From NCBI RefSeq assembly GCF_002198735.1, contig NZ_MWLO01000021.1, forward strand, positions 1-40,270: 40,270 bases of DNA. The letters run 5' to 3'. The notes below the pieces were generated by a model. The model did not search any database, was not told the origin of the DNA, and was given only the letters and a program-made list of their open reading frames with translations. This DNA is from Ideonella sp. A 288. GTDB lineage: Bacteria; Pseudomonadota; Gammaproteobacteria; Burkholderiales; Burkholderiaceae_C. This document shows positions 1 to 40,270 of the stretch, piece by piece (the first letter of the stretch is position 1; every line of letters starts with the position of its first letter). A program made the translations under genes and the position numbers.

Positions 1-21
1 GACAGGGGCGGGGGTGGTCAT
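1..21 (-). CDS. Start of a downstream gene, cut by the window edge
   Basis: An ATG (complement of 19-21) overlaps the TGA stop of the outer-membrane efflux gene in an ATGA arrangement and opens a frame reading M-T-T-P-A-P-V before the window ends. Such overlaps usually mean translational coupling. Genes after a NodT-type outer-membrane factor are often the membrane-fusion or inner-membrane parts of the same pump, so that is the likely identity, but seven residues cannot show it. No clear ribosome binding site is visible. Confidence 0.35.
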
Positions 22-1526
22 CGGGGAGCGCCTTGCGGGGCGCCGTGGGAGAAGGCCGACGCCATCGCGCCGGTCGAGGGAGAGGCGGCATGTGGGCGGT
101 TGATGCGGGCAGGCGCCGACGATGCGTCCGCGTCGGCCTCGCGCCAGCCGCCGCCCAGCGCCTTGAACAGGCGCACCTGCGCGGCGCCCAGGTCGGCGCG
201 TGCGCCGGCCATGCTGTCCTGCGCGCCCAGCTGCGTGCGCTGGGTGTCGAGCACCACCTGGAAATCCGCCAGGCCGCTGTCGTAGCGCTGACGCGCCAAG
301 GACGCAGCCGACGTGGCCGAGTCGGCGGCGCGCTGCAGGCGCAGCAGGCGTTCGCGGCCGCCGCGCAGCGCGGCCAGCGCGTCTTCCACCTCCTGCAGCG
401 CCGTCAGCACCGCGGCCTGCCAGGCGGCCGCGGCCTGGTCCAGCGCCGCGCGCTGGGCCCGCACCTGGGCCAAGCCGGCGCCGCCATCGACGATGGGCAC
501 CGCGGCGCTGGCCAGCAGCGAGGCCACCAGCGCGGCACTGTCGGTGAGCGCGCCCAGGGTGAGTGCACTCAGCCCGATCGATCCGCCCAGGCGGAAGCTC
601 GGGCGCCGCGCCGCGTCGGCCTGCGACACGCGGGCCATCGCCGCGCGCACCTGGTCCTCGGCCGCGCGCACATCGGGCCGCTGGCGCAGCGTGTCGGCGG
701 GGATGCCCAGCGGCAGCGGATCGGCGGCGCGCGGCAGGGCCATGGCAGCGGTCGGATCGATGGCCAGTTCGCGGTCCAGCGCCGCCGGCGGCTGGCCGGT
801 GAGCACGGCCAGCGCATGGCCGGTCTGTGCGATCTGCGTCTGCAGCGCCGGCAGTTGCGCCCGGGTCTGCTCGGCCGAGGCGTTGGCCTGTTCGGCATCG
901 AGCGCGTCCACCAGCCCTGCCTGCAGGCGCCAGCGTGTGATCTGCAGCGTGTCCAGCTGGCTCGCCAGGTTGGCCTCGGCGATGGCCAACCGCGCCTGCG
1001 CACCGCGCAGCGCGAGGTAGGCCAGGCCCACTTCGGCGGCCACCGACACCTGCACGTCGCCCAGGCTGGCCGCGCTGGACCGCACCAAGGCATCGGCGGC
1101 GTCCAGACCGTGGCGCGTGGCGCCGAACACGTCGGGTTCCCAGGCCGCATCGAGGCCCAGCCTGAAGCTGTTGCCGGTGCCGTTGTCGCCTGCGCGGCTG
1201 CGCTGCACCGAGGTCGATCCGGACACCGTCGGGGCCAGGCCTGCCGCGACCACGTCACGCGCGGCTCGCGATTGCTGCAGGGCCGCTCGCGCACTTTGGA
1301 TGCTGCTGTGCGCCGCCAGCGCGCGGCTCACCAGGCGATCGAGCAGCGGCTCGTCGAAGCGCAGCCACCAGCGCGACAGCGAGCCGGCCGTGCCGGGGGC
1401 GGAGGCCTCGGCGGCCGACCACTGCGCGGGCACTTCGAACGTGGCCTCGGGCCAGGGGGGCGCCACCACCGTGGCACAGCCGCCTCCGGCCAGCAGCGCC
1501 AACCACAGCGTCACCCGCAGCGTCAC
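18..1526 (-). CDS. RND-type efflux outer-membrane lipoprotein (NodT/OprM-like)
   Basis: Outer-membrane channel of a tripartite efflux pump: it forms the trimeric beta-barrel and periplasmic alpha-helical tunnel that exports drugs or metabolites. With the GTG at 1526 it has 502 residues and begins with a short lipoprotein signal, LLAGGGC, whose Cys17 would be lipidated. Two OEP repeats follow, recognisable by helical stretches such as ALDAEQANASAEQTRAQLPAL and by RPDVRAAEDQVRAAMARVSQA, the conserved segment of this family, then FQVVLDTQRTQLGAQD near the C terminus. An upstream in-frame ATG at 1613 would add 29 proline-rich residues before the signal peptide, so I prefer the GTG, although neither has a good Shine-Dalgarno. 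The gene diverges from the AI-2E permease gene and overlaps the next gene at the window edge. Substrate unknown. Confidence 0.9.
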   Translation of the reverse strand: MTLRVTLWLALLAGGGCATVVAPPWPEATFEVPAQWSAAEASAPGTAGSLSRWWLRFDEPLLDRLVSRALAAHSSIQSARAALQQSRAARDVVAAGLAPTVSGSTSVQRSRAGDNGTGNSFRLGLDAAWEPDVFGATRHGLDAADALVRSSAASLGDVQVSVAAEVGLAYLALRGAQARLAIAEANLASQLDTLQITRWRLQAGLVDALDAEQANASAEQTRAQLPALQTQIAQTGHALAVLTGQPPAALDRELAIDPTAAMALPRAADPLPLGIPADTLRQRPDVRAAEDQVRAAMARVSQADAARRPSFRLGGSIGLSALTLGALTDSAALVASLLASAAVPIVDGGAGLAQVRAQRAALDQAAAAWQAAVLTALQEVEDALAALRGGRERLLRLQRAADSATSAASLARQRYDSGLADFQVVLDTQRTQLGAQDSMAGARADLGAAQVRLFKALGGGWREADADASSAPARINRPHAASPSTGAMASAFSHGAPQGAPR

Positions 1527-1698
1527 CGTCAGAGGTGCCGCACACGGCCAGCGTCGATGTCGTTCGGGGGGCCGGCTACAACTGGGCGGCGCGGCGGTCG
1601 GAGAGGGGGGCATGGAGGTGGGCTGGCCGTGGCTGGCCTCGACGGGCGTCGAGGCCCCAACCGAGCGCTCCGATGGTGGTTTGCCTGGCCTGCCGGCG

Positions 1699-1718
1699 TC
1701 TGTGCGCAAGCGAACCAA
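1699..1718 (+). promoter_or_regulatory. Shared Crp-like dyad, copy A
   Basis: TCTGTGCGCAAGCGAACCAA lies in the 298-bp divergent spacer between the efflux lipoprotein and the AI-2E permease. It shares TCTGTGCGCAAGCG and ACCAA with the copy at 36987-37006. Unlike several other copies, I see no convincing -10 hexamer at the expected distance on either strand, so which gene it serves is open. Confidence 0.5.
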
Positions 1719-1770
1719 TGCCGTGTCGGTGCGGGCCCGATCTGTGTTCGGTACCGCACCGACACGGCAT
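1718..1770. repeat. Perfect 17-bp inverted repeat in divergent spacer
   Basis: The arm 1718-1734 (ATGCCGTGTCGGTGCGG) is the exact reverse complement of 1754-1770, separated by 19 nt. It starts at the last base of the dyad at 1699-1718 and ends 54 bp before the AI-2E permease ATG. As RNA it would make a very stable hairpin in the permease leader. There is no T-run, so a leader structure or a protein-binding site is as likely as a terminator. Confidence 0.7.
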
Positions 1771-1824
1771 GGCGCCTGGCTACGATGGTGGCAGCCGAAT
1801 CCCGGCCGATCCCGGAGCCCCCCG

Positions 1825-2904
1825 ATGAGCGCGTCACAGCCTGAGCGGCCCACGGACCGCGACCACCGGCTGCTGGCCTGGCTGATGGGCGTCACCGCGG
1901 CGGCGCTGGCCTGGGTGCTGCTGCCGTTTTTCGGCGCCATCCTGTGGGGCGTGGTCATCGCGCTGCTGTTCGCGCCGGTGTACCACTGGCTGCTCGGCCC
2001 GCTGCGCGGACGCCGCACCCTGGGGGCCCTGCTCACGCTGCTGCTGGTGCTGCTGTTGGTGATCCTGCCGCTGGTGCTGGTGGCTGCGTCGCTGGCCAGC
2101 GAGGCGACGCTGGTCTACCAGCGGCTGCAGTCCGGCGAGTGGAACCCGGCGCAGTACTTTCGCGGCCTGTTCGATGCACTGCCGCCGTCGATGGCGGCCC
2201 TGCTCGAGCGCGTCGGCCTGGCCGACTTCGATGCCCTGCAGCGGCGGCTGGCCGCCGCGCTGGCGCAGGGCAGCCAGTTCATCGCCGGGCAGGCGCTGGG
2301 CCTGGGCCAGGTCACGTTCGAGTTCATGGCCAGCCTGGCGATCACCGTCTACCTGTCGTTCTTCCTGATCCGCGACGGCGATGGCCTGGTGCGCACGCTG
2401 CGCCGCGTGGTGCCGCTGAAGGCCGCGCAGCTGCAGTCCCTGCTCGACATGTTTGCCACCGTGGTGCGCGCCACGGTGCGCGGCAACCTGCTGGTGGCCG
2501 TCATCCAGGGCGCGTTGGGAGGGCTGGCGTTCTGGGTGCTGGGCGTCAATGCGGCCCTGCTCTGGGCGGTGCTGATGGCCTTCCTGTCGCTGCTGCCGGC
2601 CATCGGCGCCGGCCTGGTGTGGGTGCCGGTGGCGGCCTACTTCTTTCTCACGGGGGCCGTGTGGCAGGCCGTGGCGCTGGTGGCCTTCGGCGTGCTGGTG
2701 ATCGGCCTCGTGGACAACCTGCTGCGCCCGGTGCTGGTGGGCAAGGACACGCACATGCCCGACTGGCTGGTGATGGTGACCACCTTGGGCGGGCTGTCGG
2801 TGATGGGCCCCAACGGCTTCATCGTCGGCCCGGCCATCGCGGCGATGTTCATCGCCGTGTGGCACCTGCACGGCCAGGTGCAGGACGGCACGACCCGGGC
2901 GTGA
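1825..2904 (+). CDS. AI-2E family transporter (PerM/YdiK-like permease)
   Basis: Polytopic inner-membrane protein of 359 residues, the usual length for the AI-2E/PerM family. Members have been linked to export of autoinducer-2 or to Na+/H+ antiport; the substrate here cannot be told. About eight hydrophobic segments are visible: two at the N terminus (residues 10-60), one at 65-90, and a C-terminal cluster including LLVAVIQGALGGLAFWVLGV, LLWAVLMAFLSLLPAIGAGLVWVP and LLRPVLVGKDTHMPDWLVMVTTLGGL, the family hallmark region. The ATG at 1825 is chosen because it directly precedes the first conserved segment and follows a GGAG at about 1814-1817. It is convergent with the SOUL gene, only 7 bp away. 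Confidence 0.92.
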   Translation: MSASQPERPTDRDHRLLAWLMGVTAAALAWVLLPFFGAILWGVVIALLFAPVYHWLLGPLRGRRTLGALLTLLLVLLLVILPLVLVAASLASEATLVYQRLQSGEWNPAQYFRGLFDALPPSMAALLERVGLADFDALQRRLAAALAQGSQFIAGQALGLGQVTFEFMASLAITVYLSFFLIRDGDGLVRTLRRVVPLKAAQLQSLLDMFATVVRATVRGNLLVAVIQGALGGLAFWVLGVNAALLWAVLMAFLSLLPAIGAGLVWVPVAAYFFLTGAVWQAVALVAFGVLVIGLVDNLLRPVLVGKDTHMPDWLVMVTTLGGLSVMGPNGFIVGPAIAAMFIAVWHLHGQVQDGTTRA

Positions 2905-2911
2905 GACCTGC

Positions 2912-3532
2912 TCAGGGTGTCAGGGTCAGCCAGATCTCGTTGCGGCGCAGGAACCAGGGCGTGAACGGCGCGTTGTAGCGCGAGTACACCGGCTCACCGG
3001 TCCAGGCCAGGTTGGCAGCGCGCAGGGCGTCCGTGAGCTTGTCGAGGTGCTCGCGGTCGTTGGCCACCGACCAGAACCCCGAGTAGGTGATCGCAGCCAA
3101 CCGCCTGGCCGGCACCTCGCGCAGCCGCACGCGCTCGTCCACCGGCTCGGGCGCGTCGGCCAGGGCCAGCCCCTTGGGCAGCACGAACTGCACGAGGTGG
3201 CCGCCGGCGGCCGCGCTCTGCGTCACCGGTGCGGTCATCGGCAGGCGCACCGGCACGGGCGTCTGCGTCACCGGTGCGGTCATCGCGAACGTGCGCGCGC
3301 CCTTGTTCTTGCCGAAGATGTAGCCGGCCAGGATGGGGAAGGCCGCGTTGCCGGCATCGCTGACGGCGCCGTCGGCCGGCCCGGGGATGAAGACCTCGGC
3401 CACGATGTACGGCGCGTACTGCCGCACCTCGACGTCGCCCACGCGGCGCAGCACCTCGAAATCGGGCTCCTCGATGGCGTGGCTCAGCATGGGGAAGGCG
3501 AACAGGGCGAGGGTGAGGGCGAGGTGGCGCAT
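2912..3532 (-). CDS. SOUL-family haem-binding protein, exported
   Basis: 206-residue protein with a typical signal peptide (residues 1 to about 19, ending SHA) and then a complete SOUL domain, starting IEEPDFEVLRRVGDVEVRQYAPYIVAEV. Eukaryotic SOUL/HEBP proteins bind haem or porphyrin; the bacterial role is largely unknown. The family's MTAPV signature occurs twice, as MTAPVTQ, and the two copies are encoded by an exact 24-nt direct repeat (3217-3240 and 3262-3285). The C-terminal YNAPFTPWFLRRNEIWL is also typical. Its first 49 bp overlap the end of the upstream FNR-like gene in another frame, so the two may be co-transcribed or the promoter lies inside that gene. Confidence 0.9.
   Translation of the reverse strand: MRHLALTLALFAFPMLSHAIEEPDFEVLRRVGDVEVRQYAPYIVAEVFIPGPADGAVSDAGNAAFPILAGYIFGKNKGARTFAMTAPVTQTPVPVRLPMTAPVTQSAAAGGHLVQFVLPKGLALADAPEPVDERVRLREVPARRLAAITYSGFWSVANDREHLDKLTDALRAANLAWTGEPVYSRYNAPFTPWFLRRNEIWLTLTP
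3217..3285. repeat. 24-nt perfect direct repeat inside the SOUL gene
   Basis: Identical 24-nt blocks at 3217-3240 and 3262-3285, 45 bp apart, encode the two MTAPVTQ motifs. The duplicated protein motif is normal for SOUL domains, but full identity including synonymous positions suggests recent homogenisation. Confidence 0.85.
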
Positions 3533-4377
3533 GGTGTCCGTGGCAGGCCCGTGCGGGGCCCATGGTTGATGACGCGGGGGCTGGCGGCCGGGCGCCTGCG
3601 GGGCGTCGAGGACGCATGATGCCCGAGCGCGTCAAGGTCCGGGATCAACAGGTGGCGCGGCCCACCGGAGCCTGGGCGCACCAGGCCCAGGTCCTTGAGG
3701 TGGCCGAAGGCCCGGCACACGGTCTCGCGCGACAGGCCCAGGCAATCGCCGATCTCGGGCCGCGACAGGCCCAGGCGGATGGCTTCGCCGGGGCCCAGCG
3801 GTGCGTCGGCCGAGCGCCGCCAGCCGAGGATGAACTCGGCCAGGCGGGCGCTGGGTGCCAAGGTGCCCAGCGCGAGCCGCCAGGTGCGTTCGCGCAGCAG
3901 TTGGGCGCTCATCGCGACGTGCACCACGTGGGTGAGGGCCGGTACCTCGGCCGAGGCGGCCACCAGGGCGGTGTACAGCACCGACCACACCTCGCAGCGG
4001 TCCAGCGCCACGGTGTCGGCGGCGCAGCGGCCGGTGGCCATGCTGTCCAGGCCGATCCAGTCGCCGCCGAAGTGCAGTCCGACGATCTGTCGGCGGCCAT
4101 CGGGCGAGTCGGCCACGGCCTTGGCCGCGCCGGTGCGGATGAGGTGCAGGCAGCGGAAGGCCTCGCCGGCTCTCTGGATGGGCCGCCCCCGCTGCACCGT
4201 GCGCGGGGCAAAGGTCAGGTGCTGTGCCACCAGCGCCAGCGACTCCGGCAGCCCTGCCACCGCCTCGGGCAGCGCACGTGCGTCGCGCGGGTCGGCATGG
4301 CGCACCGCCGCGTAGTCTGCGGCTGGGTTCACCGGCGGCTCGTGGGTGCGGGTGGCGCCGCGCATCTGGTCCAGCAT
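3484..4377 (-). CDS. Crp/Fnr-family regulator, FNR-like, without N-terminal Cys cluster
   Basis: 297-residue transcription factor: an effector domain with a beta-roll (IQRAGEAFRCLHLIRTGAAKAVADSPDGRRQIVGLHFGGDWIGLDSMATG matches the FNR pattern), a dimer helix, and a winged HTH (IRLGLSRPEIGDCLGLSRETVCRAFGHLKDLGLV). The recognition helix RETVCR keeps the positions of CRP Arg180, Glu181 and Arg185. The N-terminal cysteines that hold the oxygen-sensing cluster of E. coli FNR are missing, so it should not be a classical Fe-S sensor. The C terminus has an unusual tail of about 50 residues rich in Pro, Ser and Cys that overlaps the SOUL start. The ATG at 4377 has AGGAA six bases upstream. A Crp-like dyad at 4437-4456 with a -10-like CTCAAT at 4412-4417 lies upstream. 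Confidence 0.9.
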   Translation of the reverse strand: MLDQMRGATRTHEPPVNPAADYAAVRHADPRDARALPEAVAGLPESLALVAQHLTFAPRTVQRGRPIQRAGEAFRCLHLIRTGAAKAVADSPDGRRQIVGLHFGGDWIGLDSMATGRCAADTVALDRCEVWSVLYTALVAASAEVPALTHVVHVAMSAQLLRERTWRLALGTLAPSARLAEFILGWRRSADAPLGPGEAIRLGLSRPEIGDCLGLSRETVCRAFGHLKDLGLVRPGSGGPRHLLIPDLDALGHHASSTPRRRPAASPRVINHGPRTGLPRTPCATSPSPSPCSPSPC

Positions 4378-4411
4378 GTCGTTCCTTTTCCGGGCATCCC
4401 GGGTGGGGTGC

Positions 4412-4456
4412 ATTGAGCCCCGACGCCTCGACCGTGTCTGTTCGTGAACGTACAGA
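4412..4456 (-). promoter_or_regulatory. Shared Crp-like dyad, copy B, with -10 candidate for the FNR-like gene
   Basis: TCTGTTCGTGAACGTACAGA at 4437-4456 is the most symmetric copy (TCTGT-N-CGT-NN-ACG-N-ACAGA). On the minus strand CTCAAT (4412-4417) lies 29.5 bp from its centre, placing the dyad at about -41.5 from a start near 4405 and giving a 28-nt leader with a good ribosome site. The same spacer also serves the divergent VIT1 operon. Confidence 0.55.
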
Positions 4457-4594
4457 TCGTGCCGGTGGTTCCGTCGCACAGTGGCCGGGTCGACCCCACT
4501 CCACCGGTCCGAGAGAGATCCGATGACACCCGTGCCCCTCCTTTTGCAGGCCAGCCGCGACGCGCTGCCGGCCGCGACGGGCTATCCTCGCCGC

Positions 4595-5296
4595 ATGATC
4601 CATCTGAGACGACACACCGAACGACACCGCACCGACCGCATCGGCTGGCTGCGCGCCGCGGTGCTCGGGGCCAATGACGGCATCGTCTCCACCGCCAGCC
4701 TGCTGGTGGGCGTGGCGGCGGCGAACGCGCCCCAGGCCAGCATCCTGCTCACCGGCGTGGCCGGGCTGGTGGCCGGCGCCATGTCGATGGCGGCGGGCGA
4801 GTACGTGTCGGTGCACTCGCAGGCCGACACCGAGCAGGCCGACCTGGCCAAGGAGCGCGACGAGATCGCGGCCGACCCCGAATCGGAAACGCGCGAGCTC
4901 ACCGCCATCTACGTGGCCCGTGGCCTCGACCAGCCGCTGGCCGAGCAGGTGGCGGCCCGGCTGATGGCCCACGACGCGCTGGGCGCCCATGCCCGCGACG
5001 AGCTCGGCATCTCCGAGGCCTTCTCTGCGCAGCCGGTGCAGGCCGCGCTGTCCTCGGCCGCCAGCTTTGCCGTCGGTGCGGCACTGCCGCTGGGCGTGGC
5101 GATGCTGCTGCCCGGGGCGAGCCTCATCGCCGGGGTGTCGGCGGCCTCGCTGGTGTTCCTGGCCGCGCTGGGTGCGCTGGCGGCCCGCGCCGGCGGTGCC
5201 GGCGCCTGGGTCGGCGCGGCCCGCGTGGCCTTCTGGGGCGCGCTGGCCATGGGCCTGACGGCCGGCGCAGGGTCGATGTTCGGGGCGGTGGCATGA
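4595..5296 (+). CDS. VIT1/CCC1-family iron/manganese transporter
   Basis: Integral membrane transporter of 233 residues, the bacterial VIT1-family size, expected to move Fe2+ or Mn2+ out of the cytoplasm. The N terminus [28 protein letters not shown] is the conserved first membrane helix. The second helix ends [20 protein letters not shown], followed by an acidic cytoplasmic segment (residues about 75-135) that corresponds to the metal-binding domain, then three C-terminal hydrophobic segments. I start at the ATG at 4595 because homologues begin just before this point. An in-frame ATG at 4523 has a better GAGAG site and would add 24 residues. The stop overlaps the next ATG (ATGA), so translation is coupled. 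Confidence 0.88.
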
Positions 5297-5616
5297 CGCT
5301 TTTGCAGTCTGCTGGACGCGTCCTTGGCGTGTTGTTGCTCTTGTCGCCCTGGACCCCGGTGGCCTCGGCCCAGGTGTCCGACGGCGCCCGGCTGGCCAGC
5401 GACCACGGCTGCCTGAACTGCCACTGTGCGGGATCGAAGTCGTCGCCGACGCTGGAGAGCCTGACGAAGAAGGCGGCCGACCAGCGCGACGGCACCGACG
5501 CCGTGCAGCACCTGCTGGACGAGATGCACGAGAAATCGGCGGTGACGAGCCACCGGCGTGTCAGCGACCCATCCGCGCTGGCGATCCTGCGCTGGATGGC
5601 CCAGGGCGCCCATTGA
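5293..5616 (+). CDS. Small mono-haem c-type cytochrome
   Basis: 107-residue exported protein: signal peptide of about 26 residues ending VASA, then the haem attachment motif C40-L-N-C43-H44. Mature size is about 80 residues, like a class I cytochrome c. The axial methionine is not obvious; the EMHEK segment or the Met near the C-terminal helix (LAILRWMAQ) are candidates. It overlaps the transporter stop by 4 bp and its own stop overlaps the TTG start of the J-protein gene. Placement suggests periplasmic electron transfer linked to metal handling, which is inference. Confidence 0.82.
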
Positions 5617-6554
5617 GCGCCGTCGAGTTCGAGGACTACTACGCCCGGCTCGGCGTGCCGAGCACGGCCTCGCCGACCGAGGTCAAGCGCGCCTACCGCA
5701 AGCTGGCGCGCAAGTACCACCCGGACGTGAGCCAGGAGCCCGATGCCGAGGCCCGCTTCAAGCAGGTGGCCGAGGCCTGGGAGGCGCTGGGCGATGCCGA
5801 GAAGCGCGCCGCCTACGACGAGGTGGCACGCCGCCATCGCGAGGGTGAGCGCTTCAGTCCGCCGCCGGGCTGGGACACCGGTTTCGAGTTCAGCGGCACG
5901 GGCGGGGGTGCCGACGAGCACAGCGCCTTCTTCGAGGCCCTGTTCGGCCGCCAACGGGCCGCGGCGGCAGCGCGCGCGGCACGGCCCCGCGCCGGCGAGG
6001 ACCACCACGCCAAGGTGCAGATCGACCTGGTCGACGCCTACCGGGGCGGGCTGCGCACCATCGCGCTGCGCGTGCCGCAGCCCGACGGCCGCGGTGGGCT
6101 GCGCCTGGCCGATCGCACGCTGGACGTGAACATCCCGCGCGGCATCCGCCCCGGGCAGCGCCTGCGACTGGCCGGGCAGGGCGCACCGGGTCAGGGCGGC
6201 GGCGCGGCCGGCGACCTGTACCTTGAAGTCGAGTTCGCGCCGCAGACGGTCTTCCGCATCGACGAGCGCGACGTCAGCCTCGACCTGCCGGTGGCGCCCT
6301 GGGAGGCGGCGCTGGGCGCGAGCGTCGAGGTGCGCACGCCGGATGGCCAGGTGCAACTGGCCGTGCCAGCGGGCTCGTGGTCGGGGCGGCGGCTGCGCCT
6401 GAAAGGGCAGGGGCTGCCGGGCACCCCGCCGGGTGACCTGTATGCGGTGCTGTCGATCGCACTGCCGCCGGCCACCGACGACGCCGCACAGGCCGCCTAC
6501 CGCGCCATGGGCGAGCACTTCGCCGCCTTCGATCCACGTCGGCCACCGGTCTGA
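5613..6554 (+). CDS. cbpA: DnaJ-family co-chaperone, CbpA-like
   Basis: 313-residue type II J protein. The J domain spans residues about 8-72 with H36-P37-D38, needed to stimulate DnaK ATPase. A Gly/Phe-poor linker follows, then the two C-terminal substrate-binding beta domains (VDLVDAYRGGLRTIALRVP; IPRGIRPGQRLRLAGQG; later LKGQGLPGTPPGDLYAVLSIALPP). There is no zinc-finger CXXCXGXG region, which separates it from DnaJ. The start is a TTG that overlaps the cytochrome stop (TTGA); this fits because the J domain begins at residue 8. Third gene of the operon. E. coli CbpA also binds curved DNA; whether this one does is not visible. Confidence 0.88.
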   Translation: MSAVEFEDYYARLGVPSTASPTEVKRAYRKLARKYHPDVSQEPDAEARFKQVAEAWEALGDAEKRAAYDEVARRHREGERFSPPPGWDTGFEFSGTGGGADEHSAFFEALFGRQRAAAAARAARPRAGEDHHAKVQIDLVDAYRGGLRTIALRVPQPDGRGGLRLADRTLDVNIPRGIRPGQRLRLAGQGAPGQGGGAAGDLYLEVEFAPQTVFRIDERDVSLDLPVAPWEAALGASVEVRTPDGQVQLAVPAGSWSGRRLRLKGQGLPGTPPGDLYAVLSIALPPATDDAAQAAYRAMGEHFAAFDPRRPPV

Positions 6555-6649
6555 CGCCACCGCCGCGGGGCGACCCGGCGCGCGTGCCGCGGGATGTGCG
6601 CCCGCGCGACCTCGTCCAACGCATGGACGCTTATTTTGCGCGCTTGATG

Positions 6650-6694
6650 TTCGTCTGCCAGCGCACAGACGGTGTCGCGTGGCCCTCCTATAAA
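6650..6694 (+). promoter_or_regulatory. ompA-type promoter: Crp-like dyad copy C plus TATAAA -10
   Basis: The spacer 6555-6736 holds TTCGTCTGCCAGCGCACAGA (6650-6669), a copy of the shared dyad with one perfect half-site, GCGCACAGA. TATAAA at 6689-6694 is a strong -10 hexamer and starts 29.5 bp from the dyad centre, so a start near 6701 would put the dyad at -41.5, the class II activator position. No -35 match is needed or seen. Confidence 0.65.
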
Positions 6695-6736
6695 CCGATC
6701 AGCATGAATTTCCCTGCTGCTCACCGAAAGTACACC

Positions 6737-7933
6737 ATGAAACTCCACCCCGTCCTGCGCCTGCCCGTTCTGGCTGCCCTGAGCGCGCTCATCGCAGCGC
6801 CTTCGTTCGCTCAAGAGGGCGGTTACGGCTATGGCGGCCTGTCCGTCGGCTCGGCCCGCGCCAAGGTCGACGAGGAGCGCATCGCCGCCAACCTGCTCGG
6901 CGCCGGGCTGGTCACCACTGGCTTTGCCCGCGACCAGCGCGACACGGCCTACAAGGTGTTCCTCGGCTACCAGGTCAACCGCAACATCGGCATCGAGGCC
7001 GGCTACTTCGACCTCGGCAAGTTCGGCTTCTCGGCCAGCACCTCTCCGGCCGGCTCGCTCAACAGCCAGCTCGAGGTGCAGGGCTTCAACCTCGACGTGG
7101 TCGGCACGCTGCCCATCACTGAACGCCTGTCGGCGATCGGTCGCGTCGGCGCCCACCACACCCGCACCCGCAGCAGCTTCAACGGCACGGGCGCGCTCGG
7201 CACGCTCGACCAGCAGCAGAGCAAGCGCGACGTCAACGCCAAGATCGGTGCCGGCCTGCAGTACGCCTTCAGCCCCGGCTTCCAGATGCGCGGCGAGATC
7301 GAGCGCTTCCGCATCAACGACGGTGCCAACGGCAAGGGCGACGTGAACCTGGTGTCGGTGAGCCTGGTGTTCCCGTTCGGCCGCACCACCACCACCGCGC
7401 CGCGTGCCATGAGCACCCCGACCTACAGTGCCCCGATCGCCCAGGCCCCGATGCCCGCGCCCGCACCGGCACCGGCACCCGTGGTGGTGATGTCGCCGCC
7501 GCCGGTGGCCGCTCCGATGGTCGTCGCGCCGGCGCCCCAGGCCCCGCAGCGCCGCCGCGTGAGCTACTCGGCCGAGTCGCTGTTCGGCTTCGACCGCGCG
7601 CAGATGCAGCCGAACGGCATGTCCGCGCTCGACGGCTTCGCCCGTGAACTGGACGGCACGCAGTTCGAGACCATCAACGTCGAGGGCCACACCGACCGCC
7701 TGGGCTCGGACAGCTACAACCAGTCGCTGTCGCAGCAACGTGCCGAATCGGTGAAGTCCTACCTGGTCACCAACGGCAAGGTCGACCCCGGCAAGATCTC
7801 GGCCGTCGGCAAGAGCGAGTCCGACCCGGTGACCAAGGCCGGCGACTGCAAGGGCGAGCGCGCCAGCGCCTCGCTGATCGCCTGCCTGCAGCCCGACCGC
7901 CGCGTCGAGATCGAGGTGGTCGGCACGCGCTGA
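6737..7933 (+). CDS. OmpA-family outer-membrane protein
   Basis: 398 residues. The signal peptide (residues 1-25, ending PSFA before QEGG) is followed by an eight-strand OmpA-like beta-barrel (about 27-215), with alternating segments such as YKVFLGYQVNRNIGIEAGYFDLG and a Phe-ended last strand VNLVSVSLVFPFG. A flexible linker rich in Ala and Pro (PMPAPAPAPAPVV, about 230-275) comes next. The C-terminal peptidoglycan-binding OmpA domain contains FGFDRAQMQPNG and INVEGHTDRLGSDSYNQSLSQQRAESV; its late loop with two cysteines (GDCKG...IACLQPDRR) is common in this family. The ATG at 6737 gives the signal peptide directly. It anchors the outer membrane to the wall. A small membrane protein gene and ndvB follow in the same direction. 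Confidence 0.93.
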   Translation: MKLHPVLRLPVLAALSALIAAPSFAQEGGYGYGGLSVGSARAKVDEERIAANLLGAGLVTTGFARDQRDTAYKVFLGYQVNRNIGIEAGYFDLGKFGFSASTSPAGSLNSQLEVQGFNLDVVGTLPITERLSAIGRVGAHHTRTRSSFNGTGALGTLDQQQSKRDVNAKIGAGLQYAFSPGFQMRGEIERFRINDGANGKGDVNLVSVSLVFPFGRTTTTAPRAMSTPTYSAPIAQAPMPAPAPAPAPVVVMSPPPVAAPMVVAPAPQAPQRRRVSYSAESLFGFDRAQMQPNGMSALDGFARELDGTQFETINVEGHTDRLGSDSYNQSLSQQRAESVKSYLVTNGKVDPGKISAVGKSESDPVTKAGDCKGERASASLIACLQPDRRVEIEVVGTR

Positions 7934-7979
7934 TCCAGCGCCCGCCTGCCTTCTGCCCACCCAGCCCGGAGACCGCACC

Positions 7980-8222
7980 ATGGACAACAAGACCTTCACC
8001 GGCCCGTGCTGGAGCACGTCCTGCTTCGACGGGGCCAACGACACGCGACCGGGCGATCCGGCCGCATTGGGTTGGCACCTGAGTTCATGCCGCCGTTCGG
8101 GCGGACGCCTGGCGCAACTGCAGTTCGGGGCCCGTGCGGTGCACGGCTTCGTGGCCTCGCGGCTGGTCACCACGGTGGCCGTGGTGGCGCTGGTGGTCGG
8201 CCTCGTGGCAGCACTGTCCTGA
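7980..8222 (+). CDS. Small membrane protein of unknown function
   Basis: 80-residue open frame with ATG at 7980 and GGAG 8 bases upstream. The N-terminal 55 residues are polar and contain three cysteines (two as CWSTSC). The C terminus is one hydrophobic segment (LVTTVAVVALVVGLVAAL) that would be a tail anchor ending almost at the stop. It lies 46 bp after the OmpA gene and 59 bp before the ndvB start. No family is recognised. The ribosome site, the clean membrane segment and the tight spacing support a real gene. Confidence 0.6.
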   Translation: MDNKTFTGPCWSTSCFDGANDTRPGDPAALGWHLSSCRRSGGRLAQLQFGARAVHGFVASRLVTTVAVVALVVGLVAALS

Positions 8223-8281
8223 GGGCGTCGACCGACCACCGGCTGGCGGCCCTCGTGGCCGACAGCGGCGCGGTGACGGCG

Positions 8282-11200
8282 ATGCGGCAGATGATGAACT
8301 CGCTCAGGGGTCGGACACCGTCGGGCCTCCAGCGGCTGGTGCCCGACGCATCGCCCGCGCTGTGCGAGATCCTCGACCCGGCGGACGGCGCGGTGCAACC
8401 GCCCATCCGCTCCGAGATCTTCGGCATGCAGCGCTTTGCGCAGCATGGCCGCAGCCTGGGCGAGACCCATCGCGCCGAGCGCGCCGGCCCGGCCGGCCTG
8501 GCCTTCTTTCCGCGCCTGCCCAGCAACATCGCGATGTTGCGGCAGGCCCACCGCTACATCGCGTCGCAGGCCTCCACCGGCTACGACGTGAGCCCGGCCG
8601 CCGAATGGCTGCTGGACAACTTCCACCTCATCGAGGCGCAGCTCGAGCAGATCCACGATGGCCTGCCGCGCAGCTACTTCCGCAGCCTGCCGATGCTGGT
8701 CGACGAGCCGCTGGCCGGCCTGCCGCGCATCTACGGCGTCGCCTGGGCCTTCGTGGCCCACACCGACAGCGCCTTCGACGAAGACCTGCTCGCGCAGTAC
8801 CTGTGCGCCTACCAGGAAACGCGCGAGCTGAACCTGAGCGAGTCCTGGGCGCTGCCCACCACCCTGCGCGTGGTGCTGATCGAGAACCTGCGTCGCCTGG
8901 CCGAGCGCGTGGCCACGCACAAGGCCGCGCGCGAGGCCGCCAACCTGTGCTGCGACCACCTCGACGCCTGCACCGTGCCGGCGCTGGACGAATTGCTGGC
9001 GCTGCTCGAGCGGCGTGGCGTGGCGCGCATGTTCCTGGCCCAGGTGTCGCTGCGGCTGCAGGACCGCCGCGGCAGCGGCCCTGCCCCTGTGCACGATTGG
9101 CTGGCCCTGCACCTGCCCGACCCGGCGGTGGCACATGCCCAGCACAGTGCCGACCAGACCGCCGACAACCTGAGCGTGAGCAACGCCGTGACCTCGCTGC
9201 GGGCCATCGGCGATGCCGACTGGCCGGACATCGTCTCGCGCACCAGCACGCTGATGCGGCTGATGCGCGTGTCGCCGGTGTTCGAGGCCGAAGATGCCGC
9301 CTCGCGCGACCAGACCCTGCACGCCATCGAACATCTGGCCCGGCGCAGCGGCCAGGGCGAGGTGGCGGTGGCCAAGGTGCTGCTGGGCCTGATGGGCGGC
9401 CGCGTGGCGACCGACCCCGATGGCGAGGTGGGCGAGGCCGACCCCGGTGCGGCCACGCACTGGCTGCAGGGCGCCGGCCGGCCCGCCCTGGCGCAGGCGC
9501 TGGGCCTGCACCCGCGGGCCGCCTGGGCCTGGCGGGTGTGGGGTGCGCGCCTGGTGTTGCCGGTGTACCTGTCGGTGGCGGTGCTGGGCAGCATCGGCCT
9601 GGTGGCCTGGATGCTGCTGGCCCCGCATGCCCCGCTGTCGCCCGGCTGGCTGTGGCTCACGGCGCTGCTGATGCTGGTGCCGGCCTCGGAGGCGGTGGTG
9701 GCGGTGGCCAACCGGCTGGTCAGCGAATCGACGCGGCCACGGCGCCTGCCGCGCCTGGCGCTGGCCGACGGCATCCCGGCCGACCACCGCGTGATGGTGG
9801 CCATCCCGGCCATGCTGAACCACCCCTCGGGCGTGGGCGACCTGGCCCGCCGCCTGCAACTGCACTACCTGGCCAACCGCGAGCCGCAGGCCCAGTTCGC
9901 GCTGCTCACCGACTGGACCGATGCCGACACGGCCGAAGGCGCCACCGACGACGAACTGCTGGCCCTGGCCACGCGGCACGTCGACGAACTGAACCAGCGC
10001 CACCCGCGCCAGGGCGACGAGGCCGGCCTGGCGCCGCGCTTCGTGCTGCTGCACCGGCACCGGCTGTTCAGCGACAGCGAGCAGCGCTGGATCGGCTGGG
10101 AGCGCAAGCGCGGCAAGCTCGAACTGCTGGTGGCCGCACTGGCCGAGGGCGATGCCAAGGCCTTCCTCGACCTGGGCGAGGCCTCGCGCATCGCCCCCGG
10201 CACGCGCTACGTCGTCACGCTCGACAGCGACACCCAGCTGCCACCGGGCCGCCTGCGCGAGCTGGTGGGCGTGGCCGCGCACCCCTGCAACCAGCCGCGG
10301 CTGGACGCCGCCGGGCGCCGCGTGCTGGCCGGCTACGGCATCCTGCAGCCGCGCCTGGCCACGCCGCTGCCGACGGGCCACCAGCTCACGCCCTTCCACT
10401 GGATGTTCGCCGGCCAGTGCGGCATCGACCCCTACAGCGCCGCCAGCTCCGAGGTCTACCAGGACCTGTTCGGCGAAGGCAGCTTCACCGGCAAGGGCCT
10501 GCTGCAGGTGGCCGCGGTGCACTCGGTGCTGTCGGGGCGCTTGCCCGAAGGCCAGGTGCTCAGCCACGACCTGCTGGAGGGTTCCATCGCACGCTGCGCG
10601 ACCGTGAGCGACCTGGCCGTGGTCGAGGACGCCCCCTTCCATGCCGACGTGGCCGCCTCGCGGGTGCACCGCTGGACGCGCGGCGACTGGCAACTGCTGC
10701 CCTTCGTCTTCGGCGGCGGTGACCAGGGCCTGAGCCCGATGCACCGCTGGAAGATGCTGGACAACCTGCGCCGCTCGCTGGTGGCGCCGGCCTCGCTGCT
10801 GCTGCTGTGGCTGGCGCTGGCCGGCTGGTCGGTGTCGCCGGGCGCCGCTCTGGCCCTGGTGATGGCCGCGTACCTGGCCGGGCCGCTGATGGGCGCCGTG
10901 GCCGGCTTCGCGCCCAGCCGGGACGACATGGCGCTGCTGCACTTCTACCGCCTGGCCGCGCTCGACCTGGCCCGCACGCTGTGCACCGGCCTGTGGCACC
11001 TGGCGATGCTGCTGCAGCAGGCGGCCATGTCGGTGGATGCGATCGGCCGGGCGCTGTATCGCATGACCATCAGCCACCGCCAACTGCTGCAGTGGACCAC
11101 CGCCGAAACCGCCCAGGCGCAGGCGCTGACGGACCTGGGCTCGATCCTGCGCGCGCACTGGCGGGCCCCGCTGACTGCCGCGCTGATGGCCGCCGCCACG

Positions 11201-14200
11201 GTGGCCACGGGCTTGCCGCACCAGGCCATGGCGCTGGCGCTGTGCGCGCTGTGGGCTGGCACGCCGGTGTGGATCTGGTGGGTCAGCCGCCGCCGACCAC
11301 TGCGGCCCGACGACGCGCTGGGCGATGCCGACCGCGCACGGCTCGAGGGCATCGCCCGCGACACCTGGCGCTTCTTCGAGCGCTGCGTGGGTGCCGAAGA
11401 CCGCCACCTGCCGCCCGACAACCTGCAGACGCTGCCGCACGACATGGTGGCGCACCGCACCTCGCCCACCAACATCGGCCTGTACCTGCTCAGCGCGGCC
11501 TGCGCGCGGCGCTTCGGCTGGATCGGCACGCCGCAACTGCTGGCCCGGCTGGAGGCCACGCTGGCCACGCTGGCCACCTTGCAGCGCCACCGCGGCCACT
11601 TCCTGAACTGGTACGACACGCGCACCGGCGCGCCGCTGCTGCCGATGTACGTGTCCACCGTGGACAGCGGCAATCTCAGCGGCCACCTGCTGGCCGTGGC
11701 GCAGGCCTGTCGCGAGCAGGCGCGTGCCCCGATGGCCGACGAGGGCCCCGGTGCCGAGGGGCTGCAGGCCCGGCTGTGGGCCGTGGCGCAGGCGGCCGAG
11801 GACCTGGCCTGGGCGCCCGACTTCGCCTTCCTGTACGACCCGCGCCGGCGTCTGCTGCACATCGGCTACCGGGTGGCCGAGCAGCAGCTCGATTCGGGCT
11901 TCTACGATCTGCTGGCCTCGGAATCGCGCCTGACCAGCCTGCTGGCCATCGCCAAGGGCGATGTGCCGGTGCGCCATTGGGCCTCGCTCGGACGGCCGTT
12001 CTATGCGGTGGGCGCGATGGCCGGCCTGCGCTCGTGGTCGGGATCGATGTTCGAGTACCTGATGCCCAGCCTGGTGCTGGACGAGCCGCCCGGCAGCGCA
12101 CTGCAGGACGCCTGCTGCGCGGCCCTGCGCGAGCAGGTGGCCTTCACCCAGGAGCAGGGCGTGCCCTGGGGCATCTCCGAATCGGCCTATGCCGGGCGCG
12201 ATCACACGCTGGCCTACCAGTACGCGCCGCAGGGCGTGCCGCGGCTGGCGCTGCGCCGCACGCCGCCCGACGAACTGGTGATCGCGCCGTATGCCACCGC
12301 ACTGGCGGCGCAGGTGGCGGCACGGCTGGCCTGCCGCAACTTCGAGGCCCTGCAGGCGCTGGGCGCGCGGGGCACGATGGGCTTCATCGAGGCGCTGGAC
12401 TTCACCCCGGCGCGGCGCGTCGGCGACGAGCCGTTCACACCGGTGGGCACCTACATGGCCCACCACCAGGGCATGGTCATCGTGGCGCTGGCCAACGTGC
12501 TGCTGGACGGCGTGGCGCGGCGCTGGGGCATGGCCTCGGCGCAGGTGCAGGCCGTTTCACCGCTGCTGCACGAGCGGCCGCCGCGCGAGATCTCGATGCG
12601 CAGCGCACCGCGCAGCATCCCGGCGCCGCTGGCGCTGCGCCGGCGGGCGCCCGGCCTGTGGCGCGAAGTGCTGCCCGGCCAGCATGCCGTGGAGCCCACG
12701 CACCTGTTGTCGAACGGCCGCTTCAGCACCACGCTGCGCGCCAACGGTGCGGGCGCCAGCCGCTGGGGCGCGCTGGGCCTGACGCGCTGGCGCGACGACG
12801 CGCTGCGCGACGCGCATGGCAGTTTCCTGTACCTGCGGTGGCAGCCGCAGGGCACGCCGGTGTCGCTGACCCAGCACCCGGCGCCCGATGCAAACGCACG
12901 TTATGCCAGTGTCTTCCACGCCGACCGGGTGGTCTTCGAGGCCGCCTGGCCGTCGCTGCAGGCCCGCACCACGGTGTGGGTCAGCCCGGAGGACGACATC
13001 GAGTTCCGCCAGGTCGAGCTGCACAACCTCGGCGACGAGCCGTTGTCGCTCGAGGTGATTTCGGCCTTCGACGTGGTGTTGGCCGATGCCCGCGCCGACG
13101 AGGCGCACCCGGCGTTCTCGAACCTGTTCGTGCGGGCCTCGTGGCAGGACGAGCACCAGGCGCTGGTCTTCGAGCGCCGACCGCGCCTGCAGCACGAGCA
13201 GGGCATGCACCTGGCGCACTTCCTGGCCGACCGCGACCCGCAGGTGCTGGGCCTGCGCCAGCAGACCGACCGGCAGCGGTGGCTCGGCCGCAACCGCGCG
13301 CCCGACCAACCCCTGGCGTCGCTGGACGCGCTGCCCGATGGCCCGACCGAACCGCAGGACGGCGCGCCCAGCCGCCCGCTCGACTGCGGCTTCGACCCGG
13401 TGTGCGCGCTGGGCGCGCAACTGCAGCTGTTGCCGGGCGGCAAGGCCGTGCTGACCTTCGCCACCGCGGTGTCGCCACAGCCCGGCACCTTGCACGCGAT
13501 GATCGACAAGTACCGCCAGCCCAGCCACGTGCAGCGGGCCTCGCTGATGTCGGCCACGCTGGCCGGCATCCGCCTGCGCGCCCAGCGCATGACCGCCGAG
13601 AACTTCGCGGTGGTGCAGACGCTGACCACCGCGCTGCTGCTGACGCTGACGCGCACGCCGGCAGACGGCTCGCCCGCCATCACCGCAGACGACAGTGGCT
13701 GCGATCGCCGGCTGCTGTGGCGCTTCGGCATCTCGGGCGACCGGCCGATCGTGCTGGTCTCGGCCGGCAGCGTGCGGGGCCTGGGCCTGCTGCGCACGCT
13801 GGCGCAGGCGCTGCACCTGTGGTCCTGGGGTGGGGTGGTGTGCGACCTGGTGGTGATCAACGACGAGCCGGCCTCGTACCAGATGGCCTTGCAGCGCGAG
13901 CTGACCCTGCTGGCCGAGCGCCATGCCGCCGACCCCGGCGGACACGCCGGCCCGGCCGCCACCGCGATGCACCTGCTGCGCGGCGAGGACCTGTCCGAAG
14001 CCGAGCGCAGCACCTTGCAGCGCGTGGCCCGGCTGCGCCTGCAGGCCGATGGCCGCCCGTTGCCGCACCACGTGCAGGAGTGGACCGCGCGGCATGAGCA
14101 GGCGATGGACGCGCGACAGGCCGGCGCCACCACCGCGCTGCGGCCGATGCGTGCCGCCTCGGTGGCCGTGCCGGCGCCACGTGGCAGCTTCAGTGCCGGC

Positions 14201-16645
14201 GAGGGGGAGTTCCGCTTCGAGGTGAGCCGCGCGCTGCGCCCGGTGCGCCCGTGGGTCAACGTGCTGGCCAATGCCGGCTTTGGCACCCAGGTGTCCGAAG
14301 CCGGCGGCGGCTGCACCTGGGCGCTGAACAGCCGGCTGCACCAGCTCACCGCCTGGTCCAACGACCCGGTGGCCGACCCGCCGGGTGAGTGGTTCCTGCT
14401 GCAGGACCGCGCCAGCCGCGAGGCCTGGAGCCTGTTGCCGTCCGCCTGGGGCGATCCCGAGGCCGTCTACCGGGTGTCGCACGGGCAGGGCTACACCGTG
14501 GTGCGGCACCGCCGCGGTCCGGTGGAGGTGTCGCTCACCTGGTGCGTGGACGCCGCGGTCGCGGTCAAGCAGGTGCAGTTGCGCATCACCCACCACGGCG
14601 CGCACACGGTGCGCCTGCGCCTGGTGGGCGTGGCCGAATGGACGATGGGCGCCGGCCGCACCGACCGCGCCACGGTGCACACGGCGCACCACATGGCCGG
14701 GCTTGGCGGCTCGGCCTCGCACGTGCTGCTGTGCACGCAGCGCGAGCGGGGGGCCGGCTTCGGCGGGGCCACGGCCTTCCTGGCCCTGGTGGGGGCCGGC
14801 GACGCCTCTGGCGACGACGAGGACTGGACCTGCGACCGCCGCGAGTGCTTCGACGCCCGCGGCCAGCCGGTGCTGCCCGACCACTTCGGCCAGGGCCGGG
14901 GCGATGGGCTCGACCCCTGCGCGGCGCTGGCCACGGCCGTGGTGCTGCGACCTGGCGAAAGCGTCGAGCGGCTGTTCCTGCTGGGCCATGCGGCCAGCCC
15001 CGACGCGGCGCGGCAGTTGGCGGCGACCGCCATCGCGGTGCCCGCTGCCGAGCGCTTTGCCCGCGTGCGCCGCCATTGGGACCAGCTGCTCGGCAGCACC
15101 ACGGTGGCCACGCCCGACCCGCTGTTCGATGCCATGGTCAACCGCTGGCTGCTGTACCAGACGGTGGCCTGCCGGCTGTGGGCCAAGGCCGGCTTCTACC
15201 AGGCCGGTGGAGCGACCGGATTCCGCGACCAGTTGCAGGACGCGATGGCGCTGGCCTGGGCCGCGCCGTGGATGCTGCGGGCGCAGATCGTGCTGGCGGC
15301 GTCTCGCCAGTTCGTCGAGGGCGACGTGCAGCACTGGTGGCACAGCCCCGGCGGCGCCGGCGTGCGCACGCACAGCAGCGACGACCTGCTGTGGCTGCCC
15401 GTGGCCTGCGCGCACTACTTGCGGGCCAGCGGCGACACCACGCTGCTGGACGAACGCGTGCCCTTCATCGAAGGCCGCGAGCTGCCCCTGGGGGCCGAGG
15501 ACGCCTACGACACGCCCACGCTCAGCGGGCAGGTGGCCACGGTCTACGAGCACGCCGCCCGCACCATCGACCGCAGCCTGCGGGTGGGCGTGCACGGCCT
15601 GCCGCTGATGGGCGGCGGCGACTGGAACGACGGCATGAACCGCGTCGGCGAGGCCGGGCGCGGCGAATCGGTGTGGCTGGGCTGGTTCCTGCACCGTCTG
15701 GTGGCCGACTTCGCACCGCTGGCGCGCGGCCGCGGCGAGCCCGAACGGGCGCAGCGCTGGGAGGCCGCCGCGGTGGGCTGGAAGGCCGCGTTGAACGGCG
15801 CGGCCTGGGACGGCCAGTGGTTCAAGCGCGCCTTCTTCGACGATGGGCAGGCGCTCGGCTCGCACGAGAACCAGGAGGCCCGCATCGACCTCATCGCGCA
15901 GGCCTGGTCGGTGCTGTCGCAGGCCGCGCCGGCGGCGCTGCAGCGCACCGCGATGGCCGCGGTGGAGGTGCACCTGGTCGACCCGCAGGCCGGGCTGCTG
16001 CGGCTGCTCGACCCGCCGCTGGCCCACGCCGTGCCGAGCGCCGGCTACATCCAGGCCTACCCGCCGGGCGTGCGCGAGAACGGCGGCCAGTACACCCACG
16101 CCGGCGTCTGGGCCATGATGGCCCAGGCCGAGCTGGTGCGGCGCGGCGAGGTGCCGGCCATCGATGCCGACCTGGTGTACCGCGACTTCACCTGGCTCTG
16201 CCCGGCGCACCGGGCCAACCACCCCACGCAGGGCGCCATCTACGGCCTGGAGCCCTATGCCGTGGCCGGCGACGTGTACAGCCACGCGCCGCATGCCGGC
16301 CGCGGTGGCTGGAGCTGGTACACCGGGGCGGCCGCCTGGCTGCACCGCGCGGCCCTCGAATCGGTCTTCGGACTGAAGCACGGTGCGCGGGTGCTGTCGC
16401 TCGAGCCGTGCCTGCCGTCGCACTGGCCGCGGGCCGAGCTGACGCTGCGCCGCGATGGGCGCACGCTTCGCTTCCTGCTGGTGCGGGGGGCCACCGTGGA
16501 GGCCATCCGGGCGCGGGCACCCGCCGATGCGGTGCTGCTGTCGCCGGGCCAGCCATTGGCCTGGACGAGCCTGCCGGAGGGCAGCCGCTTCCTGGTGCCG
16601 CTGCTGGACGGCGCCCGCGCGCGCCCGCCGGATGTCAGTGAATGA
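8282..16645 (+). CDS. ndvB: Cyclic beta-1,2-glucan synthase (NdvB/ChvB/Cgs type)
   Basis: Giant inner-membrane enzyme of 2787 residues, close to the roughly 2800-2870 of rhizobial and Brucella homologues. It makes periplasmic cyclic beta-1,2-glucans from UDP-glucose by self-priming, elongation, length control and cyclisation. In order: an N-terminal cytoplasmic region; membrane segments at about 422-480; the GT84 glycosyltransferase with D648-S-D650 and RWTRGDW at 797-803; further membrane segments at about 833-870 and 962-1005; a glycoamylase-like domain; two beta-sandwich supersandwich regions; and a C-terminal GH94 phosphorylase domain with GDWNDGM, in which D2450 matches the general acid of cellobiose phosphorylases. 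The ATG at 8282 is uncertain; nearby ATGs at 8291 and 8294 are also in frame. No separate glucan exporter gene (ndvA type) is in the window. It converges with and overlaps the next gene by 11 bp. Confidence 0.95.
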   Translation: MRQMMNSLRGRTPSGLQRLVPDASPALCEILDPADGAVQPPIRSEIFGMQRFAQHGRSLGETHRAERAGPAGLAFFPRLPSNIAMLRQAHRYIASQASTGYDVSPAAEWLLDNFHLIEAQLEQIHDGLPRSYFRSLPMLVDEPLAGLPRIYGVAWAFVAHTDSAFDEDLLAQYLCAYQETRELNLSESWALPTTLRVVLIENLRRLAERVATHKAAREAANLCCDHLDACTVPALDELLALLERRGVARMFLAQVSLRLQDRRGSGPAPVHDWLALHLPDPAVAHAQHSADQTADNLSVSNAVTSLRAIGDADWPDIVSRTSTLMRLMRVSPVFEAEDAASRDQTLHAIEHLARRSGQGEVAVAKVLLGLMGGRVATDPDGEVGEADPGAATHWLQGAGRPALAQALGLHPRAAWAWRVWGARLVLPVYLSVAVLGSIGLVAWMLLAPHAPLSPGWLWLTALLMLVPASEAVVAVANRLVSESTRPRRLPRLALADGIPADHRVMVAIPAMLNHPSGVGDLARRLQLHYLANREPQAQFALLTDWTDADTAEGATDDELLALATRHVDELNQRHPRQGDEAGLAPRFVLLHRHRLFSDSEQRWIGWERKRGKLELLVAALAEGDAKAFLDLGEASRIAPGTRYVVTLDSDTQLPPGRLRELVGVAAHPCNQPRLDAAGRRVLAGYGILQPRLATPLPTGHQLTPFHWMFAGQCGIDPYSAASSEVYQDLFGEGSFTGKGLLQVAAVHSVLSGRLPEGQVLSHDLLEGSIARCATVSDLAVVEDAPFHADVAASRVHRWTRGDWQLLPFVFGGGDQGLSPMHRWKMLDNLRRSLVAPASLLLLWLALAGWSVSPGAALALVMAAYLAGPLMGAVAGFAPSRDDMALLHFYRLAALDLARTLCTGLWHLAMLLQQAAMSVDAIGRALYRMTISHRQLLQWTTAETAQAQALTDLGSILRAHWRAPLTAALMAAATVATGLPHQAMALALCALWAGTPVWIWWVSRRRPLRPDDALGDADRARLEGIARDTWRFFERCVGAEDRHLPPDNLQTLPHDMVAHRTSPTNIGLYLLSAACARRFGWIGTPQLLARLEATLATLATLQRHRGHFLNWYDTRTGAPLLPMYVSTVDSGNLSGHLLAVAQACREQARAPMADEGPGAEGLQARLWAVAQAAEDLAWAPDFAFLYDPRRRLLHIGYRVAEQQLDSGFYDLLASESRLTSLLAIAKGDVPVRHWASLGRPFYAVGAMAGLRSWSGSMFEYLMPSLVLDEPPGSALQDACCAALREQVAFTQEQGVPWGISESAYAGRDHTLAYQYAPQGVPRLALRRTPPDELVIAPYATALAAQVAARLACRNFEALQALGARGTMGFIEALDFTPARRVGDEPFTPVGTYMAHHQGMVIVALANVLLDGVARRWGMASAQVQAVSPLLHERPPREISMRSAPRSIPAPLALRRRAPGLWREVLPGQHAVEPTHLLSNGRFSTTLRANGAGASRWGALGLTRWRDDALRDAHGSFLYLRWQPQGTPVSLTQHPAPDANARYASVFHADRVVFEAAWPSLQARTTVWVSPEDDIEFRQVELHNLGDEPLSLEVISAFDVVLADARADEAHPAFSNLFVRASWQDEHQALVFERRPRLQHEQGMHLAHFLADRDPQVLGLRQQTDRQRWLGRNRAPDQPLASLDALPDGPTEPQDGAPSRPLDCGFDPVCALGAQLQLLPGGKAVLTFATAVSPQPGTLHAMIDKYRQPSHVQRASLMSATLAGIRLRAQRMTAENFAVVQTLTTALLLTLTRTPADGSPAITADDSGCDRRLLWRFGISGDRPIVLVSAGSVRGLGLLRTLAQALHLWSWGGVVCDLVVINDEPASYQMALQRELTLLAERHAADPGGHAGPAATAMHLLRGEDLSEAERSTLQRVARLRLQADGRPLPHHVQEWTARHEQAMDARQAGATTALRPMRAASVAVPAPRGSFSAGEGEFRFEVSRALRPVRPWVNVLANAGFGTQVSEAGGGCTWALNSRLHQLTAWSNDPVADPPGEWFLLQDRASREAWSLLPSAWGDPEAVYRVSHGQGYTVVRHRRGPVEVSLTWCVDAAVAVKQVQLRITHHGAHTVRLRLVGVAEWTMGAGRTDRATVHTAHHMAGLGGSASHVLLCTQRERGAGFGGATAFLALVGAGDASGDDEDWTCDRRECFDARGQPVLPDHFGQGRGDGLDPCAALATAVVLRPGESVERLFLLGHAASPDAARQLAATAIAVPAAERFARVRRHWDQLLGSTTVATPDPLFDAMVNRWLLYQTVACRLWAKAGFYQAGGATGFRDQLQDAMALAWAAPWMLRAQIVLAASRQFVEGDVQHWWHSPGGAGVRTHSSDDLLWLPVACAHYLRASGDTTLLDERVPFIEGRELPLGAEDAYDTPTLSGQVATVYEHAARTIDRSLRVGVHGLPLMGGGDWNDGMNRVGEAGRGESVWLGWFLHRLVADFAPLARGRGEPERAQRWEAAAVGWKAALNGAAWDGQWFKRAFFDDGQALGSHENQEARIDLIAQAWSVLSQAAPAALQRTAMAAVEVHLVDPQAGLLRLLDPPLAHAVPSAGYIQAYPPGVRENGGQYTHAGVWAMMAQAELVRRGEVPAIDADLVYRDFTWLCPAHRANHPTQGAIYGLEPYAVAGDVYSHAPHAGRGGWSWYTGAAAWLHRAALESVFGLKHGARVLSLEPCLPSHWPRAELTLRRDGRTLRFLLVRGATVEAIRARAPADAVLLSPGQPLAWTSLPEGSRFLVPLLDGARARPPDVSE

Positions 16646-17783
16646 ACTGGCCGTCGCGCCTGACCACCGCCAGGTGCACCAGCGACAGGCCCGCATGGTG
16701 GCCGTCGCGGTAGCTCAGTCGAAGGCCGTCGATCTGCAGGTCGGTGTTGTGGAGCCCGGCGGCGAAGCTGGCCCGCGTGGGTGAGGGCCCGGCGCGCCGC
16801 AGCGCTTCCACGAGGGCGCGCGCGGTGACATAGCCTTCCAGGCTGCCGTACGAGAAGGGCTGCCCCGGTTTGTGCACCGAGAACGCGGCCTGGTAGGCGC
16901 GGGTGATGGCGGACTTGCGCTCCCAGGGGCTGGGCATCACCTGAGAGAACGTCATGCCGTGGCTCAGCGGCCCCAGGTGGGCGGCGAGTTGCGCCGAGCC
17001 GGAGTTCACGCCGTAGAACTGCGTGGTCAGGCCCATCGTTCGTGCCCGCCGGATCAGCCGCTCATAGACGCCGATGCCGCCGTGGTTGATCACCACCTGG
17101 GCGCCACTGGTGGCGATCTGGTTCACCAACTGGTCGATGCCGGCGTCGCCCACGTCCGACTTGAAGGCCAGATCGGCCACCAGTTCGAGGCCCAGCGACG
17201 CGCAAAGCTTGCGCATGTTGTCGAGGTGCTGCCGACCGGTCTCGGAATCCGAGCGCAGGAAGGCCACCCGCTGCACGTACACCGTCCGCGCATGCTGCAG
17301 CAGCACGCGGAACTCCTCCTTGTGCTCGGCGCGCACCGGGAACACCCACTGCTGGTGCGGGCTGCGCAGGGTGGGAGAGCCTGCCATCGGCCCGAAGAAG
17401 GGCACACCCAATGCCGTGGCGGCCTTCATCACTGCGGTCGAGGGGCCGCCTTCGATCGAGCCGAACAGGAGGAACACCTTGTCCTGGCCCACCAGCTGCC
17501 TCGCGTTGGCCTCGGCCTTGGCGGGTTGGTTGTCGTCGTCGAGCACCTTGACGACCACCTGCCGGCCAGCGACGCCGCCTTGCCGGTTGACCTGCGCGAG
17601 GTGCGCCTGGATGCCGTCGAGCACCGCAACGCCGTAGTCATTGCGGCCGCCCTGCAGCGTGATGCTCTGGCCGATGACCAGCTGGCGCGGGGTGACGCCG
17701 TCCTCGGCGTGTGCCGCCGGCCAGGCCCAAGGCAGGCACAGGCCGGCGATGGCGCACAGGTGGCCGAGACGTGGCAGCGACAT
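16635..17783 (-). CDS. ABC-type branched-chain amino-acid-like solute-binding protein (orphan)
   Basis: 382-residue periplasmic binding protein of the Peripla_BP_6/LivK type. The signal peptide ends AAHAE (about residue 25), followed by LVIGQSITLQGGRNDYGVAVLDGIQAHLAQVNRQGGVAGRQVVVKVLDDDNQPAKAEANARQL, the classical first lobe, and a second lobe with YVQRVAFLRSDSETGRQHLDNMRK. The ATG at 17783 has a strong GGAGG with about 8 nt spacing. No permease or ATPase gene is adjacent, so it either serves a transporter encoded elsewhere or delivers its ligand to a sensor. Only distantly similar to the tandem pair at 32.2-34.5 kb. The ligand cannot be deduced. Confidence 0.9.
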   Translation of the reverse strand: MSLPRLGHLCAIAGLCLPWAWPAAHAEDGVTPRQLVIGQSITLQGGRNDYGVAVLDGIQAHLAQVNRQGGVAGRQVVVKVLDDDNQPAKAEANARQLVGQDKVFLLFGSIEGGPSTAVMKAATALGVPFFGPMAGSPTLRSPHQQWVFPVRAEHKEEFRVLLQHARTVYVQRVAFLRSDSETGRQHLDNMRKLCASLGLELVADLAFKSDVGDAGIDQLVNQIATSGAQVVINHGGIGVYERLIRRARTMGLTTQFYGVNSGSAQLAAHLGPLSHGMTFSQVMPSPWERKSAITRAYQAAFSVHKPGQPFSYGSLEGYVTARALVEALRRAGPSPTRASFAAGLHNTDLQIDGLRLSYRDGHHAGLSLVHLAVVRRDGQFIH

Positions 17784-17891
17784 GGTGGGTGATCCTCCAG
17801 CTGGGTTCGATGGGGCGGCGGCCCGGCGGGACGTGGCCCGCATCGGCCGCCTGCGCGGGCGAGGGATGCCGCCCTGCGCGCGACGAGCGAC

Positions 17892-17920
17892 AGGGTAGTG
17901 CCGCGCGCCGTGCGCTCGAA
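17892..17920 (-). promoter_or_regulatory. Candidate promoter of the solute-binding protein gene
   Basis: In the 292-bp spacer 17784-18075, the minus strand reads TTCGAG (17915-17920), 17 bp, TACCCT (17892-17897). The context GGCACTACCCT resembles GGCACTACGCT at the nitroreductase promoter. No copy of the shared dyad is present here. The match is weak. Confidence 0.3.
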
Positions 17921-17991
17921 GCCCCGAGCCGGCCCGCTGCCGCAGCACAGTTCACGGCCCGGCCGAGTGGCGCGCGGCGCGACCGCCCCTC

Positions 17992-18010
17992 CCCCCCGAC
18001 CTGAGGGGGG
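17992..18010 (-). terminator. G:C hairpin between solute-binding protein and cardiolipin-synthase-like genes
   Basis: Six C (17992-17997), a 7-nt loop, then six G (18005-18010), downstream of the phospholipase-D-like gene on the minus strand. No T-run follows, so it may only slow transcription. The rest of 17784-18075 holds a self-complementary GCCGCCGCGGCGGC near 18059-18072 and nothing gene-like. Confidence 0.35.
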
Positions 18011-18075
18011 TGCTCACCGCCGCGGTCAGCCCTCGAACCGGGGTCGGCACCGCGTTCGCCGCCGCCGCGGCGGCG

Positions 18076-19593
18076 TCAGAGCCAGTAGGCCCACAGCCCG
18101 GCCAGCCACTCCTTCAGCCGCAGGTGCAGCGGCCGCCGGGCCCAAGGGCCGGCGGCAATGGCGTCGGACGCGGCCAGGTCCTTCGCGAACATCGCCTGCA
18201 ACTGGCTGCCGAAGCCCGCGCCCAGCACCACGGCGTTCAACTCGTGGTTGTGCAGGAAGCTGCGCCAGTCGAGGTTGGTGGAGCCCACGGTGGCCCAGAC
18301 GCCGTCGATCAGTGCCGTCTTGGCATGCAGGATCACGCCACGCCGCTCGAAGATCTTCACCCCGGCCTCCAGCAGGTGGGCGTAGTGGCCCCGGCCTGCA
18401 TGGAAGATGAGCCACGAGTCGGTCTGCGCGGGCAGGATCAGCGTCACGTCCACGCCGCGGCCGGCGGCCGCGGTCAGGGCCGCCAGCAGTTGCGGGTCGG
18501 GGGCGAAGTAGGCATTGGTCAGGTGCACGCTGGTCTCGGCACTGGCAATGGCCGAGAGCAGCGTGGCGTAGATCAGGCTGAAGGGCTCTTCGGGCGAACT
18601 GCCGATGGCGCGCACCACTTCGCGGCCGGCGACCTGGGGCGGCGGAAAGTAGGCGCGATCGGCCAGCGGTGCGCCCCGCTGCTGGGCCCAGGCGGTGATA
18701 AAGAGCTTCTGCAGTTCGGCCACCACCGGGCCCTGCAACTGCAGGTCGGTGTCGCGCCAGGCCAGTGCGCCGTCTGCGGGGGCCGCGCCGGGCCGGCGGC
18801 CCTTGCGCAGCGAACTGCCGGAGTACACGCTGCTGATGTTGATGCCGCCGAGGAAGGCGGTGCGGCCGTCGACGATCAGCAGCTTGCGGTGGTCGCGCTG
18901 GTTGAGCTCCCAGTCCTTGCGAACATCCAGCGGGTTGACGGGGTTGAACTCGAGCACGCGCACGCCACTGGCGGTTAGTCGGTCGAAGAAGGCCGGCGGC
19001 GTGCCGAGGGTGCCCACGCTGTCGTGCATCAGGTTGACCTGCACGCCGTGCTGCTGCCGCTCGATCAGCGCGTCGGCAAAGCGCCGGCCCACCTCGTCGT
19101 CGTCGAGGATGTAGGTCTCCAGGTTGATGTGGTCCTGTGCGGCCGCAATGGCCGCCAGCATGGCGCGGTAGGTGGCCGGCCCGTCCTGGAGCAATCGCAC
19201 GTCGTTGCCAACGGTGAGCGGGCTGCCGACGATGGCGTCCTCGCGGGCCAGGTGGCGGTCGAAGATGTCGGTGGCGGGGCCGCGGCCGGCCAGGCGGTCG
19301 AGCACGGCGCGGCTCTGCGCATCGCTCAGGGGCCCGGCGGCGCCCACCAGTTGCACCGGCGCTGCGGCTCGGTGCGACAGGTCGGGCACGATGTGCGGCA
19401 GGTCGGAGCAGCCGCCCAGCGCCAGGCAGCCCGCCAGGACGGGCACGGCGCAGGCCCACAGGTCCGTGTGGCGAGGGCGGCTTGGGGCGGGTGCGATGGC
19501 AGGCTCCTGCAGACGTTGGTGGACAGGCGCTGCGGGGCGCGCCGCCCACCCATCATCGGCGGCGCCGCGGCGGCCGTCGGTGGCCTGGCGCAC
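18076..19593 (-). CDS. Phospholipase-D-domain protein, cardiolipin-synthase-like lipoprotein
   Basis: 505 residues from a GTG at 19593. Two HKD phosphodiesterase motifs are complete: H235-R-K237-LLIV-D242 and H423-A-K425-TALI-D430, each followed by the usual Gly and Ser/Asn residues (GGINISS; GSTNLDWRS). Cardiolipin synthases of this kind join two phosphatidyl units at the membrane. Before the catalytic part is a hydrophobic stretch with a lipobox (LALGGC), so it is probably a membrane-anchored lipoprotein. The start is unsure: the GTG at 19593 lies 27 bp after the upstream crp stop, and a second GTG at 19446 would leave a very short signal without a basic end. Likely co-transcribed with the Crp/Fnr gene before it. 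Confidence 0.85.
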   Translation of the reverse strand: MRQATDGRRGAADDGWAARPAAPVHQRLQEPAIAPAPSRPRHTDLWACAVPVLAGCLALGGCSDLPHIVPDLSHRAAAPVQLVGAAGPLSDAQSRAVLDRLAGRGPATDIFDRHLAREDAIVGSPLTVGNDVRLLQDGPATYRAMLAAIAAAQDHINLETYILDDDEVGRRFADALIERQQHGVQVNLMHDSVGTLGTPPAFFDRLTASGVRVLEFNPVNPLDVRKDWELNQRDHRKLLIVDGRTAFLGGINISSVYSGSSLRKGRRPGAAPADGALAWRDTDLQLQGPVVAELQKLFITAWAQQRGAPLADRAYFPPPQVAGREVVRAIGSSPEEPFSLIYATLLSAIASAETSVHLTNAYFAPDPQLLAALTAAAGRGVDVTLILPAQTDSWLIFHAGRGHYAHLLEAGVKIFERRGVILHAKTALIDGVWATVGSTNLDWRSFLHNHELNAVVLGAGFGSQLQAMFAKDLAASDAIAAGPWARRPLHLRLKEWLAGLWAYWL

Positions 19594-19619
19594 CGAACCG
19601 GTGTGCCCCCCGGGGCGAT

Positions 19620-20399
19620 TCAGGCCACCAGGCGCACCGGCCACTGGCGCTCTGGCCATTGGCGCACCGGCAATTGGAGCTCCGGCAGATGGCGCTCCGG
19701 CATCAGGCGGTCGTGTTCGTTGCGCACCACGCGGTAGCACTCGCAGGCCCGGTGCTCGAGGCCAGGGCGGTCGAGCACCTGGATGTGCCCGCGGGCGTAC
19801 CGGATCAGGCCGTCGCGCTGCAGTTTCAATGCGGATTCGGTGACGCCCTCGCGGCGCACGCCCAGCAGGTTGGCGATCAGTTCGTGCGTCATCACCAGTT
19901 CGTTGCCGGACAGGCTGTCCAGGCTGAGCAGCAGCCAGCGGCACAGTTGCTGGTCGATCGTGTGGTGGCGGTTGCACACCGCCGTCTGCGCCATCTGCGT
20001 GATCAGCGCCTGCGTGTAGCGCAGCAGCAGGTGCTGCACCGGACCGGGGTGGTCGAACTCTTCCTTGATGAAAGGGCCCGGCAGCCGCCATCCTTCGCCG
20101 GCAATCTGCACCACGGCGCTGCTGGGTGTGGAGCCGCCGCCCATGAACAGCGGCACGCCGACCACGCCCTCGCGGCCGACGATGCCGATCTCGGTCGACG
20201 ACCCCCGCTCGGTGACGTACAGCAAGGCCACCACCGCGGTGGTCGGGAAGACCACATGCGTCATGGCGATGCCTGACTCGTACATCACCATGCCCAATGG
20301 CATCGTGATGCGTTCGAGGCGCTGGCACCACCGGGCAACCACCTCCTGCGGCAGGGCGTTGATCAGCAGGTTGTCGGTGGGGCTGGATTGGGCGCGCAT
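19620..20399 (-). CDS. Crp/Fnr-family regulator, paralogue 1, with pentapeptide-repeat tail
   Basis: 259 residues: cyclic-nucleotide-binding-like beta-roll (MYESGIAMTHVVFPTTAVVALLYVTERGSSTEIGIVGREGVVGVPLFMGGG), a dimer helix, and a winged HTH with LLGVRREGVTESALKLQRDGLI. CRP Arg180 and Glu181 are kept (R-E), but the Arg185 position is Glu. The beta-roll lacks the cAMP phosphate-binding RxS signature, so the effector is unknown. The body is very similar to paralogue 3 at 24.3-25.0 kb. The C terminus differs: five tandem pentapeptides of the form P-E/V-R-Q-W, encoded by 15-bp repeats. The ATG at 20399 starts directly before the conserved region. A copy of the shared dyad lies at 20491-20510. 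Confidence 0.92.
   Translation of the reverse strand: MRAQSSPTDNLLINALPQEVVARWCQRLERITMPLGMVMYESGIAMTHVVFPTTAVVALLYVTERGSSTEIGIVGREGVVGVPLFMGGGSTPSSAVVQIAGEGWRLPGPFIKEEFDHPGPVQHLLLRYTQALITQMAQTAVCNRHHTIDQQLCRWLLLSLDSLSGNELVMTHELIANLLGVRREGVTESALKLQRDGLIRYARGHIQVLDRPGLEHRACECYRVVRNEHDRLMPERHLPELQLPVRQWPERQWPVRLVA
19637..19711. repeat. Five tandem 15-bp repeats encoding the Crp C-terminal tail
   Basis: Units at 19637-19651, 19652-19666, 19667-19681, 19682-19696 and 19697-19711 follow CCGGCANNTGGCGCT with one to several changes each. Translated on the minus strand they read PERHL, PELQL, PVRQW, PERQW, PVRLV. The paralogue at 24260 ends without them, so the array looks like a local expansion. 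Confidence 0.85.
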
Positions 20400-20490
20400 G
20401 AGATTCCCGAACGCCCGCGGTCCGGGCAGTTCGTTTGTAAGGCCTCAGGGCGAGCCTGTGATTGAGTGCCGCCAGTCACTGGGGTGTCTG

Positions 20491-20510
20491 TGGGTGCGCT
20501 GGCGAACAGA
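20491..20510 (-). promoter_or_regulatory. Shared Crp-like dyad, copy D
   Basis: On the minus strand TCTGTTCGCCAGCGCACCCA, in the 154-bp spacer before the crp gene at 20399. It matches the copy at 36987 closely. No good -10 lies at the standard distance; CTCAAT, 5 bp further (20461-20466), is the nearest candidate. Confidence 0.5.
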
Positions 20511-20535
20511 CCGTGCGGCCCGGTCCATGCCAGCG

Positions 20536-20550
20536 CGTGCCACGGGCACG
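20536..20550 (-). terminator. Short hairpin after fumC
   Basis: CGTGCC-CGT-GGCACG (minus strand) just after the fumC stop: a 6-bp perfect stem with a 3-nt loop and no T-run. Weak terminator candidate between fumC and crp. Confidence 0.3.
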
Positions 20551-20553
20551 GTT

Positions 20554-21999
20554 TCAGCGCGGCCGTGGGCCGAGCATCTTGTGCGGATCGACCCAGGTGT
20601 CGAAGTCCTCGGCCGTCGCGGCCCCCTGGGACAGCGTGGCCTCGCGCAAGGTCAGGCCGTTCCGTTCGGCGTCCTGGGCGATGCGTGCCGCACGGTCGTA
20701 GCCGATGTGCGGCACCAGCGCGGTGACGAGCATCAGCGACTCGTCCAGCAGGCGTGCCACCCGGGTGGCGTCGACCTGCAGCCCGGCCACGCAATGGGTG
20801 GCGAAGCTGCGCATGGCATCGGCCAGCATCCGCTGGCTGTCCAGCGTGTCCAGTGCGATCAGCGGCTGGAAGGCGTTGAGCTCGAGCTGGCCCTGGCTGG
20901 CCGCGAAGCCGATGGTGGCGTCGTGGCCCATCACCTGGGCGCAGACCATCGTCAGCGCCTCCACCTGCGTCGGGTTCACCTTGCCGGGCATGATCGAGCT
21001 GCCGGGTTCGTTCTGCGGCAGCCGCAACTCGCCCAACCCGGCGCGCGGTCCGCTGCCCATCAGCCGGATGTCGCCAGCCACCTTGGCCAGGACCACGGCC
21101 AGCAAGCGCAGTTGACCGTGCCAGGCCACCAGCGATTCCTGCCCGGCCACGGCGGCGAACAGGTTCTCGGCCTGCACCAGCGGCAGTGCCAGGCGCTCGG
21201 CCAGGGCCTCGGCCACCCGCGCGCCGAACTCCGGGTGCGTGTTCAGCCCGGTGCCCACCGCGGTGCCGCCCAGGGCCAGGGCGTGCACACCGTGCAGGGC
21301 ATGGCGAAGGTGTTGCCCGCAGGTGGCCAGTTGCGCGGCGTAGCCGCTGAACTCCTGGCCCAGCGTCAGCGGCGTGGCGTCCTGCAGGTGCGTGCGGCCG
21401 ACCTTGACGATGCCCTCGAAGGCGGCGGCCCGGTCGGCCAGCGCGGTGTGCAGCACGGCCAGCGCCGGCAGCAGCTCGTCGCGGGCCTGCAGGGCAACGG
21501 CGATGTGCACGGCCGACGGGAACACGTCGTTGGTCGATTGGCCGAGGTTGACCTCGTCGTGGGCGTCGACCGGCCGCGCGGTGCCGACACTGCCGGCACT
21601 GCCGGTGGCGCTGTCCGCGCGGTCGGCGCCCGCCGGGAAGGCGCCCAGCGCATGCGAGGCCAGCCCGGCGATCACCTCGTTGACGTTCATGTGGCTCTGC
21701 GTGCCCGAGCCGGTCTGCCACGCCGACAGCGGAAAGGCCTCGTCGACCCGGCCCTCGGCCACCCACTGCGCGGCCTGGGCGATGGCCTCGGCGCGTGCGG
21801 GATCCAGCCCCTGCAGCTCGCGGTTGGCCCCAGCCGCGGCCCACTTGATCCAGGCGATGGCGTGCACCACCTCCAGCGGCATGCGCTGTGTGCCGATGGC
21901 GAAGAAGCGCAGGCTGCGCGCGGTCTGCGGGCCCCACAGCGCGTCGACTGGCACGTCGACGGCGCCGAAGCTGTCGACCTCGCGGCGGGTGGCGGTCAT
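20554..21999 (-). CDS. fumC: Class II fumarate hydratase (FumC)
   Basis: 481-residue cytosolic TCA-cycle enzyme that interconverts fumarate and L-malate without an Fe-S cluster. The fumarase/aspartase signature GSSIMPGKVNPTQ is intact, with the catalytic loop G333-S334-S335. Other landmarks are SGTQSHMNVNEVIA, VGRTHLQDATPLTLGQEFSGYA and TGLNTHPEF. It is slightly longer than the usual 460-467 because a low-complexity stretch (GADRADSATGSAGSVG) sits before DEVNLGQSTNDVFPSA, partly from a short DNA repeat. The ATG at 21999 fits the family N terminus (VDSFGAVDVPVDALWGPQT). Seven bp separate it from the stop of the upstream small gene, so they are probably co-transcribed. Confidence 0.95.
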   Translation of the reverse strand: MTATRREVDSFGAVDVPVDALWGPQTARSLRFFAIGTQRMPLEVVHAIAWIKWAAAGANRELQGLDPARAEAIAQAAQWVAEGRVDEAFPLSAWQTGSGTQSHMNVNEVIAGLASHALGAFPAGADRADSATGSAGSVGTARPVDAHDEVNLGQSTNDVFPSAVHIAVALQARDELLPALAVLHTALADRAAAFEGIVKVGRTHLQDATPLTLGQEFSGYAAQLATCGQHLRHALHGVHALALGGTAVGTGLNTHPEFGARVAEALAERLALPLVQAENLFAAVAGQESLVAWHGQLRLLAVVLAKVAGDIRLMGSGPRAGLGELRLPQNEPGSSIMPGKVNPTQVEALTMVCAQVMGHDATIGFAASQGQLELNAFQPLIALDTLDSQRMLADAMRSFATHCVAGLQVDATRVARLLDESLMLVTALVPHIGYDRAARIAQDAERNGLTLREATLSQGAATAEDFDTWVDPHKMLGPRPR

Positions 22000-22006
22000 G
22001 GCCGGT

Positions 22007-22507
22007 TCAGCCGGCGGGCTTGCCGATCGATGCGGCCGGGTTCGACCGGCCGTCGACGGACGCCACGTCGAGCCCCCGGTCTGGCGATTCGAACACCTGC
22101 GACGCCGACGCAGCGGCAGCGGCCACCTCTTCGATGACGAAGCGGCCATAGCGTTGGGCGGACGCGGCATGGCACTGCTGCGCGACGCCGGCCACGGCCT
22201 CTGCGCTGGCGTCGTCGGCCGACTCCACGACCAGGAAGCCGCAGCCACGGGCGGCCTGCGTGCCGTGGGCCTCGACGAGGTTCAGGTCCTGCCCCATTGA
22301 GGCCAGCGGGCTGGCCGACAGCCGGTCAGCCTCGACCAGCGCGGTCATCTCCGCGGGTGAGTAGCGAACGATCGCATCGGCGGCAAAGCCCAGCGCGTGC
22401 AGCCGGTCGGTGGCCGCTTGAAGGTCGGGGCCCGGCTCGAAGGCGAGCACGGTGTGGCCCACGGGCTTGAACACGCCGAATGAGCGGGGCGGGTTGGTCT
22501 TGTCCAT
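22007..22507 (-). CDS. Conserved-looking small protein, unknown function
   Basis: 166 residues with no signal peptide, a cytoplasmic look and two alpha/beta halves. The N terminus SFGVFKPVGHTVLAF and the segment GCGFLVVESADDASAEAVAGVAQQCHAASAQRYGRFVIEEV resemble small stress-type proteins seen near regulators in Burkholderiales, but I cannot name a family with confidence. The ATG at 22507 is preceded by CTGGAGG in the right range. It ends 7 bp before fumC. The C-terminal 35 residues are low complexity. Confidence 0.75.
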   Translation of the reverse strand: MDKTNPPRSFGVFKPVGHTVLAFEPGPDLQAATDRLHALGFAADAIVRYSPAEMTALVEADRLSASPLASMGQDLNLVEAHGTQAARGCGFLVVESADDASAEAVAGVAQQCHAASAQRYGRFVIEEVAAAAASASQVFESPDRGLDVASVDGRSNPAASIGKPAG

Positions 22508-22613
22508 GGCAATCTCCTGGAGGTCGGGTGGCCGGTTCGGCCCGGTCTGCGGCAGCGTGGTCAGGCGACGGCGGGCTCGATGGGGTCCACCGTGCTCGAC
22601 CCGTCGGTGTGGG

Positions 22614-23240
22614 CTACAGCCGATGCACCGCCAGCGCCTCGGTGCACCAGGCCTGGCTGCGGCCGCGCAGCACGGCCATCACCTCGGCCTGCTGACGGGC
22701 CGGCACGCCGTGCACGACCACCGCATGGCAGCCCTCGGCCAGGTGGCGCTGCACGTTGCGGTCGAACTGCACCGGCCGCATCGGCCGGCTGAAGAGCAGG
22801 TGCAGGCCGACACCCAGCAGGGCGCCCGACAGGGTGGCGCCGCCCAGCCACAGCAGGTGCATGGCCTGGTCGGTGTCGGTTTCCGCCACCAGCCACAGCA
22901 GGGTGCACATGCCCGCCAGCCAGGCGCCGACGCCGGCACACACGAGCCGGTCTGACCGCGACTGCGCATGCTCGGACGGCCAGCGGTCGGTCCAGCGCCA
23001 CGAGACCCGGGCAAACCTGGTCCGTGACGCATCGGTCGGATCGAGCAACAGCGCCTGATTGGGCCGCAGGCCCTGGCGTTCGAACAGGTGGTCCAGCGTG
23101 TCGAGCGCCGCAGCCTGGCTCGAGAAGAAGCCGGCGGCACATTGCAGCACGTTGTCGTGGTGTTGTCCCGAGGCCAGGGCCGCCGTGGAGCGCGGCCAGT
23201 TCATGTCGGGCTGGAGAACTCGGGATCGAACTGTCGGCAT
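22614..23240 (-). CDS. Two-helix membrane protein, unknown function
   Basis: 208 residues. A soluble N-terminal part (residues 1-95, with FSSQAAALDTLDHLFERQGL) is followed by a hydrophobic hairpin (LVCAGVGAWLAGMCTLLWLVA; LLWLGGATLSGALLGVGLHLLF) and a C-terminal soluble part with CHAVVVHGVPARQQAEVMAVL. The last part resembles in style the FLVVESADDASAEAVAGVA segment of the neighbour at 22007, so both may handle related tasks. The ATG at 23240 has CGGAG about 8 bases upstream. Its spacer holds a copy of the shared dyad with CACGCT as -10. No family recognised. Confidence 0.75.
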   Translation of the reverse strand: MPTVRSRVLQPDMNWPRSTAALASGQHHDNVLQCAAGFFSSQAAALDTLDHLFERQGLRPNQALLLDPTDASRTRFARVSWRWTDRWPSEHAQSRSDRLVCAGVGAWLAGMCTLLWLVAETDTDQAMHLLWLGGATLSGALLGVGLHLLFSRPMRPVQFDRNVQRHLAEGCHAVVVHGVPARQQAEVMAVLRGRSQAWCTEALAVHRL

Positions 23241-23327
23241 GGGGTTGCTCCGTGGAGGTTCGGCCTGTGGCCGCAGAGGTCGCAGCAGCATTCCGGGCCG
23301 TCGGCCACACCGCCGGCGCGTGGGCCG

Positions 23328-23372
23328 AGCGTGCCAGCGGGGCCAGGCCGGGTCTGTTCTGTGCCGCACATT
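23328..23372 (-). promoter_or_regulatory. Shared Crp-like dyad, copy I, with -10 candidate
   Basis: TCTGTTCTGTGCCGCACATT at 23353-23372. On the minus strand CACGCT (23328-23333) lies exactly 29.5 bp from the dyad centre, nearly the same hexamer as TACGCT at the nitroreductase promoter. A start near 23321 would give an 81-nt leader for the 208-residue membrane protein. Confidence 0.45.
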
Positions 23373-23391
23373 GGAACGCGCGGGGTCTGCG

Positions 23392-24159
23392 TCACAGCAG
23401 TTCGGCATAGGCCGACATGTCGGCCGCATAGCAGCTGCAGGCGGCCGACTCCAGCCCGGTGCGGTCGAGCACGATGAGCTCGCCGCGGTGGTAGCGGATC
23501 AGGCCCTGTCGTTGCAGCGCGCCTGCGGCCAGCGTGATGCCCACCCGGCGCACGCCCAGCATGTAGGCCAGGAACTCGTGGGTGACGTGGAAGCTGTCGC
23601 CATGGGCGCGGTCCTGGCTCATCAGCAGCCAACGGGCCAGGCGCGGCCCGATCATGTGGAAGCGCAGGCACCCCGCCGCCGTGGCCAGCTGCGCCATGCG
23701 CACGCTCAGGTAGTGGTGCAGCAGGCGCTGCAGCGGCGGGCTGCGCGCCAGTTCCAGGCGGAAGTCGGCCATCACGATGCGCCAGGCCGAGCCGCGCCCC
23801 TGCACCAGCGCGTGCAGCGGCGACGTGAGCATGCCCAGGGCCACCTGGGCGCCGAGCATGCCCTCGCGGCCGACCATGCCCACCTCGAGGCCGGGCTCGT
23901 GGTCGACGTGCGCCACCAGCGAGATGAAGCTGTCGACCGGGAAGTACACGTGCTCGGCCGGCGCGCCCGCCTCGCACAGCACCTCGGACAGCACCAGGTC
24001 GACCGGTTCGCTGACGGCCAGCAGCCTGCGGCGGTCGGTGGCCGGCAGCAGTTCGATCAGGTGGTTCTCGGCGGTGGCCGCCGAGCCGTTCGCGCCGCGT
24101 GGCGGGCCACGCCACGCGTTCGGCGCGCTGGGTCGTACGGGTGTCGAGGGCACAGTCAT
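23392..24159 (-). CDS. Crp/Fnr-family regulator, paralogue 2 (divergent)
   Basis: 255 residues from the ATG at 24159; an ATG at 24171 and a GTG at 24219 are also in frame. The beta-roll is CEAGAPAEHVYFPVDSFISLVAHVDHEPGLEVGMVGREGMLGAQVALG and the HTH is FLAYMLGVRRVGITLAAGALQRQGLIRYHRG. The Glu181 position of CRP is Val and the Arg185 position is Leu, so its DNA contacts should differ from the other paralogues. It ends with a short Cys-containing tail (SAACSCYAADM) that matches the ACECY end of paralogues 1 and 3. No cAMP phosphate-binding motif is seen. It follows paralogue 3 with a gap of about 100 bp that holds dyad copy G. Confidence 0.9.
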   Translation of the reverse strand: MTVPSTPVRPSAPNAWRGPPRGANGSAATAENHLIELLPATDRRRLLAVSEPVDLVLSEVLCEAGAPAEHVYFPVDSFISLVAHVDHEPGLEVGMVGREGMLGAQVALGMLTSPLHALVQGRGSAWRIVMADFRLELARSPPLQRLLHHYLSVRMAQLATAAGCLRFHMIGPRLARWLLMSQDRAHGDSFHVTHEFLAYMLGVRRVGITLAAGALQRQGLIRYHRGELIVLDRTGLESAACSCYAADMSAYAELL

Positions 24160-24202
24160 GGGGTCGTCCATGAAGCAGTCTGCGCAAGGCCCGGGCACGC
24201 TG

Positions 24203-24222
24203 GCTGTCTCCTGGCGCACACA
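24203..24222 (-). promoter_or_regulatory. Shared Crp-like dyad, copy G (weak)
   Basis: On the minus strand TGTGTGCGCCAGGAGACAGC between Crp paralogues 3 and 2. One half-site (TGTGTGCGC) is good, the other partial. CAGACT at 24177-24182 is a possible -10, one base off the usual spacing; the same CAGACTGC context occurs at the GGDEF gene. It implies a very short leader for paralogue 2. Confidence 0.35.
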
Positions 24223-24259
24223 ACGCGGTGCATTTGCCGGCTCATGGCCTCAGCCGCGA

Positions 24260-24988
24260 TCAGGTGGCCGGGCGATCGGGCAGCAGTCGGTCGTATTCCT
24301 TCTTCACGACCGCATAGCACTCGCAGGTGCGGGCCTCGAGTCCCGGGCGGTCGAGCACCGAGATGCGGCCGCGCGCGTAGCGGATGAGCCCGCTGTCCTG
24401 CAACTTCAGCGCCGCGGCGGTGACGCCTTCGCGGCGCACGCCCAGCATGTTCGAGATGAGCTCCTGCGTCATCGCCAGTTCGCTGCCGGGCAGGCGGTCG
24501 AGGCTCAGCAGCAGCCAGCGGCACAGTTGCTGGTCGAGCGTGTGGTGGCGGTTGCACACCGCCGTCTGCGCCATCTGCGTGATCAGCGCCTGCGTGTAGC
24601 GCAGCAGCAGGTGCATCACCGGGCCGGCAAGGTCGAACTCCTGCTTCATCATCGGTGCGCGCAGCCGGTAACCCTCGCCGGCGCTTTGCACCACGGCCCG
24701 GCTGGGGGTGGTGTCGCCCCCCATGAACAGCGAGATGCCGATGATGCCCTCGTTGCCCACCACGGCGATCTCGGCCGAGGCGCCGTTCTCCATCACGTAC
24801 AGCAAGGACACGATCGCGGTGGTGGGGAAGTAGACATGGTGCTGGGCCGTGCCCGATTCGTAGATCACCTGGCCCAGCGGCATGGCCACCCATTCGAGAT
24901 GGGGCATCCAGCGATCGAACTCGGCGGGAGGCAGGGCGGCGAGCAGTTGGTTGCGCTGCGGGGCACTCTGGACTGGGGGGTTGGCCAA
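24260..24988 (-). CDS. Crp/Fnr-family regulator, paralogue 3
   Basis: 242 residues beginning at a TTG (24988) with a strong GGAGG 6 bases upstream; this decides the start. The beta-roll (IYESGTAQHHVYFPTTAIVSLLYVMENGASAEIAVVGNEGIIGISLFMGGD) and HTH (NMLGVRREGVTAAALKLQDSGLIRYARG) are close to paralogue 1. Arg180 and Glu181 of CRP are conserved, and the Arg185 position is Ala. A block of about 113 bp (24501-24613) differs from paralogue 1 (19921-20033) at only two bases although the flanks diverge, which suggests gene conversion. Dyad copy F with TAAGAT as -10 is upstream at 25073-25117. Effector unknown. Confidence 0.92.
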   Translation of the reverse strand: MANPPVQSAPQRNQLLAALPPAEFDRWMPHLEWVAMPLGQVIYESGTAQHHVYFPTTAIVSLLYVMENGASAEIAVVGNEGIIGISLFMGGDTTPSRAVVQSAGEGYRLRAPMMKQEFDLAGPVMHLLLRYTQALITQMAQTAVCNRHHTLDQQLCRWLLLSLDRLPGSELAMTQELISNMLGVRREGVTAAALKLQDSGLIRYARGRISVLDRPGLEARTCECYAVVKKEYDRLLPDRPAT

Positions 24989-25072
24989 CGAGATCCTCCG
25001 CGGCTGGCGTCTGGGCGCCGGGAAATGGGCGTGGCGGCGCGCCGAGACCCACCGACCGCGCCGTCCAGGTCG

Positions 25073-25117
25073 ATCTTAGGCAGGCGCGCCTGGCCTGTAT
25101 GTTCGGCAACGCACACA
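25073..25117 (-). promoter_or_regulatory. Shared Crp-like dyad, copy F, with -10 for crp paralogue 3
   Basis: On the minus strand TGTGTGCGTTGCCGAACATA (25098-25117) followed by TAAGAT (25073-25078), 29.5 bp from the dyad centre; predicted start near 25066 and dyad at -41.5. This would make paralogue 3 self-regulated if it binds the dyad. The same 297-bp spacer (24989-25285) also precedes the lipoprotein genes on the plus strand, where no matching -10 is seen. Confidence 0.6.
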
Positions 25118-25285
25118 AGGCCGGCACGCCGATTCGGCGCACGGTGCCGATGTAGGACGGCTCCCACAGGCGTTGAAGCCCACGTCCGATCGACGCGCAG
25201 CGTGCCCAGCCCCAGGATCAAGGTCTTGCCTTGCCCCCCCGCCTGTCGTTGCGGTGCCGCGAAGCCCCACACGATGGAGATCCCC

Positions 25286-25666
25286 ATGACCCCACACCTT
25301 TCGCCAGGTTGGCGCCTGCTGCGCACCGCGACACCGTTGATGGCCGGCCTGTTGCTGCTGGCCGCCTGCGCCAGCACGCCGCCGCCCGCCGAGCAACTGG
25401 CCGTCGGCCGCGCTGCCGTCGAGCGCGCTGGGGGGCCGGCATCGGCCGAGGCGCCTTTGGAGCTGGCCGCGGCGCGCGACAAGATCTCCCGCGCCAACAC
25501 CGCCTTCGCCGCCAAGGACTACGTGCTCGCCCGCCAGGTGGCCGAGCAGGCCGAGGCCGACGCCACGCTCGCCGAGGCGCAGGCCCGGTCGGTGCGCGCC
25601 AGCCGCGCGCTGACCGAAGTGCGCGAAGGCATCCGCCAGTTGCGCGAAGGCACGGCCCGCCCATGA
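25286..25666 (+). CDS. DUF4398-type lipoprotein
   Basis: 126-residue envelope lipoprotein. The signal ends with the lipobox LLLLAACAS, and the mature part is a helical DUF4398-like hairpin (LAVGRAAVERAGGPASAEAPLELAAARDKISRANTAFAAKDYVLARQVAEQAEADATLAEAQARSVRASRAL). The ATG at 25286 is preceded by GGAG at good distance; an ATG at 25274 is also in frame but poorly spaced. DUF4398 genes often sit beside an OmpA-like lipoprotein, as here. The stop overlaps a possible ATG of the next gene. Probable role in the cell envelope; mechanism unknown. Confidence 0.87.
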   Translation: MTPHLSPGWRLLRTATPLMAGLLLLAACASTPPPAEQLAVGRAAVERAGGPASAEAPLELAAARDKISRANTAFAAKDYVLARQVAEQAEADATLAEAQARSVRASRALTEVREGIRQLREGTARP

Positions 25667-25689
25667 ACACGACCCCGGAGATGCACACC

Positions 25690-26697
25690 ATGACACGCCC
25701 ACTCGCCAGCGGCACGCTGATCACCACCCTGCTGGCTGCTGCGGTGCTGGCCGCCTGCTCCAGCCCGGCCATGGCACCGCCCGGGCTGGTCGAGGCACGC
25801 GGCACCGTGCGCCAGGCCCAGCAGGACAGCGCCGTGGGCACCCATGCGCCGCTCGAACTGAAGCGCGCCACCGACACCCTGGCCCGCGCCGACGGCCTGC
25901 TGGCCTCCGGCGAGTCCACCATCGAGGTGAACAGCGTGGCCTACGTGGCCAACCAGCAGGCCCGCACCGCGATGGCCATCGCCCAGGCCAAGACCAGTGA
26001 CGTGGCCATCGCCGGCGCCGAGGTCGAACGCGAGCGGGCCCGCGCCGACCGCCGCACCGTGGAGGCCGATCGCGCCAAGGCGCAGGCGGCCACGTCGCAG
26101 GCGCAAGCGGCCTCGTCGCAGGCGCAGACCCGTGTCGCCCAGGCCCAGGTCGGTGCCGCAGTGGCCCAGGCCGGCGTGGCGCGTCAGGAAGCCGCCGCCT
26201 CGGCCGAGCGCGCCGGCACGGCAGAGCGCCGCGGCGCCATCGCCGAAGCCGATGCCATCGTCGCGCAGCAGCAGGCCAACCAACTGCAGCAGCGCCTGAC
26301 CGAACTGCAGGCCAAATCCACCGAGCGGGGCCAGCTGGTGACGCTGGGCGACGTGCTCTTCGAGACCAACCGGGCCAACATCAAGCCCGCGGCCCAGGGC
26401 TCGCTGCGCAAGCTGGCCGACTTCCTGGCGCAGTACCCCGAGCGCCGCGTGCTGATCGAGGGCCACACCGACAACGTCGGTTCGGCCAGCGCCAACGAAG
26501 GCCTGTCGCGCCGCCGCGCCGACGCGGTCGACCAGATGCTGATCGGCCTGGGCGTGTCGTCCCAGCGCGTGTCGACGGTGGGCTACGGCGAGAGCTACCC
26601 GGTGACCGACAACTCCAGCGACACCAACCGCGCGATGAACCGCCGCGTCGAGGTCTACATCGCCGAGAACGACCAGCCCGTGCGTGCACGACGCTGA
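25690..26697 (+). CDS. DUF4398 plus OmpA-domain lipoprotein
   Basis: 335 residues: lipoprotein signal (ending LAACSS), a DUF4398-like helical part (residues about 25-100), a long Ala/Gln-rich coiled coil (about 105-215: ERERARADRRTVEADRAKAQAATSQAQ and onward), then an OmpA peptidoglycan-binding domain (FETNRANIKPAAQGSLRKLADFLAQYPERRVLIEGHTDNVGSASANEGLSRRRADAV). It would span from the outer membrane to peptidoglycan. I prefer the ATG at 25690 because GGAG lies 9 bases upstream; the ATG at 25663 overlaps the previous stop (ATGA) and would add nine residues. Same operon as the lipoprotein before it. Confidence 0.9.
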   Translation: MTRPLASGTLITTLLAAAVLAACSSPAMAPPGLVEARGTVRQAQQDSAVGTHAPLELKRATDTLARADGLLASGESTIEVNSVAYVANQQARTAMAIAQAKTSDVAIAGAEVERERARADRRTVEADRAKAQAATSQAQAASSQAQTRVAQAQVGAAVAQAGVARQEAAASAERAGTAERRGAIAEADAIVAQQQANQLQQRLTELQAKSTERGQLVTLGDVLFETNRANIKPAAQGSLRKLADFLAQYPERRVLIEGHTDNVGSASANEGLSRRRADAVDQMLIGLGVSSQRVSTVGYGESYPVTDNSSDTNRAMNRRVEVYIAENDQPVRARR

Positions 26698-26775
26698 TCC
26701 ACCTGCCGCTCGTCGGCCTGCCGTCCGGTCGAGCCCAGCTCGCCGGGCGAACCGGCCCACGGCGTTGAACCGAAA

Positions 26776-26800
26776 GGCTGGCCCGTCGGAAGAGCCAGCC
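26776..26800 (+). terminator. Hairpin between OmpA-like and BON genes
   Basis: GGCTGGC (26776-26782) pairs with GCCAGCC (26794-26800) across an 11-nt loop, in the 161-bp spacer. There is no T-run, so it may be an attenuator or an mRNA-stabilising element. Confidence 0.35.
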
Positions 26801-26858
26801 GCTGCACCTGCCGTCGACCCCGACGGCCTTTCCCCCCGAAGCCCCAAGGAGCCACACC

Positions 26859-27173
26859 ATGCAAACTCGTTTCAGCCTGCCCGCCCTCGTCATCGCCACC
26901 GTCCTGCTGGGCACCGCTGGTTGCGCGGTCACGCGCGGCCAGGAATCGGTCGGCGCCTACGTCGACGACTCGGCCATCACCACCGCCGTGAAGGCGCGCT
27001 TCGTCGAGAACAAGCTGGTCGATGCGGCCAGCATCAGCGTCGAGACGATGAAGGGCACCGTGATGCTGTCCGGCTTCGCGAAGAGCACCACCGAGAAGTC
27101 CACCGCCGAGACGCTGACCTGGAAGGTGGACGGCGTGAAGGCGGTCAAGAACGAGATCGCCGTCCGGCCGTGA
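26859..27173 (+). CDS. BON-domain lipoprotein
   Basis: 104-residue lipoprotein: signal with lipobox LGTAGCA, then one BON domain (residues about 32-104: VGAYVDDSAITTAVKARFVENKLVDAASISVETMKGTVMLSGFAKSTTEKSTAETLTWKVDGVKAVKNEI). BON proteins such as OsmY and DolP are envelope-stress proteins that bind phospholipid membranes. The ATG at 26859 follows AAGGAG. A single BON domain makes it shorter than OsmY or DolP, which carry two. It lies downstream of the DUF4398/OmpA pair and converges with aconitase. Confidence 0.92.
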   Translation: MQTRFSLPALVIATVLLGTAGCAVTRGQESVGAYVDDSAITTAVKARFVENKLVDAASISVETMKGTVMLSGFAKSTTEKSTAETLTWKVDGVKAVKNEIAVRP

Positions 27174-27234
27174 TCGTCGGCGCCGTTCGCCCGGTGAGCC
27201 CTCGCGCACCTGTCTGAACCCCAGCGCACGCGAA

Positions 27235-27270
27235 CACCGCCCCGGTGGCCCCTTCGGCACCGGGGCGGTG
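27235..27270. terminator. Strong 13-bp hairpin between BON gene and acnA
   Basis: CACCGCCCCGGTG (27235-27247) pairs perfectly with 27258-27270 across a 10-nt loop. It lies between two convergent stops (27173 plus, 27309 minus), so it can end transcription from both sides. No clear T-run follows. Confidence 0.65.
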
Positions 27271-27308
27271 GTGTGTCCGCAGAGGGCCGCCCGGCGACGC
27301 CGTGGGGC

Positions 27309-30046
<2,738 letters not shown>

Positions 30047-30050
<4 letters not shown>

Positions 30051-30856
30051 GGCGGCGAGGCTGCGCCCCGCCGCTGGGGCGGTGCGATCAGGGGCAGGGC
30101 GGCCATGCCGGGCATCATGCTGTGGAAGGCATGCCCGAGGCGCTGGCGCTTCGCGTGGTACATGGCGGCGTCTGCGCTGTGCAGCAGCGTTTCAAAGCTG
30201 AGCCCGTCCTGCGGGTACAGCGCGATGCCCACGCTGGGGCTCACGCGCAGCGTGGTGGCGCCGATGCGGCAGGGCGCCGAGACCGCGTCGATCAGCTTGC
30301 GCGCGATGGCCGACACCTGGGCGTCCCCCTGCACGTCGTGCACGAGGCAGACGAACTCGTCGCCGCCGTGCCGGCAGACCGCGTCGTCGGCCCGCACCGC
30401 ATGCGCGAGTCGTCTGCCGATCACCTGCAGCAGCGCGTCGCCGGTGGCGTGTCCGTGGCGGTCGTTGACCGTCTTGAAACCGTCGAGGTCGATGAACAGC
30501 AGGCCGAAGGCTGGGACGTTCGCGTCCGGCCCGGTGTCGCGGCCAGGGGCCCGGCCGGTGAGGAACCGGCGCGTGGTCTGCTCGAACGCACTGCGATTGG
30601 GCAGGCCGGTGAGCGCATCATGGTGCGCGTCGTGCTGGGCATGCCGGGCGCGGGCGCGCGCGTCGTGCAGCGACCGGCGGGTCAGGGCCAGTTGCTGCCT
30701 CAGCCGTTCCAGTTCGTCTTCCAGCCGCCCTCTCGAGTGGACGGCCTGTTCGAGCAGGGTCTTCAACACGTGGAGGGGGTCGTCGACCGGCAAGGCCTTG
30801 CCCGAGAGGGCCAAGGCCTGGCGGTGCGGTTCTGCGGCGCTGGAGAGTGCGAGCAT
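30047..30856 (-). CDS. GGDEF-domain diguanylate cyclase
   Basis: 269 residues. A helical N-terminal part (about 1-85, with a coiled-coil-like [30 protein letters not shown]) leads into a full GGDEF domain beginning [14 protein letters not shown]. The active-site motif G164-G165-D166-E167-F168 is intact, and an RxxD inhibitory site (RADD) stands five residues before it, so an active, product-inhibited cyclase making cyclic-di-GMP is expected. No membrane segment or known sensor domain is present. The last four bases overlap the acnA start. The C terminus has a Pro/Arg tail. A copy of the shared dyad lies upstream. Confidence 0.93.
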
Positions 30857-30885
30857 GGTGCTGGGGTGGGCCTTTGCTGGAGGGC

Positions 30886-30930
30886 AGTCTGGTCTCTGGT
30901 GGTGGCACGGTCTGTGCGTCAGCGTACCCC
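30886..30930 (-). promoter_or_regulatory. Shared Crp-like dyad, copy H, in divergent spacer
   Basis: TCTGTGCGTCAGCGTACCCC at 30911-30930, in the 212-bp spacer between the GGDEF gene (minus) and the transglutaminase gene (plus). On the minus strand CAGACT (30886-30891) is at the standard 29.5 bp but is a poor -10. On the plus strand CATACT (30962-30967) is a better hexamer but lies further away. Target unclear. Confidence 0.42.
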
Positions 30931-31068
30931 GGGTTCAATCTCCTTGATGGCGCCGAGCGCGCATACTGTGCACATGATTCGTACTCGATTTGCCACCCGC
31001 GGAACGCGCACCATCAACGTGCGTTTTCGTCCTGTCGTGCACCGCGTTGTGGCCTCGGTGGTCACGCC

Positions 31069-31950
31069 ATGATCCGCATCCAGCTGCAGATCGACCTGAC
31101 CTACGAGGTGGATGCCCACGGCGCCGATTTCGTCTTCAACGTGCACGCCGCGCACACCCCCAACCAGCGGGTGATGGACGAGCGGCTGTGGCTGAGCCAG
31201 ACGCTGCCCACGCAGGTGCACCTCGACCCCCACACCGGCAACCGCCACCTGCGCCTGCGGGCGATGCCCGGCCCGCTGAAGCTGTCGTACTCGGCCACCA
31301 TCGACCTGATGCACCACCGGGCCGACCCCGTGTCGATCGCCGAGGTGCCGGTGCACAACCTGCCGTTCGAGGCGCTGGAGTACATCTATCCCAGCCGCTA
31401 CTGCCAGTCAGACCGCCTGGGCAAGCTGGCCATCGGCGAGTTCGGCGCGCTGTGGCAGGGCTACAGCCGGGTGGTGGCGATCCGCGACTGGGTGCGCCAG
31501 CGCGTGGCCTTCACGTCCAACAGCTCCAACGGCACCACCTCGGCCGTGGACACGGTGATCGAGCGCGTGGGCGTGTGCCGCGACTTCGCGCACCTGATGA
31601 TCGCGCTGTGCCGCGCCGTCAACATCCCGGCGCGCTTTGCCACGGGCACCGACTACGGCGCCGACCCGGCGCTCGGCCCACCCGACTTCCACGCGTACGT
31701 AGAAGCTTATGTGGGCGGCCGCTGGTACCTGTTCGATCCTTCGGGCACCGCCATCCCGATGGGCCTGGTGCGCTTCGGCACCGGGCGCGACGCCGCCGAC
31801 GTGGCCTTCGCCACCATCTTCGGCGGCGTGCGGGCGCAGGCGCCGGTGATCCGCGCGGTGGCCGTCGAGGACCCGGCGCGCGACATGGTGCTGCCCTTCC
31901 ACACGCTCGAAGCGCTGTCCACCGACAGCGGCGTGGTCGGTCGGGCCTGA
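31069..31950 (+). CDS. Transglutaminase-like (papain-fold) protein
   Basis: 293 residues without a signal peptide. An N-terminal beta-rich domain (bacterial transglutaminase-like N-terminal region) precedes the catalytic core with triad C170 (GVCRDFAHL), H208 (DFHAYVEAYV) and D223 (WYLFDPSG). Such proteins may be proteases, amidases or crosslinking enzymes; in Burkholderiales they often lie in amidoligase or peptide clusters, but no such partner is seen here. The ATG at 31069 starts at the first conserved strand (IRIQLQIDLTYEV); its ribosome site is weak. It is transcribed away from the GGDEF gene. The following 277 bp (31951-32227) hold no gene or clear promoter that I can support. Confidence 0.9.
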   Translation: MIRIQLQIDLTYEVDAHGADFVFNVHAAHTPNQRVMDERLWLSQTLPTQVHLDPHTGNRHLRLRAMPGPLKLSYSATIDLMHHRADPVSIAEVPVHNLPFEALEYIYPSRYCQSDRLGKLAIGEFGALWQGYSRVVAIRDWVRQRVAFTSNSSNGTTSAVDTVIERVGVCRDFAHLMIALCRAVNIPARFATGTDYGADPALGPPDFHAYVEAYVGGRWYLFDPSGTAIPMGLVRFGTGRDAADVAFATIFGGVRAQAPVIRAVAVEDPARDMVLPFHTLEALSTDSGVVGRA

Positions 31951-32227
31951 GCGAAGGCGACCCCGGGCACTAGAGCGCTCGGGCTGTCGGGCGATTTCCC
32001 TTTGCCTGCCTCTCCCGGGCCTCCCTCGCCGTTCTCCGGACCTTCCGCCGGCGGGCGACCGCGAGGCGGCTGGCGCGTTCCTGATACGTCCGTTTGCGCG
32101 GCCGTGCCGACTGCATTGCAACCAACGGTCACATTCGAAAGCCTTGGCGTGCTGTCGTGAATTAACGCACGTCCGGAACGACACTCCGCCCATGCCATGC
32201 GGCAAACCACTTGAAGGGGGGGTTGTC

Positions 32228-33364
32228 ATGAAGCGCAGAACCATGTTGTTCGCCGGGTGTGGCAGCGCCGCTCTGGGGGGCTTTGGCCCGGTGTGGGCGG
32301 CCCCGTCGGGCAGCGCGCCGAGGGTGGTGCGATTCGGCCAGTCCGCCTCGCTCACCGGCGCGCAGGCCGCCTACGGCAAGGACGTGCAGGCCGGCATCGG
32401 CGCCGCGCTGGCCGCGGCCTCGGTGGCCGATGCGGCGCAAGGCGTGCGCTATGAGCTTCACACGCTCGACGACGGCGGCGTGCGCAACAACTGCTTGCGC
32501 AATGTCAGGGCGCTGGTGGACACCGGGGTGCTGTCGCTGATCGGACTGACCAGCGGCGCCGGTGCCGAGGCCTGCCTGCCCGTGGTCGAAGGCGCGCAGG
32601 TGCCGTTGCTGGGCACCGCCAGCGGCAACATGGGCATTCGCTCGTCGAAGGTGAGCAGCGCTTTCCACGTCCGCGCCGGCTACGACGAGGAGTACCGGCG
32701 CATGGTCGCCTACATCCGCGACGTCGGCATGCGCCGCGTCGGCGTCGTCTACCTGGGCGACACCTCGCGGGCCAACCTCGATGCGATGACCCAGGCGCTG
32801 GGGGCGCAGTCGATCGTGCCCGAGGTGTCGCTGGCCATCGATCGCAACGCGGCGTCGTTCGACGTGGAGGTGGCGTCGCTGCTGGCCGCACGGCTCGACA
32901 TCGTGCTGTTCACGGCCAATGCCTCGCCGGTGGCCAAGATCATCGACGGCATGCGCAAGGCGCACTTCGCCGGCCTGTTCTACGCGTCGTCGTTTGCCGG
33001 GCAAGACCTGATCGACACGCTCACCGCGCGGGGGCAGAGCTGCGTGATGAGCGTGGTCGTGCCGCGCCCCACGTCGCAGAAGGTCAGCGTGGTGGCGCAA
33101 TGCCAGCGCGACCTGGTGTTGCTGGGCAGCACCGCGCGGGTGGGCATCACCACGCTCGAGGGCTACATCGCGGGTCGGGTGGCGGTGGACGCCGCCCGCG
33201 CCGCGATGCGCTCCGGCACGCTGAGCCGAGACCGCATGAAGGAGGCGCTGGCCGGCCTGCGCACCGACCTGGGGGGCTATCCGGTGTCGTTCGCGGGTGG
33301 ACCGCAGGGTTCACGTTTTGTCGAGCTGTTGGCGCTCGACCGCTATGGCCGCCTGATCGGCTGA
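32228..33364 (+). CDS. ABC-type solute-binding protein, tandem copy 1 (orphan)
   Basis: 378-residue Peripla_BP_6-type periplasmic protein. The signal peptide starts MKRRTMLF (twin Arg, possible Tat substrate) and ends VWAAP. The first lobe has VVRFGQSASLTGAQAAYGKDVQAGI, then LIGLTSGAGAEACLPVVEGAQVPLLGTASGNMGIR. Two cysteines (NNCLRN and EACLP) are shared with the next gene and could form a disulphide. The ATG at 32228 follows AAGGGGGG. No permease or ATPase is nearby. Only 12 bp separate it from its paralogue at 33377, so both come from one transcript. Confidence 0.92.
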   Translation: MKRRTMLFAGCGSAALGGFGPVWAAPSGSAPRVVRFGQSASLTGAQAAYGKDVQAGIGAALAAASVADAAQGVRYELHTLDDGGVRNNCLRNVRALVDTGVLSLIGLTSGAGAEACLPVVEGAQVPLLGTASGNMGIRSSKVSSAFHVRAGYDEEYRRMVAYIRDVGMRRVGVVYLGDTSRANLDAMTQALGAQSIVPEVSLAIDRNAASFDVEVASLLAARLDIVLFTANASPVAKIIDGMRKAHFAGLFYASSFAGQDLIDTLTARGQSCVMSVVVPRPTSQKVSVVAQCQRDLVLLGSTARVGITTLEGYIAGRVAVDAARAAMRSGTLSRDRMKEALAGLRTDLGGYPVSFAGGPQGSRFVELLALDRYGRLIG

Positions 33365-33376
33365 GGAGACCGTTCC

Positions 33377-34525
33377 ATGTTGCGCAGAACCCTCGTGCAG
33401 GGCGGTGTGGCGGTGGTGGCCTGTGCCGCCATCGACCCGGCCGCCTGGGCGCAGACCCCGGCGCAGACCCCGGCGCAGTCGCCAGTGGTCCGCTTCGGCC
33501 AGTCGGCCTCGCTCACCGGCGGCCAGGCCGTCTACGGCAAGGACGTGCGGGACGGGCTGCAGGCGGCCTTCCGCGCGGCCAACCGTGCCGATGGCAAGGG
33601 CCCGCAGGTCGAGCTGGTGACGCTGGACGACGGCGGCGACAAGGAGCGTTGCAAGGCCAATGCCGCCAAGCTCATCGAATCGGGCGTCACTGCGTTGGTG
33701 GGCCTGACCAGCGGCGCGGGTGCCGAGGCCTGCCTGCCGCTGGTGGAATCCCAGCGCGTGGTGCTGCTGGGCACGGCCAGCGGCAACATGGGCATCCGCA
33801 ACGAGAAGCTCACCATGGCCTACCACGTGCGGCCGGGCTACGACGTGGAATACCGGCGCCTCGTCGGCTACGTCCGCACCTTCGGCATGAAGCGCGTGGG
33901 CCTGGTCATGCTCGAGGACACCTCGTCTGCCAACCAGCAGGCGATGACCGCCGCGCTGATGGCGGCGAACCTCGAACCCACGGTGACCGTGCGGCTGAAC
34001 CGCAACGCCAAGGGATTCGAGGGCCCGGTGAAGAGCCTGCTCGACGCCAAGCTCGATTGCGTGGTGTTCAGCACCAATGCCCAGCCGGTGACGTCCATCG
34101 TGGCGGGCATGGCCGCGGGCGGCTACCTCGGCTTCTACTTCGCGTCGTCGTTCGCCGGCCAGACCCTGATCGACGACATGGCCGACAAGGGCCACAGCAT
34201 CATCATGAGCCACGTGGTGCCGCGCCCCAACGCGCTGGCCAACAGCGTGGTCAAGCAGTACCGCGACGACCTGGCCGCGCTGGGCACCGGTGTGCGGCCG
34301 GGCTTCACCAGCCTCGAGGGCTACATCGTCGGCCGCGTCGCGGTCGAGGCGGCGCGCGCCAGCGCCAAGGGCGGTGTCGCCAGCCGATCCCGCTTCCGCG
34401 ACGCGCTGGCCGAGCTGAACGTCGATTTCGGCGGCTATCGCACCCACTTCACCTCCACCAGCGTGCTGGGCTCGAGGTTCGTCGACGTGGTCGCCATCGA
34501 CCGCAACGGCAAGATCATCGGTTGA
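33377..34525 (+). CDS. ABC-type solute-binding protein, tandem copy 2 (orphan)
   Basis: 382 residues and a close paralogue of the preceding gene along its whole length (VVRFGQSASLTGGQAVYGKDVRDGLQ; TSGAGAEACLPLVESQRVVLLGTASGNMGIR; FYFASSFAGQTLIDDMADKG). The N terminus MLRRTLVQGG has a twin Arg and the signal ends AWAQ. The mature start carries a short repeat AQTPAQTPAQ from 12-bp DNA repeats (33449-33478). GAGGAG precedes the ATG at 33377. The two copies differ most on the ligand-facing second lobe, so they may bind related but different small molecules. Transport partners are not encoded here. Confidence 0.92.
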   Translation: MLRRTLVQGGVAVVACAAIDPAAWAQTPAQTPAQSPVVRFGQSASLTGGQAVYGKDVRDGLQAAFRAANRADGKGPQVELVTLDDGGDKERCKANAAKLIESGVTALVGLTSGAGAEACLPLVESQRVVLLGTASGNMGIRNEKLTMAYHVRPGYDVEYRRLVGYVRTFGMKRVGLVMLEDTSSANQQAMTAALMAANLEPTVTVRLNRNAKGFEGPVKSLLDAKLDCVVFSTNAQPVTSIVAGMAAGGYLGFYFASSFAGQTLIDDMADKGHSIIMSHVVPRPNALANSVVKQYRDDLAALGTGVRPGFTSLEGYIVGRVAVEAARASAKGGVASRSRFRDALAELNVDFGGYRTHFTSTSVLGSRFVDVVAIDRNGKIIG

Positions 34526-34571
34526 TCCGACGGGCGCGAGTTTCCGCCCCCACCGCACTGCAGTAACCGGC

Positions 34572-34598
34572 CCGGCAGCTCGCTTCGCGAGCCGCCGG
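34572..34598 (+). terminator. Hairpin after the tandem binding-protein genes
   Basis: CCGGC-A-GCTCGC, loop TTC, GCGAGC-C-GCCGG: eleven paired bases with one mismatch, 46 bp after the second binding-protein stop and 37 bp before the next ATG. There is no T-run, so it is an attenuator or a weak terminator. Confidence 0.5.
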
Positions 34599-34634
34599 CT
34601 GTCCCTGACTTGCGCTCGAAGGAGCAATGACACC

Positions 34635-35708
34635 ATGAATGCACGCCTTTCCCTCCGGACCGCCGGGCTGGCCTGTGGTCTGGCCACCCTGCTGGCCGCT
34701 TCACCGTCGGCCGTCTGGTCGCAGGATGCCAACACCACCGCGCGCACCGAGCGCGCCGCCGCGCGCCTGGCCGGCGCCCTGGCGCGCCTGTGCCCGGTGG
34801 CCGAGCCTGGCGATCAGGCCGCCTTCGACGCCTGCCGCCGATCGCTCTACCGCGACGTGCAGGTGCGCCGGCACCTGAACGACTTCGTGCTGTGGGGCCG
34901 GCAGAAAGACCCGTCGTTGAGCCTGAAGGACAGCACGCTCACGCAGTTCGGCCCCGACGTGCTGATGGGCATGTACGTGCCGCTGTTCATGTTCAACGGG
35001 CGCTACACCGTGGGCATGCCCGACGCCGAAGGGCTGGTGCAGATCCGCCTGCAGACGGCCTTCCGCAACCGGCTGGCACCGGGGCAGTTCCCGTACCCGT
35101 TCTGGCACGACGCCGACAAGTGGGGCACCTACGAGAAGGCCAACCAGGTGATCCTGTACTGGGACACGAAGGCCGAGCGGGTGAAGGTGGCCCAGTTCAC
35201 GCCGTTCGGCAGCAATCCCCCCATCGTTGCGCTGCAAAGCGTGAGCCACCCGGCCTTCGACGGCCAGTGGCGATGGACCGACGCGCAAGGCCGCGTGCAG
35301 CCGGTGGTCACCGTGTTCGACGGGCTGATGGACCCGGCCAACCCGCACCTGGGCGAGCTCGATTCGACCTACAAGCGGCTGGCCCTGAAGCTGCGCGACA
35401 ACCAGTGCCTGGATTGCCACGTGCCGAACAATCCCGATCGCTCGAAGCGCCTGGTGCTGCTGCAGACGCCGATGCACGCCGCCGCGGAGATCAAGCGCCT
35501 GATGGAATCGGTGCGCAAGGACCGCATGCCGCGCGACGACGCCGGCATCGAACAGCCGCTCGACGCGCACGACAAGTCGGCCCTGCTGGAAGAGGGTGTT
35601 GCCTTCGAGCGCGTGCTCGAACAGGCTCGGCAATGGGAGGCCGGGCGCATGGCCACCGCTCCGATGCCGGCGCTGCCGCACCTGCAGGCGGCGCGGCCGA
35701 CCCGCTGA
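34635..35708 (+). CDS. Periplasmic mono-haem protein, unknown function
   Basis: 357 residues. The signal peptide ends VWSQ (about residue 29). One haem-c attachment site is seen, C258-L-D-C261-H262, in a late helical part (KLRDNQCLDCHVPNNPDRSKRLVLLQTPMHAAAEIKRLMESVRKDRMPRDDAGI), which resembles a cytochrome-like cap with M-P as a possible distal Met ligand. The preceding 220 residues (LNDFVLWGRQKDPSLSLKDSTLTQFGPDVLMGMYVPLFMFNGRY...) match no family I can name. GAAGGAG precedes the ATG. Position after two binding proteins suggests a shared periplasmic task, perhaps ligand oxidation; this is inference only. Confidence 0.85.
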   Translation: MNARLSLRTAGLACGLATLLAASPSAVWSQDANTTARTERAAARLAGALARLCPVAEPGDQAAFDACRRSLYRDVQVRRHLNDFVLWGRQKDPSLSLKDSTLTQFGPDVLMGMYVPLFMFNGRYTVGMPDAEGLVQIRLQTAFRNRLAPGQFPYPFWHDADKWGTYEKANQVILYWDTKAERVKVAQFTPFGSNPPIVALQSVSHPAFDGQWRWTDAQGRVQPVVTVFDGLMDPANPHLGELDSTYKRLALKLRDNQCLDCHVPNNPDRSKRLVLLQTPMHAAAEIKRLMESVRKDRMPRDDAGIEQPLDAHDKSALLEEGVAFERVLEQARQWEAGRMATAPMPALPHLQAARPTR

Positions 35709-35768
35709 GGCGCGACCGACTCGCGTCGGCCGCAGGCTGTCGGGCAACCCGGCGGCCGGGCGACGTGC

Positions 35769-36866
35769 TCACACCAGCACGGACTGCACCGGCCGCCGGG
35801 TCGACATCGGCATGGCGGGCCCGCGGCCGAAACGCAGCACCAGGTCCGGTCGCAGCGGGCCCACGCCCAGCCATGATGCGAACTGCGGCCGCAGCGCCGC
35901 CACCTCGACCGGCGGGTTGACGAAGGCATTGCGGATGCCCAGCGCGGTGGCCTGCAGCGCGAAGCGCTCATAGGCCCGCCCGGCCTCGATCCAGTGGGCC
36001 TTGTCGTCGACGTCGGACACCACCACGGCGATGCCCGCCGAGCTGCGGATTTCCCTCGCTGCGCGATCGTTCTCCGACCGCGGCGTGTAGAACAGGTCCA
36101 TGGCGCGGCGGCCCAGCCAGCGCGGCATGGTCGGTTTGCCCGAGGTCGCGACGAACAGCCCATCACCGGTGCTCACCGCCTCGTGGTCACCGAAGCGCAT
36201 CCAGGCGGTCAGTTCCTCGAGGTAGGCGGGGTCGGTCAGCTGGATCGAGTTGCCGGCCGTCACGTACTGCAGCACGCGCTCCATCGAGTTGCGTTCGGTG
36301 ATCAGCAGCGTGCGCACGCCAGGTCCGCTGCCTGCGAGTTCGAGCAGGCGCAGTTCCTCGGCCGACACGGGCTGGCCGTCGTAATCGCTGCGCGTGCATT
36401 GCCGCTCGGCGATGGCATGGAACAGCGGCGTCAGCCGCGCCCGCACCCGTTCCAGGCCCACGGCCACGGCGCCGTCCCCGGTGCCGTCGAATCGCGCCTC
36501 GGCTTTCCAGCCGCTGGCCCAGGCGGCCTGCACCAGGTTCTCGGTGGCGCAACCCAGCGAGACGAAGAGGTGGTGGTCGTCCGGATCGACCACGGGGCAG
36601 CGGCGCGTGAGGTCGGCTTCGATGCGGAGGGCCCGGTCCAGAAGGCGGAACTTCCAGCACTGCGAGTTGTGGCTGGACGGCGCCAACGCGGCGTAGCCGA
36701 CCAGTTCGCGCATCAACGACGGGCGGTCTTCCGGGTTGCGGCTCTCGGGGTGTCGGGCACGTCGTGCCGCGGCTTCGGGGGTCGTCTCGGACGAACAGGC
36801 CAGCAGGCCCGGTGCCAGGGCCGCCAGTGCGGCGGCACCGAGCAAGTTGCTTCTGCGGAGGGTCAT
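35769..36866 (-). CDS. Nitroreductase-fold protein, Acg-like, exported lipoprotein
   Basis: 365 residues. The core (LMRELVGYAALAPSSHNSQCWKFRLLDRALRIEADLTRRCPVVDPDDHHLFVSLGCATENL) is typical of the Acg-like branch of FMN nitroreductases, a double-domain type best known from the hypoxia-responsive DosR regulon of Mycobacterium tuberculosis. The N terminus MTLRRSNLLGAAALAALAPGLLACSS has a twin Arg and a lipobox, so a Tat-exported lipoprotein is likely, which is unusual for a flavoprotein. The ATG at 36866 starts at this signal. Substrate unknown; Acg-like proteins may store flavin rather than reduce substrates. Dyad copy E with TACGCT as -10 lies upstream at 36962-37006. Confidence 0.88.
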   Translation of the reverse strand: MTLRRSNLLGAAALAALAPGLLACSSETTPEAAARRARHPESRNPEDRPSLMRELVGYAALAPSSHNSQCWKFRLLDRALRIEADLTRRCPVVDPDDHHLFVSLGCATENLVQAAWASGWKAEARFDGTGDGAVAVGLERVRARLTPLFHAIAERQCTRSDYDGQPVSAEELRLLELAGSGPGVRTLLITERNSMERVLQYVTAGNSIQLTDPAYLEELTAWMRFGDHEAVSTGDGLFVATSGKPTMPRWLGRRAMDLFYTPRSENDRAAREIRSSAGIAVVVSDVDDKAHWIEAGRAYERFALQATALGIRNAFVNPPVEVAALRPQFASWLGVGPLRPDLVLRFGRGPAMPMSTRRPVQSVLV

Positions 36867-36961
36867 GTCGGGCCTCGATAGGGGCGTTGTGGCGGCGGGG
36901 CGCTCCGAGCACTTCACAGGAGCCGCCCCTGGCGGGTCGGCCCTGCGCCGGACCTGCCGCG

Positions 36962-37006
36962 AGCGTAGTGCCGCGGGTGCCGGATTTCTGTGCGCAAGCG
37001 CACCAA
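36962..37006 (-). promoter_or_regulatory. Shared Crp-like dyad, copy E, with -10 for nitroreductase gene
   Basis: TCTGTGCGCAAGCGCACCAA at 36987-37006. On the minus strand TACGCT (36962-36967) stands 29.5 bp from the dyad centre; predicted start near 36955, leader about 89 nt, dyad at -41.5. It is one of the best copies and differs from copy A by one base. Confidence 0.6.
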
Positions 37007-37058
37007 CGGCAGGCACCGAGGCGACGACGCGGCGCCGCTGGCCAGCGGGCCCGGCCCG

Positions 37059-37257
37059 GCCGTCGCTCAAGAATCCCCGCGAACTGGCCGTCCTGCTGCA
37101 GCAGTCGCAGTCGACCAATGAGCGCCTGGGTCTGACCGGCATGCTGCTGCACGCCGATGGCCGCTTCTTTCAGGTGCTGGAAGGCCCGACCGACCTGGTC
37201 GCCCGGCGCTTTCCGGCGGTGTGGTATCCCGACATGGGGGCCGGCACCGGCGCGTGA
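37059..37257 (+). pseudogene. Remnant of a BLUF blue-light sensor domain
   Basis: The plus-strand frame ending at 37257 reads SLKNPRELAVLLQQSQSTNERLGLTGMLLHADGRFFQVLEGPTDLVARR, a clear match to the central part of BLUF (FAD) photoreceptor domains, whose LG(I/V)TGMLLY.DG.F.QVLEGP core is very characteristic. The N-terminal strand with the essential flavin-contacting Tyr is missing, and I find no trace of it in the other frames upstream. After ARR the frame jumps to FPAVWYPDMGAG, which resembles the distal F-P-x-W-x-M-G end of the domain, as if about 35 residues were deleted. No plausible start codon is near. Most likely a decayed gene. Confidence 0.7.
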
Positions 37258-39510
37258 TCAGGCCGCGCCGGCCATCGGATGGCCGACGAGCCGGCGATCG
37301 AACAGCGCCATGCACTTCGCCACGAGCGCGAGGTCGAGTTCGGCGACGCGCTGCTGCAGTGCCATCCACTCCGGCGTGTCGGTGGGCTGCGACGTGCGGG
37401 CGCTCCACCAATAGGCGAGCAGCAGCATGGCCTGCCCCATGTCGAGACCGAGCGCACACACATGGAGCACGGCAGAGTGGGCGTCGGGGTGGATCTTGTC
37501 CACGCTGCTCGAGTACCTGGACAGTTCGGCCACCGTGTCCCCGCGCGCCAGTCGGTCCACCCATTGCGACACCGTCGTCTTCGCGAAGGTCGACTTGTCG
37601 ACGCGGGCGATGCGCACACGCGCCGGGGTCCCGTCGCTCGGCTGACCGAGGGCTCGGTCGGCAGCGCCCCTGGGCGTGCGGCTCACGTTCATCATCGCGC
37701 GGAGGGGGACTGCGTCGATCGGACCAAACGCTTCAGCGAACGGCGCCGCTGCGGTCGACGTGCCGCCCCAGCCCGCTGCCAGCATCGAAGGCACGCGGTG
37801 CATCACCGCGGCCTGGCGCACCCGCTCGGCGTCGGCGCGCCGGTGCGCCAGGACGCAGGTGGTGCGCGGGGTCAGCAACTGGTAGTCGAGCGCCAGTTGC
37901 AGCGCCGCCGCGGCGCCCTGGTCGAGATCGGCCAGGCGCAGCGATGCCGCGATGCGCGGCAGGCGGTCGCCGGCACAAGGGGCGTCGGCCTCGGCCCGCG
38001 CCAGCACGACCGAATCGCCGCCGGAGTGCCTGGCCAGCCACCGGATGTCGCGGTGGTGCGGCGCCTGCGTGAACCCGGCCATGGCGATGAGCGTGTCGCC
38101 CCCGAACACGCCGCCCCGCACGCGGCTTTCCCACACCGGCCTGCGGCCCCAGTACACGTGCGTGTCCTCCCAGCGCGGCTGGCGCATGCGGAAGAGCATG
38201 CGCTGCGCGGCGGCCTCCAGAGTTTCGCCGGGCGTGGCGAACTCGCAGGCGCCACCGGTGGCTTCGGCCAGTGAGCGCAGCACGGGCTCGGCCGGCGACG
38301 ACCCGACGCCGATGACGAACACACGGTGCCCGCTGCGGCTGGCGAAATCGACCATGGCGTCGACCTGCCAGACCTCGCCGTCGGTGAGCAGCAGCACATC
38401 TGCACCATTCACCGCGGGCCCGAGGGGCAGCGCCACCACGTCGCGCAAGGCGGCCTCCATCTGCGTGCCGCCCAGGTCGGCCTGCATCCCGTCGATCGTC
38501 GGCCGCAGCAGCCGCACGGTGCGCGGTGACGCGTCGACGAGGGACTGCGTGTGCTCGACGCGGCTGCCGAAACGGCTGAGGCTGAACCGGTCACGCTCGG
38601 TGAGGCCTTGCAGCACGCCGTGCAGCGCGGCCCGCGCCGACGCGATGCTGTCGCCGGCCATCGAGCCCGAGCAGTCCACCAGCAGCTTCAGCGCGATGCG
38701 GTCGCGTGGCGCCGACGGGGCCGCCTGCAGCGCCACCATCGCCACCACCGGCGCCTCGGGCGACACCGCGTCGTGCGACAACACCAGCAGCGAGGGGCGC
38801 GCCTCCTTCGGGGTCACCCGCAGCACCACGTCACGGTCCATCGACGCGCCGGGGGCGAGGTCCACGCGCAGCTCGCCGTCCGCCACGCTCACCTGCACGC
38901 GGTGCGTGGGGCAGTCCACCGTCGCGCCCGCCAGGGCCTGGCCGAGCGTGACCGACAGCGCCAGCGGGTACTCGGCCTCCAGGCTGTCGACCGGCACCTG
39001 CTGCGGCTGCAGCCCAGCCTGCTGCGCGTGGCCGAAGCGCGGGGCGATGGTGGTGGGCACGGCCACGCGCAGCTGGCCTTGGTCGAAGGCCAGCACCTGC
39101 GCGTAGCGCACCTCGAGCACGATCTCGTCGCCGGGCTTCAGGTTGCCGATGTTGGCCGTGTGCAGGCCGCTGATCTGGGATTCGAGCAGCACCGGGGCGT
39201 CGCCCTCCTGCAGCGCCTGCTCGTACTGCCGCTCGCCCTCGCGGCGGGCCACCACCTGGCCCTCCAGCCGCCGACCGTTGAGTTTGGACGCGAAGCCCAG
39301 CAGCACCGCCTGGTGCGGCAGCGGGAAGGTGTACACCACCTCCAGCACCTCGGGGCCGGGGTTGCGGTAGGTCTGGCGCACCGTCAACTCGAACAGCACG
39401 GCGTCGAGCCGGCCGTTGGCCGTGACCGAGCGCAGCACCGGCTGTGCGGCACCGGTCTGGCCCGTGCCGCTGCGGCTGGCCAATGCAAACCGGGGACTCT
39501 CATCCTTCAT
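37258..39510 (-). CDS. VIT plus von Willebrand factor A domain protein
   Basis: 750 residues without a signal peptide. The N-terminal VIT domain (inter-alpha-trypsin type; residues about 20-150: VLRSVTANGRLDAVLFELTVRQTYRNPGPEVLEVVYTFPLPHQAVLLGFASKLNGRRLEGQV) precedes a VWA domain with a complete metal-ion-dependent adhesion site: D279-C-S281-G-S283, the GGTQ threonine and D377 in LLTDGE. The C-terminal 250 residues (LDYQLLTPRTTCVLAHRR; VDRLARGDTVAELSRY) are family-specific. The role is unknown; VIT/VWA proteins generally bind protein partners. The ATG at 39510 lies 11 bp inside the upstream MerR gene and follows GGGAG, so the two are coupled and MerR probably controls it. No signal or sorting motif is seen, so it is probably cytoplasmic. 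Confidence 0.92.
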   Translation of the reverse strand: MKDESPRFALASRSGTGQTGAAQPVLRSVTANGRLDAVLFELTVRQTYRNPGPEVLEVVYTFPLPHQAVLLGFASKLNGRRLEGQVVARREGERQYEQALQEGDAPVLLESQISGLHTANIGNLKPGDEIVLEVRYAQVLAFDQGQLRVAVPTTIAPRFGHAQQAGLQPQQVPVDSLEAEYPLALSVTLGQALAGATVDCPTHRVQVSVADGELRVDLAPGASMDRDVVLRVTPKEARPSLLVLSHDAVSPEAPVVAMVALQAAPSAPRDRIALKLLVDCSGSMAGDSIASARAALHGVLQGLTERDRFSLSRFGSRVEHTQSLVDASPRTVRLLRPTIDGMQADLGGTQMEAALRDVVALPLGPAVNGADVLLLTDGEVWQVDAMVDFASRSGHRVFVIGVGSSPAEPVLRSLAEATGGACEFATPGETLEAAAQRMLFRMRQPRWEDTHVYWGRRPVWESRVRGGVFGGDTLIAMAGFTQAPHHRDIRWLARHSGGDSVVLARAEADAPCAGDRLPRIAASLRLADLDQGAAAALQLALDYQLLTPRTTCVLAHRRADAERVRQAAVMHRVPSMLAAGWGGTSTAAAPFAEAFGPIDAVPLRAMMNVSRTPRGAADRALGQPSDGTPARVRIARVDKSTFAKTTVSQWVDRLARGDTVAELSRYSSSVDKIHPDAHSAVLHVCALGLDMGQAMLLLAYWWSARTSQPTDTPEWMALQQRVAELDLALVAKCMALFDRRLVGHPMAGAA

Positions 39511-40024
39511 CGTCGTTCTCCCTGAGCCATGGTGATTCGCCCGATGCGTCGCTGGCCGACGCCGGGGCGTTGGGGGCCGCGCGCACCTGTCGGTACAGCG
39601 CGGTGATGCCGCGCACCAGGGCGCGCAGCTGTTCGGGTGACAGGCCGGCGCGGCCGGGTTCGAGGTGCACTTCCAGCCCGTCGGCCACCGTGACACGGCT
39701 CCACACCTGCACCGAGCCCGGCGCGGCGGCACGGGGCGGTGGGTCTTCAGGCGCGCCGGCCACGAGTTCGCGCACGCGGTCGAGGCTGAGCCCGGCGTCC
39801 GTCCAGCGGCGCACCAGCAGTAGTTGCTCGAGGTGGCGACGGCCGTAGTGGGCCCCGCGCTTCTCGCCCAGCGGGCGGTCGAGCAGGCCCTCGGCGATGT
39901 AGAAGCGCACCGTGCGCGGCGTCACCCCGGCCAGCGATGCCAGGGCATCGATGCTGAGCTTCTCGGGCGCGCCGGGTGCGGCGTCCGGGGTCGACGGGTC
40001 GTTGGCAGGGGTTCGCGAAGGCAT
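39500..40024 (-). CDS. MerR-family transcriptional regulator
   Basis: 174 residues from ATG 40024 (a TTG at 40045 would overlap the promoter elements). The MerR HTH and wing lie at about residues 23-92: LSIDALASLAGVTPRTVRFYIAEGLLDRPLGEKRGAHYGRRHLEQLLLVRRWTDAGLSLDRVREL. The tyrosine version RFYIAEGLL is typical. The C-terminal part (VTVADGLEVHLEPGRAGLSPEQLRALVRGITALYRQ) is a short effector-free-looking region without the paired cysteines of metal sensors. It overlaps the VIT/VWA gene by 11 bp. Two GACAGTCA direct repeats and a dyad overlap its promoter, consistent with autoregulation. Confidence 0.92.
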   Translation of the reverse strand: MPSRTPANDPSTPDAAPGAPEKLSIDALASLAGVTPRTVRFYIAEGLLDRPLGEKRGAHYGRRHLEQLLLVRRWTDAGLSLDRVRELVAGAPEDPPPRAAAPGSVQVWSRVTVADGLEVHLEPGRAGLSPEQLRALVRGITALYRQVRAAPNAPASASDASGESPWLRENDDEG

Positions 40025-40029
40025 GCCGA

Positions 40030-40063
40030 AGTATGAGACAGTCAATAAAGACAGTCAACTGTC
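40030..40063 (-). promoter_or_regulatory. merR promoter with overlapping repeats/operator
   Basis: The minus strand has TTGACT (40053-40058), a 17-bp spacer and CATACT (40030-40035), a good sigma-70-type promoter. The plus strand shows the perfect dyad GACAGT-CA-ACTGTC (40050-40063) over the -35 and a further direct GACAGTCA at 40037-40044 in the spacer, 13 bp apart. The predicted start (about 40023-40024) falls on the ATG, so the mRNA could be leaderless. The spacer up to 40259 shows no other feature. Confidence 0.6.
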
Positions 40064-40259
40064 GTAAAGCAGCCGGGCAGCACCGATGCGGTGCCTCGCC
40101 TGCACATCGCCGGGGGATGCTGCGGTGCGTGGCGCCATGGTGGTGCCGGCCGGCCGCTGCGCTGGCTTATGCTTGCCGACGGCACGCCGCTTGCGTCGAC
40201 GCCCCGTCGGCCGCCGGCCTGGCCCCCGAATTCACCTCCGCCGCAAAGGAAAACCCCCC

Positions 40260-40270
40260 ATGACCCACCC
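40260..40270 (+). CDS. Start of a gene cut by the window edge
   Basis: ATG at 40260 (M-T-H...) is preceded by AAAGGAAAA with 6 bases spacing, a strong ribosome site, and is divergent from merR. Only three codons are visible, so no product can be named. Confidence 0.5.

Follow-up and report, generated by a model that had tools for sequence, protein, structure and literature searches.

Results

Crp/Fnr genes and 20-bp dyads in the window

The window, that is, the whole 40,270-nucleotide stretch of Ideonella sp. A 288 DNA analyzed here, contains four Crp/Fnr genes, all on the minus strand. crp1 (3484..4377) encodes a protein with an SRETVCR helix that is rare in relatives. The products of crp3 (24260..24988) and crp4 (19620..20399), the latter gene detected by homology, belong to the VRREGVT type, referred to below as the first type, whereas crp2 (23392..24171) encodes a protein of a second type, VRRVGIT, often found adjoining the first. 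Pfam assigned a cNMP-type sensor domain and a Crp-type HTH to Crp1 and Crp3, and HTH_Crp_2 only to Crp2; these three proteins were placed in the Crp/Fnr superfamily on this basis, and Crp4 by its 69% identity to Crp3. The cNMP_binding score of Crp3 (29.7 bits) was slightly over the cut-off of 27.5. Its structure model (pLDDT 92.4) matched CRP, GlxR and FNR chains in Foldseek, the best matches being CRP-type chains. An NCBIfam scan of Crp2 and Crp3 returned no model of their own, only weak matches to NtcA.

A preliminary description of this DNA had listed nine related 20-mers (sites A to I), all said to be intergenic and to include a copy upstream of each of the four Crp/Fnr genes. All nine were recovered at their coordinates and on their strands, and positions 1, 3-5, 7, 16 and 17 are identical in all of them. 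All nine are intergenic on a gene map drawn from codon usage and blind to the motif, and sites B, D, G and F indeed precede crp1, crp4, crp2 and crp3. The scores and ranks given below refer to a matrix learned from relatives.

Site A (1699..1718, plus strand; 22.4 bits, rank 3) lies between the gene of an outer membrane efflux protein (OEP; 18..1526, minus) and that of an AI-2E family transporter (1825..2904, plus), both candidate targets. The same spacer holds a tenth site, absent from the earlier list, 44 bp from A (1743..1762, plus; 22.2 bits, rank 4). Site B (4437..4456, plus; 24.0 bits, rank 2) separates crp1 from a VIT1-type transporter gene (4544..5296, plus), which heads a run with 5329-5616 and a DnaJ-type gene (5613-6554). 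A SOUL heme-binding protein gene (2912..3532, minus) overlaps the 3' end of crp1 and is a candidate target in an operon with it. Site C (6650..6669, minus; 15.9 bits, rank 8), with an AGAC variant half-site, is upstream of the gene of an OmpA-type outer membrane protein (6737..7933, plus), a further candidate. Site D (20491..20510, minus; 21.8 bits, rank 6) precedes crp4, and site I (23353..23372, plus; 19.1 bits, rank 7) precedes its candidate target, an orphan gene for a 196-residue protein without a Pfam match (22614..23204, minus).

Site G (24203..24222, minus; 8.7 bits, rank 11) is upstream of crp2. Site F (25098..25117, minus; 26.1 bits, rank 1) lies between crp3 and a candidate operon on the plus strand (25340..26697), which consists of 25340-25666 (108 residues) and 25663-26697 (OmpA domain) and is followed by a BON gene (26859-27173). 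Site H (30911..30930, plus; 14.9 bits, rank 9) is flanked by a candidate operon on the minus strand (27309..30856), in which a GGDEF gene (30047-30856) overlaps the following aconitase gene (27309-30050) by 4 bp, and by a candidate target encoding a transglutaminase-like protein (31069..31950, plus). Finally, site E (36987..37006, plus; 21.9 bits, rank 5) is upstream of a candidate target for an Acg-family FMN-binding oxidoreductase (35769..36866, minus).

The dyads share a motif that is confined to spacers

The scoring matrix was learned only from relatives, in the upstream regions of 79 Crp3 homologues. The de novo motif found there was TcTGTGCGcTAgCGcACAtA, in its full form about TCTGTKCG-N4-CGMACAGA, with a log-likelihood gain of 612 versus 64 for one shuffled set; reversed upstream sequence was an uninformative control for this search, since the same motif reads backwards. 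With this matrix, eight of the nine sites ranked among the nine best of the 40,251 positions in the window, the remaining place being taken by the tenth site. These nine positions were the only ones to reach at least 14 bits, and all are in spacers. At the same threshold, 200 column-permuted matrices gave a mean of 0.185 positions in the window (maximum 3), 60 copies of it simulated by a first-order Markov model a mean of 0.27 (maximum 2), and ten 20-kb control stretches of the same genome one site in total. In 80 named loci, 159 sites of at least 16 bits were in spacers (232,594 bases) and 5 in coding DNA (1,144,880 bases), the first-type Crp promoters being masked. Chance recurrence of the 20-mers was rejected on these counts together with the permuted matrices, the Markov copies and the control stretches.

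The weakest window sites are G and H. For G, chance was suspected from its score, as 2.2 to 3.4 positions of at least 8 bits are expected by chance in the window. Yet its odd half-site recurs upstream of the Crp2-type genes of relatives (12/46, versus 1/90 first-type genes), and for this reason site G was kept.

In stretches of the same genome other than the window, 24 of 24 sites were in spacers; the islands among them had been selected because they contained a Crp paralogue or pattern hits, which leaves this count and the control stretches as the informative part. Sites also cluster near Crp3-family genes: 14 of the 64 distinct sites in the genome are within 20 kb of one (expected, 1.5), as are 6 of 56 when the window is left out (expected, 1.0). 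These data support a regulon that reaches into other parts of the genome.

Conservation in relatives

The Crp3/Crp4-type subfamily is present in 44 of 100 related genomes, with 7 copies in the Ideonella genome itself. A site of at least 8.8 nats occurs upstream of 66 of the 79 Crp3 homologues, the same set as was used to learn the motif, the other 13 having none within 330 bp. The strict motif, found in 40 of 100 genomes, has a density of 0.366 per Mb in the 43 relatives with the Crp type and of 0.081 in the 56 without it, as called at E 1e-15, a query that second-type genes match too; the reversed-motif control gave 0.053 and 0.048 per Mb, respectively. The association is incomplete, the strict motif being absent from 16 of the 43 and present in 12 of the 56.

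For the other targets, upstream conservation was partial. The sites do lie beside the ompA-type, SOUL, VIT1, Acg and GGDEF-acnA genes, as the preliminary description had it, but conservation of most single targets is modest. In the loci compared, direct sites preceded homologues of the OmpA gene in 5/8 cases, the 108-residue gene in 6/7, GGDEF in 9/25, BON in 6/15, VIT1 in 1/3, SOUL in 1/1 and AI-2E in 1/2, and there were few or none before homologues of several other window genes, such as PLD (0/5) and GH94 (3/18); no Acg homologue was found in these loci. Counted over every gene in these loci, 323 of 1326 carry a direct site at that cut-off; here a site before one single gene means little. 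Similarly, 26.8% of 380 random genes of the same loci have a site of at least 14 bits, a poor control because the loci are full of targets. Most candidate targets are genes of the general stress response or the envelope. The same kind of site precedes stress genes in many related bacteria, and the putative regulators form a little-studied Crp-like family.

Promoter geometry

Among 129 one-sided promoters of relatives, 82 had a -10-like hexamer (nAnnnT) on the gene side whose centre was exactly 32 bp away from that of the site (mean over offsets, 5.4); on the opposite side no offset had more than 12. Of 15 site-gene pairs in the window, 4 had the hexamer at this main offset and 3 had it one base farther off; the -10-like TAAGAT of site F is at the class II distance on the crp3 side, and site E has the -10-like TACGCT at that distance. 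The sites thus look like class II activator sites.

Comparison with known Crp/Fnr operators

The operator of E. coli CRP is TGTGA-N6-TCACA, as found at class II promoters. The present system resembles it in the protein fold, in the outer TGT/ACA triplets at equal spacing, and in a site centre at about -41.5 as judged by the -10 box. It differs in that the half-site continues with K-C-G rather than G-A, and in that arginine 185 of the CRP helix, in CRP numbering, is absent. By hand alignment, the half-site base that Arg185 reads in CRP is degenerate in our sites, as would fit a VRREGVT helix that has lost this arginine. A CRP regulon was rejected since the de novo motif reads TGTKCG-N4-CGMACA.

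For the helix, PMC1274295 names residues 180, 181 and 185 and gives a rule by which residue 180 and the second half-site base go together. It also gives the consensus of NnrR of alphaproteobacteria, ctTTGcgnnnncgCAAag, with denitrification genes as targets. The inner CG-N4-CG and the 16-bp frame are shared with our sites, but the 16-mer has T as its second base in NnrR (TTTGCG) and G here (TGTGCG). An NnrR regulon, with its TTTGCG-N4-CGCAAA operator, was rejected, since position 4 in the 20-mer numbering is G at a frequency of 0.98 in the de novo motif. The FNR/DNR box in the same text is TTGAT-N4-ATCAA (PMC1274295). It too is a Crp/Fnr dimer site, as predicted for ours, but the present sites and the de novo motif lack TTGAT. 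The N-terminal iron-sulfur-cluster cysteines of FNR are also missing, as Crp3 has no cysteine ahead of residue 145 and Crp1 none ahead of its FRCLHL stretch, and an FNR regulon was likewise rejected. A string match to TGTGCGC in PMC4344238 was set aside, as it concerns PpsR sites. The view that the regulon is a Crp-family one distinct from the CRP and FNR boxes is supported by spacer confinement and by conservation before Crp genes. As to its novelty, searches of open-access papers turned up no described regulon with this 20-mer operator.

Which protein reads the operator?

We consider it probable, from sequence comparisons, that a distinct Crp/Fnr subfamily with a VRREGVT helix uses the 20-mers as its operators, in class II activation. 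The binder is likely to be the VRREGVT type (Crp3, the proposed main binder, and Crp4), perhaps with Crp2 as a partner. In phylum-wide genomes, helix type tracked the own-promoter site: 8 of 10 VRREGVT genes had one of at least 18 bits, 5 of 5 in a family from another class (f58), as compared with 0 of 5 Crp genes with an LGARRPGVT helix, in a count whose pattern mostly missed the Crp genes of families f57, f63, f64 and f67. The two other VRREGVT genes had best upstream scores of only 7.0 and 3.0 bits, and in the LGARRPGVT family f70 two loci had sites of 15-17 bits, not before the Crp gene.

The operator might instead be read mainly by the second type or by mixed dimers, the VRREGVT protein being a mere target. 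In 10 of 30 loci both types occur within one 3.7-kb stretch, R185 and R186 are invariant across both types (139/139), and the variant half-site marks second-type promoters (12 of 46). Sites of at least 14 bits precede 27 of 46 second-type genes, but they are somewhat commoner before first-type genes (63/89), upstream of which the motif was learned; the genome co-occurrence counts cannot separate the two types, because second-type genes match the same query. On balance, we regard a mainly second-type or mixed-dimer reader as improbable.

A regulator outside the Crp/Fnr family, with the Crp genes among its targets, would account for the strict motif in the 12 genomes without a Crp match, and Crp binding is a prediction. 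We nevertheless find such a reader very hard to credit, given that the TGT-N10-ACA frame is the same as in CRP sites, that the -10 box is as far away as at class II CRP promoters, and that helix type tracks the own-promoter site. Just as remote is the idea that Crp1 or a standard FNR/ANR/FixK protein governs a hypoxia regulon. Acg-type oxidoreductases belong to the DosR regulon, and the Acg-type gene of the window is reminiscent of dormancy or low-oxygen sets; moreover, site B precedes crp1. Clustered stress genes are a feature that this region has in common with the DosR dormancy regulon. They are also found in the lxa locus of Burkholderia cenocepacia (PMC6127331), which is described as low-oxygen induced, with BCAM0049 as a candidate sensor (PMC6127331, PMC9104464, PMC3759415). 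That candidate sensor is of the Anr/FixK type, and the available text on lxa describes no operator of the 20-mer type. Against this reading stand the lack of TTGAT in the motif, the finding that Pfam reported no universal stress protein family in the 27 window ORFs scanned, and the rarity of Crp1 relatives, present at E 1e-40 in 2 of 100 genomes (its own and one at 40% identity) as compared with 40 of 100 for the strict motif. On account of this rarity, Crp1 was rejected as a general binder.

Discussion

Returning to the VRREGVT proteins as readers, the following mechanism can be proposed. Dimeric regulators with the recognition helix G-V-R-R-E-G-V-T, in the window Crp3 and Crp4, would read TGT/ACA through an Arg-Glu pair as in CRP. 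They would bind sites that are centred at about -41.5 and overlap the -35 position, and bring RNA polymerase to the -10 box 32 bp away, which is class II activation; we infer activation rather than repression, and a role in stress. They would control their own genes, the partner paralogue (Crp2) and scattered stress and envelope genes. VRREGVT-type proteins also have a near-invariant C-x3-H plus C-x-C set (C145, H149, C222 and C224), which, we would guess, might sense metal or redox state. Tentatively, and with considerable doubt, this may amount to a widespread and undescribed general response to stress, in betaproteobacteria and some gammaproteobacteria, in which a multi-copy Crp/Fnr subfamily replaces an alternative sigma factor, senses redox state or metal through Cys-x3-His/Cys-x-Cys, and uses a single class II operator to switch on scattered stress islands.

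For one Crp subfamily, these data bring together the operator, its probable regulator, the promoter geometry and a list of targets; a few reporters and one purified protein would now suffice to test the signal and role of this subfamily.

Operator-like sites and genes of the window

The window, the entire contig C79 of the 6.98-Mb genome, was given a map of 30 genes with our own script, which relies on codon usage, so that individual gene boundaries may be off. Rubrivivax pictus W35 probably belongs to the same genus as the window: L038, from a genome of that genus, contains stretches of 1000 and 400 bp that recur without a difference in L100 of this strain. The preliminary description listed nine related Crp-like 20-mers at 1699 (A), 4437 (B), 6650 (C, minus strand), 20491 (D, minus), 36987 (E), 25098 (F, minus), 24203 (G, minus), 30911 (H) and 23353 (I). 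All nine were found at these positions and each lay in a spacer of the gene map, as had been claimed. The four Crp/Fnr genes are likewise real: Crp1 (3484-4377), Crp2 (23392-24171), Crp3 (24260-24988) and Crp4 (19620-20399), all on the minus strand, the last being identified through its homology to Crp3. A tenth site (1743-1762), which ranked fourth in the matrix scan below, shares the divergent spacer of site A. The centres of the two are 44 bp apart, about four helical turns, so that two dimers could share one face of the DNA.

The motif exceeds chance and avoids coding DNA

The strict pattern TCTGTKCGYNNRCGNAC had 7 matches genome-wide, of which this 40-kb contig holds 5; its reversed control had none in the whole own genome. 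The pattern was present in 40 of 100 genomes, the own genome counted. A de novo motif search was run on the 330-bp stretches preceding the Crp3 homologue, taken from 79 of 80 named loci (the best 80 of 593 matches; L111 was dropped because its upstream sequence was too short), with the window excluded to avoid circularity. It returned TcTGTGCGcTAgCGcACAtA with a log-likelihood gain of 612, versus 64 for one shuffled set. Within this same learning set, 66 of the 79 stretches contained a site of at least 8.8 nats and 13 contained none.

When the window was scanned with the symmetric form of this matrix learned from relatives, the first nine ranks were taken by F, B, A, 1743, E, D, I, C and H. 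Eight of the nine proposed copies were thus recovered, but G came only at rank 11 with 8.7 bits; chance alone would give between 2.2 and 3.4 scores of at least 8 bits, as estimated with permuted matrices and Markov copies, respectively. At 14 bits, 9 sites were observed against a mean of 0.185 with permuted matrices, 9 of them in spacers and 0 in coding DNA. Site G, upstream of Crp2, was kept because the variant right half that it shares with site C is found repeatedly. This variant, TGTGCG-N4-[ACG]AGAC[AG], occurs upstream of 12 of 46 second-type genes (Crp2-like; the helix of Crp2 reads VRRVGIT) versus 1 of 90 first-type genes (VRRE/Q; VRREGVT in Crp3 and Crp4), and 19 times altogether on both strands of 1.41 Mb.

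For a count over the 80 named loci, the DNA preceding first-type (VRRE/Q) Crp genes was masked and that preceding second-type genes was left in. Here, 159 sites of at least 16 bits lay in spacers (232,594 bases) versus 5 in coding DNA (1,144,880 bases); permuted matrices gave 0.5 and 1.1, respectively (mean of ten). In ten other own-genome stretches, chosen for hits or Crp paralogues, 24 of 24 sites at 14 bits were in spacers, and ten 20-kb control stretches contained 1 site in total.

Promoter geometry

For 129 sites, each facing a single gene, the AT content outside the site was about 0.2-0.6 apart from two peaks, 0.92 at 30.5 bp and 0.78 at 34.5 bp from the site centre. The hexamer nAnnnT was found at one single offset in 82 of the 129. 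Averaged over offsets 12-119, including this one, the count was 5.4; the next-best offset, one base further, had 16, and no offset on the side opposite the gene exceeded 12. In the window, it was at the main offset in 4 of 15 site-gene pairs, one base further in 3, and at any other offset from 15 to 69 in at most 1 pair. Measured from centre to centre, hexamer and site are 32 bp apart, the same spacing as between a CRP site at -41.5 and the -10 box, which is the class II arrangement. This spacing makes activation the natural reading of the sequence; the sites might also act in repression.

Which protein may read the sites

Crp3-like genes were found in 44 of 100 genomes (E 1e-15), with 7 copies in the own genome; Crp1-like proteins were found in only 2 of 100. 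With the own genome excluded, the strict motif had a density of 0.366 per Mb in the 43 genomes that have Crp3-like genes versus 0.081 in the 56 that lack them; the corresponding densities of the reversed control were 0.053 and 0.048. A strict match was present in 27 of the 43 versus 12 of the 56 (Fisher P = 3e-5, uncorrected for kinship). When one mismatch was allowed, the own genome had 64 distinct sites, of which 14 were at most 20 kb from a Crp3-family gene (expected 1.5); with the window left aside, the count was 6 of 56 (expected 1.0). Two further site clusters are present on contigs C125 (37-48 kb) and C141 (6-16 kb); the Crp3 homology search reported no match on either contig.

In the phylum-wide set, 8 of 10 VRREGVT genes with upstream DNA at hand had a site of at least 18 bits in their own promoter, including all 5 of family f58, which belongs to another class (21-25 bits). 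None of the five LGARRPGVT genes of family f70 had an upstream site of 14 bits. Two f70 loci, L212 and L223, contain sites of 15-17 bits elsewhere, away from the Crp gene; these carry a TGTCCG half-site and may be a variant operator used by the LGARRPGVT type.

Aligned by hand to CRP, the Crp3 type has presumably lost CRP arginine 185, and the degenerate half-site base (K) fits this loss. All 139 proteins of the alignment have R185 and R186, and position 187 is occupied by E in 92 of them and by V in 38. By a published rule for residue 180, an arginine there pairs with G as second base of the half-site (PMC1274295). The nearest published motif that we found, that of NnrR, differs from this operator by one base per half-site (PMC1274295). 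Searches of open-access papers brought up no operator of this kind, though subscription papers may hold an earlier account. For Crp2 and Crp3, NCBIfam gave nothing but weak NtcA matches.

Both Crp types also share a near-invariant C-x3-H and C-x-C in the alignment: all 139 proteins have C145 and H149, and C222 and C224 are each conserved in 136 of 139, where two of the remaining three have a gap and one has a different residue. In the Crp3 model, C145 is placed near the end of a long helix with H149 directly past it, and C222/C224 where the last helix begins. Our guess is that these four residues form a metal or redox site.

Candidate targets

The 260 spacer sites of at least 14 bits have 288 distinct neighbour genes whose start is no more than 400 bp away (median 117 bp). 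Excluding GVRR-type Crp proteins and those of 1000 aa or more left 201, of which 185 were scanned with Pfam, 16 being omitted by hand (Crp-like, contig-end, short, one long gene). The most frequent families were BON (at least 17), CsbD (at least 14), GGDEF (at least 9) and DUF4398 (at least 8), followed by HATPase_c (at least 7), PRC (at least 6) and DUF3309 (at least 5); these are raw counts and do not measure enrichment. Of 29 distinct candidate targets in the own genome outside the window, the 17 scanned include OsmC, BON, hemerythrin, heme oxygenase, Rrf2, NhaA, two transglutaminase-like proteins and a KaiC-like ATPase, among others. A site before a KaiC-like ATPase gene (L186, 7892-7911) scores 26.7 bits and lies on a contig (C133) with another Crp paralogue.

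The preliminary description expected the sites to be conserved before orthologues. This held unevenly: a direct site was present before 5 of 8 OmpA, 9 of 25 GGDEF, 6 of 15 BON and 0 of 5 PLD homologues, against a background of 323 of 1326 for all genes in the loci. For the GH94/glucoamylase-domain protein of cyclic glucan synthase type (8255-16645, plus strand, 2796 aa), 3 of 18 homologues had a direct site and 8 of 18 had one by operon. Site I is the own site of a gene for a 196-aa protein (22614-23204, minus strand), which had no Pfam match and, at the cut-offs used, no homologue among the 80 loci.

Site neighbours in the window comprise functions in efflux and AI-2E transport, VIT1-DnaJ, OmpA, GGDEF-aconitase, a transglutaminase, an Acg-type oxidoreductase and the Crp genes. 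Judging from family names, the targets look like those of a general, envelope and iron/heme-linked stress response. The GGDEF and aconitase genes (27309-30856, minus strand) overlap by 4 bp and apparently form one operon, which would couple an enzyme of the TCA cycle to second-messenger synthesis.
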